From Shinella zoogloeoides (GTDB lineage: Bacteria; Pseudomonadota; Alphaproteobacteria; Rhizobiales; Rhizobiaceae): a DNA stretch of 64,000 nt. The stretch is from positions 62,001-126,000 of the forward strand of contig NZ_CP093530.1 in assembly GCF_022682305.1 (NCBI RefSeq). The letters are read 5' to 3'. A model generated the notes under the pieces. The model did no database searches. It saw only the letters and a program-made list of their open reading frames with translations, and was not told where the DNA came from. This document shows, piece after piece, positions 1-64,000 of the stretch. The translations under genes were made by a program, and so were the position numbers. The first letter of the stretch is position 1, and the number at the start of each line of letters is the position of its first letter.

Positions 1-1
1 C

Positions 2-286
2 GACTGCGAGGATTACGTTCTGATTAAGCGTAAGAAGCTTATCGAGGCCGGGATCTCGCCTTCCAACTTGCTGATCACCGTCGTTGTTCAGCCGAGCGGA
101 CAGGGCCACGCGGTGCTGACCCTTCGTACCGATCGCGGCGATTTCGTGCTCGACAATATGCGCAACAAGATCCTGCTCTGGTCGGACACCGAGTACCGAT
201 ATCTGAAGCGTCAGTCCTCAGCCGATGCCGGCAAGTGGATCAAACTGCAGGACGGTCGTGCCGACGCCGTCGGTAGCGTCAAGTAG
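2..286 (+). CDS. BTLCP-type transglutaminase-like cysteine protease, C-terminal part
   Basis: Only the C-terminal ~94 residues are in the window; the start lies upstream. The fragment opens on DCEDYVL, which in the BTLCP family carries the catalytic Cys, and continues with GHAVLTLRT (catalytic His) and VLDN (catalytic Asp), so the triad is present. It aligns by eye with the complete paralogue at 44.8-45.4 kb, sharing DCEDYVL, GHAVLT.RTD and YLKRQ. The family is periplasmic and in some proteobacteria works with LapD/LapG-like systems; the substrate here is unknown. Confidence is high for the family, none for a specific role. Confidence 0.85.
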   Translation, partial: DCEDYVLIKRKKLIEAGISPSNLLITVVVQPSGQGHAVLTLRTDRGDFVLDNMRNKILLWSDTEYRYLKRQSSADAGKWIKLQDGRADAVGSVK

Positions 287-553
287 CGCCGCCGACTTCC
301 CGAACTCACCGCTTTGAGGACGTGTCCGGACCCACTGTTACGATTGTCTATGGCGCTGACAACACCCGCTCTCGATCGTGTTCATGCCGCGTGAGAATCG
401 AACGGTCAATCGCGATCCAAGGTAGAGCAATGGTTTCCGGATCCCGGCAACATGTTTCGGACAAATTGGCGCACGCGAGATATCCTGCTTTTTTTGAGTT
501 GGCTTCTTTGATAAATCCTCGCCTTGTTTTATCACTATGAGCAGACATGCAAC

Positions 554-877
554 ATGATGTCGGTCGGCCGGAAGATCGTGATTTTTCTGTTGATGATCTC
601 TTTCCAGGTCGTCTCAGGCAATGCTTTTGCGAAGCCGCATATCGATGGTTCCTCTCTTCAGATCGTGGTTGCGCTGAACGCCAACGAAACCAGGCTCTTT
701 CCCGAGAGTAAGGTTTTGGCCGTTTCCGATGCCGACCAACATGTTCGGAACTGGCAGCCGTCTGCTTATGTCGACTTGAACGAGCATAAGGCATGCGAGA
801 AGCTTGCCTTCATCCTCCCCGCGCAACCGCGGTTCGAGAACCAGTACTATCTGATCCCACACCCTCCAAAGTCGTAA
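554..877 (+). CDS. small secreted protein of unknown function
   Basis: A 107-residue reading frame that I do not recognise. The chosen start (ATG at 554, ATG repeated at 557) puts a clear signal peptide first: MMSVGRK followed by a hydrophobic stretch and a VSGNAFA-type cleavage site near residue 27. The mature part of about 80 residues has one Cys in HKACEKL and no motif I can name. It sits between a BTLCP protease and the cyo operon on the same strand, but about 270 bp from the first and 190 bp from the second, so co-transcription is uncertain. Codon use looks ordinary for the window. Confidence 0.5.
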   Translation: MMSVGRKIVIFLLMISFQVVSGNAFAKPHIDGSSLQIVVALNANETRLFPESKVLAVSDADQHVRNWQPSAYVDLNEHKACEKLAFILPAQPRFENQYYLIPHPPKS

Positions 878-1067
878 AAAAAGCGAATAACCCGGCAGCC
901 CGTCAAGCCTTGCGCTTGTAGCCGGCTTCGCCGCATTGCGCCCATTGTTCCGGAATCTGTCATCCGGCAGCTCCGTGCCTCGGGTGTACCATTGCGGACA
1001 GACGCCACCGGGGCAACCGGGAACCTCTTTCATTCAAAGACCCGAGGTTAATTCCAGGGAGTCAGAA

Positions 1068-2297
1068 GTGCTTCTCTCCAAGAAGTTCGTTCGCCTTGCC
1101 GTTGTCGTCCCGCTGTTGCTCCTGCTGGGCGGTTGCAAAATGGTCGTCATGTCGCCTTCAGGCGATATCGCAAGGCAACAAGCGGATCTTATCGTTGTCT
1201 CGACGCTATTGATGCTGCTCATCATCGTACCGGTGATGTTTCTCACCCTCTTTTTCGCTTGGCACTATCGCCAGTCTAACAAAAGGGCGAAATACGACCC
1301 CAAATGGCACCATTCGACTGCTCTCGAGGTAGTGATCTGGTCGGCGCCATTGGCCATCATCATCGTGCTTGGTGCGATCACCTGGATCAGCACTCACAAA
1401 CTCGATCCCTATCGTCCGCTCGACCGGATCGATGCGCAACGGCTGGTCACGGAAGATACAAAGACCATGACCGTGGAAGTCGTGGCGCTCGACTGGAAGT
1501 GGCTGTTCTTCTACCCGGAATATGGCATCGCTACAGTCAACGAACTCGCAGCGCCGGTGGACGTTCCGATCAGCTTCAAGATTACGTCATCATCGGTCAT
1601 GAACGCTTTTTATGTTCCGGCGCTCTCGGGCATGATCTATGCCATGCCGGGCATGCAGACACGTCTCCATGCGGTCATGAACGTTCCTGGTGACTACGAG
1701 GGGCTTTCGGCCAATTACAGCGGCGGCGGCTTTTCGCAGATGCGCTTCAAGTTCCGCGGCTTGACCCAGGCTGACTTCGACACCTGGGTGACGCAAGTGA
1801 AGCGGGTAGGCACCACGCTTAATCGCGACAGCTATATGAAGCTGGAAAAGCCGAGCATCAAGGAGCCAGTGCGTTACTACGCCAGCGTCGACAGCGGACT
1901 CTACGATTCGATCCTGAATCTCTGCGCCACCCCCGGCACGATGTGCATGAACCAGATGATGCATATCGACAAGATGGGCGGTGGCGGTCTCGAAAGCGAG
2001 AAGAACAGGGAGAGGCTCGACTACGATACGCGCCGCGCGCCGCTCAGAGGTCTCGATGTATTCTATCCGCCTTTGACACCCGAGGCCGACGGAATTCAGG
2101 ACGATGCCGTAACAGGATCAGCCTCCGAAGCAAGTGCGGTCACTGACGACCGAAGCGCCATGACCGCGTCGGAAGCGAGCCAGGCAGCAGTTGGCCATGT
2201 CATGCCAAACGGCACGGTCATGGACGGTAGTGTCCCGGCAAAAAACAGCACGCAAGGTGTCTCATTCGCGCCAACCAATGACATCTCCAATCCATGA
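1068..2297 (+). CDS. cyoA: cytochrome o ubiquinol oxidase subunit II
   Basis: Subunit II of the proton-pumping cytochrome bo3 quinol oxidase in the inner membrane. I chose GTG 1068, preceded by CCAGGGAG, because it gives a lipoprotein signal ending in LLGGC (lipobox Cys near residue 21), as in CyoA. Two transmembrane segments follow (VVSTLLMLLIIVPVMFLT and VVIWSAPLAIIIVLGAITW). The periplasmic cupredoxin domain has DWKWLFFYPEYGIATVNE, MNAFYVPALSGMIYAMPGMQ and the YSGGGFSQM loop, and lacks the CuA ligands of cytochrome c oxidases. The 409-residue protein has a longer low-complexity Ala/Ser-rich C-terminus than E. coli CyoA. First gene of cyoABCD, 29 bp before cyoB. Confidence 0.93.
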   Translation: MLLSKKFVRLAVVVPLLLLLGGCKMVVMSPSGDIARQQADLIVVSTLLMLLIIVPVMFLTLFFAWHYRQSNKRAKYDPKWHHSTALEVVIWSAPLAIIIVLGAITWISTHKLDPYRPLDRIDAQRLVTEDTKTMTVEVVALDWKWLFFYPEYGIATVNELAAPVDVPISFKITSSSVMNAFYVPALSGMIYAMPGMQTRLHAVMNVPGDYEGLSANYSGGGFSQMRFKFRGLTQADFDTWVTQVKRVGTTLNRDSYMKLEKPSIKEPVRYYASVDSGLYDSILNLCATPGTMCMNQMMHIDKMGGGGLESEKNRERLDYDTRRAPLRGLDVFYPPLTPEADGIQDDAVTGSASEASAVTDDRSAMTASEASQAAVGHVMPNGTVMDGSVPAKNSTQGVSFAPTNDISNP

Positions 2298-2326
2298 CCA
2301 TCGGTTGACAGATACTGGAAACACGA

Positions 2327-4333
2327 ATGCCTACGAACATCAGCATAATGGAATTCATTTTCGGCAGGTTGTCATGGGAGTCCCTTGCCTTCCTGCACGA
2401 GCCCATCCTCATGGTTACCTTCATCGTCGTCGCCATCGGCGGCGCCGCGATCCTCGGTACCGTCACCTACTTCAAGCTCTGGGGCTACCTTTGGAGGGAG
2501 TGGTTCACCAGCGTGGATCACAAGAAGATCGGGATCATGTACGTGGTCCTCGCGCTCGTGATGCTGCTACGGGGATTTGCCGATGCGATCATGATGCGCA
2601 TCCAGCAGGCGATTGCCTTCAGCGGCAACGAGGGTTATCTGACGCCGAGCCACTACGACCAGATATTTACGGCGCATGGCGTCATCATGATCTTCTTCGT
2701 GGCCATGCCGCTGATCACTGGCCTGATGAATTATGTCGTGCCGCTGCAGATCGGCGCCCGCGATGTCGCCTTCCCCTTCCTCAACAACTTCTCTTTCTGG
2801 ATGACTGTGGGCGGAGCCATCATCGTGATGATGTCGCTCTTCGTTGGGGAATTCGCCCGTACGGGCTGGCTCGCCTATCCGCCGCTCTCCGGCGCGGACT
2901 ACAGTCCCGGCGTCGGCGTCGATTATTATATTTGGGGGCTACAGGTGGCCGGTGTCGGGACGACCTTGTCTGGCATCAACCTCATCGCGACCATCGTGAA
3001 GATGCGCGCGCCGGGCATGTCCTTCATGAAGATGCCGGTTTTCACATGGACCTCGCTTTGCTCCAACATCCTGATCGCCGCGACGTTCCCTATCCTTACG
3101 GCGACGCTCGCCCTTCTTTCGCTCGACCGTTACGTGGGAACAAATTTCTTCACGAATGATCTTGGCGGCAATTCGATGATGTATATCAATCTCATCTGGA
3201 TCTGGGGCCATCCGGAGGTCTACATCCTCGTTCTGCCGGCCTTCGGCGTTTTCTCGGAAGTCGTATCGACTTTCTCCGGCAAGCGCCTGTTCGGATACAC
3301 CTCGATGGTCTACGCGACCGTCGTCATCACCATCCTGTCCTATCTCGTGTGGGCACACCACTTCTTCACGATGGGTTCAGGCGCCTCTGTCAATGCCTTC
3401 TTCGGCATTGCCACGATGATCATCTCGATCCCGACCGGTGCGAAGATGTTCAACTGGCTGTTCACGATGTATCGAGGCCGCATCCGCTACGAGCTGCCCA
3501 TGTACTGGACGATCGGCTTCATGGTCACATTCGTGATTGGAGGTATGACAGGTGTGCTTCTTGCCGTTCCTCCCGCGGATTTCGTGCTCCACAATTCGCT
3601 GTTCCTGGTTGCCCATTTCCACAATGTGATTATCGGTGGTGTATTGTTCGGTCTGCTCGCGGGCATTGTCTATTGGTGGCCTAAGGCGTTCGGCTACAGG
3701 CTCGATCCCTTCTGGGGCAAGCTGAGCTTCTGGTTCTGGCAGATCGGTTTCTTCTTTGCCTTCATGCCGCTCTACGTGCTTGGCCTGATGGGCGTCACTC
3801 GCCGCGTCAGCCAGTTCGACGATCCGTCGCTACAGATCTGGTTCATCATTGCAGCTTTTGGCGCTTTCCTGATTATGCTCGGCATCGTGGCGTTCCTGGT
3901 CCAACTCTTCGTCAGCTATGTGAAACGTGATCAACTGAAGGACGAGACAGGCGATCCATGGGATGGCCGCACGCTCGAATGGTCCACCTCATCCCCTCCA
4001 CCTGAGTATAACTTCGCCTTCACTCCAATCGTTCATGACCTCGATGCATGGTCGGATATGAAAGAGCGAGGTCATGAACGCCCGGTCGATGGTTTCCAGG
4101 CCATCCATATGCCGAAAAACACAGGTACTGGCGTTGTTCTCAGCGGGCTTAGCGTCGTTCTGGCTTTCGCGCTGATCTGGTACATCTGGTGGCTGGCGGC
4201 GCTGTCCTTCGTGGCGCTCATGAGCGTCGCGATTGCCCATACCTTCAATTACAAGCGGGACTACCACATCCCAGTCGAGACGGTCGTCGAGACGGAGGCC
4301 GCCCGCACCGACCTGCTTGCAGGAAGGGCATGA
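2327..4333 (+). CDS. cyoB: cytochrome o ubiquinol oxidase subunit I
   Basis: Catalytic heme-copper subunit (668 residues, usual CyoB size) that reduces oxygen to water at a heme o3-CuB site. Visible signatures: [19 protein letters not shown] (heme ligand His), [14 protein letters not shown] (CuB His crosslinked to Tyr), the HHFFT pair of CuB histidines, and [10 protein letters not shown] with the heme ligands of helix X. About 14-15 hydrophobic helices can be seen. It follows cyoA by 29 bp and precedes cyoC by 4 bp. No heme O synthase gene (cyoE) follows cyoD in this window, so heme O must be supplied from elsewhere. Confidence 0.97.
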
Positions 4334-4337
4334 GACC

Positions 4338-4958
4338 ATGAACCAAACTCACGACACTTCGTCGGTAAAGCCGGAATTCTACCAGAAACAGGAACGTCAT
4401 CCGGAAAATGCCACCAGCCTGGGCTTCTGGATTTATCTGATGGGCGACTGCCTGATCTTTGCCGTCCTATTCGCCACCTATGGCGTGATCGGGCGCAATT
4501 ATGCGGCAGGCCCGTCGCCGGCCGACCTGTTCGACCTGACGCTCGTCTCCATCAATACGGCATTCCTGCTTCTGTCGTCGATCACCTTCGGTTTCGCCAT
4601 GCTGCAGATGGAGCGTGGCGCCAGATCGGAGACGCTTTTCTGGCTGGCCGTTACTGGTCTCTTCGGCCTCGCCTTTATCGGGCTGGAACTCTACGAGTTT
4701 ATCAAGCTGATCGGGGAGGGGGCCACGCCGCAGCGCAGCGGCTTCCTGTCGGCCTTCTTCGTCCTCGTTGGAACACACGGCCTTCACGTCACCATTGGCA
4801 TTGTCTGGCTTGTGACGCTGATGGTGCAAATCGCCAGGTATGGACTGAGCTCGGAAAACTGCCGGCGGCTCTCTTGCCTCTCCATGTTCTGGCATTTCCT
4901 CGACGTAGTCTGGGTGGGCGTGTTTTCCGTCGTCTACCTGATGGGAGTTTTGATATGA
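4338..4958 (+). CDS. cyoC: cytochrome o ubiquinol oxidase subunit III
   Basis: Subunit III (206 residues, five predicted transmembrane helices), a structural subunit of the bo3 oxidase in the inner membrane. Start ATG 4338 was chosen over an upstream in-frame start because it lies just after the cyoB stop and gives the usual CyoC N-terminus, followed by LGFWIYLMGDCLIFAVLFATY. The motifs GTHGLHVTIGIVWL and FWHFLDVVWVGVFSVVYL are characteristic of heme-copper oxidase subunit III. The stop overlaps the cyoD start in ATGA (4955-4958), consistent with translational coupling. Confidence 0.95.
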   Translation: MNQTHDTSSVKPEFYQKQERHPENATSLGFWIYLMGDCLIFAVLFATYGVIGRNYAAGPSPADLFDLTLVSINTAFLLLSSITFGFAMLQMERGARSETLFWLAVTGLFGLAFIGLELYEFIKLIGEGATPQRSGFLSAFFVLVGTHGLHVTIGIVWLVTLMVQIARYGLSSENCRRLSCLSMFWHFLDVVWVGVFSVVYLMGVLI

Positions 4959-5362
4959 GTTCGAATCCACACGCCCACGCGCACGGCAACCATGATCATG
5001 ACCATCAACACGGTGGGCTCGGCCATGGCGGGACGCATGGGTCCTTTCGTGGCTACGTAACGGGCTTCCTACTTGCTGCGATACTGACTGCGATTCCGTT
5101 TTGGCTGGTGATGGGTAATGTCCTTGAAAACAAGACCGCGACGGGCGTCTTGATCATACTCTTCGCTGTGGTGCAGATCGTGGTCCACATGATCTACTTC
5201 TTGCATATGAACTCCCGCGCGGAAGACGGATGGACGCTAATGGCGCTAATTTTCACCGTCGTCATCATCTTTATCGCGGTTTCCGGCTCATTGTGGATCA
5301 TGTACCACCTTAACGCGAATATGATGCCGATGACACCAGAAATGATGAAGAATATGCCGTAG
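4955..5362 (+). CDS. cyoD: cytochrome o ubiquinol oxidase subunit IV with His-rich N-terminus
   Basis: Subunit IV (135 residues) with three transmembrane helices: GYVTGFLLAAILTAIPFWLVM, then ATGVLIILFAVVQIVVHMIYFLHMN, then the last near LIFTVVIIFIAVSGSLWIMYHLN. All are typical of CyoD, thought to help assemble the CuB site. The ATGA overlap with cyoC fixes the start. Oddity: the N-terminal tail of ~35 residues is unusually rich in His (HAHAHGNHDHDHQHGG and more), longer than the short tail of E. coli CyoD (about 109 residues). In a window full of metal genes this may be a metal-binding tail, which is inference. Confidence 0.93.
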   Translation: MSSNPHAHAHGNHDHDHQHGGLGHGGTHGSFRGYVTGFLLAAILTAIPFWLVMGNVLENKTATGVLIILFAVVQIVVHMIYFLHMNSRAEDGWTLMALIFTVVIIFIAVSGSLWIMYHLNANMMPMTPEMMKNMP

Positions 5363-5415
5363 CCAGCTCGCCAAGAACCCCGCTTACAGAACGAACAGAC
5401 AGTCTTGGTTTAAAG

Positions 5416-6006
5416 TGGATCGCCTGGGAAGCGGTGCAGCGCATCAACCAGCCCGCGGAGATCCTCGCCGGTCCGATGCTCGTTGTCGCGACCATCGGTC
5501 TCCTCGTGAACCTTGTCGGCGCCTATGCGCTATGGTCCGGCGACAGCGGTGACAGCAACCTGCGCGTCGCGCTCCTTCACGTCGTCGGCGACCTTCTCGG
5601 ATCGGTCGGCGCCATTGCTGCGGCCATCGGCATCATGCTCACCGGATGGAGCATCCTTGACCCATTTCTCTCGGTGCTGGTCGCCGGCCTCGTCATCCGC
5701 TCGGCCTGGGGGTTGGTTTCCGATTCCATCCGCGTGCTCCTGCAGGCCACGCCGAAAGGCATTGTTGCCCATGAAATCGAAGCGGGCCTGCTGAATCTGC
5801 CGGGCATCGCCGAGGGGGGCCACTTCCATGCATGGACCTTGACGGACGAAAGCATCGTCGCGACCGTCCACGTCAGCCCTAAGGAGGGGATCGACCCATT
5901 GACCCTGCCGTCGGTCGTCGCGTCCTTTCTCAAGGAAGGGCACGGCATCGATCATGTCACGGTCCAGGTGGACCCGCGGGGCGCGCTTCTCGCCCGGCAC
6001 GCGTGA
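5416..6006 (+). pseudogene. 5'-truncated copy of CDF cation efflux gene
   Basis: Nearly identical to the second two thirds of the intact CDF exporter at 31586-32515; I count about ten mismatches over the whole duplicated segment. The copy starts inside the codon series WIAWEAVQRINQ, so it lacks the His-rich N-terminus, the first transmembrane helices and the first metal-site motif DAGHMVSD. It keeps the second motif LHVVGD and the cytoplasmic C-terminal domain. A GTG at 5434 could start a 190-residue fragment, but there is no convincing ribosome site. Several mismatches change residues (V/L, I/V, G/V, A/G), as expected of a non-functional copy. Lies 53 bp after cyoD. Confidence 0.85.
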
Positions 6007-6061
6007 TCGTGCCCTTCAATCAGCCGTCTGATCCAAAGCGATCCTGGTTGAAGGTGCTCGC
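5416..6061 (+). repeat. long direct repeat, copy 1 (CDF 3' part plus DUF882 tail)
   Basis: Direct repeat of the segment at 31925-32570, about 646 bp and roughly 98% identical by eye. It runs past the CDF stop codon and includes, on the minus strand, the last codons of the convergent DUF882 gene (STFNQDRFGSDG then stop; the parent reads STFNLDRFGSDG). The copied unit therefore spans the convergent junction of the 31.6-33.8 kb locus, which shows that locus to be the source. No insertion sequence or terminal repeat was seen at either edge. Confidence 0.9.
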
Positions 6062-6100
6062 AGTCGAAAGAGTGTGGGCAAACCTGAAAAAAAAAGTCTC

Positions 6101-6131
6101 TTGAAGCTCTAGTCGCTAGAGAGAGTAAACG
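6101..6131 (+). promoter_or_regulatory. MerR-type promoter upstream of eptA
   Basis: -35 TTGAAG (6101-6106) and -10 TAAACG (6126-6131) are separated by 19 bp, the over-long spacer typical of MerR-activated promoters. The spacer holds the perfect dyad CTCTAG-TCG-CTAGAG (6107-6121). It matches six other promoters in this window in phase and half-site. The eptA start codon is 36 bp downstream. The weaker -35 (AAG instead of ACC) makes this the least canonical of the set. Confidence 0.7.
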
Positions 6132-6167
6132 TTGCCAAAAAGCTCGCGGACAAATGGGTATCGAGGC

Positions 6168-7838
6168 ATGAAACACATGGCCGCTGCAACGCTCAGGGCG
6201 CAATTGAACCGATTCCGGCCGCAGCTGGGGGATCTTGTTACGAGCATTGTGGTAGCGGTTTACCTGCTGCTGTTCCTTAATGCCACCTTCTGGTCCAAGG
6301 CGGGGCTCTACCTGAAAAATGATCCTTCGGCCTATGCGGCGCTTTGGGTCGCCATCTTCGCGCTTTTTGCAATTGGCACAGTAGCTGTTTCAATAAAGTA
6401 CATCATCAAACCGGTTCTCATACTCTACATTGCCGTGGCGACGGCGGCGGCGTGGTTTACGGATACCTACGGTGTATTTGTGGACACGGATATGGTGCGC
6501 AACGCTTTTGAAACGACCAAGGCGGAATCACAAGATCTGCTCACTCCAGGGCTCATTAAGCATTTTGCACTCTATTTCTTCCTGCCGACCGCATTTCTGA
6601 CCTGGATACGCATCGTCCATCAGCCGTTCGGCCGTAAGATTCGTCAAAACGCGATAACGATCTTCGTCTGCTTTCTAGTTTTCGTGAGTTTGGGCGCGGC
6701 ATTCTACAAGCCGTACTCAGCAGTTGTTCGTACCAAAAGAGATCTGATAAAAACGCTCAATCCAATCACGCCGCTTGTTAGCACGACAAAGTATATCCTC
6801 GGCGCAAGCCAGGAGATCATCATATCGGTGAAGCCGGTGGGTGGGGATGCAAAAATTGATGCGCGAGCAGATGGTTCCACCAAGCCTCGCGTCGCTATCA
6901 TCGTCGTGGGAGAGACGGCACGCGCCGCGAACTTCTCCCTGGACTCGTACGCGCGTGAGACCAATCCGGAGCTCGCACGGCAAGACGTCATTTACTTTTC
7001 GAATGTTTCAAGCTGCGGCACGGCCACTGACGTTTCCTTACCCTGCATGTTCTCCAATCTGAAGCGATCGGGTTACGACCATAAGACCGGATTGGAGAAC
7101 GAGAACGTCCTCGATGTTCTCGTCCGTGCGGGGGTTGATGTGACCTGGATGGAAAACAATACCGGCAGCAAGGGTGTTGCCGACCGAGTTCGCAACGTGA
7201 TCATTACAGGATCGTCCGATTCACAGTTCTGCAAGGACGGTGACTGCAAGGACGAGATATTCTTGGAGAAGATCGATGAATGGCTGAACGGGATTACGAA
7301 GGACAGCGTCCTGGTGTTGCATCAACTCGGCAATCATGGTCCAGCTTACTACGAGCGTTATCCGGATGCGTTTCGAAAATTCATTCCTGACTGCCGGACG
7401 ACGGAGCTTTCCCGATGCAAGGACTCGGAGATCGTCAACGCTTATGACAACGCCATTCTCTATACGGATTTCATCCTATCGAAGATCGTAGAACGTCTGA
7501 AGGCGCGGACAGTGACGCTATCCACCGGCTTCCTCTACGTTTCGGACCATGGCGAATCGCTCGGCGAGAATAATCTATACCTGCATGGCACGCCCTACTT
7601 CATGGCGCCAGACGAACAGACGCGTGTGCCGCTGATCGCATGGTTCGATCGGCAATTCGCCTCATCCATGGGGTTAAATCTCGATTGCCTGAAAAAATCT
7701 GCGACGATGCCGTTGTCGCACGATAATCTCTTCTCCAGCTTGCTTGGCATGATGAACGTCACGACCAAAGCCTACGAGCGTGATCTCGACATGTTCGCCG
7801 CCTGTCGCGGGGCATTGGCGGCCCTCCCGGGCTCCTGA
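6168..7838 (+). CDS. eptA: phosphoethanolamine transferase (EptA/MCR-like)
   Basis: Inner-membrane enzyme that transfers phosphoethanolamine from phosphatidylethanolamine to lipid A or another envelope acceptor. The N-terminal third has about five transmembrane helices (for example SIVVAVYLLLFLNATFW). The periplasmic alkaline-phosphatase-fold domain carries VVGETARAANFSLDSYARET with the nucleophile Thr, SCGTATDVSLPCMFS, HQLGNHGPAYYERYP and VSDHGESLGENNLYLHG, giving the zinc ligands. The 556-residue length is normal. I took ATG 6168; a TTG at 6132 is possible. It is preceded by a metal-type MerR promoter, which is unusual for this family, and is convergent with dinB across a long hairpin. Confidence 0.92.
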   Translation: MKHMAAATLRAQLNRFRPQLGDLVTSIVVAVYLLLFLNATFWSKAGLYLKNDPSAYAALWVAIFALFAIGTVAVSIKYIIKPVLILYIAVATAAAWFTDTYGVFVDTDMVRNAFETTKAESQDLLTPGLIKHFALYFFLPTAFLTWIRIVHQPFGRKIRQNAITIFVCFLVFVSLGAAFYKPYSAVVRTKRDLIKTLNPITPLVSTTKYILGASQEIIISVKPVGGDAKIDARADGSTKPRVAIIVVGETARAANFSLDSYARETNPELARQDVIYFSNVSSCGTATDVSLPCMFSNLKRSGYDHKTGLENENVLDVLVRAGVDVTWMENNTGSKGVADRVRNVIITGSSDSQFCKDGDCKDEIFLEKIDEWLNGITKDSVLVLHQLGNHGPAYYERYPDAFRKFIPDCRTTELSRCKDSEIVNAYDNAILYTDFILSKIVERLKARTVTLSTGFLYVSDHGESLGENNLYLHGTPYFMAPDEQTRVPLIAWFDRQFASSMGLNLDCLKKSATMPLSHDNLFSSLLGMMNVTTKAYERDLDMFAACRGALAALPGS

Positions 7839-7928
7839 CCTCATTCAGAAACCTAAGAGCATATCGGGGGCGTGGGCGCCCGGCGTCGTGAGGCTTTTCA
7901 GCATACACAATCGTTGGCCTAATGTTTA

Positions 7929-7974
7929 CGATATAGCCGCGCGAACGGTGACATTGTTCCGCGCGGCTATATCG
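7929..7974. terminator. long hairpin, probable bidirectional terminator
   Basis: Arms CGATATAGCCGCGCGAAC (7929-7946) and its near-perfect complement (7956-7974, one extra G) flank a 9-nt loop. It lies between the convergent eptA and dinB genes, and the right arm contains the dinB stop codon (TAG on the minus strand at 7967-7969) and its last codons. There is no clear T-run, so a bidirectional terminator is the likeliest reading; a processed 3' end is an alternative. Confidence 0.6.
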
Positions 7975-9088
7975 TGAACGCGAGCTGGTCGGGATCGGCA
8001 GCGGACTCTTCGGCGAACGACGACACGGTGATGCCGAGAAGACGGATACCCTTTTCGGTCGGGAAAAGGCCATCGAGCAGCGCCGGTGCAATCGCTTCCA
8101 TCTCACCCGCCGCCGCGACCGAGACGGCTGCCGTCCTGCTGCGGGTGATGGTCTGGAAGTCGGCATACTTCACCTTCAGCGTGACCGTTTTCCCGCGAAG
8201 GTCCTTTGCCTCACAATGCCGCCAGACCTTTTCGACCAGAGGTGTGATCTCTGCGCGCGCCGCCTGCAGATCGAAGATGTCGGTCATGAAGGTGTCTTCG
8301 GCCCCGACGGATTTGCGCGGGCGGTCCGGCTGGACCGGGCGATTATCGATGCCGCGGGCAATGTCGTGATACCAGCGCCCGGATTTTCCGAAATGCTCCT
8401 GAAGGAAGGCGAGGGGCTTCGCCTTCAAGTCGGCGCCCGTAAGGATGCCGAGCTTCTCCATCCGCGCCGCGGTCGCCGGCCCGACGCCATGAAACTTCTC
8501 GACCGCCAACTCATCGACAAAGCCGGGTCCATGTCTCGGCGTGATGACGGCCTGACCGTTCGGCTTGTTGAGGTCGCTCGCCATCTTGGCGAGGAACTTG
8601 CAATAGGAAATGCCGGCCGATGCATTGAGGCCGGTGACCTCCTTGATGCGTGCCCGGATGATGGTTGCGATTTCAGTGGCGATCGGGATGCCCTGCTTGT
8701 TTTCCGTCACATCCAAATAGGCTTCATCCAAGGAGAGCGGTTCGATCAGGTCCGTGTGCTCGGAGAAAATCTCGCGGATTTGCCCGGAGACGGCGCGGTA
8801 GACGTCAAAACGCGGCGGCACGAATATGAGGTCCGGGCAGCGCCGTTTCGCGGTCACGGACGGGAGGGCGGAGCGTACTCCAAAGGCGCGTGCCTCGTAA
8901 CTGGCAGCAGCGACGACGCCGCGCGCCGCGGAGCTGCCGACGGCAACCGGCTTGCCGCGCAGGTCCGGATTGTCGCGCTGTTCGACGGAGGCATAGAACG
9001 CATCCATGTCCACATGGATGATGCGCCGGATCCTCTCTTCGCGTTCCGAATTCACTGCCGTCGTTTCGATCGCGTCCCGTCTGTCCAT
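7967..9088 (-). CDS. dinB: DNA polymerase IV (Y-family)
   Basis: Translesion polymerase of 373 residues. The catalytic N-terminus IIHVDMDAFYASVEQRD supplies the first Asp pair and SLDEAYLDVT supplies the second acidic pair. The HhH region (VEKFHGVGPATAARMEKLGI) and a little-finger domain (RKSVGAEDTFMTDIFDL onward) follow. I chose ATG 9088 because longer starts run into the upstream helicase gene; it is 40 bp after that gene's stop, suggesting an operon. No LexA box was found immediately upstream. The C-terminus lacks an obvious beta-clamp motif. The stop codon lies inside the terminator hairpin shared with eptA. Confidence 0.93.
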   Translation of the reverse strand: MDRRDAIETTAVNSEREERIRRIIHVDMDAFYASVEQRDNPDLRGKPVAVGSSAARGVVAAASYEARAFGVRSALPSVTAKRRCPDLIFVPPRFDVYRAVSGQIREIFSEHTDLIEPLSLDEAYLDVTENKQGIPIATEIATIIRARIKEVTGLNASAGISYCKFLAKMASDLNKPNGQAVITPRHGPGFVDELAVEKFHGVGPATAARMEKLGILTGADLKAKPLAFLQEHFGKSGRWYHDIARGIDNRPVQPDRPRKSVGAEDTFMTDIFDLQAARAEITPLVEKVWRHCEAKDLRGKTVTLKVKYADFQTITRSRTAAVSVAAAGEMEAIAPALLDGLFPTEKGIRLLGITVSSFAEESAADPDQLAFTI

Positions 9089-9128
9089 AGCCCCAGTTCG
9101 CGTGTTCTCGCATCCTTCTCGGACTGCG

Positions 9129-11198
9129 TCATTGCCACATCGAGCGCATCCGTGCACCCACATCGATGCGGACGTTCCGCGTGCTCCGTTCGCCGGCTGC
9201 TGCGCTGATCTTGGGCCAGCTTGTCACCTCGAAATATTGCAACAAGGTTGCAGGAATGAATCGGCTCTTTGAGACCGAGACGTAACGATCGCCCTGGGAA
9301 TTCTGCCCATAGGTATAGAAGCGCAGCGGCGTGATGAGGGCGAGGCTGTCGCGCGCCCGCGTCATGCCGACATAGAGTAGCCGGCGTTCCTCTTCCAGCT
9401 CGGCGGTTGTCCCCGTGCCCAGGTCGGACGGAATGCAGCCGTCGATGACGTTGAGCATGAACACCGACCGCCACTCCTGTCCCTTGGCCGAGTGGATGGT
9501 TGAGAGGATCAGATAGTCCTCGTCGAGCAGTGGCACGCCGGCCTGGTCGCTGGTGGCGTCCGGGGGATCAAGGGTCAGTTCCGTCAGGAAGCGTTCCCGG
9601 CTTGGATAGCCGCTGGCGATCTGTTCGAGCTGAAGGAGATCGGCCTTGCGCGTGTCCGCATCCTCGTGAATGCGGTCGAGATGCGGCTCGTACCACATCC
9701 TCACCGCGCCGATCTCCGCCGGCCAGCCGGCCTCGGCCTTGCGCAAGGCGGAAACGAGCGTGACGAAGGCGGGCCAGTCGTCACCGCTCTTGGGCGGCGG
9801 CGGGATCTCGGCGAGCGACTGAAGCGGCTCTGGATCGGCGGTAATCGTGTCGAGGATCCTGCCGGCCGTCTGCGGCCCGACGCCCGGAAGAAGCTGGAGC
9901 AACCGGAAGCCGGCAACGCGATCGCGCGGGTTCTGGGCAAAGCGCAGAACGGCGAGCAGGTCCTTGACGTGGGCGGCATCGAGGAATTTCAAGCCACCGT
10001 ACTTCACGAAGGGCACGTTCCGGCGGGTCAGCTCGATTTCAAGCGCGCTGGAATGGTTGGAGCTGCGGAATAGCACGGCCTGCTGCTTCAGGGGAACACC
10101 CACCTCGCGGTTGGCCAGCACCTGCTCGACGATATAGGCGGCCTGGTCCGTCTCGTCCTTCACCGTGACCAACAGCGGCCGCTGCTCCGATGCGCGATCG
10201 GTCCAGAGGTTTTTCGTATAGCGCTCCCGGGCCAGGCCGATAACGCCATTGGCCGCCGCCAGGATCGGCTGCGTCGAACGGTAGTTGCGGTCGAGCGTGA
10301 TGACGTCGGCCGGCTTCGGCGAAAACTCGTTCGGGAAATCGAGGATATTGCGGATGGTCGCCGCACGGAACGAATAGATCGATTGCGCGTCGTCGCCGAC
10401 GACCGTGAGGCCCCGCCCGCCCGGCTTCAGCGACATCAGGATGGCAGCCTGCAGGCGATTGGTATCCTGGTATTCGTCCACCAACACGTAATCGAAGCGA
10501 CCGCCTACGTCGTCCGCCAGGTCCGGGTCCGAGAGCATCTGCGCCCAGTAGAGAAGGAGGTCGTCGTAATCCATGACGTTCTGCGCCTGCTTGGCTTCGA
10601 CATAGCCGGCAAAAAGCTCCTTCAGCTCGCGCTCCCATTCGACAGCCCATGGATAGGAAGCCTTCAGGACCTCGCCGATCGACGCCTCCGAGTTGACCAC
10701 CCGCGAATAGATCGCGATGCAGGTGCCCTTGGTGGGGAAGCGGTTTTCTGTCTTCGAGAATCCGAGCTGGTGGCGGACAATGTTCATCAGGTCCGCGCTG
10801 TCTTCTCGGTCATGGATCGTGAAATCGACACCGAGCCCGATCTGTTCCGCATACATGCGTAAGAGCCGTGCACCGATGCCATGGAAAGTCCCTGCCCATG
10901 CGAGTGCATCGGTCATGATCGCGGCATTATCGCCAAGCACCTGCCGGCAGATCCTCTGCACGCGGCGCGTCATTTCCGTAGCCGCGCGGCGGGAAAACGT
11001 CATCAGCAGGATGCGGCGCGGATCGGCGCCATTGACGATCAGATGCGCGACGCGGTGCGCTAGCGTGCTTGTTTTGCCGGAGCCGGCGCCCGCGATGATC
11101 AGCAGCGGCCCACCGATCGCGCCATCCGCCAGACCGACGCCATGCTCGACCGCCTCCCGCTGGCGGTCGTTGAGTTTGTCGAGATATGTCGCCGTCAT
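9129..11198 (-). CDS. UvrD/Rep-type ATP-dependent DNA helicase
   Basis: Superfamily 1A 3'-5' helicase of 689 residues. All motifs are visible in order: Q-motif LNDRQREAVE, Walker A AGAGSGKTSTLAHR, motif Ia MTFSRRAATEMTRR, motif II VLVDEYQDTN, motif III VVGDDAQSIYSFRAA, motif IV LDRNYRSTQ, motif V STIHSAKGQEWRSVF and motif VI RLLYVGMTRARDSL. It is transcribed with dinB and divergently from the imuA-imuB-dnaE2 cassette, so a role in repair or damage tolerance is likely. It is somewhat shorter than UvrD and lacks an obvious C-terminal Tudor-like tail. It could equally be called PcrA- or Rep-like. Confidence 0.9.
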   Translation of the reverse strand: MTATYLDKLNDRQREAVEHGVGLADGAIGGPLLIIAGAGSGKTSTLAHRVAHLIVNGADPRRILLMTFSRRAATEMTRRVQRICRQVLGDNAAIMTDALAWAGTFHGIGARLLRMYAEQIGLGVDFTIHDREDSADLMNIVRHQLGFSKTENRFPTKGTCIAIYSRVVNSEASIGEVLKASYPWAVEWERELKELFAGYVEAKQAQNVMDYDDLLLYWAQMLSDPDLADDVGGRFDYVLVDEYQDTNRLQAAILMSLKPGGRGLTVVGDDAQSIYSFRAATIRNILDFPNEFSPKPADVITLDRNYRSTQPILAAANGVIGLARERYTKNLWTDRASEQRPLLVTVKDETDQAAYIVEQVLANREVGVPLKQQAVLFRSSNHSSALEIELTRRNVPFVKYGGLKFLDAAHVKDLLAVLRFAQNPRDRVAGFRLLQLLPGVGPQTAGRILDTITADPEPLQSLAEIPPPPKSGDDWPAFVTLVSALRKAEAGWPAEIGAVRMWYEPHLDRIHEDADTRKADLLQLEQIASGYPSRERFLTELTLDPPDATSDQAGVPLLDEDYLILSTIHSAKGQEWRSVFMLNVIDGCIPSDLGTGTTAELEEERRLLYVGMTRARDSLALITPLRFYTYGQNSQGDRYVSVSKSRFIPATLLQYFEVTSWPKISAAAGERSTRNVRIDVGARMRSMWQ

Positions 11199-11338
11199 GT
11201 GTCCCCAGCGCCTGAGAAAATTTTCCTGTCCCTCCGAGCGCCGGATATCCCCTTGATGCAGCTATCGGATTCGTTTCAACGCCTTAGCTGCGTGAAGACT
11301 TCCCGGTCGGAGGCTCGATTGACTCACTTCGCCAATCG

Positions 11339-11353
11339 GAACAAATAAAGAAC
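11339..11353. promoter_or_regulatory. LexA (SOS) box
   Basis: GAAC-N7-GAAC, the reverse complement of the alphaproteobacterial LexA consensus GTTC-N7-GTTC. It lies 50 bp before the imuA start and about 140 bp before the divergent helicase gene, so it probably controls the mutagenesis cassette and perhaps the helicase-dinB pair. Confidence 0.8.
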
Positions 11354-11403
11354 GTATCAGCTTAAAGGACGGCTGAAAACCCTGAAGGAGCAACAATTCT
11401 GCC

Positions 11404-12162
11404 GTGGCCAACCATGCCCTCAATCCCGTGCTTGCCGAGCTTCGCGAGCGCATTGGCCAGCTTGAAGGCGGGGTCGCTCGCGCCCGCTCCGTGCTGCCCT
11501 TTGCCGTTCCGGAGATCGACCGGGCCTTGCCGGGAGGAGGGCTGGCCATCGGCGCACTGCATGAGGTTGCCGGCGGGGGAGGCGGCACGGTCGACGGTGC
11601 GGCTGCCGCGCTGTTTTCCGCGGGCGTCGCCGCCCGGACGAAGGGTAAGGTCTTGTGGTGCATGACGCGCCCGGACCTCTTCTTCCCGGCGATCTCGCAG
11701 GCCGGCCTTCATCCTGACCGGGTCGTTTTCTGCGAAAGCGATCGGGAGGTGGAGGTGCTGTCCTCCATGGAGGAGGGGCTGTCTTTCGGCGGTCTCTCCT
11801 GCGTCGTCGGCGAGCTCGTCCGCCTGTCGATGACAGCCTCGCGCCGCCTGCAGCTCGCGGCGGAGAAGACCGGCAGCATGGCGATCGTGCTGCGGCGCTG
11901 GCGGCGGCAAAACGAGGCGTCGGACTATGGGCAGCCGACGGCCTCAACCACACGCTGGCGCATCAGCACCTTGCCGTCCGAGCGGTTGCCGGTGGCCGGC
12001 GTCGGGCGGGCGCGGTGGCTGGCGGAACTGATGCGCGTCAAAGCAGGCGAATGCGCCGAATTCGAAATTGGAGCCCCTGATGACACGGGTCGTATCTGTC
12101 TACTTCCCACATCTGGCGACAGAGCGGATCAGACGACACGCTGGCGAAGCCTTGCCGGCTGA
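11404..12162 (+). CDS. imuA: ImuA, RecA-like accessory protein of damage-induced mutagenesis
   Basis: 252 residues, RecA-fold family that works with ImuB and DnaE2 in translesion synthesis. Seen: LGFE-like opening AELRERIGQLEG, VPEIDRALPGGGLAIGALHEVAG (the region equivalent to the Walker A loop but without a classic GKT), KVLWCMTRPDLFFPA and VVGELVRLSMTASRRLQLAAEKTG. GTG 11404 is the start, with AAGGAG about 17 bp before it. The reading frame runs 83 bp into imuB, more than the usual few bases, so the last ~27 residues may differ from relatives. LexA box upstream. Confidence 0.88.
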   Translation: MANHALNPVLAELRERIGQLEGGVARARSVLPFAVPEIDRALPGGGLAIGALHEVAGGGGGTVDGAAAALFSAGVAARTKGKVLWCMTRPDLFFPAISQAGLHPDRVVFCESDREVEVLSSMEEGLSFGGLSCVVGELVRLSMTASRRLQLAAEKTGSMAIVLRRWRRQNEASDYGQPTASTTRWRISTLPSERLPVAGVGRARWLAELMRVKAGECAEFEIGAPDDTGRICLLPTSGDRADQTTRWRSLAG

Positions 12163-13594
12163 CAAGCCGCTCGTCGTGATCGCGCGGCGTGGATCGAAGC
12201 GCTGGATCTCGGCTGCCGATCCGGCTGCCATGAAGCTCGGGCTGCGCGTCGGAATGCCGGCGAGCAAGGCGCAGGCCATGGTCGCCGATCTCACGATGGT
12301 CGATGCCGCACCGGCCGAAGATGCGGCCGCGCTCGAGCGGCTCGCGCTCTGGGCGCTTCGGCAATATAGCCCGGTGGTGGCCATCGATGGCGCTGACGGC
12401 CTGGTCATCGACACCGAGGGCGCCGACCATCTCCAGGGCGGCGAGGATCTCCTCATCACGGGCCTGGTCAATCGGCTGCGTGGCCATGGCCTGACAGCAA
12501 GAGCGGCCGTCTCGGATACCTGGGGCGCCTCGCACGCGATCGCCCGGCTGATCTCGGCGGAGGCGACCGTGGTTCCGGTCGGCAATGTGGCGAAAGCCGT
12601 GGTCGACCTGCCGATCCTCGCCTTGCGGCTTCCGGCCGAGACGGTCCAGGGCCTTCGGGTTCTCGGCATCGATACAGTCGGCCAGCTTTCCGCCATGCCG
12701 CGTGCGCCGCTCACCCTGCGCTTTGGGGCAGACCCAGCACGCCGGCTCGACCAGTTGTTCGGCCGGATCGCCGAGCCGATCGAACCGATCCGCACGCCGG
12801 AACTGGTCGAGGTGTCGAAAAATTTCGCGGAGCCCATCGGCGCGGCGGAGACCATCGCAAAATATGTCAGGCGGCTGGTCGATCAGCTCTCGGTCAAGCT
12901 GGCGGAGAATGGCCTTGGGGCGCGCCGCTGTGACCTTGCCATCCACCGGGTCGACAATACGCGCCAGCATCTTCGCGCCGGTCTCGCCAAGCCGGTGCGC
13001 GATCCAGAACGCTTGTCGAAACTGCTCTGCGATCGGATTGAGACGATCGATCCTGGCTTCGGCATCGAGAAGCTGGTTCTGGTGGCGGTCTTCGCCGAGC
13101 CGCTGGAAGAACGGCAGGTGGTCTCCTCGCTCATCGAGGAGGAGATTGCCGATATCACGCCCCTCGTCGACATCCTCGGCAATCGCGGTCATCGATTGTT
13201 CCGGGTCGCGCCGGTGGCCTCTGATGTGCCGGAACGATCGGTGCGGCGAATTCCCGCGACAGCGCCCGATATCGGTCAGATCTGGGCCAACAAATGGCCT
13301 CGGCCGTCGCGGCTGCTCGCAAACCCCGAGCGGATCGACGTCATGGCGCTCCTGCCGGACCAGCCGCCGGTCGTGTTCACCTGGCGCGGCAAAAGGCGAA
13401 AGGTCGTTCGCGCCGACGGCCCGGAACGGATCTTCGGAGAATGGTGGACGCGGCCGCGCGAATTCCAGGCCGTCAGGGACTACTTCGTGGTCGAGGACGA
13501 GCTTGGCGAGCGCTACTGGGTTTATCGTGCCGGCGACGGCATAGATCCGGAGACCGGCTCCCACCTGTGGTTCCTGCATGGGGTGTTCGGATGA
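12080..13594 (+). CDS. imuB: ImuB, catalytically inactive Y-family polymerase
   Basis: 504 residues. Its fold is that of Y-family polymerases, but the N-terminus reads [16 protein letters not shown] in place of the catalytic DMDAFYASVE, so the first metal-binding Asp is missing, as expected of ImuB, which acts as an adaptor between the beta clamp, ImuA and DnaE2. ATG 12080 was preferred over TTG 12068. The stop overlaps the dnaE2 start as ATGA (13591-13594). The C-terminal part ([29 protein letters not shown]) is the ImuB-specific tail. Confidence 0.93.
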
Positions 13595-16500
13595 AATACG
13601 CCGAGCTTCAGATCACGACGCATTTCTCGTTTCTGCGTGGAGCGTCCAGCGCCGACGAGCTGTTCGCGGCCGCGGCCGCGCTTGGTATCGACGCTCTTGG
13701 CGTTGTCGATCGCAACAGCCTCGCCGGCATCGTGCGGGCTTGGGAGGCGGCGAAGACGACCGGCGTGCGCCTTGTCGTCGGATGCCGGCTCGATCTCACC
13801 GACGGCATGTCGATCCTGGTCTATCCCATGGATCGACCGGCCTATTCACGCCTGACGCGGCTGCTGTCGCTCGGCAAGGCGCGCGGCGGCAAGGGCAATT
13901 GCCTGATCGATTTCGCGGACCTCTCCGAGCACGCCGCCGGCATGATCGGCGTGCTGGTCCCGGATGAGGCCGACGAGACCTGCGCGGTGCAACTGCGCAA
14001 GATGGCCGATCTCTTCGGTGATCGCGCCTATGTGAGCCTATGTCTGCGCCGCCGGCCGAACGACAAGCTGCGTCTTCACGGCATCGCCACGATGGCGGCG
14101 CGCCACAGGGTCAGGACCGTCGTCACCAACGATGTGTTGTTCCACGAGCCTGGCCGCCGCCAGCTCCAGGACGTCGTGACCTGCATTCGCACGCGCACCA
14201 CCATCGATGATGTCGGGTTCGACCGCGAGCGCCATGCGGACCGATTCCTGAAGACGCCGGAGGAGATGCACCGGCTATTCGCCGACTATCCCGAAGCGCT
14301 GGCCCGTACCCGCGAAATCGTCGAGCGCTGCAAATTCGATCTCAAGGAGCTTCAGTACCAATACCCGGAAGAGGCCATCGTGCCCGGTCTCGATCCGCAG
14401 CAGTCGCTGGTGAAATTTACTTGGGAAGGCGCAGATGTGCGCTACCCCGAGGGCGTGCCGGAGAAGGTGCGGAAATCCCTGCGCGACGAGCTGGAGCTGA
14501 TCCGGACGATGAACTACGCGCCCTATTTCCTCACGGTGTTCTCCATCGTCCGCTATGCCAGGTCGAAAGGCATCCTCTGCCAGGGACGGGGATCGGCCGC
14601 GAACTCGGCTGTCTGCTACTGCCTCGGCGTGACGTCGATCGATCCCGACACGAATGATTTGCTGTTCGAGCGTTTCATCTCTCAAGAGCGGGACGAGCCA
14701 CCCGATATCGATGTCGATTTTGAACACGAGAGGCGGGAGGAGGTCATCCAGTGGATCTATGAGACCTATGGCCGGAGCCGAGCGGCCCTATGCGCGACAA
14801 TCACTCGATACCGCGCCAAGGGTGCGTTGCGTGACGTGGGCAAGGCGCTCGGTCTCCCGGAAGACATGATCGGGCAACTCTCGTCGGGGATATGGAGATG
14901 GTCGGATGGCCTTTCCGAAAGCCAGTTGAAGGAGAACAATCTCAACACGGCCGATTACCGGCTGAAGCTGACGCTGGAACTGGCGCAGCAGCTCATGGGC
15001 GCGCCGCGCCATCTCGGCCAGCATCCGGGTGGGTTCGTCCTGACCCATGACCGGCTCGACAATCTCGTGCCGATCGAGCCGGCGCGCATGGACGATCGCC
15101 AAGTCATCGAATGGGACAAGGACGACATCGAGGCGCTGAAGTTCATGAAGGTCGATGTACTTGCCCTCGGGATGCTGACCTGCATGGCCAAGGCCTTCGC
15201 GTTGATGGCCGAGCACAAGGGCGATGTCCGCGATCTCGCTTCCATCCCTGCCGAGGATCCGCGGACCTATGCGATGATCCGAAAGGCCGACACGCTGGGC
15301 ACTTTTCAGATCGAGAGCCGGGCGCAGATGTCCATGCTTCCGCGCCTGAAACCCCGCACCTTCTATGATCTCGTCATCCAGGTGGCCATTGTCCGACCGG
15401 GGCCGATCCAAGGCGACATGGTGCATCCCTATCTCCGCCGGCGAGAGGGCAAGGAGCCGGTCGAATACCCGACGCCCGAGCTGGAGGCTGTCCTGTCGAA
15501 GACGCTCGGCATACCGCTGTTTCAGGAGAGCGCCATGAAAGTTGCCATGGTCTGCGCCGGCTTCACCGGCGGCGAGGCCGACCAGCTCCGCAAGTCGATG
15601 GCGACGTTCAAGTTCTCCGGCGGCGTCTCGAAGTTCAAGGACAAGCTGGTCGCCGGCATGGTCAAGAACGGCTATTCGGCGGACTTTGCGGAACGGACCT
15701 TCAGCCAGCTTGAGGGATTTGGAAGCTACGGCTTTCCTGAATCTCACGCCGCCAGTTTTGCCTTGGTCGCCTATGCGTCGAGCTGGGTGAAATGCCATCA
15801 CCCCGATGCCTTTTGTGCCGCACTCCTCAATTCGCAGCCAATGGGATTCTATGCCCCTGCTCAGATCGTCTCCGATGCGCAGGCACACGGCGTGGAGGTC
15901 CGGCCGGTCTGCATCAATGCGTCCCGATGGGATTGCACGCTCGAGGATACCGGCGACGGTGACAAGAAGGCTGTCCGCTTGGGTATGCGCATGGTGAAGG
16001 GTCTTTCGACGGCCGACGCTGCCCGGATCGTGACGGCGCGCACCGACGAGCCGTTCTCTTCTGCCGATGACGTCTGGCGCCGCTCCGGCGTTCCGACGGC
16101 CGCGTTGGTGAAGATGGTGGAGGCGGATGCGTTTCTGCCATCGCTACAGCTTCAGCGCCGGGACGCGCTTTGGGCGATCAAGGCCCTGCGTGACGAGCCG
16201 CTTGCCCTTTGGACCGCAGCCGCTGAGCGCGAAGCCCGCCAGGTTGCTGAAGCACAAGAGCCCGACGTGCATCTGCCGTCGATGAAGGCGGGGCATGAAG
16301 TTGTCGAGGACTATTCCCATATCGGATTGACCCTCCGTCAGCATCCGGTTTCCTTCCTCCGCGAGGATCTTCGCCGGAAGCGGATGGTGACCTGCGCCGA
16401 AGCAATGGCTGCGCGAGACGGTCAATGGCTGATGAGCGGTGGGCTCGTGCTGGTGCGCCAGCGTCCGGGCTCGGCCAAAGGTGTCATGTTCATGACGCTC

Positions 16501-16851
16501 GAGGATGAGACGGGCATCATCAACGCGGTTATCTGGCCGAAGGTGTTCGAGCGCCAGCGCCGGCTCGTGCTCTCCAGCTCGATGTTGGCGATCAATGGAA
16601 AGATCCAGCGCGAAGGCGACGTGGTGCATCTGGTTGCGCAACGTCTGTTCGATCTCTCTGAAGACCTCGGCCGCCTGGGCGAGCGAGACGAGCAGTTTCC
16701 CTTGCCCCACAGACGAGGGGATGAGTTCGCCCATGGCAATGGCGCGCCGGATCCGCGTGATCGGCCAAAGGCGGCAGTGTCGGCACGTGAGATATACGTG
16801 CCGGACTTGCTGATCGATCGGTTGAAGGTCAAGAGCCGAAATTTCCATTGA
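13591..16851 (+). CDS. dnaE2: error-prone DNA polymerase III alpha subunit
   Basis: C-family polymerase of 1086 residues that carries out lesion bypass with ImuA/ImuB. The N-terminal PHP domain starts [22 protein letters not shown]. The palm contains [21 protein letters not shown] and the catalytic Asp triad region [16 protein letters not shown]. Later come the HhH region and an OB-fold ([22 protein letters not shown]). Start ATG 13591 is fixed by the overlap with imuB; a longer in-frame opening to 13294 is only a shadow of imuB. Last gene of the LexA-controlled cassette; nothing resembling a strong terminator follows. Confidence 0.96.
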
Positions 16852-16886
16852 TCGCCCACACCCAGATATGGTTGATTGGCAGAGGG

Positions 16887-18122
16887 TTAGATGCGAATGC
16901 GCGCTGTGTCGTCCAAAATCTCAATGTCCACGCCGAATTTTCCGCAGTGCTCCCGAAATCGCTGGAGAATCCTTTCCGCGTCGTGACCGTGGGCAAGCTC
17001 TGGTGCGAGGCGCTCTTCCAAAGCTTCGCTTTTCAAGGCTTCTGCGCCACCGATGACGACCGGGTGAAATGACAAACCGGCCAACTGGCCATTGTCGTCG
17101 AACGAGCACAGGCCAATCACACTCTCCCATACTTCACGCGCCCGCCATTTCGATTTCACGGATTTCACATGGAAAATGAAGTTGCCGAGACTGTAGAAGA
17201 TCGGCCGCCCGCGGTAGATTTCGACCGGCTGAAGGACGGGAGCGCCATGGCTCACGAACATCACCGCCCCCGCGTCGATGCATTTCTTCGCAACGGCACC
17301 CACCCATTCAGCCACCTGATACCAGTCCGCGGCCCAGTGATGGTGGTGCAGGTAGGCGATGACAAGGCACCCTTCTTCGGCCGCTGACGCGATCGTGGCG
17401 AGATTTCGGGAGAGGGAGTCTTCGTCGATTTTGACGTTTCGGCCGAACCGGTCGGAACGCCTGAATATCGCGCGAGCGATGCTCAGCTCAGTCTCTGGAT
17501 CGACATGCGGCGTGTCGTCAGGCTGGCTGTCATTGGCGAGGTCCATCGCTGTGTAGCCAACATTGTCACGGACCGTGCGCAACTGCTCGAAAGCGTCGGC
17601 GTCGACATCGATCACCTTCGACAACTTCAGCCGGTTAACGCCGGGGCGTTCAGGGCGACCGATGGAAGCATCCGCGGCGTACATGAAGTCAGGCCCCGGT
17701 CCCCCGTCCATGGCGACAAGGGCCACCTTCCGCCTGCCAACCGAACCCTTCGCTGCGCGGGACGCCGCCGTCCGGTTGCGCCCGATGCCGGCGTGAAGGA
17801 AGCCGCGCCTTTCTACCTCCTCCAGGGTGGAAAGGACGCCGGAGGGGCCGAGGTCGAATGCATGATTGTTCGACAACGCAAGCCCTTGAAAGCCAAGCGC
17901 CTGCAATGCGTCCAGAACATTAGGCTGGCTGCAGCCGAATACCGCGCCTTTGAGCGGCCATCCTCCGTGGCTGCCGAGTATCGTGCTTTCGAAGTTCGTG
18001 AAGGAGAAGTCGGCTCGCCGTAGCACCTCCTGGACCTCCCGGAATCCTGCTGTGTTGATGTCGCGGGTATCGTGTTTGATGAGAGATTGACCGGTAACGG
18101 CGATTGTGAACGTGTTTATCAT
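16887..18122 (-). CDS. CapA-family (poly-gamma-glutamate capsule type) metallophosphoesterase-like protein
   Basis: 411 residues of the PGA_cap/CapA family. Family motifs: TGQSLIKHDTRD near the N-terminus, FSFTNFESTILG, LGFQGLALSNNHAFDLG with the invariant NNH.D, YLHHHHWAADWY, and VSHGAPVLQPVEIYRGRPIFYSLGNFIF. The start MINTF (18122) is preferred to a start at 18146 because GAAAGGT lies just before it. No signal peptide is visible, so it is probably cytoplasmic. It is followed, in the same direction from upstream, by no close partner; the oligopeptide transporter genes lie upstream on the same strand. A capsule role is not supported because no CapB/CapC is present. Confidence 0.8.
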   Translation of the reverse strand: MINTFTIAVTGQSLIKHDTRDINTAGFREVQEVLRRADFSFTNFESTILGSHGGWPLKGAVFGCSQPNVLDALQALGFQGLALSNNHAFDLGPSGVLSTLEEVERRGFLHAGIGRNRTAASRAAKGSVGRRKVALVAMDGGPGPDFMYAADASIGRPERPGVNRLKLSKVIDVDADAFEQLRTVRDNVGYTAMDLANDSQPDDTPHVDPETELSIARAIFRRSDRFGRNVKIDEDSLSRNLATIASAAEEGCLVIAYLHHHHWAADWYQVAEWVGAVAKKCIDAGAVMFVSHGAPVLQPVEIYRGRPIFYSLGNFIFHVKSVKSKWRAREVWESVIGLCSFDDNGQLAGLSFHPVVIGGAEALKSEALEERLAPELAHGHDAERILQRFREHCGKFGVDIEILDDTARIRI

Positions 18123-18212
18123 GTCAGACCTTTCGTCGCTGCGCATGGGCGCCGCGTGCAGGTGGATGGAACGAAGTTGGGGGATGCCCGACTTTCCGCG
18201 GCATTGCCGAAG

Positions 18213-19847
18213 TCAGTGCGTGAAACGCTTTGGCCGTGCGTCAATCAGGCTGCGTGTGTACGGGTTTTGCGAGCGTGAGAAGATGAACTCGGAGGGACCG
18301 GCATCTTCCACTTCGCCATCCTTGAAGATGTAGATTGAACTGCAAAGCGCCTGCACAAGCGCCAGATCGTGCGAGATGAAGAGCATCGAAATCCCTCGCT
18401 CCGCCACATTCTCCTTGAGAAGCGCGACAATCTCCGCTTGCACGGATACGTCGAGTGCTGACGTGGGTTCATCGGCAACGATGATCCGCGGGCCGGCGAG
18501 AAGGGCGCGTGCGATGCAGATGCGCTGCTTCTGTCCCCCCGACAGTTGGTGCGGATATCGGCCGAGAAGGTTATGGGCCAGTTGGAGGCGATCCATCATA
18601 TTGACCACATCCTGCCTCGGGTCGCCCGATTGGCGGCTTCCGAACCGGACACTTTCCCGCAGCGTCTCTCCAATCGACATGCGTGGGTTTAGCGAGACCG
18701 CCGGATCCTGGAAGATCATCTGGACCTCACCGAGCAGACCGCTCCGATAGCCGGGCCGGGAGATGTCGAACCGCCTGCCGTCGATGTCGAGATTGCCGCT
18801 GCTGGCGGTCTCCAGCCCGGCGATGATCCGGCCGATCGTGCTCTTGCCGCTGCCGCTTTCGCCGACGATGCCGGTAATTGCGCCGCGCTCCAGCACCACC
18901 GAGACGTCGCGCAACGCCGATTTGCAGACGTTCCTCTTGAACCAGGCAAATCCGCCGGAGAAGGTCTTGGCGACGCCCCGGGCGGCGAGGATGGGCTGCG
19001 TATCGGTCTCGGCGACATGCTCCGCTGGATTGTCCGACAACCGCAATCTGGGAACGGCGGCGAGAAGGCTGCGGGTGTATGTGCGCTGTGGGGCGTCCAG
19101 TACCGATGCCGTGACGCCGTGTTCCACAACCTTGCCGTGGCGCAGGACGACCACTCGATCGGTTATATCGGAGACAACGCCCATATCGTGAGTGACAAGG
19201 ATGATCGATACGCCGGTCTCGTCGACGAGTTCGCGCAGGAGCGCGAGGATTTGCTTTTGCACCGTCGCATCGAGGGCGGAGGTCGGTTCGTCGGCGATGA
19301 TGATATCGGGTGCGCCGGCAAGCGCGATTGCGATCACAATGCGCTGGCGCTGTCCGCCTGAGAACTGGTGGGGGTAGTTGTCATACCGTTCACGTGCATC
19401 CGGGATGCCGACGCGAACAAGCAAATCGAGGGCCATATCCCGCGCTTCCTTGCGCAGGGTTTTGTCATTGTTGGCGAGGATAGCTTCTTCAACCTGGGGG
19501 CCGACGGCCATGAGCGGATCGAGCGATGCGGTGTGATCCTGGAAGATCGCGGATATCCGCCGTCCCCTGATTTCGGCCCATTGGTGTTCGTCCATTCCAT
19601 CGAGCGTCTTGCCATCGAAGAGGATGGTGCCGGCCGTTCGCTCGAAATCTGCGGCAAGAAGACCAAGGATGGCGTTGCCAAGCGTCGACTTTCCCGCGCC
19701 GGACTCGCCGATCAGACCAAGGACTTCGCCGCGTTGCAGGCTGATGCTGACATCGTGAAGGATCGTCGTGGCGCCGGCTGGAGTGCGGTGTTTCAAGGTG
19801 AGATTGCTGACCATCAGCAAAGGATCACGCGTGTTGTCATGCGCCAT
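18213..19847 (-). CDS. oligopeptide-type ABC transporter, fused double ATP-binding protein
   Basis: 544 residues containing two ABC domains in one chain (DppD-DppF type). Walker A motifs: GLIGESGAGKSTLG and GIVGESGSGKSTIG. Signatures: FSGGQRQR and LSGGQKQR. Walker B motifs: IIIADEPTSALD and IIVADEPTSALD. The start MAHDNTRD (19847) has AGGAGG in front and overlaps the permease stop by 11 bp, so the genes are coupled. It energises import by the two permeases upstream. Substrate unknown; peptides, nickel-ligand complexes or opines are all possible for this family. Confidence 0.93.
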   Translation of the reverse strand: MAHDNTRDPLLMVSNLTLKHRTPAGATTILHDVSISLQRGEVLGLIGESGAGKSTLGNAILGLLAADFERTAGTILFDGKTLDGMDEHQWAEIRGRRISAIFQDHTASLDPLMAVGPQVEEAILANNDKTLRKEARDMALDLLVRVGIPDARERYDNYPHQFSGGQRQRIVIAIALAGAPDIIIADEPTSALDATVQKQILALLRELVDETGVSIILVTHDMGVVSDITDRVVVLRHGKVVEHGVTASVLDAPQRTYTRSLLAAVPRLRLSDNPAEHVAETDTQPILAARGVAKTFSGGFAWFKRNVCKSALRDVSVVLERGAITGIVGESGSGKSTIGRIIAGLETASSGNLDIDGRRFDISRPGYRSGLLGEVQMIFQDPAVSLNPRMSIGETLRESVRFGSRQSGDPRQDVVNMMDRLQLAHNLLGRYPHQLSGGQKQRICIARALLAGPRIIVADEPTSALDVSVQAEIVALLKENVAERGISMLFISHDLALVQALCSSIYIFKDGEVEDAGPSEFIFSRSQNPYTRSLIDARPKRFTH

Positions 19848-20718
19848 GGGAACGCCTCCTGGGATCCAGCCGGCGCCGCAGGTCTTCGCCGACGAAGTTG
19901 ATGCTTGCGATAAGACCGAACAGAGCAAGGCCCGGGAAAAGGCTGATCCAGTATTGGCCGGTCAGCAGGTACTGGAAGCCGTTTGCGACGGTGGAGCCGA
20001 GCGACGGCTTGTCGATCGGCACTCCGAGTCCGAGAAAGGAGAGGGTGGCTTCTAGCGCGACGGCATGGCCGAGTTCGATCGGGATCAGGGTGATGGCCGG
20101 GGCGATGCTGTTCGGAAGGAGGTGACGAAAGAGAATGCGATGGGTCGGCAGTCGCAGGAGCCGGGCCGCATCGAGATACGGCTTGCCGATCTCGCTGAGC
20201 GCCACCCCACGCGCAAGTCGGGCATAGGTTGCCCATTGCACGATGACGATTGCAAGGATGATGCGGTCGACGCCGGGACCGAGCGTGACGATCGCGATGA
20301 GGGCCACCAGGATGGTGGGCAGGCTTAGCTGGAGATCGACGATGCGCATGATAAGGGCGTCTGCCCACTTGCCGAAGTAAGCGGCGCTGACACCGAGCGT
20401 CAGCCCGATGAAGGCGGCAATCGCCGTGCTGGTGACCGCAACGAGAAGACTCAGGCGCAGGCCATAGAGTATGGTGCTGACGATATCGCGCCCAAGTCCG
20501 TCCGTTCCGAGCAGATAGGCGTAGCCAACGCCACTGACGGTTCCTGGTGGGGACGAAGCTTCCCACGCCTGGATCTGCAGCGGGTCATAAGGGTTTTGCG
20601 GCGCGATGAACGGTGCTGCGAGCGCCAGGAGAACGTAGGCGGCAAGCAGCAGCAATGAGAGGCTGACGCGGTGTTGCCACGGATACTTCCACAATGTGCG
20701 AAGTGTTTCGGCCTTCAT
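19837..20718 (-). CDS. oligopeptide-type ABC transporter permease (DppC-like)
   Basis: 293-residue inner-membrane permease with the BPD_transp_1 fold. It has an N-terminal helix (VSLSLLLLAAYVLLALAAPFIAP), a periplasmic loop GTDGLGRDIVSTILYG typical of DppC/OppC, and the coupling loop ALSEIGKPYLDAARLL. MKAETLRT (20718) was chosen over a start five codons earlier because AAGGGGAAC lies before it. The gap from the preceding permease is 11 bp. Confidence 0.92.
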   Translation of the reverse strand: MKAETLRTLWKYPWQHRVSLSLLLLAAYVLLALAAPFIAPQNPYDPLQIQAWEASSPPGTVSGVGYAYLLGTDGLGRDIVSTILYGLRLSLLVAVTSTAIAAFIGLTLGVSAAYFGKWADALIMRIVDLQLSLPTILVALIAIVTLGPGVDRIILAIVIVQWATYARLARGVALSEIGKPYLDAARLLRLPTHRILFRHLLPNSIAPAITLIPIELGHAVALEATLSFLGLGVPIDKPSLGSTVANGFQYLLTGQYWISLFPGLALFGLIASINFVGEDLRRRLDPRRRSHGA

Positions 20719-20729
20719 GAGTTCCCCTT

Positions 20730-21701
20730 TCAAGCGGAAAGGCGCACGCGCGGATCGAGCGCGGCATAGGTGAGGTCAACGAGGGCGTTCAGCCCGACGA
20801 AGGCGACGGCGACGAAGGCTAGGGTTGCCATCACGACCGGCCGATCGAGAAGCTGGATGGAGTCGATCAGAAGCTTGCCGACGCCGGGCCAGGCGAAGAT
20901 CGTTTCCACCACCACCGCGAAGGCCAGCATCCCGCCGAACTGCATGCCGACGATGGTCACGATGGGAATGCTGATGTTCGGCAGGGTATGCCGGAACAGG
21001 ACCCGCCGCGCTGACAGGCCCTTTGCCCGGCAAAACCGGATGAAATCCTGGCTTTCCACCTCAATAGTGCCCGCCCGCGCCAGTCGCGCGATAAGCGCGA
21101 TCTTCGGAATGGCAAGGGCGAGGGCAGGCAGCGCCAGATGGCTGAGACCGTCGAAGGTGAGAAAACTCCACTCCCGGCCGAGCAGCGAGACTGTCTCACC
21201 ACGGCCGCTTGAGGGAAACCAGCCCATGGCGAGTGCGCCGAGGAGGATGAGCATCATGCTCAGCCAGAAGGAAGGGATGCTAAGCGCAAACACGCTCGCG
21301 TTCAGGACGATGCGGTCAAGCAATCCCCCTTGCCGCCGACCGGCCAGAAGCCCGAGCAGAGTGCCGCACGGTGCGGCAATCAGCATGGCCGTCGACGCGA
21401 GTTCGAACGTTGCCGGCAGCTTGCTCATGACAAGCGAAAAGGCCGGCAGATGGTAGATATAGGACGTCCCGAAATTTCCGGTGACGACGTTGCCCATGAA
21501 CAGGAAATACTGCCACCAGAGCGGCTGATCGAGGCCGAGGGCAATCGTCGCGTTGCGGATGTCCTCGGCGGTGGCTGTTTCGATGTTGACGATGTTGAAG
21601 ACGGGATTGCCCACGCTATGGATACCGGCAAAGCCGATCACCGACATGACGAGGAGGAGGAGGAAGGCTTGTGACAGCCTTCCAACGATGGTGGTCATCA
21701 T
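20730..21701 (-). CDS. oligopeptide-type ABC transporter permease (DppB-like)
   Basis: 323-residue inner-membrane permease. It has the DppB pattern: helix LSQAFLLLLVMSVIGFAGIH, a long loop ending in FGTSYIYHLPAF, the coupling region LARAGTIEVESQDFIRFCRAKGLSARRVLFRHTLPN (split here across two helices) and GGMLAFAVVVETIFAWPGVGKLL. Start MMTTIVG (21701) follows GGGGACTGCC. Second gene of the transporter operon, 11 bp after the binding protein gene. Confidence 0.92.
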   Translation of the reverse strand: MMTTIVGRLSQAFLLLLVMSVIGFAGIHSVGNPVFNIVNIETATAEDIRNATIALGLDQPLWWQYFLFMGNVVTGNFGTSYIYHLPAFSLVMSKLPATFELASTAMLIAAPCGTLLGLLAGRRQGGLLDRIVLNASVFALSIPSFWLSMMLILLGALAMGWFPSSGRGETVSLLGREWSFLTFDGLSHLALPALALAIPKIALIARLARAGTIEVESQDFIRFCRAKGLSARRVLFRHTLPNISIPIVTIVGMQFGGMLAFAVVVETIFAWPGVGKLLIDSIQLLDRPVVMATLAFVAVAFVGLNALVDLTYAALDPRVRLSA

Positions 21702-21712
21702 GGCAGTCCCCC

Positions 21713-23305
21713 TCACTTACCCGAGGGTACGGCCTGCATCGCGGTCGTCCAGCCGCGCGGATGCACGGCATAGGAGCCGACCTTCTCGCCATGTCCGACG
21801 ATCAGATGGAAATGGTAGAGCGGGATCATCGGATAATCTGCCATGACGAACTCCGTGGCTTCGGCGATCGCTGCATTCCGATCGGGGCCTTCATCCATGG
21901 CCATCGCCTTTGCCAGCATCTCGTCGAATGCCGGGTTCCGGTACTTACCGTAGTTGAGCGATCCCGTGCCCGCTTCGTTGTCGGAGGAGCCAAGGAGCGC
22001 TCCGAGGCAGAAGGTCACCGCCTCGCCGGAGCATCCGCCGTACCAGACCGGATAGTCGCCGTTGGACCGCTTGGTGGCGAATACCGAGAACGGCGCCACC
22101 TCGGGCTGAGCACTTACCCCGATCCTTGCCCAGTTCTGCGCGATAGCCTGCAGGGACTCGCCGTCACCGGGGTACCGGCCCGCCGGGCCGGCGAGCACCA
22201 CCTTGAAGCCATCGGGATAACCGGCTTCAGCGAGAAGTGCCTTTGCCTTCTCATAGTCCGGGGGCGTCACCTTCAGGTTTGCCGACGTTCCGGCGAGGCC
22301 GGTCGGGAAAAGCTGGGAGGCCGCGGTGCCATAACCGAGCAGGATCCTGTCGGCGATGAAGGCGCGGTCGGTGGCCAGCGTCAGGGCCTGCCGCACACGC
22401 TTGTCCTGGAAGGGATTCTTGATCTCGCCACCCGCCTTGTCGGTCAGCCCAGGCGGCTTCTCTCCGCCGGTGTCGAACTGCAGGAAGTTCGAACGGGCGG
22501 CAGCGGCGCTTTCCACCTTCACGCCGCGCTGTTCGAGGCCCTCGACGTCGCGTGCCGGGATGGAGTCCGCAACGTCGACGTCGCCGGTCGCCAATGCTGC
22601 CACGCGTGCGGCAGGGCTTTCGATGACGCGGAAGGTGACGTTCGTCCAGGCCGGCGTTCCGCCCCAGTAGGCGTCGTTCCGCTCCAGGTTGAGCGTTTCA
22701 CCTGATTGCCAGCTCTTGAACTTGTAAGGGCCCGTCCCGACCGGCCGCGCGCCGGCATTGAGATCCTCGGTCGTTGCGAAGCCATCCGCCTTGTGAGGCA
22801 TGATGAAGATCGGGGTCATCAGAAGCGGCAGGGTGGGAATGTCACTCGTCGTCTCGATGACGACGGTCAAGGGGTCCGGCGCCGATACCGACTTGATTGC
22901 CTGCGTATACGACTGATAGCCGCCGCTCGGCGGCTTGAGGAAGTCCCGGATGCGCTCGATCGAGTAGATCACGTCCTGGGCCGTGAAAGGCGAGCCGTCG
23001 TGGAACTTGACGCCTTCGCGCAGCTTGAACTCCCACTGCGTTTCCGAGAGGCGCTTCCAGGATGTCGCGAGCCGCGGCACAGGGTTCATCTGTGCGTCCT
23101 GGGTCACGAGACGCTCGTAGATATGGGAAAGGAGGGAATTGTTCTCACCGAGATCGGCATAGTGCGGATCGAGTGTCATCAGCTTGAACTGCGTCCCGAT
23201 GCGCAGATCTTCCGCCATGGCGGCGCTCTCGAGAAAGCCCGCCGATACGGTCGCGGCGAGTGCCGCGGCAAACACTGTCGAGCGGAATTGATGCAGAAAT
23301 GGCAT
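21713..23305 (-). CDS. oligopeptide-type ABC transporter substrate-binding protein
   Basis: 530-residue periplasmic binding protein of SBP family 5. The start MPFLHQFRS (23305), preceded by GGAGGGACC, gives a Sec signal peptide ending SAAMA-E. Core features: TLDPHYADLGENNSLLSHIYERL, the GTGPYKFKSW motif, DAYWGG and the C-terminal PLYHFHLIVGHGEKV. First gene of binding protein-permease-permease-ATPase. The substrate cannot be read from the sequence. Confidence 0.93.
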   Translation of the reverse strand: MPFLHQFRSTVFAAALAATVSAGFLESAAMAEDLRIGTQFKLMTLDPHYADLGENNSLLSHIYERLVTQDAQMNPVPRLATSWKRLSETQWEFKLREGVKFHDGSPFTAQDVIYSIERIRDFLKPPSGGYQSYTQAIKSVSAPDPLTVVIETTSDIPTLPLLMTPIFIMPHKADGFATTEDLNAGARPVGTGPYKFKSWQSGETLNLERNDAYWGGTPAWTNVTFRVIESPAARVAALATGDVDVADSIPARDVEGLEQRGVKVESAAAARSNFLQFDTGGEKPPGLTDKAGGEIKNPFQDKRVRQALTLATDRAFIADRILLGYGTAASQLFPTGLAGTSANLKVTPPDYEKAKALLAEAGYPDGFKVVLAGPAGRYPGDGESLQAIAQNWARIGVSAQPEVAPFSVFATKRSNGDYPVWYGGCSGEAVTFCLGALLGSSDNEAGTGSLNYGKYRNPAFDEMLAKAMAMDEGPDRNAAIAEATEFVMADYPMIPLYHFHLIVGHGEKVGSYAVHPRGWTTAMQAVPSGK

Positions 23306-23678
23306 TGCGATGGTCCCTCCTTGGTTTTTTGCGCCCGGCCTGCCGAGATGAAGGGCTTCTTCACCACACGCGTTTCCGCTCCCGTTGAACGAATTCAGTC
23401 GTCGCAAAGGGCAGGTGGGCGAGGTTGTGATAGCTTTAGATCCGGCTTCTTATCTGCAGCGGCTGCATGAAGATGCGGACATTTGTGGAGAGGAGGTTTC
23501 CATGGATGATTGCAGGCAAAGTTCTGCTAATCTCAGAATCAGCCATGATCCGAGCTCCTACCAGCTTGATTATGGTCAGGTCAGATTGCGTGCTCCAACA
23601 CGCCATCTGGCCGCTTGCATGATAAGACCTACAGGAAGAGCCCATGACATGCAACATAAATCACCATCGTATGGTGAT
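23306..23678. other. 373-bp intergenic region between divergent genes
   Basis: Contains the leader of the binding-protein gene (minus) and of the XRE regulator (plus). A strong ribosome-site-like AGGAGGTTTCC precedes ATG 23502, which is in frame with the regulator and would add 59 residues of unlikely composition. A perfect 8-bp inverted repeat ends the region at 23660-23678. Nothing else was recognised. Confidence 0.5.
23660..23678. promoter_or_regulatory. perfect inverted repeat before XRE regulator, likely operator
   Basis: ATCACCAT-CGT-ATGGTGAT ends one base before the ATG at 23679 and overlaps the ribosome-binding site. An operator for autorepression by the HTH protein is the simplest reading. 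Confidence 0.5.
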
Positions 23679-23906
23679 ATGAAGCCAATTCAGTGCAGAT
23701 TGGCCCGCACAGCATTGGGCTGGGGAGTTGTCGACCTTGCCAAGGCAGCAGGGGTCTCAACGCAAACCGTAGTTCGGCTCGAGCGCGGGGAGGAGTTGCG
23801 CGAAACGACGCTCGCACGGATTCAAGCGGTACTTGAGGACGCAGGAATAGAGTTCATTCCCGCGGACGGCGGTGGTGTGGGCGTTCGCTTCCGAAACCCG
23901 TCCTGA
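23679..23906 (+). CDS. small XRE-family helix-turn-helix regulator
   Basis: 75-residue protein consisting of one Cro/CI-type HTH domain: QCRLARTALGWGVVDLAKAAGVSTQTVVRLERGEEL is the helix-turn-helix core, followed by TLARIQAVLEDAGIEFIPADGGGVGVRFR, an ending common to a widespread alphaproteobacterial family of this size. ATG 23679 gives the family length. In-frame ATG at 23649 (after AGGAAG) and at 23502 (after AGGAGG) are alternatives. Divergent from the peptide transporter and convergent with the unknown gene at 23.96 kb; its target is not known. Confidence 0.75.
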   Translation: MKPIQCRLARTALGWGVVDLAKAAGVSTQTVVRLERGEELRETTLARIQAVLEDAGIEFIPADGGGVGVRFRNPS

Positions 23907-23955
23907 GCTTTAATTGCCATCACGCAGTACCCAAAGGCCGGGATGCCGTGTCGCG

Positions 23956-25371
23956 TTACGGTCCTGACCACAGCCACTCGCTTGAGATGCGCTTGATTGT
24001 GCCATCATCGATATGCGCGGACATCTCGGCCCAGATGGGATCGGTTGTGAAGCTCGCTAGGTCGCCGCTGGCCTGCTCCAGCGTCAGGTTCGCGTACGTC
24101 GAAAGGAGAGGGGAGATTCCGCCCGCAGCTTCGATTTCCTGAAAAGGATCAGTATCGGCAGGCTTTAGAACGCGATGTCCCCATACGCCCGGCAGCTTGT
24201 CCCTCTCAAGTGCAGCGAGCAGTCCCGCGGCACCTGAAAGCCGGACGCCTATAGAGGCCAGATACCGCATAAGCGGAAGATACACTGTCTGCCGGCACCC
24301 ACCGAGAGCTCTGACGCCTGGAAGGGTCGAAACCACCAGATAGGTCATGAACATCCCGGGCAGGATTGCACGCTCGCGAAGCGCAGCGGCTAGTCGTTTC
24401 GGAGTGAGGTTCACCTCGAAGCTCGGTGACCGCATGGACTTGAGTGCGCCGCCCTCCAGATGCAACGGGACCACCCTGTTTTTCTCGAGGCCCCAGAAGA
24501 GATCGGTGGTGCGGCGAACCCAGCCCGCCCATGGACCAGCGTTCAGGCGGTCGGTCTCTTCCAGGATCGACAGCGCGGCCATCACTCCATCGAAGAAGTG
24601 CGCCGACAGCCATGATTTCGTATCATCGAGATGATCCGCGATCAGGTCGGCCATATCGAAATCGTCAAGCTGCAGCAGTTTCGCCGGCGCCGCGAGCTTT
24701 CCGTGCCAAAGAGCCTGATTTCCCATTTTGATGGCCTCGGCGCCCGATGGAAATCCTGCGGCAGGGAGTTCGGCCAACAGGCGCGCGGCCGACGCATTCG
24801 GCGCGACCTCGTGCCTCGAATTCGAAAAAGCGTAGCGGTAGGGGCCATTTAGGCACCCGATGCTGCTTCCGATCAGGCGCTTGCGTGGGAGGCCGAAAAC
24901 ATTGAGGGTTTCTCCGCCTACCCTCAGCCACCCCGGTCCCTTCTTCGCGCTTTCCTTGAAAGCCGACGTCGAGACCGAGTAGGTGATGTGCCATTGCCGG
25001 CCATGCGACATGAGGCCGAGCAGGCTGAACATATGCGTATAGAATGCGTCCGGCTCGATCAGCAGCATTGCATGCGGCCCGGTCTGCATGACCGGCGCGG
25101 AAAGGACTTCGGCGCTTGCGCTGAGGGCATCTTCTTCGCCATATCCTGACCGGCGCGCAGCCCGCTCGACGCAGACGCGCAGCCGATCCATGGCATGCAC
25201 GCGCACCTCATCTCCGCAAGAGAACGGCTCGACATCGTAAAGGGCCGTGGCGTAGGTAGCCAGCGGCTGCGCCCAGAAGGCGTCCAGATGTGGCAGCAGG
25301 TAGGAGAGACAGCGGCGTACATCGGCTACGCTGCAATGCTCCTTGAGATCAGCCGATACCTCAGAATCCAT
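23956..25371 (-). CDS. conserved-looking protein of unknown function, 471 residues
   Basis: I do not recognise this protein. It has no signal peptide or transmembrane helix, so it is probably cytoplasmic. Distinctive stretches are VMQTGPHAMLLIEPDAFYTHMF, the segment HGRQWHITYSVSTSAF, LGGCRQTVYLPLMRYLASIG and a C-terminal acidic helix region. Its ATG is one base after the stop of the upstream methyltransferase-like gene, so the two are translationally coupled and probably act together. Both lie directly downstream of a LuxR solo on the same strand, which suggests a density- or plant-signal-controlled small operon. An enzymatic or carrier function is possible but nothing in the sequence proves it. 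Confidence 0.6.
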   Translation of the reverse strand: MDSEVSADLKEHCSVADVRRCLSYLLPHLDAFWAQPLATYATALYDVEPFSCGDEVRVHAMDRLRVCVERAARRSGYGEEDALSASAEVLSAPVMQTGPHAMLLIEPDAFYTHMFSLLGLMSHGRQWHITYSVSTSAFKESAKKGPGWLRVGGETLNVFGLPRKRLIGSSIGCLNGPYRYAFSNSRHEVAPNASAARLLAELPAAGFPSGAEAIKMGNQALWHGKLAAPAKLLQLDDFDMADLIADHLDDTKSWLSAHFFDGVMAALSILEETDRLNAGPWAGWVRRTTDLFWGLEKNRVVPLHLEGGALKSMRSPSFEVNLTPKRLAAALRERAILPGMFMTYLVVSTLPGVRALGGCRQTVYLPLMRYLASIGVRLSGAAGLLAALERDKLPGVWGHRVLKPADTDPFQEIEAAGGISPLLSTYANLTLEQASGDLASFTTDPIWAEMSAHIDDGTIKRISSEWLWSGP

Positions 25372-25372
25372 C

Positions 25373-26578
25373 TCAAGAACTCAACGACCGTCTCGGAGCG
25401 ACAGCCGCCGTCGCGGTGGCACTACGCCAAGAGAGTTCCGGGCCGAGCGGATCGGATTCCGTGTCGATCACAACGAGAGGAAGAGGCTCGTAGCAGAACG
25501 CAGGCGGCATAGCCGGTTTCAGCATCAGCGAGATGAGTTCCAACAACGAGGCCCGCGAGTTGGAGGAAGCGATCATGTAGAAATTGCCGCTGTTCCAGGT
25601 CACCACGGAATAGCGGAAGAACGCCCTGAGCGCCGCAGTCGTGGTCGAGAGGTCCACCTGACAGGCCGTCATGGTGTTCAGAATCTCGGCCTTCTTTTCG
25701 GAGATATGCTCCTGCGAAAAATATCGGGCCTTGAACAGCTCATCCTTTTGGCGCTCCCGCTCAGCGTATACGGCATCATCTTCATGGGCGAGTTTCTGCA
25801 CTTGCACCAGGACGCCGCCCTGCCGGATATGAGGGACGACGAACTCGAGCTGCTTTACGCGATCCTGATCGTACATCTGAAAGGTTGTATCTTCGAACAA
25901 GACATCAAAGCCGTCCCGGAAGGGGGAGAGATCTGAATCGCTCGCGTAGCGATCGTCATCGAGTTCGAAAAACGGCCCGAGAAAGAAATGTGCGTGCTCG
26001 CTTCCCCGTCTCGCGAGAAAAGCTTCGCGGTTGGCGGGCGTTGGACTGCAACAGAGCGTCTTGATGCGCCCTCAGCCAAGCGCCGCAAGGCTTCGTGCAA
26101 GGCAACCTGTGCCAGTGCCGAGCGTATAGATCGTCGTGGGCATCATGGCTCGAGCCCAGTTCTGCAGTGCGAACGAAAGGACAGCCGCCCCGAGACGGCA
26201 TTCTTCTTCGAGCCGGTAAGGAATGCTGGCGTAATAGTGCTGGTCGAAAATTCCGAACAAGCGCGTATGCGTGTCCGCAAAGACAGCGCAGTCGAGATCG
26301 AAATCCATCAGGCTCAAGTCAGGCTGTGGCTGTGCAAGATCCGGCGCCCCACCTCGACCACTGGCCGTTCTTTCGAAGAAGGGGGCGAAGGACGTCAGCC
26401 GCGGGGCGTTTCGCCAGCGCTCTATTGTTTCCGGATCCACCGTCATCATCGCCTCCCATTGATCGACCGCCGACGCGAACCAACCAGGCGAGAGTTGAAC
26501 CGCCTTTGCCCGCTCGCTACACGAGGGTCGATGCTGTTGCGGAACGACAATCTTCGGGGCGAGAGGAGGGGGGCGCAA
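25373..26578 (-). pseudogene. SAM-methyltransferase-like gene interrupted by in-frame TGA
   Basis: One reading frame of about 401 codons broken by a single TGA at 26072-26074. Before it the protein ends in TIYTLGTGTGCLARSLAALG, a glycine-rich SAM-binding motif I. After it the same frame continues GRIKTLCCSPTPANREAFLARR, then FFLGPFFELDDDRYA and DVLFEDTTFQMYDQDRV, and ends after 232 codons. The coherent sequence on both sides argues for a recent nonsense mutation rather than two genes. The start is uncertain: no ATG in frame near the LuxR stop, TTG 26578 is used here. The frame is open further upstream to about 26640. Confidence 0.65.
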
Positions 26579-26657
26579 TCTATCGAAATCGCCAGATTGC
26601 CAGAGAGTGACGAGAAGATCGTCAAGGTGATGATTGGCCTAAAACGCTGCGATGTGC

Positions 26658-27389
26658 CTAGACGTCGACCAGTTCCAAGTAGCTCGCCTTGGCCACGGCA
26701 TGGTAGCTAGTCGTGGCGCCTAGCTTCCGCCTGGCCGACCGCATATAGAGGTGAACCGCACTCTCCGAGATGCCCAGGATGACGGCAATCTGTTTATAGA
26801 TCTTGCCGGACGCAAGAAGTTGGAGACATTGGCGTTCTCTCCTCGATAATTCTCGGACAAGAACGGGGCGGCGCAGCCCCGAGAGGGTGAGCACTTTCTC
26901 GTGGAGGTAGTGGGAGAGAATATGCAGGTCGTGGAGGTTTGCAGCGCAGAGGGCCAACCAGTCGCTACCTGACCAGTCGGAAGTAACCGAAAACAGGCAG
27001 CGCTCTCCGTTTGCGCCACGGATCGGGACGGTGAGGCCGTTCGGGCCTATCCCATAGGCCCGAGCTTCGTCGAACAGCCGGCGGACCCGTGAGGCTCTTT
27101 GGTCGAGCGTCGACCAGTCCACCGGGAGCAGTCCCCAGCGCGCAATATCGATAACAGGATCTATTGCAAGGTAGTCGTTGGCGAAATAGGTCGCGATCCA
27201 TTCCTCTGGATAGGTGCTGCAGTAGTAGGGAGCCGCCGACGGGCCAGCGCCTCTCCGGACGACAAGGAATGTCATGTGCGACAAACCATAGCGAGTTCTG
27301 ACCGCATGGAGTGCACCGGATAGCTCGCCAGGTTCCGACAGGGTCTGTAGCTCTCCGAGCGTGAGCGATAGGTACGAGCGATCATCCAT
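26658..27389 (-). CDS. LuxR-family regulator with autoinducer-binding domain (solo)
   Basis: 243 residues. The N-terminal half is an acyl-homoserine-lactone-type binding domain with WIATYFANDYLAIDPVI (the conserved W, Y, D and P of the ligand pocket), WGLLPVDW and GIGPNGLTVPIRG. The C-terminal GerE/LuxR HTH reads LSRRERQCLQLLASGKIYKQIAVILGISESAVHLYMRSARRKLG. No luxI-type synthase is present in the window, so it is a solo or responds to a signal made elsewhere in the cell or by a host plant. It is transcribed towards the methyltransferase-like and 471-residue genes, its likely targets. No lux box was identified. Confidence 0.88.
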   Translation of the reverse strand: MDDRSYLSLTLGELQTLSEPGELSGALHAVRTRYGLSHMTFLVVRRGAGPSAAPYYCSTYPEEWIATYFANDYLAIDPVIDIARWGLLPVDWSTLDQRASRVRRLFDEARAYGIGPNGLTVPIRGANGERCLFSVTSDWSGSDWLALCAANLHDLHILSHYLHEKVLTLSGLRRPVLVRELSRRERQCLQLLASGKIYKQIAVILGISESAVHLYMRSARRKLGATTSYHAVAKASYLELVDV

Positions 27390-27647
27390 TCGAAATGCGC
27401 ACTCCTCTTCGTCCTAGCCGCGCCTGGGCCGCCTGAATACGATCAAGCCTTCTTCTTACCGGCGGTCTCATGTTCCTGAAACTGCCAAAAAGATGAGTTG
27501 AGTGATCAGTCCAAGTGATCCAGCAGCGCCCGGCCGTGCGGAAACGGGCGTGTGGCTTTTCGCCGCGGCGAGCCCACCTGGGGCCAAGATCCCGCGAGAG
27601 ATGTCAGTGCTGCTGGCGCCGTCGAGACGAGCAGCGTTCCCTTTGTC

Positions 27648-29063
27648 CTAGGTAGATCGCGCCCGAACTGTGTCGACCATGGGCGCCTTATGGTGCCAAC
27701 CCGTCACCAACTGGAATGCATGGCCGATTCTGAGGGCCAGATCTTCGGCAAAGCTCTTGCAGACGATTTGTAGCGATGTCGGAAGTCCATTACGGGTGTA
27801 TCCGTTCGGAACTGCTAACGCGCACATATCGAACGTATTCACAAACTTGGTGAACCGTGACGCTGCGTAGGATTCGTCAAGGTCGTGAAGTGTGCGTGCC
27901 GGCGTCTCGGTCGTCGGCGTCAAAAGCGCGTCCACGTCAATCATCGCTGCTTGCATTTCCTGCCCCAGTTTTTCTCGTTGACACATTGCCACGAGATAGT
28001 CCTGGGCAGAGAGATTTCGCCCCGACAGGATTCGTTCACGAACAAGGTCACCGAGCGCTGTGGTTGGGTCATTTGCAAGATGACCGAACAACGCATATGC
28101 CTCGGCTTTTGTGATTGCAGCTTGAGGGGAAAAGCAGGCGTTGAATCGGAATGGCAACGGTAGGTCGATGATATCGGCGCCAAGCTTCGCAAGGCACTCC
28201 AACGATGCATCGTATGCAGCGAGAACCTCTTCGTCGACGCCCTCTCTTTCATCTCGATCTATGCGGGCAAGCCGAAGACCCTCAACCCCTCCCTTGAGGC
28301 CAGCCAGCACATCGCTTCTAGGGGTGCCCCACGTTGCACGATCAAGCGGGTCGATCCCCTCGAGAAGGGAGTACAGCAGGGCGGTGTCCTCAGCAGTCCG
28401 GGCCATTGGTCCCGCTGTGTCGAGCGTCGGGCTCAGCGGCATAACTCCATACGAGCTGATGCGCCCAGACGTCACCTTCAAACCCGTGATGCCACAGAAT
28501 GCCGCTGGAAGCCTGACCGAGCCGCCCGTGTCGGTTCCAATCGCCCAAGGCGACATACGCGCCGCAACCGCGACACCGGAACCGCTACTCGATCCCCCCG
28601 GCGTTCTTGCTGTCGCTTGATCCCAAGGATTCCAAGGCGTACCCATGTGCTGGTTTGTGCCCCAGCCACCCATTGCAAACTCCACCGTTTGGGTCTTGCC
28701 AAGGAAGATCATGCCTCTGTTTAGAAGGCGGCGTGCAATGGTCGCCGTTCGGTCTGAACGTCTGTTCCGCCACTCAGCAGAACCTCCCGTTGTGATCCTT
28801 CCTTCGATCTCGATTAAATCCTTTAACGCGATAGGCACGCCGTGCCATGGGCCTATCGCACGCCCCTGACGAATGGCGCGATCAGCAGAAGCAGCTACCT
28901 TTCGCGCCTCATCTCCATAAACATCTACGAACGCGTGCAACTTTCCATCCAGCGATGCGATCCGAGAAAGAAACGCATCTACAGCCTCTGCGGATGACAG
29001 CTCTCCCGACGAGATCTGTCTCGATAACTCCGCAGCTGTCAGTTCTGCTGGGTCGCTTGTCAT
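27648..29063 (-). CDS. amidase-signature-family hydrolase
   Basis: About 471 residues from MTSDPAEL (29063); an earlier ATG at 29120 would add 19 residues and neither has a strong ribosome site. The amidase-signature catalytic triad is visible: Lys in GVPIALKDLIEI, cis-Ser in TPGGSSSGSGVAVAA and nucleophile Ser in GTDTGGSVRLPAAFCG. The family hydrolyses carboxylic amides (including GatA, fatty-acid amide hydrolases and indoleacetamide hydrolases). It lies upstream of the LuxR solo on the same strand, 258 bp away. A role in degrading or making the LuxR ligand is conceivable but unsupported. Confidence 0.88.
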   Translation of the reverse strand: MTSDPAELTAAELSRQISSGELSSAEAVDAFLSRIASLDGKLHAFVDVYGDEARKVAASADRAIRQGRAIGPWHGVPIALKDLIEIEGRITTGGSAEWRNRRSDRTATIARRLLNRGMIFLGKTQTVEFAMGGWGTNQHMGTPWNPWDQATARTPGGSSSGSGVAVAARMSPWAIGTDTGGSVRLPAAFCGITGLKVTSGRISSYGVMPLSPTLDTAGPMARTAEDTALLYSLLEGIDPLDRATWGTPRSDVLAGLKGGVEGLRLARIDRDEREGVDEEVLAAYDASLECLAKLGADIIDLPLPFRFNACFSPQAAITKAEAYALFGHLANDPTTALGDLVRERILSGRNLSAQDYLVAMCQREKLGQEMQAAMIDVDALLTPTTETPARTLHDLDESYAASRFTKFVNTFDMCALAVPNGYTRNGLPTSLQIVCKSFAEDLALRIGHAFQLVTGWHHKAPMVDTVRARST

Positions 29064-29242
29064 TTTGGAAGCTTGAGTCCTCTGTTCTCCGTGGATAGAC
29101 GGAAAGATATGCCGGGTCATCTTGACTAGGTGAACTCACGTTCGAGCGGGGAGATATGGGAGTGCCAGCCGATATCTGGGTGAGAAAACAGGTTCGCCAT
29201 GTGAAGGCGGAGGTGGTCACGCCGCCATCCTTAGAGTAGATA

Positions 29243-29410
29243 ATGAAGCTTGTTGGCTTGATCGCCAAGCCTACCATAATCGCAATTCGGTTCTTGGGTG
29301 TTGTGCTGAGAAGATTTATTTTTGCCGTACTTTTCGCGTTGGTGGGCATCTCAGTGGTGTTCAGTGTGATCGGCGTCCTGGCGGTCTGGAACCCGATGGA
29401 GTTGTTCTAG
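29243..29410 (+). CDS. putative small membrane protein, 55 residues
   Basis: ATG 29243 to TAG 29410, reading MKLVGLIAKPTIIAIRFLG, then a basic RR pair and a long hydrophobic helix (FIFAVLFALVGISVVFSVIGVLAVW). The composition fits a single-pass or hairpin membrane miniprotein. The ribosome site is weak (TTAGAG 8 bp before the start). It is isolated between the amidase and the monooxygenase genes, so it remains tentative. Confidence 0.4.
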   Translation: MKLVGLIAKPTIIAIRFLGVVLRRFIFAVLFALVGISVVFSVIGVLAVWNPMELF

Positions 29411-29643
29411 CCGGCTTCTCATTGGACGCTAGTCGCGCCAAGCTTTGATGATGAACACTGTGGGACAAGACACCCTGACGCGCGTTTCGTGCAAAACTTG
29501 TGTGCTCTCGACGCGCTCTCGTGCATCGATGAACCCGACCAATCTGGGAGAAGTGTGCGCGGCCTAAGAGACCTCGGGACGGGCGGTCGACGCCGAAATT
29601 CAATCTAGCCGATGTCATCGGAGTCGATGATCGTTGATTGCGC

Positions 29644-30840
29644 TCAGCTGCGAATATGTTCGGGACGAAACCCGATCCCGATCAGCCGTCCCGTCAGATG
29701 CGGCAGGACCCGGGAGCGTGCGATGAACCGCAGGAAGGCCGGCGGCCGTTTTGGCTGGGACGCGTCGGCCGCGGGACCGCGCTTGCGACGCATCATCAGC
29801 TGGACCTTCTGCGTCGCCTTCGTCGGGAATGCGCGACGCTTCTGAACCGCGGCAAGATGCCCAGAGGAGCACGTCCCGTCCTTCAGCGGCCCGGCAAGGA
29901 TGTTTGCGGCGGCGACGGCGTCCTGCACCGCGAGGTTGACCCCGACGCCGCCGATCGGCGACATCGCGTGGGCGGCATCGCCGATGCAGAGCAGGCCCGG
30001 CTTCCACCAGCGCCTCGCGCGGTCCATGCGAACCCGCAGCAGGTGAACGTCCGGCCAGCCGGCGATCTCCTCGAACCGTTCGAGGGGGAGGGGCGCAACA
30101 GCCGCCAGCCGTTTCCGCAGTTCCGAAAGCCCGTCGCCTTTCACGTCTTCGGAGCGTCCCTTGCCGATGACGAAGCCGATCTGCCAGTAGTCGCCGCGGT
30201 CGATCATGACGAGCCCTTGGGAAGGGCCGGCATGGCCCGTCGGCATCGCCGGATCGTCCGGCCGGCGGGAAACCCGCATCCACAGCACATCGACATTCGA
30301 GCCGAGGTCCTCGATCTCAAGGCCGGCCTCGCGCCGGACGATCGATTCCCGTCCATCGGCACCGACGGTCAACGACGCGCGGATCGTCTTCTCGTTCCCC
30401 TTCTCGATGATCCGGACACCCTGCACCGCACCGTGCTCTTCCACGAGGCCCATGACCTGGCAACCCATGAGAAGGCAAAAGCCGGGATAGGCGGCGGCCT
30501 TGCGGGCGAGGAAGTCGAGAAAATCCCACTGCGGCATGAAGGCAATGAACTTGCAGCGGGTCGGCAGCCGGGAGAAATCGGCGATCTTTGCCGTCCGGCC
30601 GTCGATCTCGGCGTAGAGGGCGGGGGCCTGCTGATGCGGCAGGGCAAGGAATTCGTCGAGCAGCCCGAGTTCGGCCATGACCTCGAGGGTCGAGGGATGG
30701 ATGGTGTCGCCACGGAAATCCCGGAGGAAATCGTCATGCTTTTCGATCACCGTCACGGGAACGCCGGCGCGCGCCAGAAGCAGCCCCAGCATGAGACCGG
30801 CAGGGCCGGCGCCGACAATGCAGCAACTCTGTTGGCTCAA
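29644..30840 (-). CDS. FAD-dependent monooxygenase (aromatic hydroxylase type)
   Basis: About 398 residues from TTG 30840, which has AAGGAG 10 bp before it; a TTG at 30879 is possible. The N-terminal Rossmann motif CCIVGAGPAGLMLGLLLARAG binds FAD, VGADGRESIVRR is the DG motif, and LCIGDAAHAMSPIGGVGVNLAVQDA is the GD motif binding FAD ribityl phosphate. These define the UbiH/p-hydroxybenzoate hydroxylase class. The substrate is unknown. It is 45 bp downstream of the PCuAC-like gene and probably co-transcribed. Confidence 0.85.
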   Translation of the reverse strand: MSQQSCCIVGAGPAGLMLGLLLARAGVPVTVIEKHDDFLRDFRGDTIHPSTLEVMAELGLLDEFLALPHQQAPALYAEIDGRTAKIADFSRLPTRCKFIAFMPQWDFLDFLARKAAAYPGFCLLMGCQVMGLVEEHGAVQGVRIIEKGNEKTIRASLTVGADGRESIVRREAGLEIEDLGSNVDVLWMRVSRRPDDPAMPTGHAGPSQGLVMIDRGDYWQIGFVIGKGRSEDVKGDGLSELRKRLAAVAPLPLERFEEIAGWPDVHLLRVRMDRARRWWKPGLLCIGDAAHAMSPIGGVGVNLAVQDAVAAANILAGPLKDGTCSSGHLAAVQKRRAFPTKATQKVQLMMRRKRGPAADASQPKRPPAFLRFIARSRVLPHLTGRLIGIGFRPEHIRS

Positions 30841-30885
30841 CGGGTGTTTGCTCCTTCTCGACTCTGCTGCCGCCAACAAGACGAT

Positions 30886-31401
30886 TCAACCCGGATCGGC
30901 TTCGACCTGACCGTGATGGTGCCTGACGAGTTCGCCACGGGAGCTGACGATCTTGGCGATCACCTCCAGTTTCGTGCCGTCGTCGAAGGTCAGCGTCAAG
31001 CGGTCGGCCTGGCGCCCCGTCATGTCGGAGACTGGATCCCCAAGAAGGAGCCGAATGCCATTTGGCTGCATTCTCAACTCGGCATGAGCGGGGATCGGAA
31101 CGAAATCCTCGAAGCGGCGCTGCTCGGAAACATCATCGGCGGGTTGTGACGACAGCGTCGAAACCGATCGAAAGGTCTCGCTTGCGACAGACGACAGACG
31201 CATCTCGCCGTCCGTCCCGTTCCAGATCGTGAGGAACCCCTTGGTCTGACCGCTTTGTTGATCCACAACGAGGAGTTCGGCGTGCTCGACCAGCAAGGCG
31301 CGAGGCGGATTATCATGGAGAGACAAATCGTCCGAAGCGCCGGCGGCGAAAGCCGGCAGCGTGGTTGCAAACATTGTCGCAGCGCAGGCGATCATGCGCA
31401 T
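30886..31401 (-). CDS. PCuAC-like periplasmic protein lacking the copper ligands
   Basis: 171 residues with a signal peptide (MRMIACAATMFATTLPAFAAG). The rest has the PCuAC/DUF461 arrangement: LLVEHAELLVVDQQ, FLTIWNGTDGEMRL, VPIPAHAELRMQPNGIRLLLGDP and LTLTFDDGTKLEVIAKI. In true PCuAC the copper site is H-M-X10-M-X21-H-X-M; here the equivalent segment reads SVASETFRSVSTLSS and contains neither the His nor the Met, and GIRLLL replaces the later HLMF. It has a His-His-His near the C-terminus instead. A degenerate or repurposed PCuAC fold is my interpretation. Divergent from the CDF exporter. Confidence 0.6.
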   Translation of the reverse strand: MRMIACAATMFATTLPAFAAGASDDLSLHDNPPRALLVEHAELLVVDQQSGQTKGFLTIWNGTDGEMRLSSVASETFRSVSTLSSQPADDVSEQRRFEDFVPIPAHAELRMQPNGIRLLLGDPVSDMTGRQADRLTLTFDDGTKLEVIAKIVSSRGELVRHHHGQVEADPG

Positions 31402-31585
31402 GGCCCAGGTTCTCCGACTTTTGATCCGGATGTTGTCTTACCAGAATTCTCGCCGGAATAATGACGCACTGTCCTTCACAAATGCGGCATATGGACACCG
31501 GACCATCTACATGGATGATTGACGTTCGCCCGCTACCGCACCAGTTTCCAAGCAGTCGCGATAAAGCTGGTAGCGAGGGCGCAAG

Positions 31586-32515
31586 ATGATGAGCAGCGAG
31601 CCGGGGCATGCGCATTCCGATGGAGATCACGACCACCAACACGGAGCCGAGGTGACGCAATCGAACGAGCGCCGGATCAGGCTCGTGTTCATCCTGACCG
31701 CCGGTTATGCGCTGGTGCAGGCAATTGGTGGCTGGCTTGCAGGTTCTCTTGCGCTGATCGCGGACGCCGGACACATGGTCTCGGATTCGGCAGCCTTGCT
31801 GCTTGCGCTGGTGGCCTATCGTGTGGCGCGCTGGCCGATAGATGCGCAGCGGACCTACGGCTTTCACCGTGTCCGGGTCCTGGCTGCTCTCGCCAATGGC
31901 GCGACCCTGCTGCTGCTTGTCGCATGGATCGCCTGGGAAGCCGTGCAGCGCATCAACCAGCCCGCGGAGATCCTCGCCGGTCCGATGCTCGTTGTCGCGA
32001 CCATCGGTCTCGTCGTGAACCTTATCGGCGCCTATGCGCTGTGGTCCGGCGACAGCGGTGACAGCAACCTGCGCGGCGCGCTCCTTCACGTCGTCGGCGA
32101 CCTTCTCGGATCGGTCGGCGCCATTGCTGCGGCCATCGGCATCATGCTCACCGGATGGAGCATCCTTGACCCATTTCTCTCGGTGCTGGTCGCCGGCCTC
32201 GTCATCCGCTCGGCCTGGGGGTTGGTTTCCGATTCCATCCGCGTGCTCCTGCAGGCCACGCCGAAAGGCATTGTTGCCCATGAAATCGAAGCGGGCCTGC
32301 TGAATCTGCCGGGCATCGCCGAGGCGGGCCACTTCCATGCATGGACCTTGACGGACGAAAGCATCGTCGCGACCGTCCACGTCAGCCCTAAGGAGGGGAT
32401 CGACCCATTGACCCTGCCGTCGGTCGTCGCGTCCTTTCTCAAGGAAGGGCACGGCATCGATCATGTCACGGTCCAGGTGGACCCGCGGGGCGCGCTTCTC
32501 GCCCGGCACGCGTGA
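31586..32515 (+). CDS. cation diffusion facilitator metal exporter (CzcD/ZitB-like)
   Basis: 309 residues with six transmembrane helices, exporting Zn, Co, Cd or a similar divalent ion for protons. A His-rich N-terminus (HAHSDGDHDHQH) precedes helix 1. Metal-site motifs are DAGHMVSD in helix 2 and LHVVGD in helix 5, the paired HxxxD sites that are typical of Zn-type CDF proteins. A C-terminal cytoplasmic domain follows (GHFHAWTLTDESIVATVHVS). The 3' two thirds are duplicated at 5.4-6.0 kb. It is divergent from the PCuAC-like gene and convergent with the DUF882 gene, the two stops being 13 bp apart. Confidence 0.93.
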   Translation: MMSSEPGHAHSDGDHDHQHGAEVTQSNERRIRLVFILTAGYALVQAIGGWLAGSLALIADAGHMVSDSAALLLALVAYRVARWPIDAQRTYGFHRVRVLAALANGATLLLLVAWIAWEAVQRINQPAEILAGPMLVVATIGLVVNLIGAYALWSGDSGDSNLRGALLHVVGDLLGSVGAIAAAIGIMLTGWSILDPFLSVLVAGLVIRSAWGLVSDSIRVLLQATPKGIVAHEIEAGLLNLPGIAEAGHFHAWTLTDESIVATVHVSPKEGIDPLTLPSVVASFLKEGHGIDHVTVQVDPRGALLARHA

Positions 32516-32570
32516 TCGTGCCCTTCAATCAGCCGTCTGATCCGAAGCGGTCTAGGTTGAAGGTGCTCGA
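31925..32570 (+). repeat. long direct repeat, copy 2 (source locus)
   Basis: Intact context of the segment repeated at 5416-6061: the last ~197 codons of the CDF gene, the junction and the last ~14 codons of the convergent DUF882 gene. Because both genes are complete here, this is the parental copy. Confidence 0.9.
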
Positions 32571-33848
32571 CGCATCAAGTGCCCGTGTTGTTTGCGAACC
32601 GCGTCGCGTATCGTCGACGCTTGCGACGGCACGCCGCAGGCTAGCCGGAAGCGTCAGCCGTTGAAGCGCCTCGGCCGGTGCAAGCGCCCAATCGAGCATC
32701 GCCTTGTCGGAAACCGTCCATGCGCTTGCCTGGTGAAGGTCAAGAAGGCCGGATTCGGCGACAGCGGGCTGGCGCAATACCCGCCCCGTGATGCCGAGGC
32801 CTCCCATGGCCTTGAACGTTGAGGAGGGAATGAAAGCGGAGGTGTTTACACTCACAACGCGTTCGATTTCAGCTGCTCGAAACGTGGGGAGCGGAGCGCT
32901 GATGGTCGCCAGGTCGAAGAACGCCGGTTGTTCGACGGTCATTTCGCCCGCGGCCTGCATCTCGAGCGCCTTTTCCGCGCGGCTTTTGCGTGTCGGCAGC
33001 AACGCGGTCACGAGACTGTTCGGCGAGGTGTCATCTTCGGACAGTGCAGCGCCGGCGGAGCTCGCGGCCATGATCGATTTCGAGCCGACGCGTCGCTTGT
33101 AGTCCGCCATGGCCACGTTGTAGCCGGGCAGGGGGCGACCATCGGCGGGAACGTGCAGTGTCTTGCCGTTCGGGAAGATGCGCACAAGCTCTTGACGCGA
33201 CATCCGTGGCCAGGCGCGCACATTGCCGACATCGAGATGCACGAAGGGCGAGCCCGATTTCGGATAGTAGCCGACGCCGCCAACCTGCATTTGCATGGCG
33301 GTGGCCCTGAGCTTTGCCAGCTTCACGCCAGGGATGAAGAAGTCCATCGCCTTGCCGAGCGTGTGCTGGCTGTTCTTGGCGACGCCCGAACTGCGCGAAC
33401 GACCGCGCAGCATATTGTTGGTGGCGGGGGAGCGGTAGGCGGAGACGATGTGGATGTAATCCTTCGCGCCGCTGCGCTGATAGACTTCCCAGACGAGGTC
33501 GAGCAGGCGAGGGTCCATGCGAGCAGGTTCGTTCCGGCGCCAGTCGCGCAGGAAGCGGTTGACCTGCGCGAGACCCTTCGGGTCGAACCTGCCGTCGCGC
33601 TTGAAGGTGATCGTCGCCCGCTCGCCGGTGTGGGTGAAGAACAGTTTCAGCGATCGATCTTCCGCGGCAGCCGTGGCAGCGGTCAGTGCGACGACAGAGG
33701 CGGCGGCGGCCGTGATGGTGGAGGCTTGCGCAACCCAGCGCGCAATCGTCTCGATTCCCTTGTCGGCAGCAGCGTGGAACAGGCGCGCCAGAAACGCAGT
33801 CACAGGATACTCAGACACAGCAGTTCCGATCCAAACGAGATACTTCAC
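32529..33848 (-). CDS. DUF882 / peptidase M15-like periplasmic protein
   Basis: 439 residues starting at GTG 33848. A hydrophobic segment near residues 40-62 (STITAAAASVVALTAATAAAE) is the membrane anchor or signal. The DUF882 domain follows: LKLFFTHTGERATITFKRDG, LNRFLRDWRR-like pattern, IHIVSAYRSPATNNMLRG, SQHTLGKAMDFFIPG and SPFVHLDVG. The last two carry the H-x6-D and the later H of the M15 zinc peptidases (YcbK-like), so a murein peptidase activity is plausible. The C-terminal ~180 residues are low-complexity and unassigned. Its 3' tail is part of the duplicated segment. Confidence 0.85.
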   Translation of the reverse strand: MKYLVWIGTAVSEYPVTAFLARLFHAAADKGIETIARWVAQASTITAAAASVVALTAATAAAEDRSLKLFFTHTGERATITFKRDGRFDPKGLAQVNRFLRDWRRNEPARMDPRLLDLVWEVYQRSGAKDYIHIVSAYRSPATNNMLRGRSRSSGVAKNSQHTLGKAMDFFIPGVKLAKLRATAMQMQVGGVGYYPKSGSPFVHLDVGNVRAWPRMSRQELVRIFPNGKTLHVPADGRPLPGYNVAMADYKRRVGSKSIMAASSAGAALSEDDTSPNSLVTALLPTRKSRAEKALEMQAAGEMTVEQPAFFDLATISAPLPTFRAAEIERVVSVNTSAFIPSSTFKAMGGLGITGRVLRQPAVAESGLLDLHQASAWTVSDKAMLDWALAPAEALQRLTLPASLRRAVASVDDTRRGSQTTRALDASSTFNLDRFGSDG

Positions 33849-33930
33849 GGGGCGGCAGAGACGTCTCGCCGCAGATTGCTGGCGAGGATTATGGTCAACA
33901 AAGATTTAAGAAGCCGTTGATGCCTGGTGG

Positions 33931-35001
33931 TCATCGCTTGGCCCCTTGACGGTGTTGCCGGCGGACAATCTCCTCGACGATGCGCTCGGCATCCGGCCCG
34001 GCACCCATGACGAGAGCGGATGCCCTGTTTCGTTGCCACGGCCGGCCCACGAAGTAGAGCCCAGGCACAGCGGAAACGCCGTTGGTGTGCGAGAACGCAC
34101 GATCCGGTCCTACGGCCGACGGAATCTCCACCCAACCCGTCTCATCGCGATAGCCGGTCGCCCAGATTACCGTTCGCACGGTGGCGGAGCTGCCGTCGGA
34201 AAACGTGGCCGTCTCGCCTGAGGCGGCGACAAGGCGTGGCACAAGCCGAACACCTGCCTGCGCCAGGTGTTTGTCGCCTTGCCCTCGGTCGGGAAAGGCA
34301 TCGGCAGCGCGCACCTTGCGGCCGATCCATGACTCCGGCGAGGCGTTCAGAATGCCGAGCAAGCGGAGCCACCACCAGATCGACTTCCCGAACAGCCCTT
34401 CGGGGAACAGTTTTCGAGGCTTGCCGTGGGAAAGCATCACAGGTTGCAGGGTCCGGCATTCAAGTGCGATGTCACGACCGCTTGCGCCGTCTCCAACGAC
34501 GAGGACCGGTCCATCGGGCACACCCGCAGGGTTCTGATAGGTTTGCGGCGTCAACTGCAGCACCTCAGATCCGAAGCCGCTAGAGATGGACGGGACTATC
34601 GGTTTCTGAAAACCCCCGGTCGCGACAATCACTTCACTCGCTTCGATTTTCTCGCCCGAGTCCGTTTCTGCGAGGAAGACCCGGTTCGCACGCGACAAGC
34701 GCGCGACCCGTGTTCCCGATCGCACCGGCAGGCTGAAACGCGCGGCGTAGTCTTCCAGGTAGACAGCAAACTCGTCGCGGCTCGGATATTGCTCCCGGTT
34801 GCCGGCAAGGGGCAGGCCTGGAAGGGCGCTGAACTGGCGTGGAGTGAACAGGGTCAGCGAAGCGTAGCGGCTGCGCCAGCTGTCGCCGACGCGCGGATGG
34901 GCGTCGACGATCAGGAAAGGCAGACCGGCCCTGCGCAGGTAGTACCCTGCGGCAAGGCCAGCCTGGCCGGCTCCGATGACAAGCACCTGCCGCGCCGTCA
35001 C
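33931..35001 (-). CDS. flavin-containing monooxygenase-like NAD(P)-binding protein (CzcO-like)
   Basis: 356 residues with two Rossmann motifs: VLVIGAGQAGLAAGYYLRRAG for FAD and GPVLVVGDGASGRDIALEC for NAD(P). Further typical pieces are GDSWRSRYASLTLFTPR and VIWATGYRDETGWVEIP. The family includes CzcO, annotated beside heavy-metal genes, and flavin monooxygenases, and no substrate is inferred. The GTG start (35001) overlaps the stop of the L,D-transpeptidase gene as GTGA, so the two genes form an operon. Confidence 0.82.
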   Translation of the reverse strand: MTARQVLVIGAGQAGLAAGYYLRRAGLPFLIVDAHPRVGDSWRSRYASLTLFTPRQFSALPGLPLAGNREQYPSRDEFAVYLEDYAARFSLPVRSGTRVARLSRANRVFLAETDSGEKIEASEVIVATGGFQKPIVPSISSGFGSEVLQLTPQTYQNPAGVPDGPVLVVGDGASGRDIALECRTLQPVMLSHGKPRKLFPEGLFGKSIWWWLRLLGILNASPESWIGRKVRAADAFPDRGQGDKHLAQAGVRLVPRLVAASGETATFSDGSSATVRTVIWATGYRDETGWVEIPSAVGPDRAFSHTNGVSAVPGLYFVGRPWQRNRASALVMGAGPDAERIVEEIVRRQHRQGAKR

Positions 35002-35627
35002 GAAACCACCACGACGCGTGTTCCTACCGGGACGCGCTCATAGAGGTCTTCGACGTGACCGTTGACCATCCGTATGCAACCATTCGAAACCGCCTTGCCG
35101 ATCGTCCAGGGCTCGGTCGTGCCATGGATGCGATAGAGGGTGTCTCTGCCGTCTCGAAACAAATAGAGAGCCCTCGAGCCCAGCGGGTTCTTCGGCCCGC
35201 CGGGAACGCCGTCGGCATAGCGTGCATATTTCTTCGGATCACGCCGTATCATGTTGTCGGTCGGGCGCCAGCTTGGCCATTTCGCCTTCCGGCCGACAGT
35301 CGCCGTGCCGGAGAACGCCAGGCCCGCGCGCCCGACACCTACGCCATAGCGGCGGGCAAGGCCCCCTTCTTCGATGAGATAGAGAAAGCGATCCCTCGGT
35401 ACGACGATGATGGTACCGGCCGTCTCCGGATAGGGAGATGTCACCAGTTGCGGCAGAAATCTCTCATCGATGTCGATCGTGCGTTTCCTGCCTTGCGCGA
35501 AGGCGAGCGCGGGTGAGGCAAGGAGAGCGACGGCGGCAAGGCCGAAGGTCCGTCGATCCAGAACCGGGGAAGCCGGCCGCTCCGCTGTTGGGGATTGTTC
35601 GGTATCGTGGTTTGAAAGTCGTCTCAT
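34998..35627 (-). CDS. L,D-transpeptidase, YkuD/ErfK family
   Basis: 209 residues. MRRLSNHD (35627) has AAGGAA in front. A Tat-like signal RRTFGLAAVALLASPALAFA precedes the YkuD domain, whose active site is HGTTEPWTIGKAVSNGCIRM with catalytic His and Cys. The enzyme forms 3-3 crosslinks in peptidoglycan or attaches envelope proteins. It resembles the second YkuD-type enzyme at 50.3-51.0 kb, with the same GVGVGRAG and LYLF..GRDTLYR blocks. Coupled to the CzcO-like gene. Confidence 0.9.
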   Translation of the reverse strand: MRRLSNHDTEQSPTAERPASPVLDRRTFGLAAVALLASPALAFAQGRKRTIDIDERFLPQLVTSPYPETAGTIIVVPRDRFLYLIEEGGLARRYGVGVGRAGLAFSGTATVGRKAKWPSWRPTDNMIRRDPKKYARYADGVPGGPKNPLGSRALYLFRDGRDTLYRIHGTTEPWTIGKAVSNGCIRMVNGHVEDLYERVPVGTRVVVVS

Positions 35628-35768
35628 GGAAGTGTTCCTTGGCACGGGCAGGGGTCGCTTGGCGGTCTGCAATCGGCTTTGAAATGGGAATGGTGGGTGA
35701 GCGGCCGAGCGTATGCCGCGGTCGCGTCACCGGAGACCGCATCGCGCACGCGTGCGTCCCCGGTTGGT

Positions 35769-36077
35769 TCAAGCCGAGCGAGGGGGAGGCAGAATCAGCC
35801 GGGCTGGAACTGACGATTGCGTGTCGAAAGCTTGATTGGGGCGAATCCGGCGGACCGGTGCGGCCACCGGCCAGAACCACGCGACCAGCCAGCTGCAGGC
35901 TTCGTGACAGGTCTCTAGGCTCGCCGGATGGTCAAGCTCTGAATCATCAGTGTCTATCGCCAAAAGGCTCACGCTGCTCTGTAACGGGTCGGACAGCGCG
36001 TGGCTGCGCGCCGCCACCGACGCCGCGGTGCTTGCTCCGACGACGAGCGACATAAGGAAGACAATGATCAACTTCAT
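35769..36077 (-). CDS. small secreted protein of unknown function
   Basis: 102 residues from MKLIIVFLMSL (36077), with an upstream alternative at 36092. A signal peptide ending in ASTAAS is clear. The mature part has CHEACSWLVAWFWP, a Cys/Trp-rich patch, and a Pro/Arg-rich tail. I do not recognise a family. It lies upstream of the L,D-transpeptidase on the same strand, separated by about 140 bp. Confidence 0.4.
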   Translation of the reverse strand: MKLIIVFLMSLVVGASTAASVAARSHALSDPLQSSVSLLAIDTDDSELDHPASLETCHEACSWLVAWFWPVAAPVRRIRPNQAFDTQSSVPARLILPPPRSA

Positions 36078-36324
36078 GAGGGCGCGGTGCATGTGCGTAA
36101 TGCCCGGATCGCTGCATTTTCGAAGACCTATCTCACGGCATTATGCTTAACAGGCGATTACCGGTGTGTGCAGCGTGGAGGCGAAATTCCTGCCTTCGCG
36201 CACGACCCGTTGAAATCGCAAGTGATTTTGATCCCGCGCGTTTGATGTCATGACATCGGCAGGTGCCAATCACGATGGCATCCCGCGTTCGGCGTTTTGC
36301 GGCGGGTCGCACTCGGCAAAGGTT

Positions 36325-37254
36325 CTACATACTGACCGCTGTCTCGATAGTGCCGACCTTGATGCCGATGTCGTTGCGGGCGTCGTGCAGCGCGGCAATA
36401 AGCGTCTCGGCCCTTGTGGATTTAAGTCGATCCTTGCTCGTGAGGATGAGGGCGCGGAACGGGATCGCAGGGATGAAGGGGCGAGCGACAAGGCCACGGC
36501 TCTCAAACTGGCTGGCCTTGTAGGTCATTGCATTGGCGATGCCGATTCCGACGCCCTCCAGGGCCAGATTGCAGACGACCTCGGAATATTGCGTTTCGAC
36601 GACAGTGCGGGTTTGCAGTTGCGCCTCTTCAAGGGTCCGTTCAATCCGTCTGCGCACCGTGTCGTCCGGAGACAGCGCGATGAACGGTTCGCCCTCCAAG
36701 TCCGCGGGCGTTACGTTTTCCCTTCCTGCCAGCCGATGACTGGCCGCCATGACGCAAACGGCCGGCGCGGACATGAAGGGTTGCACGGAGACGCGAGACG
36801 TGTCGATTTCGTCGGCGGTAAGACCGACATCCGCCTGGCCGGAAGCGACCATATCGCGCACGGCATTCGAGCCGGCAATCAGAAGTGTGACATGGCCGGT
36901 TCGGTCCCTGCTGCGATAGCGTTGGATAGCCTTCGGCGCGAACGAAAGCCCGAGCGCAGGGTAACATGCCAGGCGGAGTCCGCTGGCGCCGAACTCCCGG
37001 ATCATCGCCGCACGCGCGCGCAGCTGGTCCATCCCGATGAAAGCCCGCTCGACCTCCTCGTGCAAGGCAATTGCCTCTGGCGTTGGTACGAGCCTGCCGC
37101 CGACCTGGCGGAATAGGGTCAGTCGCGTCGAGCGGGCAAGGCGGGCAACCGCCCGGCTGACGGCCGGCTGGCTGATGCCCAGGAACTCAGCGGCTCGCGA
37201 TGTGCTTCCCATACGCATCACCGCGTCGAAGGCCTCGAGTTCTCCCAGGTGCAT
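36325..37254 (-). CDS. LysR-family transcriptional regulator
   Basis: 309 residues from MHLGELEAF (37254). The winged HTH is FDAVMRMGSTSRAAEFLGISQPAVSRAVARLARSTRLTLFRQVGGRLVPT, split here only in quoting; the remainder is the LysR substrate-binding domain (VTLLIAGSNAVRDMVASG, VGLTADEID, EGVGIGIANAMTY). It is divergent from the metC-like gene with only 86 bp between starts, so it almost certainly controls that gene and the following transporter. A palindrome in the intergenic gap is the likely operator. Confidence 0.9.
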   Translation of the reverse strand: MHLGELEAFDAVMRMGSTSRAAEFLGISQPAVSRAVARLARSTRLTLFRQVGGRLVPTPEAIALHEEVERAFIGMDQLRARAAMIREFGASGLRLACYPALGLSFAPKAIQRYRSRDRTGHVTLLIAGSNAVRDMVASGQADVGLTADEIDTSRVSVQPFMSAPAVCVMAASHRLAGRENVTPADLEGEPFIALSPDDTVRRRIERTLEEAQLQTRTVVETQYSEVVCNLALEGVGIGIANAMTYKASQFESRGLVARPFIPAIPFRALILTSKDRLKSTRAETLIAALHDARNDIGIKVGTIETAVSM

Positions 37255-37292
37255 TATAACATCCGCGCATAAAGTGCCTATGGCTGAGACAT

Positions 37293-37312
37293 TATCGCAC
37301 ATAGTGGCGATA
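37293..37312. promoter_or_regulatory. palindrome in LysR-metC divergent promoter, likely LysR operator
   Basis: TATCGC-N8-GCGATA with perfect 6-bp arms, centred between the LysR start (37254) and the metC-like start (37341). Position and symmetry suit a LysR-type recognition site. Confidence 0.55.
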
Positions 37313-37340
37313 CGCTATATCTCGTTCAGGGAGTTTAGCC

Positions 37341-38567
37341 GTGAACCGAGAAACCAAACTGCTGCATGCCGGACCGATAAGCGATGAAGGGTTCAGGAGC
37401 CTTTCCGCGCCGGTCACGCGTGCCTCCACCATCGTCTTTCCGTCTTCCGACGCGTTCGAGCGCCGCTACGACCGGTTCTATGACGGTTATACCTATGGCC
37501 TGTACGGCACGCCGACGACCCGTACGCTTGAGGCACGGCTCGCCGAGTTGTACGACGCGGACCACTGCCTTTGCCTGCCGTCGGGCCAATCGGCGACCGC
37601 GCTCGCATTGACCTCCCTTTTGAAAGCAGGCGACCGCGTTCTCGTCACATCCGCCGCATATGGTTCGACACGCAGCTTCTGCCATGACACGCTTTCACGG
37701 TTCGGTGTCGAAACGGTTCTCTACGAGCCAGCCGCCGGAGCAGGCGTCGCTCGCCTGATCGACGAGCGCACGCGGGTGATCGTGGTGGAATCGCCCGGTT
37801 CCAACACTATCGAGATACAGGACATACCGGCGATCGCAGGCGCCGCCCGTGCGGCCGGAGCCTGCGTGCTCGCCGACAACACATGGGCGTCTGCGCTAAA
37901 CTGCAACCCGCTTGATCTCGGTGCGGATCTTGTCATGGAAGCCTTGTCAAAACATGTGGGTGGGCATGCGGATCTTCTGCTCGGTGCCCTGGTCACACGC
38001 GATGAAGGATTGTACCGGCGGCTGAAAGACACCGGCAGGACCATGGGTCTCGGCATCTCGGCCGATGACGCCAGCCTCGCGCTGCGCGGGCTTCAGACGA
38101 TGCCGCTGCGGTTGGAGCGGGAGGGGATATCCGCCTTGACGCTCGCGCGCTGGCTCCAGTGCCGTTCAGAGATCGGCGATGTGCTGCATCCTGCCCTGCC
38201 GAACCACCCGGGCCATTCGATCTGGCGGCGTGATTTCCAGGGTGCCAGCGGCCTTTTCTCGGTGAGGCTGGCACCACCGTTCCAAGCCAATGTCTCCGCT
38301 TTCGTGGACTCGCTCAAGGTCTTCCGTATCGGTGCAAGCTGGGGAAGCACGCAAAGCATCGTCACGCCTCAACTGGATGTATCCGCGAACCAGGCATTGC
38401 CTGTTCCGGGCAGCAACAGGATCGTCCGTTTCTCGGTCGGTCTAGAGCCGGTCGAGGACCTGCAGGCGGATATCGAGGCGGCCCTGAATGCCTTGGTCGC
38501 GGATGTGGTGCACGAGCACTGGATTGATGAAGAGGGAACAATCACAACAAGAGGAAGAGAACGATGA
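37341..38567 (+). CDS. metC: Cys/Met-metabolism PLP enzyme, cystathionine beta-lyase-like
   Basis: 408 residues. GTG start preceded by CAGGGAG. It begins with ETKLLHAG and has YGLYGTPTTRTLEARLAEL, SGQSATALALTSLL, DNTWASALNCNPLDLGADLVMEALSKHVGGHAD (the SKH Lys is the PLP Schiff base) and SWGSTQSIV. This is the MetC branch of the family, which cleaves cystathionine or other sulfur amino acids to release homocysteine, pyruvate and ammonia. The stop overlaps the next start as ATGA, tying it to the amino-acid transporter, so a thioether or disulfide amino acid is a plausible imported substrate. Confidence 0.87.
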   Translation: MNRETKLLHAGPISDEGFRSLSAPVTRASTIVFPSSDAFERRYDRFYDGYTYGLYGTPTTRTLEARLAELYDADHCLCLPSGQSATALALTSLLKAGDRVLVTSAAYGSTRSFCHDTLSRFGVETVLYEPAAGAGVARLIDERTRVIVVESPGSNTIEIQDIPAIAGAARAAGACVLADNTWASALNCNPLDLGADLVMEALSKHVGGHADLLLGALVTRDEGLYRRLKDTGRTMGLGISADDASLALRGLQTMPLRLEREGISALTLARWLQCRSEIGDVLHPALPNHPGHSIWRRDFQGASGLFSVRLAPPFQANVSAFVDSLKVFRIGASWGSTQSIVTPQLDVSANQALPVPGSNRIVRFSVGLEPVEDLQADIEAALNALVADVVHEHWIDEEGTITTRGRER

Positions 38568-39586
38568 AGTACGCAATTCTGCTGACCAGCGCCATCGCTG
38601 CTGCTATACTTTCCGGCGAGCCGGTTCACGCCCAATCCATCGTCGACAAGGTCCGGGAACGGGGATATGTGAGCTGCGGCGCCAGCCAGGGGGTGCCCGG
38701 CCTGTCACGCCCCGACGAAAAGGGAGAGTGGACCGGTTTCGACGTCGACAGTTGCCGAGCCGTTGCCGCCGCGGTGTTCGCGGACAGCAAAAAGGCACGG
38801 TTCGTTCCACTGAACGCGGCCCAGCGCCTGCCTGCCCTTCAGACGGGCGAGATCGATGTCCTGTCGCGGACGACGACATGGACCTACACACGCGACACCG
38901 CGGTCCGCTTCGTGGCGATCAACCTCGTCGACGGCGACGCCATCATGTTGAGCAAGGCGTTGAACGTCCAGAAAGCGGCTGACCTCGATGGGTTGACGAT
39001 CTGCCTGCAGGGCGGTGGCAGCCTGGTCGAGAACGCGCTCGACACGATCGAGCAGGACAATGCCGTCAAGGTCCAACGCGTCTATTTCGATTCGACCATC
39101 CTGGCGCGGGATGCCTATTTCGGCGGACGTTGCGACGGCTATATGAGCGACGGCTTCGCCATTGCCGGCCAGCGTGCGTCTGTCGCTGGCAATCCGGAGG
39201 AGCATGCCATCTTCTATAGCGGCGCGACCACCGAGCCGCTCGCTCTAGCCATCCCCCGTGGTGACGACCGCTGGTTGGACATCGTGCGCTATGCGTTCAA
39301 CGCCATGGTCTGGGCCGAAGATCGCGGCATCACCTCGCAGAATGTCGATGAAATCAAAACGACGAGCGGCGATGCAGAAACGCGCAAGGCGCTGGGGGCC
39401 GAACCCGGCATCGGCGAGCCGCTCGGTTTGGACGACGCTTGGATCTACAATGTCATCAAGCAGGTCGGAAACTACGGCGAAGTCTTTGACCGCAATCTTG
39501 GGGCACAGAGCGCGCTCAAGGCCGAGCGCCGTCTCAACGCCCTCCCGCGCGATGGCGGCATCCTATTCCCGATTGCGTTCAAGTAA
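38564..39586 (+). CDS. aapJ: amino-acid ABC transporter substrate-binding protein (AapJ-like)
   Basis: 340-residue periplasmic protein. Signal peptide MKYAILLTSAIAAAILSGEPVHAQ. SBP family 3 core: SIVDKVRERGYVSCGASQGVPGLS, GFDVDSCRAVAAAVFAD, LSRTTTWTYTRDT and FAIAGQR. Length and signature fit AapJ, the general L-amino-acid binding protein of rhizobia. First transporter gene, overlapping metC-like by 4 bp. Confidence 0.9.
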   Translation: MKYAILLTSAIAAAILSGEPVHAQSIVDKVRERGYVSCGASQGVPGLSRPDEKGEWTGFDVDSCRAVAAAVFADSKKARFVPLNAAQRLPALQTGEIDVLSRTTTWTYTRDTAVRFVAINLVDGDAIMLSKALNVQKAADLDGLTICLQGGGSLVENALDTIEQDNAVKVQRVYFDSTILARDAYFGGRCDGYMSDGFAIAGQRASVAGNPEEHAIFYSGATTEPLALAIPRGDDRWLDIVRYAFNAMVWAEDRGITSQNVDEIKTTSGDAETRKALGAEPGIGEPLGLDDAWIYNVIKQVGNYGEVFDRNLGAQSALKAERRLNALPRDGGILFPIAFK

Positions 39587-39598
39587 CCGAACCGGACC

Positions 39599-39625
39599 AT
39601 TGCCCGGTCGCAGCGGCCGGGCAAT
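39599..39625 (+). terminator. intercistronic hairpin after the binding-protein gene
   Basis: Perfect 9-bp arms ATTGCCCGG and CCGGGCAAT around a 9-nt loop, without a T-run. Such hairpins after periplasmic binding-protein genes usually protect the upstream message and reduce read-through, giving more binding protein than permease. Confidence 0.55.
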
Positions 39626-39647
39626 GCATGCAGAGGAGATTCAGATC

Positions 39648-40790
39648 ATGCTGCAGGATGCCCGCTTTCGTGCGGCTGCCGTTCAGCTGATGTTGTTGGC
39701 TGGCGTTGCGACCTTCGGGATCGCCTTGGTCTCCGCCACGGCGCAAAACCTTCAGCTTCGGGGCATACCCGTCGGTTTTGGCTTTCTCTGGAAACCGGCG
39801 AATTTTCAGATCGCGGAGACGATCCTTCCCTATTCGTCCTCCGATCCGAACTGGTGGGCGGCGGTCGTCGGCCTCGCCAACAGCCTGTTCATTTCAGTCC
39901 TCGTGATCGTCATCGCCAGCGTCATTGGCCTCTTCATCGGCATCGGGCGCCTGAGCAACAACCCCCTGATGAGCGGCCTTTGCCGTGGTTGGGTTGAGAT
40001 CGCCCGCAACACGCCGCTCGTCGTCCTACTCATTTTCACCTACGCGCTTTGGTGGGAGGTTTTGCCTCTCGCTTCGCAAGCGTGGAAGCTGGGCCCCGGC
40101 ACGCATCTTTCGGTGCGGGGACTTTCCATGCCGGCGCTTCACTGGTCGGCATCGGGGGTAATGCCGCTGGCATTCGTTGGCGCCGGCCTCCTGGGCGTGT
40201 TCACGGCATCCCGCGCCGCCCACAGGCGGCAGTCTCGTACGGGCCGGCGCCCGCCTTATGTCTTATGGGCATGGATTGCCGTGGCATCGGGCGTGGCCCT
40301 GCTTCTCATGCTCTATCGCAATGCGTTATCGATCGAGTTGCCCGAATTCCGCCGTGCAAACTTTGTCGGCGGCTGGTCGCTGACGCCCGAACTGACCTCC
40401 ATCCTGATCGGCCTTACATTCTATACCGCGGGTTTCGTCGGGGAAATCGTTCGCGGGGGGATCGTCGCGGTACGCAGGGGACAGTGGGAAGCCGCCACTG
40501 CGTTGGGTTTAACTCGGGCGCAGACCTACCGGCTGGTCGTCTTGCCGCTTGCCCTGCGCAGCATCGTCCCTCCGATGAATAGCCAGTACATCAACGTCAT
40601 CAAGAATTCGACCCTCGCGATCGTGGTCGGCTACCAGGATTTCATGACGGTCATGAGCACTATGATCAACAAGACCAGCCACGCGATCGAAGGCGTCGCG
40701 ATGATCCTCGGCGTCTTTCTCCTCGTCAACCTCGCCCTGTCCGCGCTGCTCAACGCGTACAACCGGCGCATCGCCATCGTGGAGCGTTGA
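39648..40790 (+). CDS. aapQ: amino-acid ABC transporter permease (AapQ-like)
   Basis: 380-residue inner-membrane protein. ATG 39648 follows GAGGAGATT. The AapQ-type long N-terminal region (GFGFLWKPANFQIAETILPYS) precedes the HisM-like domain with helix ANSLFISVLVIVIASVIGLFIG and the coupling loop AVRRGQWEAATALGLTRAQTYRLVVLPLALR, here quoted in part. The ORF could extend upstream but overlaps aapJ. Confidence 0.9.
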   Translation: MLQDARFRAAAVQLMLLAGVATFGIALVSATAQNLQLRGIPVGFGFLWKPANFQIAETILPYSSSDPNWWAAVVGLANSLFISVLVIVIASVIGLFIGIGRLSNNPLMSGLCRGWVEIARNTPLVVLLIFTYALWWEVLPLASQAWKLGPGTHLSVRGLSMPALHWSASGVMPLAFVGAGLLGVFTASRAAHRRQSRTGRRPPYVLWAWIAVASGVALLLMLYRNALSIELPEFRRANFVGGWSLTPELTSILIGLTFYTAGFVGEIVRGGIVAVRRGQWEAATALGLTRAQTYRLVVLPLALRSIVPPMNSQYINVIKNSTLAIVVGYQDFMTVMSTMINKTSHAIEGVAMILGVFLLVNLALSALLNAYNRRIAIVER

Positions 40791-40792
40791 AA

Positions 40793-41866
40793 ATGGTCGA
40801 AATCGCCTACAACGTACCGGCGCTTACCAGTCGCCCTCTCACGAGACGGTTGGCGCCGTTTTTCGGCACGCCGCTCAATGCTGTCTTGACGATAGCGCTG
40901 GTCGCGCTTTTGGTCCGTATCGGGTGGCCGCTTGCGGATTGGGCGATCTTCGAAGCAGCCGTGCTTCCCGCCGAGCCCCAGACCTGCCAGGCGGCGACAG
41001 GCGCCTGCTGGAGTTTTCTCCTCGCCAAGTATGGGCAGATCCTCTTCGGCATCTATCCGCCCTCGGAACGGTGGCGCGCCGCACTGGTGTGCGGATTAAT
41101 CCTCGCGACACTGGTGGTTTCCGCAAGGCCGTCGTCATGGCGGCCTTGGCTCGCCCTGGCCTGGCCGGGCATGATGATCGTCGTGCTGTGGCTCATGAGC
41201 GGCGGTTTCGGTCTGCCCTACGTGCCCACAAGCGCCTGGGGCGGCCTGCCGGTGACGCTTATCCTCACCGTCTTCGCCATCGGCCTCGGATTTCCGGCGG
41301 CAGTGCTTCTGGCTCTCGGCCGCAGGTCGCATATGCCTGTTGTGCGAACATTGAGTATCCTGGTCATCGAGACGATCCGCGGTCTTCCGCTTCTGAGCCT
41401 TCTTTTCGTCGCCTCGATCCTGCTGCCGCTCTTTCTTCCGGATTGGCTCCTCCCGGACAAATTCGTCCGTGCGCTTCTTGCGCTCACGGTTTTTGCGGCG
41501 GCTTACCTCGCGGAGGTGATACGGGGTGGGCTCCAGTCGATCTCTGCGGGCCAGGCGGAAGCGGCAGGAGCGCTGGGCCTCGGATATTGGAACACCCAGC
41601 GACTGATCATCTTGCCGCAGGCGATCCGCATCGTCATCCCGGCGCTGACCAACACCATCATCGTGATGGTGAAGAACACCAGCCTGGTTCTGGTGGTGGG
41701 CCTCTTCGATCTCATCAGTTCCGGCAAGGCGGCACTGTCCGATCCGGACTGGCCAGCACCATCGACAGAGACCTTCCTGTTCATCGGTCTGATCTACTTC
41801 ATTCTCGCCTTTTCCTTTGCTCGTTTTGCCGACTTCCTGGAACGCCGCGGTAAGGAGATGCTTTGA
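40793..41866 (+). CDS. aapM: amino-acid ABC transporter permease (AapM-like)
   Basis: 357 residues. ATG 40793 lies 2 bp after the aapQ stop with GGAGCG before it. The N-terminal half has extra helices and the periplasmic loop AATGACWSFLLAKYGQILFGIYP typical of AapM. The C-terminal half is the permease domain with AEVIRGGLQSISAGQAEAAGALGLGYW, the coupling motif. The stop overlaps the ATPase start by one base (TGATG). Confidence 0.9.
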   Translation: MVEIAYNVPALTSRPLTRRLAPFFGTPLNAVLTIALVALLVRIGWPLADWAIFEAAVLPAEPQTCQAATGACWSFLLAKYGQILFGIYPPSERWRAALVCGLILATLVVSARPSSWRPWLALAWPGMMIVVLWLMSGGFGLPYVPTSAWGGLPVTLILTVFAIGLGFPAAVLLALGRRSHMPVVRTLSILVIETIRGLPLLSLLFVASILLPLFLPDWLLPDKFVRALLALTVFAAAYLAEVIRGGLQSISAGQAEAAGALGLGYWNTQRLIILPQAIRIVIPALTNTIIVMVKNTSLVLVVGLFDLISSGKAALSDPDWPAPSTETFLFIGLIYFILAFSFARFADFLERRGKEML

Positions 41867-42657
41867 TGGCTGCCACTCCCATTGCAACACTCGCGATAAG
41901 TATCGAGAATCTTGGGAAGTCCTATGGCGATTTCGAGGTCTTGAAGAGCGTCAACCTCTCTGTCGCGCAAGGCGAGAAGATTGTTATCTGTGGACCCTCC
42001 GGCTCTGGCAAGTCGACGCTGATCCGCACGATCAATCGGCTCGAGGAGCATCAGCGCGGCAGGATCATCGTTGACGGGATCGAATTGACCGGTGACCTGA
42101 AGTGGATCGAGAAAGTCCGATCGGAAGTTGGAATGGTTTTTCAGCACTTCAATCTCTTCCCGCACTTGACCATACTGGAAAACTGCACCCTCGCGCCAAT
42201 CTGGGTTCGCAAAATGCCGCGCCAACACGCGCAGGAGATTGCGATGGAGTTCCTCCGAAAGGTCCGCATTCCGGAGCAGGCCGATAAGTATCCCGGGCAG
42301 CTCTCGGGCGGTCAGCAGCAGCGTGTGGCGATCGCGCGGGCGCTGTGCATGAAACCTCGCATTATGCTGTTCGACGAACCGACATCGGCGCTGGACCCGG
42401 AGATGATCAAGGAGGTGCTCGACACAATGATCGAACTCGCCAACGACGGTATGACCATGCTGTGCGTCACGCATGAGATGGGTTTTGCGCAGGCGGTTGC
42501 CGACCGCATCGTTTTCATGGATGGCGGAAAAGTGATCGAAGAAAACCGGCCGGCGGAGTTTTTCAAGTCGCCGCGAAACCCGCGCGCGCGCGCGTTTCTC
42601 AGCCAGATAGTCGGGCACTTAGGTCGATCGTTCACAGACGGTCCAACCGCGGATTGA
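41866..42657 (+). CDS. aapP: amino-acid ABC transporter ATP-binding protein (AapP/GlnQ-like)
   Basis: 263 residues. Walker A GPSGSGKSTLIRT, Q-loop MVFQHFNLFPHLTI, signature LSGGQQQRVAIARAL, Walker B IMLFDEPTSALDPEM and the H-loop VTHEM. ATG 41866 is used; a TTG at 41863 is only an alternative. Last gene of the metC-aapJQMP operon. A (CG)n dinucleotide run at the 3' end encodes an Arg-Ala stretch. Confidence 0.94.
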   Translation: MAATPIATLAISIENLGKSYGDFEVLKSVNLSVAQGEKIVICGPSGSGKSTLIRTINRLEEHQRGRIIVDGIELTGDLKWIEKVRSEVGMVFQHFNLFPHLTILENCTLAPIWVRKMPRQHAQEIAMEFLRKVRIPEQADKYPGQLSGGQQQRVAIARALCMKPRIMLFDEPTSALDPEMIKEVLDTMIELANDGMTMLCVTHEMGFAQAVADRIVFMDGGKVIEENRPAEFFKSPRNPRARAFLSQIVGHLGRSFTDGPTAD

Positions 42658-42805
42658 ACACCGCCGGCGATGGAGGCGATGATGGGCGGCTGGGGAGCGG
42701 CAGTTCGCCGCGCGACATCTCGCTTTGCCGGTTACGATTGACCAAAGTGTTCCGAACAGGCAGGCGATATCCTGCAATCGTGCAAGATTGTGAAGGAGAA
42801 ACCAC

Positions 42806-43261
42806 ATGCTTAAACGACGAGACGTATTGCTGGGTGCAGCGATTGGCACCATAGCGTTGACGGCGCTGCCTGTCAGAGCGGCAACGAAAGACCATCAGGT
42901 GATGATGCTCAACAAAGGCAAGAAGGGCGCGATGGTCTTCGAGCCCGATTTCATTTTGGCCGCGCCTGGCGATACAGTGACCTTTGTGCCCGTCGACAAG
43001 GGCCACAATGCCGAGACCATCAAGGGATTGATCCCGGATGGAGCGAACGCGTTCAAAGGCAAAATCAACGAGCAGATCACGGTAACCGTCGAGCAGGAAG
43101 GCATCTATGGTGTAAAATGCCTTCCGCACTATGGAATGGGGATGGTGGCGCTCATCGCGGTGGGGCAGCCGGTCAACCTGGAACAGGCCAGGACGGTGAA
43201 ACATATAGGCAAGGCAAAGAAGGTGTTCGAGGAACTGCTGGCGCAGGTGCCGACGACGTGA
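42806..43261 (+). CDS. pseudoazurin, type 1 copper electron carrier
   Basis: 151-residue periplasmic blue copper protein. GAAGGAG precedes ATG 42806. A twin-Arg signal ([20 protein letters not shown]) suggests Tat export. Copper ligands are visible: His in [11 protein letters not shown], then Cys, His and Met in [11 protein letters not shown]. Pseudoazurins donate electrons to copper nitrite reductase or other oxidases. No nitrite reductase lies in the window; the multicopper oxidase at 54.5 kb is a conceivable partner, which is inference. Confidence 0.92.
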
Positions 43262-43501
43262 GTTCTTGAAGCAACGCCACACACGAGCCGGCTTCTTGTC
43301 ATGCCATGACCGTTATGCATCTGTGCGCAACGGTACACGTCGTCCGGCTCGGCGACTTTGTGCGCAGGATAGGCAATCATCGCGGATTGAGGCGAGAAGA
43401 GCGTGTAGCCGTGCGGCGTGGCGCTCCGCCGCCCCAATCATCCTATCAACCCGCTGTCATCGTTGATGACGGCGACCCGATATTCAGGACCGTGCAGCGA
43501 C

Positions 43502-43864
43502 ATGAACAAATTCAAAGCTTTATTCTTAACGTCGTTTGCAATGACAGTTCTGACAGCCGCCCCGGCAACGGCGCACTCCGTGCTCAAGAATTCGTCGCCA
43601 AGTGCCGATACAACCGTGGAAGCACCAAGGTCACTTGAGCTCACGTTCTCCGAAACCGTCAACCTGCGCTTCAGCAATATCGAACTCATCGGGCCTGATG
43701 GTGCGGCGGTGCGAGTGGGCAAGCCTATCAATTCGCAGGATGGTCATACGCTTCTTGCGCCCCTTCCGGAGCCGCTGCCTTCAGGCAGGTATGATGTCAA
43801 ATGGGATGCTCTTTCCAAGGATGGTCATAAGATAAACGGCAATTTCAGCTTTCTCGTCAAATGA
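43502..43864 (+). CDS. copC: CopC, periplasmic copper-binding protein
   Basis: 120 residues. Signal peptide MNKFKALFLTSFAMTVLTAAPATA ends so that the mature protein begins with His (HSVLKNSSP), the N-terminal Cu(II) ligand of CopC. Further CopC motifs are LELTFSETVNLRFSNIEL and YDVKWDALSKDGHKINGNFSFLV with the second ligand His. No Met-rich Cu(I) loop is seen, so it is the Cu(II)-only type. Translated just ahead of copD. Confidence 0.92.
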   Translation: MNKFKALFLTSFAMTVLTAAPATAHSVLKNSSPSADTTVEAPRSLELTFSETVNLRFSNIELIGPDGAAVRVGKPINSQDGHTLLAPLPEPLPSGRYDVKWDALSKDGHKINGNFSFLVK

Positions 43865-43874
43865 GGTGCCGTGA

Positions 43875-44717
43875 ATGGCGGACCCGGTAATTGTCCTCAT
43901 CCTGTGCCGGGGCGCAATATTCGGAGCAGCCCTTATGATCTGGGGGGCGTCATTGTTTCGCTGGCGCCTCCAGCCTCATGCAGAGAGGATGCGTTTCGAG
44001 GGCTGGATGATTCTGTGCTTGGTTGTCGCGGTCATTATTCTCCTGCCGGCACAGGCGGCCCGGGTTTCTGACGGGTGGGGCGATATTTTTGAACCGGGCC
44101 TTCTTCGGGATGTCATAGTTTTCACCACGCCCGGAAGGTCGTGGGCTCTCCAGGCGGCGGCGATCACGGTGGCTGCGTTTGCATTTGTCATGCAATGGAC
44201 AAGGGCCACCGTGCTGTCGATAGTGATCGTGTTCATTGCCCAATCGATGACCGGACATGCCGCAGCATCCGAAGGCGTATTCGGGTATGTGCGGCAGGCG
44301 AATGACGTGCTTCACCAGATCGCTGCGGGAGCTTGGTTGGGTGCGCTGCCGTATGTCTTGCGGCTTCTGCCGGACGTGGAAAAGCTTGACGCGAAGATGA
44401 TTCTTATCCGTTATTCAGGCGAGGGCCATTTTTGGGTTTCGCTTCTGCTCGTGACCGGGTTGATTGCTACTCTTTGGATCTTCGAAGGAATACCGCTTGA
44501 CTGGAGCATTCGCTATCAGCTGCTTTGGGCTTTGAAGGTGTTCGTGACAATGGCCATGGTCGGACTTGCGGTGTGCAATCGTTACTTCCTGGTGCCGCGT
44601 CTTCGGGACAGGCCCGACGCATTGTCGGCGCTCGCGAGAGCAACCAGACTCGAGATCGCGCTTGGGCTATTGGCCGTTGCGCTGGTTGCATGGTTTGGAA
44701 CGCTCGAACCACTTTGA
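43875..44717 (+). CDS. copD: CopD, inner-membrane copper importer/transfer protein
   Basis: 280 residues, about eight transmembrane helices. CopD-type residues include QSMTGHAA, DVLHQIAAGAWLGALPYVL and RYSGEGHFWVSLLLVTGLIATLWIF, with His residues in membrane segments typical of the CopD domain. It starts 10 bp after copC with GAGGTG before it. CopC-CopD pairs move copper into the cytoplasm. Confidence 0.9.
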   Translation: MADPVIVLILCRGAIFGAALMIWGASLFRWRLQPHAERMRFEGWMILCLVVAVIILLPAQAARVSDGWGDIFEPGLLRDVIVFTTPGRSWALQAAAITVAAFAFVMQWTRATVLSIVIVFIAQSMTGHAAASEGVFGYVRQANDVLHQIAAGAWLGALPYVLRLLPDVEKLDAKMILIRYSGEGHFWVSLLLVTGLIATLWIFEGIPLDWSIRYQLLWALKVFVTMAMVGLAVCNRYFLVPRLRDRPDALSALARATRLEIALGLLAVALVAWFGTLEPL

Positions 44718-44815
44718 GCGGTGTCTTCGGCTCTCCGAGTGTCAGGCGCATGGACGCGCGAGACGGGAATCATTAATAATCTGGACACGTTGATCAGGAA
44801 TGAATCGGAGTGGTG

Positions 44816-45418
44816 ATGAATTTCGGACGGTTGATCGCAGGTGCGAGCCTATCGGCTCTCTGGTCTTTTGTCGGCAACGGCGCATGGGCTCATCCGTCCG
44901 CGATGGTCACGGGAAATTTCACGTCTCAACCAATCGGTCATTTTGAGTTCTGCAAGCGAAACGCGTCAGAATGCACGTTACGTTCCAGGAAAACGGCGCC
45001 ATTGCCAATGTCGAGCGAGTTCCTTGCGCAGTTGCAACAATTGAATGTTTCAGTGAACAAGGCAATCAAGCCCATAAGTGATTTTGATCTATACGGAGTG
45101 GAAGAATACTGGACCTATCCAGTCGATGGAGGCGATTGCGAGGACTATGTGCTCGCAAAACGTCGTGTTTTGATCGAGGATGGTATCCCGTCGTCAACGG
45201 TGCTCATTACGGTATTGCGTCGACCGAACGGTGAGGGGCACGCCGTTCTGACGGTGAGAACCGACATCGGAGACGTCATTCTTGATAATCTGACAGATGC
45301 CGTCTTGAACTGGGACGAAACTGGCTACACTTACCTGAAGCGACAGGCGGTCGACCATACGGGGCGCTGGGTGTCCATTCGAGACGGCGACGCTCCGCTG
45401 GTCGGTTCCGTTCACTGA
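44816..45418 (+). CDS. BTLCP-type transglutaminase-like cysteine protease
   Basis: 200 residues with a signal peptide ending NGAWA-HP. The catalytic triad is in GGDCEDYVLAKRRVL (Cys), GHAVLTVRT (His) and ILDN (Asp). Start ATG 44816 has CGGAG before it; GTG 44810 is an alternative. Complete relative of the fragment at the left window edge. It lies about 100 bp after copD and is followed by the IS630 element. Confidence 0.88.
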   Translation: MNFGRLIAGASLSALWSFVGNGAWAHPSAMVTGNFTSQPIGHFEFCKRNASECTLRSRKTAPLPMSSEFLAQLQQLNVSVNKAIKPISDFDLYGVEEYWTYPVDGGDCEDYVLAKRRVLIEDGIPSSTVLITVLRRPNGEGHAVLTVRTDIGDVILDNLTDAVLNWDETGYTYLKRQAVDHTGRWVSIRDGDAPLVGSVH

Positions 45419-45544
45419 AGTTCGGGGTCGAGGAGGTTTCGTCTGCAGAGCTTTTTTCGTCTCGACCAAACTGCGACACGAGCACGGCGACAATCGCAGC
45501 AGCCGCCGAATTGCTGGTCATCCAAACCATGCCGAGCGGAACTT

Positions 45545-46704
45545 ATACGCCGCCTCGCTGACTTCGACTCTTTAGCCTTCCCAAAGTGGGGTGAATCTGA
45601 ATCTCTGGTGCAAACCGGAGGTCTGCGATGCGATCAGGGATTTCACTACGGACGGATTTTGATGGAGACGGTCTGCGGCGGCTGGCGCGGCAGACGAAGG
45701 ATGCCGCTCAGGCGCGCCGACTGCTGGCGCTGGCGTCGATCTACGATGGAGGCTCGCGTTCCGATGCCGCCCGCCTCGGTAACGTCACGCTGCAGATTGT
45801 CCGTGACTGGGTCATGCGGTTCAACGAACGCGGTCCCCAAGGTCTGATCAATGGCAAGGCTCCCGGCCCACAATCGCGGTTGAACGATCAGCAGCGTGCG
45901 GCCCTGGCGCAGGCCATCGAGCGTGGGCCGACACCCTATCTCGACGGCGTCGTTCGCTGGCGTCTGTGCGATCTGGCGCAATGGCTGTGGGAGGAGTTTC
46001 GCGTTTCGGTGAGCGAGCAGACGCTCAGCCGCGAAGTCCGGGCCATGGGCTATCGCAAGCTCGCTGTTCGGCCCAAACATCACGCGCAAGACCCTCAAGC
46101 CATTGAGGGTTTTAAAAAAGCTTCCCTGCCGCAGTGGCAGAGATTGCCGCTGGAGCGGCCCGAGGAAAACGCATAGAGATTTGGTTTCAGGATGAGGCCC
46201 GTATCGGGCAAAAGAACAAGATCACCCGCCGATGGGCCAGGCGAGGAACACGGCCTTCAGCACCGCACGATCAGCGCACAAGGTCGGCCTACATCTTCGG
46301 CGCAATCTGCCCGAAGCTCGGCAAGGCGGCGGCGCTGGTCATGCCATGGTGCGACACCTACGCCATGACCCAGCATCTGGCCGAAATCGCCCGACACGTC
46401 GATGCCGACGCGCACGCTATCCTCATCATGGATCAGGCAGGCTGGCACATGTCCAACAATCTCGTCGTGCCCGAAAACATCACCATTCTGCCACTCCCGC
46501 CGAAATCGCCGGAGCTGAACCCGGTCGAAAACCTCTGGCATTTCATGCGCGACAACTGGTTATCAAACCGCGTCTTCAAATCATACGACGACATCGTCGA
46601 TCATTGCTGCGATGCCTGGCGGAAGCTCGAAAGCCAGCCCTGGCGCATCATGTCGATCGGGCGCAGAGAATGGGCCTATGGGTTTTGATCAGTGAGCGGC
46701 CGTA
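45545..46704 (+). mobile_element. IS630-family insertion sequence
   Basis: About 1160 bp bounded by TA on both sides, as expected for a family that duplicates its TA target. Imperfect inverted ends read TACGCCGCCTCGCTGA on the left (45545-45560) and, on the reverse strand, TACGGCCGCTCACTGA on the right (46689-46704). The transposase occupies almost all of it. Ends are assigned by eye and could shift by a few bases. Confidence 0.65.
45628..46688 (+). CDS. IS630-family transposase, expressed by -1 frameshift
   Basis: Two overlapping frames. The first (45628-46176) gives the HTH part (AARLGNVTLQIVRDWVMRFNERG and the VRWRLCDLAQWLWEEF region). The second (ending at 46688) gives the DDE domain: IEIWFQDEARIGQKNKI, ILIMDQAGWHMS and PPKSPELNPVENLW with the catalytic D, D and E. 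A -1 shift in TTTTAAAAAAG (46110-46120) joins them as IEGFKKSFPAAVAEI, the sequence expected for intact members. Programmed frameshifting at A-runs is known in IS630 elements, so it is probably functional rather than broken. Confidence 0.85.
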
Positions 46705-46784
46705 TTAAAGCTCTGGCACCCGCGATCGAGCGGTCCTGACAGTAAGAGCTTTACGTTCAGGCTCATACGGTGCGGAGTGTTGAT

Positions 46785-47354
46785 ATGGTAATCGTCCCGG
46801 CGTCCAAAGCTGAACTTCGGAAAGAGCAGCGCAAAATCCTCTTGAGAAGCGGTGCGGCTGCCATGGTGTGCATGCTGGCCCTCGGTGGCACGCAATACCT
46901 TCTACGCGGCGCCAAGGTTTTCCCCGACGAAAATCTGGAATCGCGGCTATTCTTCATAGCCGCCGCGAACTTGCTTCTCGTCGTTTGGGTCATCATAGGC
47001 GTCGCCATGGTGGCACGAGGCCGACGTCATTCTGCGGAAGATATCGGCGGATCGGCGTACTCTCGCCCGAGCTCTAGAATTGCCGTTGCAGCCGCTTTTC
47101 TTCAGAACACGCTCGAACAATTCGTCATCGCGTCCGTGACGTTATCCGCGCTCGTGATGCTGGAAGGCGCGGCGATGATGCCGTTTATCGCGGCTTCTGT
47201 GGTCCTGTTCGGTGTCGGCCGCGTTTGCTTCTTAGTCGGGTACTCAAAAGGGGCCGGTGGCCGTGCGTTTGGAATGGCCCTGACTGCGCTCCCCAGCATC
47301 GCGGCGTTCGTGATCGCGTTGGCGCACTTGATCACGCGGGTCTGGCAAACGTGA
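46785..47354 (+). CDS. MAPEG-family-like membrane protein
   Basis: 189 residues, four transmembrane helices. RSGAAAMVCMLALGG opens the first. The later parts RIAVAAAFLQNTLEQFVIASVTL and ASVVLFGVGRVCFLVGYSKG carry the FLQNTLEQ...R...GY pattern of MAPEG-like proteins (glutathione-linked membrane enzymes in eukaryotes). ATG 46785 follows CGGAGTG. Just downstream of the IS630 element, whose insertion may have separated it from an upstream promoter. Confidence 0.65.
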   Translation: MVIVPASKAELRKEQRKILLRSGAAAMVCMLALGGTQYLLRGAKVFPDENLESRLFFIAAANLLLVVWVIIGVAMVARGRRHSAEDIGGSAYSRPSSRIAVAAAFLQNTLEQFVIASVTLSALVMLEGAAMMPFIAASVVLFGVGRVCFLVGYSKGAGGRAFGMALTALPSIAAFVIALAHLITRVWQT

Positions 47355-47466
47355 TGCTGACGACGTCAATTCTGGCATACTGATGGATCGGCATAGGCCC
47401 CGGCGGGCTTGAATCCGACCCTTCGTTTGAATCCGTCGTAAAAATCGTGGCGCGCGTTTACGCCTC

Positions 47467-47497
47467 TTGCACCTCAAGTACCTAGAGGTTTTATGAT
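47467..47497 (+). promoter_or_regulatory. MerR-type promoter upstream of dsbA-ppi-ldt-lspA operon
   Basis: -35 TTGCAC (47467-47472), 19-bp spacer and a near-consensus -10 TATGAT (47492-47497). The spacer holds the dyad ACCTCAAG-TAC-CTAGAGGT (one mismatch). The operon's first start is 26 bp further on. Spacing and half-sites match the other six. Confidence 0.72.
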
Positions 47498-47522
47498 CCG
47501 GCTCCTTTGATTTGGAGACGAG

Positions 47523-48164
47523 ATGTTCAGGCGACAATTTCTGGGATCGACCGCGGCAGCTTTCACCTTGCTGGCCGCAAACCGCGTTGTTGCGCAGACG
47601 GCCGCCACAGGCTCGGCGACGGACCTCTTGCAGCCGGGGCCGTTGCCCGAGCGGATTCTGGGGCGCGACGACGCACCGGTTACCGTTATCGAATATGCGT
47701 CGATGACATGCGGGCATTGCGCCAACTTTCACTTGAATATCTGGCCAGCCTTCAAGGCAGAGTTCATCGATACGGGTAAGGTCCGCTTCATTCTCCGCGA
47801 GTTCCCGTTTGATCCGCGCGCGACCGCCGCCTTCATGCTCGCCCGCTGCACGGGTGACGACAGATGGTATCCGACGGTCGACCTCCTCTTCCGTAACCAG
47901 CCGCGCTGGGCGCGTGCTCAGGACGGCAAGGAAGGGTTCCTCTCGGTCCTGTCGATGACCGGTCTCAAGGAGGCCGATCTTGAGGCTTGCCTTAGCGACC
48001 AGGCGCTGCTCGACAAAGTCAATGCGGTCGCGGCCAGAGGTCAGGAACTTGGCGTCGATTCGACGCCGACCTTCTTTATCAACGGCGAAAAATACACCGG
48101 CGTAATGCCGATCGAGCAATTGCGCGCCGTCATCGAACCGATTGTCGCGGGAGCAAAGAAGTGA
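47523..48164 (+). CDS. DsbA-like periplasmic thiol oxidoreductase
   Basis: 213 residues. A Tat-like signal (FRRQFLGSTAAAFTLLAANRVVAQ) leads into a thioredoxin domain with the active site TCGHCANFHLNIWPAF (CGHC) and the cis-Pro loop STPTFFINGEKY. It is of the Com1/BdbD type rather than classical DsbA. It begins a tightly packed operon; its stop overlaps the start of the parvulin gene. Preceded by a MerR-type promoter. Substrates are not identifiable. Confidence 0.9.
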   Translation: MFRRQFLGSTAAAFTLLAANRVVAQTAATGSATDLLQPGPLPERILGRDDAPVTVIEYASMTCGHCANFHLNIWPAFKAEFIDTGKVRFILREFPFDPRATAAFMLARCTGDDRWYPTVDLLFRNQPRWARAQDGKEGFLSVLSMTGLKEADLEACLSDQALLDKVNAVAARGQELGVDSTPTFFINGEKYTGVMPIEQLRAVIEPIVAGAKK

Positions 48165-49033
48165 TGCTGCTGAAAATCAGGAACGTCTTTCTTTCCGCGC
48201 TCTTTCTGGTCGCTGTTCCAGCCTTCGCCGAGGAACGGGCGGATCAGGTAGCAGCTCGCGTCGGAGATTCCGAGATTCTGGAATCCGACGTATCGTTCGC
48301 AACCTCGTTCCTCGGCGATCCTAATCCCAAGGCAACACCCGAGGCACGCAAGTCCGCGGTCGTCGATGCGCTGATCGACCTCAAGGTGGTCTCTGACGCC
48401 GCGATCAAGGACGGGCTGGAGAACGACGAGACGTTCAAGCGGCAGATGGTGTTCCTGAGGCAACAGGCGCTTCGGCAGGCCTATCTCGCCAAGGCTGCCG
48501 CCGCCGCTGTAACCGAGGACGCACTGCGCAAGGTCTATAACGAACGGGTCGCCGCCATGCCGTCGGTCGAAGAGGTTCGCGTCCGGCACATCCTGCTGAA
48601 GGACAGGGCTGGCGCTGAGGCGGCGATGAGGGATATAGCCGCGGGCAAGTCCTTTGAAGAGGTGGCCGGGAGCGTTTCGCTGGATGAGACGTCGAAGAAG
48701 AGCGGCGGTGATCTTGGCTTTCTGACAATGGAACAACTCCCGCCGGAGCTGGGAGAGGCGATCGTAACGATGAAGACCGGTGAGATTGCCGCAAAGCCCG
48801 TGGAGACGCCCTTCGGCTTTCATGTCGTAAAACTTGAAGAGCGGCGCAAGCGTGAACCACCGGCATTCGAGGTTGTGTCGACGGAGTTGCGCCGTGGCAT
48901 GGAAGCCCAGGCGGTGAGCAAGATCGTCGCTGACCTCAAGGCGGCCGCGCGGATAGAGAAGCTCGTGCCCGATGTTGCGATGCCTGAGGGATCGGATGAC
49001 GGACACGAGCATGGTGCCGAGGGCGGGGAATAG
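48164..49033 (+). CDS. parvulin-type peptidyl-prolyl isomerase
   Basis: 289 residues exported by MLLKIRNVFLSALFLVAVPAFA. An N-terminal SurA/PrsA-like chaperone helix region is followed by a parvulin domain: VRVRHILLKDRAGAEAAMRDI, SGGDLGFLTMEQLPPELGEAIVTMKTGEIAAKPVETPFGFHVVKLEE (in part). The tail DDGHEHGAEGG is His-rich. GTG 48161 is possible, but ATG 48164 shares the TGATG overlap with dsbA. Probably folds periplasmic or outer-membrane proteins together with the neighbouring DsbA. Confidence 0.9.
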   Translation: MLLKIRNVFLSALFLVAVPAFAEERADQVAARVGDSEILESDVSFATSFLGDPNPKATPEARKSAVVDALIDLKVVSDAAIKDGLENDETFKRQMVFLRQQALRQAYLAKAAAAAVTEDALRKVYNERVAAMPSVEEVRVRHILLKDRAGAEAAMRDIAAGKSFEEVAGSVSLDETSKKSGGDLGFLTMEQLPPELGEAIVTMKTGEIAAKPVETPFGFHVVKLEERRKREPPAFEVVSTELRRGMEAQAVSKIVADLKAAARIEKLVPDVAMPEGSDDGHEHGAEGGE

Positions 49034-49102
49034 CGCAACTCTATCGTTTCTTTCGTGCAATCCCGTTCCCTTGTTCTGATTATTCTCGTGTCCCGGCATC
49101 TC

Positions 49103-50143
49103 ATGCGGTCGCTCCATTCTCTGCTGCCAAAATTCCTCGCCGTCTCTCTCATCGCGATCATGCTATCGGGATGCGTTGCCATGGAGCTCGCCGAACTCTC
49201 CAGCGAGCCGCCGAAGCTTTCCGCCGCCGTCGTGGCCGCGATGGCGAAGAAGGGTATGCGGCCTGAAGATCCTGTCCTTGTGCGGATATTCAAGCAGGAG
49301 AGTGAGCTGGAGGTGTGGAAGGCGGATGCATCAGGCCGTTACAAGCTCTTCAAGACCTATCCGATGTGCCGCTGGTCCGGCAAACTCGGCCCCAAGACGA
49401 AAGAAGGCGATCGCCAGGCGCCGGAAGGCTTCTATCATGTCTCGGCCGGGATGCTGAATCCGCAGTCGCAGTACTATGTCTCGTTCAATCTCGGTTATCC
49501 CAACCGTCTTGAAGCTGCGCTCGGCTACACCGGTGAGGCGCTGATGGTCCATGGCGCCTGCTCGTCGTCGGGTTGCTACGCCATGACCGATCAGGGCGTC
49601 GGTGAGATCTATGCCATCGCTCAGAAGGCGCTGCAAAGCGGTCAGGACAGCTTTCAGGTCCAAGCCTATCCGTTTCGCATGACCGCGGAGAACCTCGCCA
49701 AGCATCGAGGGGATTCGAACATGCCGTTCTGGCTCACCCTCAAGGAGGGCTACGACCAATTCGCTTTTTCGAAGCGCCAGCCGAAGGTCGCGGCCTGCGA
49801 ACGGCGCTATGTGTTCAACAGGGAGTTCGAGGGGGGCGATCCGCGCAATCCGCTCGCCGCCTGTCCGGTATCGTCCAGCGGGGCTTCGGCCGACCTCCTG
49901 TCAATGGTGGCGACGGAGCGTGGCAAGGTGGACGCGGCGCTTGCCGCCGAAAAGTCGGCCGCGGCGCTCGCTTATGTGGACGGCGGAATGCATCCAAGCT
50001 TCCGGGCTCTTTTGAAGAAACAGGGGGCCTCGAAGCTGGCGGAGGATATCTCGATCATAAAATATCCGGTCAGTCGGCCGGAGGCTGCGCTTGCCGATCC
50101 CTATTCGGGCACGTCTGCTGTCAGCGGGGCGTCGGATGACTGA
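49103..50143 (+). CDS. YafK-type murein L,D-transpeptidase, lipoprotein
   Basis: 346 residues. MRSLHSLLPKF (49103) gives a lipoprotein signal with lipobox LSGC; an upstream GTG at 49055 is less likely. The YkuD-type domain has VRIFKQESELEVW, FKTYPMCRWSGKLGPK and the active site VHGACSSSGCYAM. YafK (DpaA) hydrolyses or forms links between peptidoglycan and lipoprotein. The C-terminal 120 residues are unassigned. It overlaps the next small gene by 8 bp. Confidence 0.87.
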   Translation: MRSLHSLLPKFLAVSLIAIMLSGCVAMELAELSSEPPKLSAAVVAAMAKKGMRPEDPVLVRIFKQESELEVWKADASGRYKLFKTYPMCRWSGKLGPKTKEGDRQAPEGFYHVSAGMLNPQSQYYVSFNLGYPNRLEAALGYTGEALMVHGACSSSGCYAMTDQGVGEIYAIAQKALQSGQDSFQVQAYPFRMTAENLAKHRGDSNMPFWLTLKEGYDQFAFSKRQPKVAACERRYVFNREFEGGDPRNPLAACPVSSSGASADLLSMVATERGKVDAALAAEKSAAALAYVDGGMHPSFRALLKKQGASKLAEDISIIKYPVSRPEAALADPYSGTSAVSGASDD

Positions 50144-50312
50144 TCCAAGTGACGTTCGACAGCGTGCGCGCATGATCCGGCGGAAGAACCGCGTCATGCT
50201 TTTTGTTCTGCTGGGCTTCGTAGTCTCTGTCATTGCCTACAGCGCTTTTCACATTCGCAGCGAAATGAAGACGTCGACACCGTCGGCAGCTGCTGCTGAA
50301 ACCGGTAAATAG
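50136..50312 (+). CDS. small single-pass membrane protein, 58 residues
   Basis: MTDPSDVRQRARMIRRKNR, then one transmembrane helix VMLFVLLGFVVSVIAYSAFHI and a polar tail. The ATG overlaps the end of the YafK-like gene by 8 bp and the next gene starts 24 bp later, which supports translation within the operon. Similar small proteins often accompany cytochrome or envelope operons, but I cannot name this one. Confidence 0.65.
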   Translation: MTDPSDVRQRARMIRRKNRVMLFVLLGFVVSVIAYSAFHIRSEMKTSTPSAAAAETGK

Positions 50313-50336
50313 TCGGCGTCGAGAAAAGGGACCAAC

Positions 50337-51026
50337 ATGCTTGAAGACACCAACACCGTCGCGCGCCGCGGATTTCTTCTCGGGACGCTTTCCATGGCGC
50401 TGGCGGCCTGTTCCACGACATCCCCCTCCGCCGTGCCCAGCGTAGCACGACGTCCGATGGGCGTGCCGAGCGAGGAGGAACTGGCCGCTCGCTATGCCGC
50501 GATGGAGGATGGCGGTCATCAGCTGCCGGCCGTTCCCTTCCGGCAAATTGATCCAAAATTCTACCGCCAGCGTGTTTTCAATACGACGGGCGAGCCAGCC
50601 GGCACTGTGGTGGTCGATACCGGTTCGAAGTTTCTCTATGTCGCGGAGCCCGGCGGCACCGCGATGCGCTACGGGGTTGGGCTTGGCCGCGCGGGATTTG
50701 CCTGGGAAGGCGAGGGGGTTATCCAGTGGCGCCAGAAGTGGCCGCGCTGGAAGCCGCCGGCGGAAATGATCGCGCGCCAACCCGAGCTTGCGAAATTCTC
50801 TGTCGAGAACGGTGGACAGGAGCCAGGGCCGGACAATGCGCTCGGCGCCCGCGCGCTCTACATCTTCCAGAATGGCGAGGACACGCTTTACCGTCTGCAC
50901 GGAACACGTGAGTGGAACTCTATCGGAAAATCCGTGTCCTCCGGCTGCGTGCGGTTGGTCAATCAGGATGTCATCGACCTCTACACCCGCGTGCCTTCCA
51001 AGGCACGCATTGTCGTACGCACGTAG
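50337..51026 (+). CDS. L,D-transpeptidase, YkuD/ErfK family
   Basis: 229 residues. VARRGFLLGTLSMALAACS combines a Tat-like twin Arg with a lipobox-like AAC. The active site is LHGTREWNSIGKSVSSGCVRL. It resembles the enzyme at 35.0-35.6 kb, with matching GVGLGRAGFAW and ALYIFQNGEDTLYRLHGT. It probably makes 3-3 peptidoglycan crosslinks. It sits 4 bp before lspA. Confidence 0.9.
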   Translation: MLEDTNTVARRGFLLGTLSMALAACSTTSPSAVPSVARRPMGVPSEEELAARYAAMEDGGHQLPAVPFRQIDPKFYRQRVFNTTGEPAGTVVVDTGSKFLYVAEPGGTAMRYGVGLGRAGFAWEGEGVIQWRQKWPRWKPPAEMIARQPELAKFSVENGGQEPGPDNALGARALYIFQNGEDTLYRLHGTREWNSIGKSVSSGCVRLVNQDVIDLYTRVPSKARIVVRT

Positions 51027-51029
51027 ATC

Positions 51030-51536
51030 ATGCGGTTGGTAGTTGAAAGAAAAGGCGAGCTCGCCGCCTTGTTTGCGTTCGGCGCCGCAATCTTCCTCGT
51101 GGACATCGCTCTCAAGCACTTCATGGTCACGGCGGTGATGAACCCGCCGCGGATCATTCCCGTCACACCGTTCTTCAATCTCGTGCTCGTCTACAATCCC
51201 GGCGTCAGCTTCGGAATGTTCGCCGAATGGATATCGGCGGCGCCACAGCTTTTTGCCGTTCTGAAAGCATGCATCGTTGCCGGGCTCCTGTCGTGGGCCG
51301 CTCTTTCGCGCCGGATGGTTGAGCGGCTGGCACTGTGCATGGTCGCGGGAGGAGCGATGGGCAATCTCGTCGACCGGTATGCCGACGGCCAGGTCACCGA
51401 CTATCTGGATTTCTATGCGGGACAGTGGCATTGGCCATCGTTCAACCTTGCCGATGTGGCCATCGTGGCTGGTGCGGGCCTCATGATCGTTGTTGCTTCT
51501 TTCCACAGAGACACTGCAACGAGCCAATCATCATGA
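51030..51536 (+). CDS. lspA: lipoprotein signal peptidase (signal peptidase II)
   Basis: 168 residues, four transmembrane helices. Catalytic Asp residues are in GGAMGNLVDRYADGQVTDYLDF and FNLADVAIVAG. NPGVSFGMF matches the family NxGaaFg block. It removes signal peptides from prolipoproteins such as the YafK-like protein of this operon. Signal peptidase II copies inside metal-resistance operons are known (for example pbr-type clusters), so this is likely an accessory copy besides a chromosomal housekeeping gene. Confidence 0.92.
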   Translation: MRLVVERKGELAALFAFGAAIFLVDIALKHFMVTAVMNPPRIIPVTPFFNLVLVYNPGVSFGMFAEWISAAPQLFAVLKACIVAGLLSWAALSRRMVERLALCMVAGGAMGNLVDRYADGQVTDYLDFYAGQWHWPSFNLADVAIVAGAGLMIVVASFHRDTATSQSS

Positions 51537-51569
51537 AAGCGAGGCGGCCGGAGCCACCGGTTCGACAGC

Positions 51570-52889
51570 TTACGGCCTTGAGGGCCACTCGGGATGCAGC
51601 CGATCAATGACAACGGCATGGGCATGGCTATGCCCGCCGCGCCGCACTCCTTCGGCGAGGTGCGGGTGATCGACAGGCAGGTCGTCGTGGTCGTGCTCGA
51701 TCTCCACGTTGTCGTTCGCTGGCCACAGCGCCATCGCGACGGCGAAGCCGGACGTCGCGAGGAGCGCGAGGCAAAGGGCGGCTGCGGACAGGCCGATCGT
51801 TGCGCCGAGCCAACCGGCGAGCGGATAGGTGACGAGCCAGGCGGCGTGGGAGAGCGCGAAATGCGCCGCAAACAGGGCCGGTCGGTCTTCCGCATGCGCG
51901 GATCGCCGCAACAGCCGGCCGGAGGGCGTCTGGGCGATCGAATAGCCGATGCCGAGGAGACACCAGAGCGGCAAGAGCGTGCGGATGCCGTCGACGGCCG
52001 AGGCTGCCAGAAGCCCGGCAATCAGGACCGCCGCTCCAGCCAGCATGACCGGGCGGTCGGGAATAGTGTCGAGGAGTTTTGGAAGGAAGAGCGCCGCCAG
52101 CATCGAGCCGCCGCCGAACGCGGCGAGCGCAAGGGCCGTGCTTTCCTGGGTCAGGCCGAAGGTGGACTGCACGATCACGACCGTGTTGACGATCACCATC
52201 GAGCCGGCGGCCGAGACCGAAAGGCAAATCGCGAGAAGGCCGCGCAGCCGCGGCGTTGCCAGATAGAGACGAAGGCCCCGCGTGGTCCGTTCGTAGACAC
52301 TGCGACGCTCGGTCTTCGAAGGCGCGGGAAGCACGACGGAGACGACGAGCGCCGAGGATACGAGAAAGCCGATGACCGTGCCGCCGAACAGCGAATGGAA
52401 AGAGATGATCGTCAGGAGCGCTGCAGCCAAGGCGGGGCTGATGAGGCTTTCGAGGTCATAGGCGAGCCGGGAGAGCGATAGCGCTCGCGTATAGTCCTTT
52501 TCGTCCGGCAGCACCTCGGGGATCGTCGCCTGGAAGGCCGGGGTGAAGGCGGCCGAGGCCGATTGCAGGACGAAGATCAGGACGTAGACCTGCCAGACCT
52601 CGGTGACGAAGGGCAGGCAGAGGGCGACGGCGGCGCGTACGAGGTCGAGTGCGACCAGCAGCGGCCGCCGTGGAAGCACTTCCGCGAAGGCGCCCGCGAT
52701 CGGTGCGATGCCGACATAGGCGATCATCTTGATGGCGAGTGCCGTACCCAGCACCGCGCCGGCGTCAGGTCCGGCGATCTCGTAGGCGAGCAGGCCGAGG
52801 GCGACCGTCGCCAGACCTGTCCCGACCAGCGCGACGACCTGCGCCAGAAAGAGGTGGCGATAGGTTCGGTTCTGGAGGACGCCGAGCAT
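51570..52889 (-). CDS. nreB: MFS exporter with His-rich C-terminus (NreB-like)
   Basis: 439 residues, 12 transmembrane helices of the MFS_3 type: FLAQVVALVGTGLATVALGLLAYEI, LVRAAVALCLPFVTEVW and TIPEVLPDEKDYTRALSLSRLAYDL. The C-terminal tail carries EIEHDHDDLPVDHPHL and GGHSHAHAVVIDRLH, a His-rich end as in NreB, the MFS nickel exporter. It follows a DUF156/RcnR-type repressor by 15 bp, the NreA-NreB arrangement. Nickel is the best guess, cobalt possible; neither is proved. Confidence 0.75.
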   Translation of the reverse strand: MLGVLQNRTYRHLFLAQVVALVGTGLATVALGLLAYEIAGPDAGAVLGTALAIKMIAYVGIAPIAGAFAEVLPRRPLLVALDLVRAAVALCLPFVTEVWQVYVLIFVLQSASAAFTPAFQATIPEVLPDEKDYTRALSLSRLAYDLESLISPALAAALLTIISFHSLFGGTVIGFLVSSALVVSVVLPAPSKTERRSVYERTTRGLRLYLATPRLRGLLAICLSVSAAGSMVIVNTVVIVQSTFGLTQESTALALAAFGGGSMLAALFLPKLLDTIPDRPVMLAGAAVLIAGLLAASAVDGIRTLLPLWCLLGIGYSIAQTPSGRLLRRSAHAEDRPALFAAHFALSHAAWLVTYPLAGWLGATIGLSAAALCLALLATSGFAVAMALWPANDNVEIEHDHDDLPVDHPHLAEGVRRGGHSHAHAVVIDRLHPEWPSRP

Positions 52890-52904
52890 GCTGTTTCCGA
52901 TCGG

Positions 52905-53180
52905 TCAGAGATATTTGGTGATCGCCTTGAACTCGGCCATGGCGCTTCGCTGGTCGGCGGGCAGGGGGCCGACCACATCCTCGAGGCAATGGTCGAGATG
53001 GTCCTGGATCAGCGCGCGCTTGGCATTGGTGACCGCCTTTTCGACGGCATGAAGCTGTTGTGCGAGATCGAGGCAGGGGCGCCCGTCCTCGATCATCGCG
53101 ATGATGCTCTTCAGATGTCCCTCGGCCCGCTTCAGCCGCTTGACGATCTCGGGATGGGTCTTGTGCCTGTGCTCGCTCAT
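52905..53180 (-). CDS. nreA: CsoR/RcnR-family metal-sensing repressor (NreA-like)
   Basis: 91 residues, DUF156 all-helical repressor: VKRLKRAEGHLKSIIAMIEDGRPCLDLAQQLHAVEKAV and RALIQDHLDHCLED. Conserved Cys (RPC), His and HC residues form the metal site, and the N-terminal EHRHKTH adds His residues as in RcnR. Start MSEH (53180) is favoured because GGATAGG lies 8 bp upstream, whereas MHMSEH (53186) would leave no room. Probably de-represses nreB on metal binding. Confidence 0.82.
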   Translation of the reverse strand: MSEHRHKTHPEIVKRLKRAEGHLKSIIAMIEDGRPCLDLAQQLHAVEKAVTNAKRALIQDHLDHCLEDVVGPLPADQRSAMAEFKAITKYL

Positions 53181-53188
53181 ATGCATAA

Positions 53189-53206
53189 CCTATCCCCCTG
53201 GATAGG
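53189..53206. promoter_or_regulatory. CsoR/RcnR-type operator
   Basis: CCTATCC-CCCT-GGATAGG, a perfect 7-bp inverted repeat with a G/C tract in the centre, just before nreA. RcnR/CsoR-family operators are G-tracts flanked by inverted AT-containing arms. The element overlaps the ribosome site of nreA. Confidence 0.7.
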
Positions 53207-53346
53207 ATATTGCAATTGTGGGCACGGCGTCACATTCGTGATTGCGCCGCGCCTACAGCCAGCGTTGCACCGGGCGTTTATCGGCCAGATAGTGTTGCCG
53301 AGAAAGCGCGCCGGGACCTGTTCCTCACTGCGAGCGCATAGACCAA

Positions 53347-54540
53347 TCAGATCTTCACCAGCATCGCGGTCACGTACATGAGTGCGATGCCGAGGGCGAA
53401 GCCGCCCAGGACCTCCTTCGAGAACAGGATGTCCGTACGGTCCTCGTCGTTGCGGAGCATGAACAGCGTCACCTCGATGATGACCTGGAGAATGGCGCCG
53501 GCACCGATCGCGAGCGCAAGTGCCGACCAATGGGGGGCGTAGGCGAGGCTGCCGATCCACATGCCGAGCACGGCCGGGCCGCCGGCGATCAGCGTCAACA
53601 GTACGAACTGGCGGAAGGTGGGTCTGATCTTGAGGAGCGGTGCGGCGATGCCTATGCCTTCGGTGATGTTGTGCAGCGTGAAGCCCATGACGAGGAAGGT
53701 GCCGAGGCCTGCGGAGCCGGCCGCGAAGGCGCCTCCGATGGCAAGGCCCTCGCCCATGTTGTGCAGGCCTATGCCGATTGCGATGTAGGTGGCGAGCGCC
53801 ACGCCGCTCGGCCGTCCGCCCCGCCGCGAGACGGCCATTAGTAACAGGAAGGACGCGGCGGCGGCAAAGACCACCATTGCGCCACCCTGGAAGACGGGTG
53901 CGGATGCGCCGGCAAGCTCGAAGGCCTCCGCTACGGCGTCCACTAAGAGGAACGCGAGGAGGCCGACTGTCACCGCGAGCAGGAACCGCATGGCGCTCAG
54001 TCCCGCGCCGCGTAGCGCCGGATAGAACATCAGGCCGATGGCGACGGGCAGAATGCCGACGAAGGCGCCGAGGATGGCTTGCGACCGGAGACCGTTCGAG
54101 GTCACCTCCGGCGTGGGAACCGCGACCGGGATCTCGTGCTCGAACGTTGCGCCGGTGCTGGTGACGACGGTGACACGGTGCGCCTCGCCGAGAACCCAGG
54201 GGAAGGGAATGGAAATCCAGGCCGACTGCCCGCGGGGAAGCGGGCCGGGCGGGTCGAGCGTGAATTGCCAATAGGCGGCATCGACCTGGACCTGTGCGAT
54301 CTTCAGCGGCTCCGAGCCGCCGGCGCGTACAAGAAGCCGTACCCCGCCGCCGTCGAGCGTTGTGCGCTCATAGGTGAGGTTCTCGACGGGCGGCGCGCCG
54401 TTTTCGAAGCTTCGGAGCGGATTGGTACCGAAGAGCCAGGCAATGGCCGCCGCCAAAACCAGGAAAGGGATGACGGTCCAGAGGAGAGCGGCGCGCCGGC
54501 TAGGTGATGCGGCCTGGCTCGAAGCGGTTTCGTCGGTCAT
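53347..54540 (-). CDS. ZIP-family metal transporter with extra N-terminal periplasmic domain
   Basis: 397 residues. The C-terminal two thirds form a ZIP transporter with the paired metal-site motifs GLHNMGEGLAIGG and LHNITEGIGIAAPL in adjacent helices. The N-terminal part has one membrane anchor (ALLWTVIPFLVLAAAIAWLFG) and about 110 residues of beta-rich periplasmic sequence (WQFTLDPPGPLPRGQSAWIS and GEAHRVTVVTSTGATFEHEIP), which plain ZIP proteins lack. Its start overlaps the multicopper oxidase stop as ATGA. Metal unknown; divergent MntR suggests manganese. Confidence 0.82.
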   Translation of the reverse strand: MTDETASSQAASPSRRAALLWTVIPFLVLAAAIAWLFGTNPLRSFENGAPPVENLTYERTTLDGGGVRLLVRAGGSEPLKIAQVQVDAAYWQFTLDPPGPLPRGQSAWISIPFPWVLGEAHRVTVVTSTGATFEHEIPVAVPTPEVTSNGLRSQAILGAFVGILPVAIGLMFYPALRGAGLSAMRFLLAVTVGLLAFLLVDAVAEAFELAGASAPVFQGGAMVVFAAAASFLLLMAVSRRGGRPSGVALATYIAIGIGLHNMGEGLAIGGAFAAGSAGLGTFLVMGFTLHNITEGIGIAAPLLKIRPTFRQFVLLTLIAGGPAVLGMWIGSLAYAPHWSALALAIGAGAILQVIIEVTLFMLRNDEDRTDILFSKEVLGGFALGIALMYVTAMLVKI

Positions 54541-55691
54541 GCCACTTCCTCCACGACTTCGAACATTCCCATCCAGCCGAGCTCCGTGAACTCCGACTGG
54601 TGCGCGTGGAACATGTAGAGGCCCGGTTCATGGTCCGCATGTTCGCCGAAGGTGAACTCCAGAATGCCGCGCTGCGCCTGGCACTGCATGATGAGGTCGA
54701 CGGTCTTCAGAGTCGGCGTCAGGGTGGTCCCTTGGTCGAAATAGTCGAAGAAGTTGCCGTGGATGTGGAAGGAGTTGATTGGATCGAACTCGGTGAGGTT
54801 CGCGAGGTAGATGCGCACCGGACGGCTCTTCTCGATGCGGATCGGTTTCTTGGCGTAGCAGTGAGCGATGGTGTTGCAGGCATAGAACTCGTTCTCGCCG
54901 TCGAAATTGGTGTCGAAGGCATTCATCACCATGGCGAGTTCCTGCCATCTCGCATTCTCGGGCGAGCCGTGCAGCCGGCTGAGCGCCACCTCGCGGAATT
55001 CTGGTCGAAGTTCCGGATCGGGATCGATGACGAAGAGACCGTACATGCCCTTGTGGATATGCCGCGCGAGCGGCAGGGCATGGCAGTGGTAGAGGTGACA
55101 GCCGAAGGGGCGGGCGTCGAACTCGTAGACGAACTCCTCGCCTGGGTTGATGACGCCCGCGCCAGGAATCCCGTCCATGCGCGCGGCATGAATGCCGTGA
55201 AAATGCATGGAGTGCGGATGAGAACCGTAATTGCGCAGAATGATGCGCAGCCGCTCCCCTTCCATCGCGCGGAGCGACGGCCCGGGCACGCGACCGTTGA
55301 AGGTCCAGGCGGGGAACATGACGCCGGGCGCGATCTCGATCTCCTTGTCCTCGACCTCGACTTCGAACGTACGCAGCCGACGGCCGTCGGGGAGGGTGGA
55401 GACGCTCCCGAGATCCCAGTCGGTCAGCATCGACGTCGGATCGAAGCCGTTGCGCTCGTTATCGACGTCGCCGACGGTGATCATCGCTCCATGTGCCTGC
55501 ATATGCGGCGGCGCGGCATCCCTTGTGCCGGCTTTGCCGTCAGACGCCGCGGAGATCTGGTGGCCCTGATGCTGGGCGGCGGCATCCTGGCTCAGCGCTG
55601 AACGGGCGGCGAGGGCTGCGCCGCCGGCCGCCGCCAGGCCCGCACCGAGCAGCTTTCGGCGTCCGAGGTCGAATGGCAGCCAGTTTCGCAT
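54537..55691 (-). CDS. Tat-exported multicopper oxidase (two- or three-domain)
   Basis: 384 residues. A Tat signal (GRRKLLGAGLAAAGGAALA) leads into cupredoxin domains. Copper ligands can be seen: HSMHFHGIHAARMDG (H-x-H-G), GCHLYHCHALPLARHIHKGM (type 1 and type 3 ligands), NSFHIHGNFFD and GLYMFHAHQSEFTELGWMGMF. The length is short for a three-domain laccase and closer to two-domain types. It probably oxidises a metal (Cu, Fe or Mn) or phenol. Coupled by ATGA to the ZIP transporter and divergent from mntR, with a MntR-like dyad 57 bp upstream. Confidence 0.88.
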   Translation of the reverse strand: MRNWLPFDLGRRKLLGAGLAAAGGAALAARSALSQDAAAQHQGHQISAASDGKAGTRDAAPPHMQAHGAMITVGDVDNERNGFDPTSMLTDWDLGSVSTLPDGRRLRTFEVEVEDKEIEIAPGVMFPAWTFNGRVPGPSLRAMEGERLRIILRNYGSHPHSMHFHGIHAARMDGIPGAGVINPGEEFVYEFDARPFGCHLYHCHALPLARHIHKGMYGLFVIDPDPELRPEFREVALSRLHGSPENARWQELAMVMNAFDTNFDGENEFYACNTIAHCYAKKPIRIEKSRPVRIYLANLTEFDPINSFHIHGNFFDYFDQGTTLTPTLKTVDLIMQCQAQRGILEFTFGEHADHEPGLYMFHAHQSEFTELGWMGMFEVVEEVA

Positions 55692-55747
55692 TGTCCCGTC
55701 CTTTTGATAATGGTTCTTAATAGCAATAACAGCACATGCTCTTAGTT

Positions 55748-55761
55748 ATAGCAATAGCTAT
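55748..55761. promoter_or_regulatory. dyad upstream of multicopper oxidase, possible MntR site
   Basis: ATAGC-AATA-GCTAT, the same half-site pair as the dyad at 55818-55835. A degenerate third half-site pair may lie at 55720-55731 (AATAGCAATAAC). Confidence 0.55.
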
Positions 55762-55817
55762 GTTCGGAACTGCTGATGCTTCGGTCGCCTCCGGAAAAGA
55801 TGACGATCGCGGAAAAA

Positions 55818-55835
55818 TCATAGCGCAGGCTATGA
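55818..55835. promoter_or_regulatory. dyad upstream of mntR, possible MntR site
   Basis: TCATAGC-GCAG-GCTATGA, perfect 7-bp arms, 36 bp before mntR. It shares the core ATAGC-N4-GCTAT with the dyad on the multicopper oxidase side, suggesting one regulator acts on both divergent genes. Confidence 0.6.
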
Positions 55836-55870
55836 ATTCGCAATAAACTGGATAAAATCTCGGGAAAGGC

Positions 55871-56344
55871 ATGATGACAGCAAGTCGCAGCAAATCGGCA
55901 AACAAACACTCGCTCGTTGACGCCGATACCCATGTCGAAAGCTTCCGCCAGACGCGCTCCAACCGGCGCAACGAACTCATCGAGGATTATGTCGAACTGA
56001 TCGATGACCTCATCCTCCATGGCGGAGAGGCGCGGCAGGTCGATATCGTACAGAGGCTGGGCGTTGCGCAGCCGACCGTCGCAAAGATGCTCAAGCGTCT
56101 CGCCAGCGACGGCTTCATTCAGCAGAAGCGCTATCGCGGCATCTTCCTGACCGAAGCCGGCAAGGCACTGGCGGCCAGGAGCCGAGAGCGACATCGGATC
56201 GTCGAAGGGTTCCTGCGCGCCGTCGGGGTCGGAGAAGAGGCCGCGCGCATCGACGCCGAAGGCATCGAGCACCATGTCAGCGACGAGACGCTTGCCGTCT
56301 TCAAGGCTTTCCTCGACAAGGCGGGGCCGCCCGGCCGCGCTTGA
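55871..56344 (+). CDS. mntR: manganese-responsive DtxR-family regulator
   Basis: 157 residues. Winged [47 protein letters not shown]. The metal-binding dimer domain follows with [37 protein letters not shown], which holds the E/H ligands of MntR. Length and the [13 protein letters not shown] opening fit MntR of proteobacteria. Start ATG 55871 or 55874. Divergent from the multicopper oxidase-ZIP operon, with two matching dyads between them. Confidence 0.88.
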
Positions 56345-56510
56345 CCTATCCTGACCGTGATGTGCCTACGGCAGGGGGCGCGGCGCTTCATCCAACGATG
56401 GAGCGTTCGTGGCATTGAAGTTCGCTTTCGCAGATCCGATCCCACGACAATTTTGCCCACAGTCCCTGCTGTATGACGAGAGTGGCGCGCTCTGATCGGA
56501 GTCACGCTGC

Positions 56511-56541
56511 TTGACCCTCTAGCTGCTTGAGGGTCCATAAT
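56511..56541 (+). promoter_or_regulatory. MerR-type promoter upstream of dsbB-dsbA
   Basis: -35 TTGACC (56511-56516), 19-bp spacer, -10 CATAAT (56536-56541). The dyad ACCCTCTAG-CTG-CTTGAGGGT spans 56514-56534, one mismatch between arms. dsbB starts 29 bp downstream. Confidence 0.82.
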
Positions 56542-56570
56542 TCGGGAATCAAGGCGATATCGGACATTGC

Positions 56571-57011
56571 ATGAGCGTTCGGGACAAGAGATCGGAAGAC
56601 GATGGGTGGCTGACGCTGTTCCTCGCATGGATGGTTGCGCTTATCGCTTCGCTCGGGGCTCTCTTCATCGGCGAAGTCATGGGCCAGACGCCGTGCATCT
56701 TATGTTGGTATCAGCGCGCGTTCATGTTTCCGCTGGCGCTAGTCCTGGCGGTTTCCGCCTTTCGCATGGACCGTGGCGTATGGCGCTATGCGTTGCCGCT
56801 GAGTGGAGCAGGTCTGTTGATCGCGACATACCACGTCCTGCTATATTACGGCTTCATTCCGGAGGCAGTCGTTCCTTGTGGGAAGGGGCCTTCCTGTACT
56901 GATGCGAAGATGACCATTTTCGAGGTGATCCCGCTGCCGGTGCTGTCACTTCTGGCATTCGCCGCGATTTCATTCCTCCTCCTCATCGACCGAAGGGAGC
57001 ATGCCCGATGA
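56571..57011 (+). CDS. dsbB: disulfide bond formation protein B
   Basis: 146 residues, four transmembrane helices. Redox Cys pairs are in QTPCILCWYQRAFM and VVPCGKGPSC. It oxidises DsbA-like partners and passes electrons to quinone. The stop overlaps the following thiol oxidoreductase as ATGA (57008-57011), so the two form a dedicated pair. Preceded by a MerR-type metal promoter. Confidence 0.92.
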   Translation: MSVRDKRSEDDGWLTLFLAWMVALIASLGALFIGEVMGQTPCILCWYQRAFMFPLALVLAVSAFRMDRGVWRYALPLSGAGLLIATYHVLLYYGFIPEAVVPCGKGPSCTDAKMTIFEVIPLPVLSLLAFAAISFLLLIDRREHAR

Positions 57012-57655
57012 ACCGAGCGCTCGTCATCACTCTCACCGCGCTTGCCGCGCTCGCTGTTTTTGGAGGAGGTGCCTACTACTACACTGCGCAGCAGAAAGAA
57101 CATGCGGCTTCTGTCACAGCGTCGGCGGATACGCTCGTGCGCGCGCATTCGCCGATTCTGGGTAAGGAAGACGCACCCGTCACGATCGTGGAGTTCTTCG
57201 ACCCCTCATGCGAGGCCTGCCGCGCCTTCTTTCCGCTTGTGAAGAATATCCTGGCGACCTATCCGGATGATGTGCGTGTGGTGATCCGCTATACCACATT
57301 CCACAAGGGCTCCGACGAAGCCGTGCGCATCCTCGAGGCGGCACGCAAACAGGACAAGTTCGAGCCGGTCCTTGCGGCGCTTGTGGACAAGCAGCCCGAG
57401 TGGGCTACTCACGGGGAGCCTGACATGAAGCGGGCCTGGAACATTGCCGGTGAGGCGGGTCTGGAACTCATGGGCGCCCGTCTCGACAGCGTGAAGCCGG
57501 AAGTTGATCAGGTGCTTCAGACCGATCTAGCGGACGTCAAGGCGAACAATGTCGAGCAGACGCCTACGTTCTTCGTCAACGGCAAGCTGCTGGTCAATTT
57601 CAGCCCGCAGGGCTTGATCGATCTGGTGAAAGGCGAAGTCGACAAGACGAGTTGA
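57008..57655 (+). CDS. DsbA-like thiol oxidoreductase, DsbB partner
   Basis: 215 residues. N-terminal anchor LVITLTALAALAVFGGGAYYY. Thioredoxin domain with active site DPSCEACRAFFPLV (CEAC) and cis-Pro EQTPTFFVNGK. Similar architecture to the oxidoreductase at 47.5 kb. Translationally coupled to dsbB, it is the likely electron donor to it. Confidence 0.9.
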   Translation: MNRALVITLTALAALAVFGGGAYYYTAQQKEHAASVTASADTLVRAHSPILGKEDAPVTIVEFFDPSCEACRAFFPLVKNILATYPDDVRVVIRYTTFHKGSDEAVRILEAARKQDKFEPVLAALVDKQPEWATHGEPDMKRAWNIAGEAGLELMGARLDSVKPEVDQVLQTDLADVKANNVEQTPTFFVNGKLLVNFSPQGLIDLVKGEVDKTS

Positions 57656-57787
57656 CAGCGCTCTTGCAAGAAATCGCGGCTTGTCCGCCTGTAGGGCGCT
57701 TCACGGCTGGTGGTAGGTTCGATGTCCCTCACCAATGCTTGGAGGTCGATAGGGTGAGCAACTGCCTTGGCCGAGAAAGTTTGAAGG

Positions 57788-58396
57788 TCACGCCCCGCCC
57801 ACTTCCGCGAGATTGCGCAGTTTCTTCAGACGGGTTTCTCGCGGCTCGTGCATGTCCAGCATACCTTGGAACCGACCATCCGCATCCATGAGAAAGATGC
57901 CCGCTGTGTGGTCCATTGTATAGCTGCCGCCCTCGGTATCGACCCTTTTGGCTGTTGCCCGGAACGCTGACAGCGCCTGATCCGTTTGCTTCCGCGTGCC
58001 GCGCACCGCGATGATCCTCGGATCGAATGCTTCCATGTACAGCGAAAGCAGGTTCTGCGTGTCACGTTCCGGATCGACGGATATGAGAAGCGCGTTGAAC
58101 GCATCGGCCTGCGGACCGAGTTCCTTCATGAGATCCGTCAGTTCGAACAGCGTGGTCGGGCAGATGTCCGGGCAGTGCGTAAAGCCGAAGAATGCGAGGT
58201 AGGGCCTGCCGCGTAGGCTTCTATCCGACACGGCCTCGCCGCGATGGGACGTCAGTTCAAACGGGCCGCCGATCCCGCCGGTGGGCTCGGTTTCGGCCAT
58301 ATTCGCAAGAACCAGAGCTCCGGAGACGAGGCCGCCAACCAACAGGGCGGCGATTGCGGATCCGAAGAGCGCACGTCGGCTGTAAATCGACGTCAT
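57788..58396 (-). CDS. SCO1/SenC-family copper protein
   Basis: 202 residues. Single N-terminal anchor (ALFGSAIAALLVGGLVSGALVL) and a thioredoxin-fold domain with the copper ligands FTHCPDICPTTLFE (CxxxC) and His in MDHTAGIFLMD. SCO proteins deliver copper to oxidases or act as thiol reductants. Overlaps the PCuAC gene as ATGA. Highly similar to the second SCO at 63.1-63.7 kb (shared LAFFGFTHCPDICPTTLFE). Confidence 0.93.
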   Translation of the reverse strand: MTSIYSRRALFGSAIAALLVGGLVSGALVLANMAETEPTGGIGGPFELTSHRGEAVSDRSLRGRPYLAFFGFTHCPDICPTTLFELTDLMKELGPQADAFNALLISVDPERDTQNLLSLYMEAFDPRIIAVRGTRKQTDQALSAFRATAKRVDTEGGSYTMDHTAGIFLMDADGRFQGMLDMHEPRETRLKKLRNLAEVGGA

Positions 58397-58896
58397 GGGG
58401 TTGCGCCATGGCCCTGATGGTCTTCGTTTTCAGCCGGCTGTTTCGCGCCCATGCCCTGAACCGCGAATTCAACCTTGATCTCGCCGGCCTTTTCGAAACG
58501 GAGTGTCGCCTCGACCTTTTCGCCTTCCTTGAAAACCTTCGTGGGCTTGATGAACATGAGGTGGGTAGCGCCTGGCGCAAGCTCGACCGTTTCACCCGGT
58601 TTGATCGTCACCCCTGCGGTCAGTAGTCGCATGCGGGCGACGCCATCTTGAAGAGTCGACTCGTGCACTTCAACCGCCGTTGCGATCGGAGAGCTGCCGC
58701 CAAGGAATGTGTCAGATTCGGCGCCGGTATTCGTGATCTTCAGATAGCCGCCGGCAACGGGAGCGACCATCGGCGTTGCACGCGACCAGGGATGATCGAT
58801 CTGCAGATCACCAGCGCTATAATCATGCGCAAATGCGGCGGGCCCTGCTGCGAGGGAAAGCGTGAACATAAGAACAGGGGTGAAAAGACGTTTCAT
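58393..58896 (-). CDS. PCuAC periplasmic copper chaperone
   Basis: 167 residues with a signal peptide ending AAFA-HD. The copper motif is intact: VHESTLQDGVARMRLL (His then Met) and ATHLMFIKPTK (His-x-Met). The C-terminus is His-rich (EDHQGHG). It hands copper to SCO and oxidases and is coupled to a SCO gene here. A MerR-type promoter precedes it. Confidence 0.93.
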   Translation of the reverse strand: MKRLFTPVLMFTLSLAAGPAAFAHDYSAGDLQIDHPWSRATPMVAPVAGGYLKITNTGAESDTFLGGSSPIATAVEVHESTLQDGVARMRLLTAGVTIKPGETVELAPGATHLMFIKPTKVFKEGEKVEATLRFEKAGEIKVEFAVQGMGAKQPAENEDHQGHGATP

Positions 58897-58944
58897 GTCA
58901 GCCTCTGAGTAAGGAGCGCGATCCGGACCTTGGCCCGCGACCCC

Positions 58945-58975
58945 GCTCTACACCCTCTAGCAGCTTTAGGGTCAA
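58945..58975 (-). promoter_or_regulatory. MerR-type promoter upstream of PCuAC-SCO
   Basis: On the minus strand: -35 TTGACC (58975-58970), 19-bp spacer, -10 TAGAGC (58950-58945). Dyad ACCCTAAAG-CTG-CTAGAGGGT (58952-58972). The PCuAC start is 48 bp downstream. Confidence 0.8.
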
Positions 58976-59033
58976 TCGACCCCGGACGCCTGCGGCTTTC
59001 TGTCGTCTGCTGGTCTGCCCCTGATGACGCGGA

Positions 59034-59450
59034 TCAATCGTGATCCGAGCAGCATAGGTCGTGTGAAGCGAGCGCCCGGATCACATAACAATCCCGCACA
59101 TGATTGTTGTGCTGGTGAGAGGTTATGCGCTCTAGTTCGATTTCAAGCTTCCGGAGCTTGGCGATCTTGTCGCGAACGGAGGCAAGTTGCTCAAGGGCAA
59201 TTCGGTCGGCATCCGCGCAGGGTTTGTCAGGGTGATGGCTGAGTTCGATAAGGGATCGTATGGCATCTATCGAAAGGCCCAGATCACGGGAGTGCTTTAT
59301 GAAGGTCAGGCGATCCATCTCCTCCTTGGTATAGCGGCGCTGATTGCCTTCGGAGCGCTCCGCGTGGGGAAGAAGACCCATTTGCTCATAGTAGCGGATT
59401 GTCGGGATTTTCACGCCGGAGGTCTTCGAAAGATCACCAATCGTCAACAT
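59034..59450 (-). CDS. heavy-metal-responsive MerR-family regulator
   Basis: 138 residues. MerR HTH: LTIGDLSKTSGVKIPTIRYYEQMGLLPHAERSEGNQRRY. Dimerisation helix SVRDKIAKLRKLEIELERI. Three metal-candidate Cys sites: KPCADADRIAL, RDCYVIRAL and DLCCSDHD, the pattern of CadR/PbrR/HmrR-type sensors. It starts at 59450, 29 bp after a small membrane-protein gene on the same strand. A candidate activator of the 19-bp-spacer promoters. Confidence 0.87.
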   Translation of the reverse strand: MLTIGDLSKTSGVKIPTIRYYEQMGLLPHAERSEGNQRRYTKEEMDRLTFIKHSRDLGLSIDAIRSLIELSHHPDKPCADADRIALEQLASVRDKIAKLRKLEIELERITSHQHNNHVRDCYVIRALASHDLCCSDHD

Positions 59451-59479
59451 GTCGTTTTTCCAAAGTCTGTTATAAGAGT

Positions 59480-59686
59480 TCAATCGCCATGGAGTATTCG
59501 GAACCAGAAGAAGCCTTCGGCTCCGATGAGAGGACCGATGACGAGAGGCGCAACAACGCCGAACAGGCCTTCGAGAGTCGTGTGAGCAGTCGCCCAGCAA
59601 ACGAAGAGCATTGCCAGCTTGACACCCAGAATGCCGAGCAGTGCAAGACCAAGAAAGAGAGCGGACGACCTGATCGCCTTGGCCAT
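59480..59686 (-). CDS. small membrane protein, 68 residues
   Basis: Starts MAKAIRSSALFLGLALLGILGVKLAMLFVCW, with two hydrophobic segments and a TTLEGLFGVVAPLVIGPLIG middle. A strong ribosome site (GGAGGTG) lies before ATG 59686, and the stop is 29 bp before the MerR start, which supports a real operon. I do not recognise the family; a Cys in the first helix is notable beside a metal sensor. Confidence 0.7.
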   Translation of the reverse strand: MAKAIRSSALFLGLALLGILGVKLAMLFVCWATAHTTLEGLFGVVAPLVIGPLIGAEGFFWFRILHGD

Positions 59687-59791
59687 GTTTCACCTCCATC
59701 CAAGCCTAGCCCGGGCGAGGATGATCGCAAACTCAACTCTTGTTGTTCGAAATGATGGCGACGGCGTCACCGCGCTTCCGCTTTGAAAGCG

Positions 59792-60211
59792 TCATGTCAT
59801 GTTCTCGTGGGATGGGGACAATGATTCGATGATGCGGCAGTCGCCCACCGTGCCGCTCGAGCATTGAGACAGCATCCGATCGAGCTCGCTCCGCAATGCG
59901 TTCAGATCGGCGATCTTCCGCTCGACCTCCAGCAGATGTTCCTTGGCGATCGCATCGACCGCTCCGCACGGCCGGCTCTTGTCGTCTGAAAGATCGAGCA
60001 GTGTTCGAATCTGATCGAGCGAGAAGCCGAGATCGCGTGCACGCCGGACGAAGCTTAGGCGATTGAGGTGCGAGCGCTCGTAGGACCGGTAATTGCCGCC
60101 CGTACGCGCTGGTGCGGGTAGAAGGCCGCTTTTCTCGTAGAACCGTATAGTTTCGACCTTCGTGCCGGTCATTTGCGCCAGCGCCCCGATGGTCAGCGGG
60201 CGGTTTGCCAT
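59792..60211 (-). CDS. heavy-metal-responsive MerR-family regulator (second copy)
   Basis: 139 residues. HTH LTIGALAQMTGTKVETIRFYEKSGLLPAPARTGGNYRSY. C-terminal metal-candidate residues: SRPCGAVDAIA, and SQCSSGTVGDCRIIESL with two Cys, the CadR/PbrR/ZntR-type arrangement. It is divergent from copZ-P1B ATPase and lies about 180 bp from copZ, so it is the likely activator of the promoter at 60317. A dyad with the same CTGTA half-site lies 11 bp before its own ATG. Confidence 0.9.
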   Translation of the reverse strand: MANRPLTIGALAQMTGTKVETIRFYEKSGLLPAPARTGGNYRSYERSHLNRLSFVRRARDLGFSLDQIRTLLDLSDDKSRPCGAVDAIAKEHLLEVERKIADLNALRSELDRMLSQCSSGTVGDCRIIESLSPSHENMT

Positions 60212-60221
60212 AGCTTCATCC

Positions 60222-60236
60222 CTGTACTGACTACAG
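60222..60236. promoter_or_regulatory. dyad in the merR leader, possible autoregulatory site
   Basis: CTGTA-CTGAC-TACAG, 11 bp upstream of the MerR start. The half-site CTGTA also occurs in the copZ promoter dyad (CCTGTAG/CTACAG). Autorepression is inferred. Confidence 0.5.
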
Positions 60237-60316
60237 TCTTTAGATAGGGGCAATCGTCCCGGCGCGCCAGTCAATTTCACTTTACCGCCCAACGATCGAA
60301 AGCTGAAAGACGGCTC

Positions 60317-60347
60317 TTGACCCTGTAGCGACTACAGAGCGCACATT
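60317..60347 (+). promoter_or_regulatory. MerR-type promoter upstream of copZ-P1B ATPase
   Basis: -35 TTGACC (60317-60322), 19-bp spacer, -10 CACATT (60342-60347). Dyad ACCCTGTAG-CGA-CTACAGAGC (60320-60340). copZ starts 41 bp downstream and a merR gene is divergent. Confidence 0.82.
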
Positions 60348-60388
60348 CCATCGGTGCACTTCGAGCGTATTTTCCAAAGGAGCAGAAT

Positions 60389-60610
60389 ATGACCTCTTCC
60401 CTCACCACCATCGATCTCAAGATCGAAGGCATGGATTGCGGCCATTGCATCAGTACAGTCGAGAAGGCGGTTCATGCCCTGCCGGGCATCGAGGAGGTCA
60501 AGGTCTCCCTTTCCGATAACAACGCGATAATCAGCTTTGATGCTGCCCTTACGTCGCAGGATGCGATCGTCGAAGCTGTCGAGGACGCAGGGTATGACGT
60601 TCCGCGATGA
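60389..60610 (+). CDS. copZ: CopZ-like HMA metallochaperone
   Basis: 73 residues, one heavy-metal-associated domain: KIEGMDCGHCISTVEKAVHALPG with the GMDCxxC site and AIVEAVEDAGYDV at the end. Soluble cytoplasmic copper carrier that feeds a P1B ATPase. The stop overlaps the ATPase start as ATGA (60607-60610). Confidence 0.92.
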   Translation: MTSSLTTIDLKIEGMDCGHCISTVEKAVHALPGIEEVKVSLSDNNAIISFDAALTSQDAIVEAVEDAGYDVPR

Positions 60611-62684
60611 TCACGCTTGAGCTTCCCATTGGCGGCATGGATTGCGCCGCCTGTGCCAAGAAAGTCCAGCGGGCCCTGAAGAAGCTCCCCGGCGTCGTAA
60701 ATGTCGAGGTGCTCCTGAGTGCTGAAAAGGCCGTCATCGACCATGACCCGAAACTCGTGACGCGCGAGGCATTACAGGCGACGGTGGAAAAGGTCGGCTT
60801 CACCGTCCCGGCGCCTCAGGCGGCCGATACAGCCTATATGATTCAAGGCAATCTGCTGCAACGGCAGCTCTTTACGCTGCTTGGCGTGCTGTTCGGCGTC
60901 ATCCTGTTTCTCGTCGTTATTGGGGAAGGCCTTGGTCTGTTCGACGTGGTTACGGATCGCGTCCCTCTCTGGCTTGGGACGGCGGTGGTCCTCGCGTTTG
61001 GTGCGCCGATCTTCCTCGATGTTGGTCGCTCGGCCCTTCGCCTGGAGGTGACGAGCCACACGCTTATGTCCGTAGGTGCCGTCGCGGCCCTGGTCACCGG
61101 CCAATGGGCGACGGCGGCGATCGTCGTCTTCTTCATGCGCATTGGTGTGTTCGCCGAGCGCTTCACCAGCGAAAAGGCACGGCAGCTTCTGAAGGGGTTG
61201 ACCGCGCTCGCGCCGCAAAAGGCGCGCGTGCTGCGTGGTGGAGAGGAGATCGAGGTGACGATCGAAGCGGTTGCGGTCGGCGACACGGTTATCGTGCGCC
61301 CGGGCGAGCGCGTTCCTGTCGACGGTATCGTGATCGAAGGGCAGGCGACCCTCGATCAGGCGGCCATCACGGGCGAGAGCATGCCCGTAGAAGCGGAAGC
61401 CGGAGACAAGGTTTTTGCGGCCACGCTCGCCAAACTGGGACATCTCAAGCTCGAGGCCGAACGGATCGGTCGTGACACGACCTTCGGTCGCACGATCAAG
61501 CTCGTCGAGGAGGCGGAAGCCAACCGCGGCGAGGTGCAGCGGGTCGCCGACAAGTTCAGTGGATACTATCTGCCGGTCGTCGCGACGATCGCGATTCTTA
61601 CCTACCTGCTGAGTGGGAACGTCCTCTCGGTTGTTGCCGTCCTGGTCGTCGCGTGCTCCTGCTCGTTTGCACTCGCCACACCTATCGCGATGATGGCCTC
61701 GATCGGCGCAGCAGCGAAGCGTGGCCTGCTCATCAAGGGCGGCAAGTATGTCGAAGCCATCAAGGTCGCGGATGTCGTCCTTATGGACAAGACGGGCACT
61801 TTGACGACGGGAAAGCCACGTGTGACGGATGTCGTGTCGCTGGATGGCACGCCGGAGCAAGCACTTCTGCAGCTTGCGGCCATCGCCGAGCGCCATTCCG
61901 AACATCCCTGGCCGAGGCCGTTCGCAATCACGCTAAGGATCGAGGCGTCAAGGGTGGTGAGCCAGAGCGTTTCGAGGCAATTCCGGGCAAGGGTATTCGC
62001 GCCACCGTCGATGGGCAGGTTGTTGAGATTGGGAACCGGCGGCTGGTGGATGTGGACGAGCGCTTTGATGATGTCGCTCGCTTGGAAGATGAGGGGAAGA
62101 CACTTCTGATCATGGCTGTCGATGGCCGCCCGGCCGGAATCTTTGCGGCGATGGATACGGTGCGACCGGAAGTCTCCGATGCGATCACGGAAATCCGCAA
62201 GCTTGGTATTGCGCGGATCGAGCTTCTGACAGGGGACAACGAGCGCACGGCCGCTGCCATCGCGAGCCCGCTCGGGATCGGTTTCCAGGCGAACCTGCTC
62301 CCCGAGGACAAAATCCGCGTCGTGAAGGAGCTGCAGGAGAAGGGCCATCGGGTCGTAATGGTTGGGGATGGCGTCAACGACGCGCCGGCGCTCGCGCAGG
62401 CCGATGTGGGCATCGCCATGGGCGGTGGAACGGATGTCGCGATGGAGGCGGCCCATATCGTGCTCATGCGGGAGAACTGGACGCTCGTCGCCGACTCCTT
62501 CCGCATCGCGCGACGCACGATGGGGGTGGTCAGGATGAACATCGCCTTTACCGCGCTTTACAATCTTGTCGGTCTTTCGCTTGCAGCGTTCGGGGTCATT
62601 CCGCCGATCTTCGCCGCCGCGATGCAGTCGATACCGGACATCGGGATTCTTGCGAATTCTTCACGCTTGATCCGGCAGAAGTAG
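60607..62684 (+). pseudogene. P1B-type metal ATPase with a single-base frameshift
   Basis: The first frame (60607-62109) has HMA motif GGMDCAACAKKV, TGESMPVEAEAG and DKTGTLTTGKPR, and reaches AERHSEHPWPRP. The expected text is SEHPLAEAVRNHA, which resumes in another frame to 62684 with LLTGDNERTAAAIA, MVGDGVNDAPAL and LYNLVGLSLAAFGVIPP. One C missing from the CCC at 61906-61908 explains it; repaired length is about 691 residues. The transmembrane metal motif reads ACSCSFALATP, with Ser where the usual CPC has Pro. Natural frameshift or sequencing error cannot be distinguished here. Confidence 0.8.
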
Positions 62685-62701
62685 TGCCGAAGACCACACA
62701 G

Positions 62702-62725
62702 GACCGCCGCTAACTTGCGGCGGTC
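62702..62725 (+). terminator. hairpin after the P1B ATPase
   Basis: GACCGCCGC-TAACTT-GCGGCGGTC, perfect 9-bp arms, 17 bp after the ATPase stop. The following bases (AATCTCCTCTC) are not a T-run, so terminator strength is uncertain. Confidence 0.55.
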
Positions 62726-62782
62726 AATCTCCTCTCATAGCGCTTTACCAGACCTATCCTTCGCGCCGGTCGGAGAAATCAA

Positions 62783-62953
62783 GTGGGCGGCAAGAAGAAG
62801 ATCTATAGGCAGGATCCGCATTTCCGAAGCGTGGTGCGGACCAATCGAAAGAGGCACGCGTCGCCTCATCTGATCAAACGCGTCCGCATCGCTCTCTGCG
62901 CGACAGGCCTCATGATAGCGGCACTTTTCGTGGTGTTTATCAATCTTATCTGA
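62783..62953 (+). CDS. putative small membrane protein, 56 residues
   Basis: GTG 62783 with CGGAGAAA 6 bp before it. A basic N-terminus (VGGKKKIYRQDPHFRSVVR, KRVRIAL) is followed by a C-terminal helix GLMIAALFVVFINLI. Basic head plus single membrane helix is plausible for a regulator of the adjacent ATPase, but the function is unknown. It lies 98 bp after the ATPase stop. Confidence 0.5.
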   Translation: MGGKKKIYRQDPHFRSVVRTNRKRHASPHLIKRVRIALCATGLMIAALFVVFINLI

Positions 62954-63052
62954 CTCGGTAGGCAAGTCGCTATGCGGCTACCAGAACGCTCATGACCGCG
63001 AAATGCAGCACTCTTCTTTGGCGCAGGCCGGGATATCGAAAAAGGCAGTCTT

Positions 63053-63658
63053 TTACGAGGTGACATCCTTTAGGAGCCTCATCCGCTCTTCACGAGGTTC
63101 CTCCATCCGCAACAACCTGACGAAGCGGCCATCCGCGTCAATTACGTAGACGCCAGCCGTGTGCTCCATCGTGTACTGGCCGCCGTCCAGGGGAACTTTC
63201 TTTGCGAAGGCGGCAAAGGATTTGACGACGTCGTCGGTCTGCTGGCGCGTGCCGCGCAAGGCGACAAAGCGCGGATCGAATGCCGTCATGTATTGAGAGA
63301 GCAGTTCCTGACTGTCGCGCTTCGGATCGACGGAAATCAGCAGCACCTTGAGGTTGTCTGCCGCGGGCCCGAGTTCCTTCATCATGTCGGTCAGTTCGAA
63401 AAGGGTCGTAGGGCAAATATCGGGGCAGTGCGTAAAGCCGAAGAACGCGAGGTATGCCGTTCCGGCCAACGACGTCGAATTGAACGTTTCCCCCGTATGG
63501 GTTTCCATCGAGAATGGACCGTTCAGGGGGAAGGATTGCTGCGAGAGGCGGTCCTTGTCGGATTGCAGCGTCCAGGTCAGCACGGCGAGCACAACAGCAA
63601 GGATCGTGATCGTCGCCCATGTGACCCTTCTCACGATCCTCAAAGTCTTCGATGCCAT
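63053..63658 (-). CDS. SCO1/SenC-family copper protein (second copy)
   Basis: 201 residues from MASKTLRIV (63658), with GTGGAG before it. Anchor VTWATITILAVVLAVLTWTL, then the SCO domain with FTHCPDICPTTLFE and His in MEHTAGVYVID. Close paralogue of the SCO at 57.8 kb. It is transcribed divergently from the redoxin-like gene at the window end, and each has its own MerR-type promoter. Confidence 0.93.
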   Translation of the reverse strand: MASKTLRIVRRVTWATITILAVVLAVLTWTLQSDKDRLSQQSFPLNGPFSMETHTGETFNSTSLAGTAYLAFFGFTHCPDICPTTLFELTDMMKELGPAADNLKVLLISVDPKRDSQELLSQYMTAFDPRFVALRGTRQQTDDVVKSFAAFAKKVPLDGGQYTMEHTAGVYVIDADGRFVRLLRMEEPREERMRLLKDVTS

Positions 63659-63692
63659 GCAAAACGCTCCACTTTCTTGCGATCTGGCTGGT

Positions 63693-63723
63693 CTTCTAAA
63701 GGCTGAAGCGGCTTCAGGGTCAA
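63693..63723 (-). promoter_or_regulatory. MerR-type promoter upstream of the second SCO gene
   Basis: Minus strand: -35 TTGACC (63723-63718), 19-bp spacer, -10 TAGAAG (63698-63693). Dyad ACCCTGAAG-CCG-CTTCAGCCT (63700-63720). The SCO start is 34 bp downstream. Confidence 0.75.
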
Positions 63724-63743
63724 CGGGCACAGAATGATTCGTC

Positions 63744-63774
63744 TTGACCCTCTAGTTGGTAGAGGGCGTACGGC
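63744..63774 (+). promoter_or_regulatory. MerR-type promoter upstream of the terminal redoxin-like gene
   Basis: -35 TTGACC (63744-63749), 19-bp spacer, weak -10 TACGGC (63769-63774). Dyad ACCCTCTAG-TTG-GTAGAGGGC (63747-63767). Back-to-back with the SCO promoter, the two -35 elements being 20 bp apart. Confidence 0.72.
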
Positions 63775-63820
63775 GTGATGTGACCGCTTGGCGAGAGATG
63801 TCGGAATAGTGAAATACACG

Positions 63821-64000
63821 ATGAAAATTGGGGGCGTGGCAGTCGCCCTCCTAGCTGGTACCGTTATCGGGGGGATGTGGGCTCTTGGCAGCGGCATGGT
63901 CGACCACGGGGTCGCAGAGCCTGTCTCGCTGACATTCACCGATCAAGCCGGCCGCGAGAGGGGCTTTGGCGATTTCGGGGGCAAGCCCATCCTCCTTAAC
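63821..64000 (+). CDS. redoxin or SCO-like membrane-anchored protein, 5' part
   Basis: Cut by the window end after about 60 codons. MKIGGVAVALLAGTVIGGMW is a membrane anchor; PVSLTFTDQAGRERGFGDFGGKPILLN is the opening of a thioredoxin-fold domain of the TlpA/SCO class, just before the expected active site. GTG 63809 is an alternative start. It has its own MerR-type promoter. The identity beyond the thioredoxin fold is not certain. Confidence 0.65.
   Translation, partial: MKIGGVAVALLAGTVIGGMWALGSGMVDHGVAEPVSLTFTDQAGRERGFGDFGGKPILLN

Follow-up and report, generated by a model that had tools for sequence, protein, structure and literature searches.

The window, by which we mean the whole stretch of DNA analysed, comprises 64,000 nt of the forward strand of a plasmid from the soil bacterium Shinella zoogloeoides (GCF_022682305.1, NZ_CP093530.1, positions 62,001-126,000). 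It contains seven candidate promoter sites, two MerR-family regulator genes and a set of envelope and metal-handling genes (Table 1). The downstream genes are as listed in a preliminary description of this DNA, except that the first of two genes called 'ldt' encodes an LdtF/DpaA/YafK-like enzyme, the P1B ATPase gene is frameshifted, and the redoxin gene passes the end of the window. The start of eptA agrees with the annotation of an identical gene in Shinella WSC3-e. A CDF gene beside eptA and the exporter behind site E are damaged or truncated.

Table 1. Promoter sites, regulators and downstream genes (positions are those of the window)
Feature	Position	Strand	Details
Site A, CTC class	6101..6131	+	TTGAAG-19-TAAACG, dyad CTCTAGtcgCTAGAG; upstream of eptA
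Site B, CTC class	47467..47497	+	TTGCAC-19-TATGAT, dyad CCTCAAGtacCTAGAGG
Site C, CTC class	56511..56541	+	TTGACC-19-CATAAT, dyad CCTCTAGctgCTTGAGG
Site D, CTC class, left half altered	58945..58975	-	TTGACC-19-TAGAGC, dyad CCTAAAGctgCTAGAGG
Site E, CTG class, not MerR1-type	60317..60347	+	TTGACC-19-CACATT, dyad CTGTAGcgaCTACAG
Site F, ambiguous class	63693..63723	-	TTGACC-19-TAGAAG, dyad CTGAAGccgCTTCAG
Site G, CTC class, right half imperfect	63744..63774	+	TTGACC-19-TACGGC, dyad CCTCTAGttgGTAGAGG
merR1, ZntR-like regulator	59034..59450	-	Pro at recognition position 16
merR2, CadR/PbrR/CueR-like regulator	59792..60211	-	Glu at position 16; presumed site E regulator
eptA, lipid A phosphoethanolamine transferase	6168..7838	+	PF08019, PF00884; NF028537 574.7 bits, above cut-off 500
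dsbA-like thioredoxin, first in site B operon	47523..48164	+	PF13462, PF01323
PpiC-type peptidyl-prolyl isomerase	48161..49033	+	PF00639
DpaA/LdtF/YafK-like murein enzyme	49055..50143	+	NF040599 220.8 bits, below cut-off 365; PF03734 23.1, below 23.4
YkuD L,D-transpeptidase	50337..51026	+	PF03734
lspA, signal peptidase II	51030..51536	+	PF01252; TIGR00077 above cut-off
dsbB	56571..57011	+	PF02600
dsbA (second)	57008..57655	+	PF13462
PCuAC copper chaperone	58393..58896	-	PF04314
SCO1/SenC (first)	57788..58396	-	PF02630
copZ-like HMA protein	60389..60610	+	By eye; record of matching plasmid gives copper ion binding protein
P1B ATPase, frameshifted, two frames	60607..62684	+	Annotated as one gene in three other Shinella plasmids
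SCO1/SenC (second)	63053..63730	-	PF02630; longest ORF, true start probably further in
Redoxin/TlpA-like gene, runs beyond window	63788..64000	+	PF08534; L033:1788-2357

All seven sites could be read directly as a TTGNNN -35 element, a TA or CA -10 element and a dyad between them. The spacer is 19 bp in 7/7 and encloses the dyad, the arrangement (a dyad inside 19-20 bp) by which MerR promoters are recognized, which supports their earlier assignment to this type. Sites A, B, C, D and G have CCTC(T/A)AG-N3-CT(A/T)GAGG boxes or near variants of them, that is, a CTCTAG/CTAGAG-type dyad with deviations. The dyads had been described as built on CCCTCTAG/CTAGAGGG throughout; this holds for these five sites and is too broad for the other two, because site E has CTGTAG-N3-CTACAG and site F CTGAAG/CTTCAG. 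The -35 of site A and the -10s of D, E and G are poor, and the dyad of G is asymmetric.

The search pattern TTGACCCTSWAGNNNCTWSAGNG, which was composed after the sites had been seen, gave 9 matches in the window at up to 3 mismatches (the seven sites and the second strand of two dyads), compared with a mean of 0.09 and a maximum of 1 in 100 dinucleotide shuffles. Across the whole genome it gave 20 matches, versus 11 for the reversed pattern. At up to 2 mismatches the genome-wide set comprises every window site but B (47467, 3 mismatches to the pattern), with one of these sites also matched on its second strand, and a single locus elsewhere, C1:1825925. With up to 4 mismatches and a TA or CA -10 required, the CTC pattern finds exactly the seven sites in the window, and contig C3 outside the window holds no further site up to 3 mismatches. 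Allowing up to 6 mismatches with the same -10, we found no box upstream of cyoA, merR1, the multicopper oxidase, MAPEG, copC or the YkuD gene, and upstream of merR2 a single 6-mismatch match on the opposite strand.

Both regulators score above cut-off for the MerR helix-turn-helix and DNA-binding families PF13411, PF09278 and PF00376. All NCBIfam subfamily scores lie below cut-off, for MerR1 (CadR-PbrR 106.1 of 151.45, CueR 98.7 of 147.4, ZntR 88.3 of 167.95) as for MerR2 (CueR 126.0, cut-off 147.4; CadR-PbrR 121.1). We read MerR1 as ZntR-type because it is 76% identical to a chromosomal ZntR-like protein whose adjoining zntA has the same box as the CTC sites in its promoter (C1:581421, TTGCACCTCTAGTGGCTAGAGGT). 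A ZntA homologue is present in 17 of the 18 loci of relatives 72-78% identical to MerR1 (L042-L059, within the best 80 of 527), and no ZntA-type gene adjoins MerR1 in the window, the P1B ATPase gene at 60607 behind merR2 not being counted as ZntA. At least two of the three metal-binding Cys are found in each protein: MerR1 has C78 and C121, the third being replaced by Gln, and MerR2 has 3/3. The two share a Cys at the divalent-sensor position, where CueR, which like HmrR is a monovalent sensor, has Ser. The metal range of MerR1 may differ from that of its relatives, as His-Gln-His replaces the segment with a Cys ligand that is present in 66 of 80 of them (best 80 of 527).

The residue at recognition position 16 tracks the box class. 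With identical stretches counted once, kinship left uncorrected and the count restricted to regulators that lie no more than 400 bp from a box having a TA or CA -10, we found Pro in 33/35 regulators beside CTC boxes versus 0/18 beside CTG boxes, and Glu in 18/18 of the latter. After this comparison we dropped the notion of one class of seven sites. By these sequence features, sites A, B, C, D and G fit MerR1, site E fits MerR2 and F is ambiguous, although the circuit of MerR2 probably takes in F as well as E. The single regulon proposed earlier thus gives way to two MerR proteins with differing recognition residues and two box classes.

We then asked how the CTC box is distributed in other bacteria. 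Around relatives of MerR1 (80 loci, the best of 527 confirmed stretches) there are 64 box matches versus 0 for the reversed pattern at 0-1 mismatch, and 52 versus 32 at 3 mismatches; within 2 mismatches, 50/80 of these loci have one box or more and 30/80 have none. A further pattern search gave 103 matches versus 30 for the reversed control. Among 152 dyads with TTG at -5 in related sequences, 137 have TA at the 19-bp spacer; the TTG offset in this count is partly built in, because loci L157-L235 were picked with a TTG-containing pattern, and the -10 was part of no pattern. In other Rhizobiales the box precedes zntA, CDF, dpaA-like, dsbA-ppi, dsbB-dsbA, SCO, PCuAC, lspA, YkuD-lspA and ICMT genes, and Rhizobium oryzihabitans p5 has six CTC-box promoters within 40 kb. 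The box is preserved while operon order reshuffles: dpaA-like genes and eptA have their own box on some plasmids and lie inside a boxed dsbA operon on others.

A tally of gene kinds behind the boxes of relatives runs to 96 rows, 3 of which are repeats (L189 2339, equal to L170, and both L190 rows), so that the distinct rows for the second dsbA number two and those for SCO one. Most labelled genes belong to the expected set, and five rows resemble coding noise. By eye, the 23 unlabelled rows comprise 9 CDF-like, 1 zf-TFIIB-like and 1 Cox11/CtaG-like gene, 5 cases of coding noise and 7 others (1 a repeat). Equal frequency before unrelated genes, named in the preliminary description as evidence that would speak against it, is not what this tally of relatives shows. 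The proposal that dispersed disulfide, copper-chaperone, murein and lipid A operons share a common box is supported, since the same kinds of gene carry it in other bacteria.

Some plasmid eptA genes in other Rhizobiales are likewise preceded by a CTC box. A search for eptA listed 42 matches, including 28 loci (L238-L265, 45-52% identical) outside the plasmid copies of the window and of its relative G004, which we took as chromosomal. None of these 28 has a site with a TA or CA -10 within about 600 bp of eptA, and in 3/28 the pattern alone matches nearby at up to 3 mismatches. In 10 plasmid records, the box lies directly upstream of eptA in four (L266, L267, L271, L274) and ahead of the operon in one (L276), and is absent within 3 mismatches from four (L268, L272, L273, L275); the sequence of the tenth (L270) does not contain the operon start. 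Shinella WSC3-e (L274) and G004 (L266) both have site A itself in front of eptA, which in G004 is interrupted. A further locus, L057, has by eye a 4-mismatch box before eptA.

The boxes could be remnants, with the gene set travelling as a resistance island together with zntA and the weak promoters A, G and F inactive. The poor -35 of A and the poor -10s of D, E and G would agree with this, as would the damaged or truncated exporter and CDF genes, several Mesorhizobium homologues without a box and the 4/10 plasmid eptA loci that have none. However, boxes are intact before like genes across genera despite the changed operon order, and site A is kept in L266 and L274, close relatives of the window; we consider decay of this kind improbable.

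Published expression data bear on the metal signal. RNA-seq of Mesorhizobium under Zn/Cd found cadA, zntA and zf-TFIIB/CDF genes induced, and lspA Zn-induced in both strains (PMC3668242). Among the induced genes are boxed copies of cadA, zntA and zf-TFIIB/CDF. As several boxed genes are thus Zn/Cd-induced in that account, in an experiment that did not include copper, zinc or cadmium is likelier than copper as the signal. The only gene kind of the window with a Zn-induced counterpart in this RNA-seq is lspA; Tables 4 and 5 of the paper name no PCuAC, SCO, transpeptidase, dsbB or eptA gene. The STM 4661 PCuAC, DsbA and dpaA-like genes provide no test of the boxed copies, because their upstream regions lack a box even at 6 mismatches. 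In the same strain a boxed PAP2 gene is not listed as induced, and zntA is reported as induced yet has no box within 2 mismatches, a threshold at which the pattern is noisy (8 matches versus 7 reversed in STM 4661; 14 versus 6 in STM 2683). The earlier logic of metal export joined to copper delivery finds no support in its original form: the closest regulators and the published expression data point to zinc or cadmium, and the exporter behind site E is broken.

A single copper signal, read by a CueR/HmrR-like protein that governs copper delivery and export through all seven sites, would account for the several copper-handling products (PCuAC, two SCO proteins, copZ and a multicopper oxidase) and for CueR being the best NCBIfam score of MerR2 (126.0 bits, below 147.4). 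The CueR/HmrR regulon also has promoters with a 19-bp spacer at several loci, but its boxes, as given in PMC1526738, are of the ACCTTCC type, which is absent from all seven sites. The divalent-sensor Cys in both regulators, the two box classes that each track one residue and the reported response of boxed Mesorhizobium genes to Zn/Cd (in an experiment without copper) further argue against copper, and we regard it as quite unlikely. Still less credible, at the very edge of plausibility, is control by SoxR in response to redox state. The SoxR box (CCTCAAG/CTTGAGG, 19-bp spacer) looks like the left half-site of B and like the dpaA sites of relatives, CTCAAG half-sites occur in site B and many dpaA promoters, and disulfide genes are among the targets. 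By eye, however, the iron-sulfur Cys cluster is absent from MerR1 and MerR2, a SoxR-type cluster was seen in none of the 12 examined of this genome's 15 MerR-family matches, and the regulators adjoining such boxes are Pro-class and ZntR-like.

Our preferred reading, which we hold with good though not full confidence, is that A, B, C, D and G form one plasmid-borne ZntR-type Zn/Cd envelope regulon, with E and probably F in a MerR2 circuit. Judged from sequence comparison, this putative ZntR-type regulon is real, recurrent and enlarged. The following account of DNA binding, of the metal, of activation and of what each gene is for is our inference. MerR1, and probably also its chromosomal paralogue, would occupy the box within the 19-bp spacer; on binding Zn(II) or Cd(II), and possibly Pb(II), MerR1 would reshape the promoter so that RNA polymerase could use it. 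A spare envelope set (dsbA-ppi-dpaA/ldt-lspA, dsbB-dsbA, PCuAC-SCO, redoxin and eptA) would then be switched on, while the metal itself would be exported by the chromosomal zntA, which has the same box. The spare set may replace or support periplasmic machines poisoned by Zn/Cd, namely those for thiol oxidation, oxidase copper insertion, murein-outer membrane links and lipoprotein maturation, and EptA would make lipid A less negatively charged. Whether in Rhizobiaceae a ZntR-like cytoplasmic Zn/Cd sensor directs a mobile plasmid envelope-rescue programme together with zinc export, a job that usually falls to two-component systems, we judge an even question.

MerR-type metal regulons usually comprise few genes per genome, according to PMC1526738. 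For rhizobial ZntR (Brucella, Agrobacterium) published accounts name zntA as the target, and in B. abortus znuA is reported to be affected too, whereas here the box lies on five plasmid operons and MerR1 has no adjoining zntA. The pbr operon of Cupriavidus metallidurans is similar in combining a MerR regulator, a P1B ATPase and the LspA-like PbrC, as described in PMC1526738 and PMC3668242; unlike pbr, the genes here include disulfide, copper-chaperone, murein and lipid A functions, and no zntA/pbrA-type ATPase follows a CTC site in the window. In Pseudomonas putida, excess zinc turns on the phosphoethanolamine transferase CptA and LPS genes through ColRS (PMC4074579), a two-component envelope sensor, whereas the sensor predicted here is a cytoplasmic MerR protein. 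The statement that no regulon of this membership has been described agrees with the mainly open-access literature searched. If true, a regulon that extends to disulfide bonds, the assembly of the oxidase, murein and lipid A would mark the envelope machines that Zn/Cd really damage. Pro or Glu at one residue, which tracks the box class, provides a practical rule by which MerR regulons of Alphaproteobacteria can be sorted. A CTG box with a Glu-class regulator, as in site E and MerR2, recurs at a CadR-like chromosomal locus (C1:1502001-1518000) that has MerR-type promoters with two CTG boxes, a MAPEG gene, a metal ATPase and a regulator nearby.

Each of the seven MerR-type promoters claimed in the preliminary description can be read in the sequence, and all seven have a 19-bp spacer. 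A pattern covering all of them matches the window nine times, compared with a mean of 0.09 over 100 shuffles, and the CTC-box pattern (CCTC(T/A)AG-N3-CT(A/T)GAGG) at up to 4 mismatches with a TA or CA -10 finds exactly these seven in the window. Copies of the regulator MerR1 that are 100% identical occur in five Shinella plasmids, which makes a Shinella-like plasmid the most likely identity of the contig, C3 (145,386 bases of a 5.14-Mb genome; the window is C3 bases 62001-126000). Piecewise scanning of the rest of C3 with the CTC pattern, to 3 mismatches, revealed no further site. In a genome-wide scan, put forward as a check, the covering pattern gives 20 matches against 11 for its reverse. 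Nine of these are the window sites, two of them matched on both strands; we take four further matches outside the window as real and the remaining seven as chance.

Sites, regulators and neighbouring features (window positions unless a contig or locus is named; gene names at chromosomal boxes assigned by eye)
Feature	Position	Remarks
Site A	6101	CTC box
Site B	47467	CTC box
Site C	56511	CTC box
Site D	58975 (minus)	CTC box, one half altered
Site E	60317	CTGTAG/CTACAG
Site F	63723 (minus)	CTGAAG/CTTCAG
Site G	63744	CTC box, one half altered
MerR1	59034-59450 (minus)	ZntR-like
MerR2	59792-60211 (minus)	CadR/PbrR/CueR-like
P1B ATPase	60607-62684	behind site E
CDF gene	5434-6006	between cyoD and eptA
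cyoABCD	936-5362	quinol oxidase
imuA-imuB-dnaE2-like cassette	11404-16851	beside dinB
Chromosomal box	C1:581421	before zntA
Chromosomal box	C1:1825925	before isoprenylcysteine-methyltransferase-like gene
Chromosomal boxes	C1:1508098, C1:1508820	before metal ATPase and MAPEG gene
Third Pro-class MerR-like protein (L010)	G000:C1:3503752	Pro class
CTG box, Pseudorhizobium flavum plasmid 3	L124:13274	between mer operon and mer regulator

The seven sites had been taken as a single regulon, a reading not supported here: two box classes are present, and two MerR proteins that differ in a recognition residue. At one recognition-helix position MerR1 and 80/80 of its relatives (best 80) have Pro, whereas MerR2, 45% identical to MerR1, has Glu. 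In related loci, with kinship ignored, Pro is found in 33/35 distinct regulators at most 400 bp from a CTC box (the other two have Thr and Ala) and Glu in 18/18 regulators adjoining a CTG box (CTGTAG-N3-CTACAG type). A published protein-DNA correlation for the MerR family likewise links helix Glu with half-site G and T (PMC5045206); the mapping of that position onto the present numbering is our own. The box classes and the residue-box match argue for two circuits rather than one, and the sites are best read as five predicted targets of MerR1 and one, site E, of MerR2. Site F is ambiguous, though closer to E.

The ZntR-like protein encoded next to chromosomal zntA, whose promoter contains a CTC box, shares 76% identity with MerR1, and this paralogue perhaps also acts on the five CTC sites. 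L010 lacks cysteines in the reading frame examined and could recognize these boxes while being blind to metal. A CTG box occurs at the mer operon of P. flavum, whose mer regulator is 47% identical to MerR2, so boxes of the CTG class do not go with a single metal. MerR1 itself has His-Gln-His where 66/80 relatives (best 80) have a metal-ligand Cys; Cys occupies the neighbouring alignment column in 23 of these 80, and the MerR1 tail holds a Cys-Cys pair. Judged from these residues, its metal preference may be shifted.

We extended the analysis to other bacteria, in which 527 stretches encoding MerR1 relatives were confirmed and the best 80 loci used. These contain 64 CTC boxes at 0-1 mismatch, a count that may take in both strands of one palindrome, against 0 for the reversed pattern. 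Within 2 mismatches, a box is present in 50/80 loci and absent from 30/80. The boxes precede zntA, a dpaA-like murein gene, SCO, dsbB-dsbA, lspA, dsbA-ppi, a methyltransferase gene and a gene resembling PCuAC (25-27% identical). In Rhizobium oryzihabitans p5, a stretch of 40 kb contains boxed SCO, dsbB-dsbA, dpaA-like, lspA, YkuD-lspA and zntA units. At ≤1 mismatch, 62/121 group genomes have a box (103 matches versus 30 reversed). A tally of 96 rows in relatives, including some repeats and noise, comprises ZntA (39), dpaA-like (10), CDF (7), ICMT (5), dsbA-ppi (4), dsbA2 (3), SCO (2), PCuAC (2), dsbB (1) and unlabelled rows (23). TA lies exactly at the 19-bp spacer in 137/152 dyads having TTG five bases ahead.

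By the same box test, plasmid eptA is a predicted regulon member in some records. A box lies directly upstream of eptA in Ensifer adhaerens p-3 (protein 80% identical), Agrobacterium A74a (52%), Shinella WSC3-e and the relative G004; the eptA of Rhizobium ZX09 is within a boxed dsbA-ppi-dpaA-eptA-ldt operon. Of the nine plasmid copies scored, the remaining four lack a box at up to 3 mismatches, and a further 28 eptA loci show no box that has a proper -10. Among the listed matches, a MerR1 relative with ≥71% identity occurs in 14/16 plasmid records with EptA at ≥60% identity, several of these plasmids being near-copies of each other. The CDF gene next to eptA is truncated, matching its family profile over the second half alone.

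The signal was assessed from the way Mesorhizobium STM 2683 and STM 4661 respond to Zn and Cd in the part of Maynaud et al. 2013 (PMC3668242) covered here; contigs of both genomes were matched to expression labels by gene order and product. With a CTC box at ≤2 mismatches upstream in both strains, cadA is induced by Zn (log2 3.07 and 5.32, respectively) and Cd (2.2 and 3.38), as is similarly boxed zntA of STM 2683 (4.65 and 3.48). The zf-TFIIB gene followed by CDF is boxed at this threshold in both strains, the STM 4661 -10 beginning CA, with Zn values of 2.01/1.97 in STM 2683 (assigned to the plasmid copy) and 1.02/1.11 in STM 4661. A boxed PAP2 gene is Zn-induced in STM 2683 (1.19; a second copy there stayed unassigned) and absent from the STM 4661 induced listing in that part of the paper. 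lspA is Zn-induced in both strains (1.64 and 1.85), with only a 4-mismatch box in STM 4661, and zntA of STM 4661 is induced with no box at ≤2 mismatches. At this threshold the search is noisy in both strains (8 matches versus 7 reversed in STM 4661; 14 versus 6 in STM 2683); other matches examined were coding or CTTCAAG-type, and two in STM 2683 were left out. Because boxed genes are induced by Zn and Cd there, we judge these metals the likeliest signal of the CTC class, by analogy. Pb is possible by family; copper, which lies outside the Zn and Cd scope of the Mesorhizobium study, is less likely for this class. By eye, the MerR1 homologue of both strains (L152, L149) is surrounded by largely shared genes (PCuAC, SCO, lspA, dpaA-like, dsbA, methyltransferase, ccdA, cadA), most of them with no box within 3 mismatches.

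In the mechanism we propose, by analogy with the established one of a dimer on an overlong promoter that metal binding reshapes for polymerase (PMC1526738), a MerR dimer would hold the 19-bp-spacer promoters until bound metal reshaped them. The output would be spare DsbA/DsbB, prolyl isomerase, murein enzymes, LspA, PCuAC/SCO, redoxin and EptA, with chromosomal zntA switched on alongside, and the spare set might replace zinc-sensitive machines. Metal export, also proposed as an output, would be provided by boxed chromosomal zntA but cannot clearly be counted among the plasmid outputs: in this plasmid, as in Shinella HZN7 pShin-10, the site E P1B ATPase is frameshifted and spread over two reading frames. 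The gene is annotated as one in three other Shinella plasmids. Its membrane motif reads Cys-Ser-Cys; CPC is usual in P1B ATPases.

As the preliminary description supposed, no regulon with this membership was found in the literature searched, most subscription journals lying outside it. ColRS is already known to place an LPS phosphoethanolamine transferase under zinc control (PMC4074579), and pbr combines LspA with a MerR regulator. Regulons of this kind are known; what looks new is how far this one reaches.

The plasmid-borne cyoABCD genes adjoin the regulon with no box of their own found upstream, and cyoABD adjoins YkuD-lspA in R. oryzihabitans p5 as well. The window also contains the imuA-imuB-dnaE2-like mutagenesis cassette, recognized by eye, with dinB alone profile-checked.
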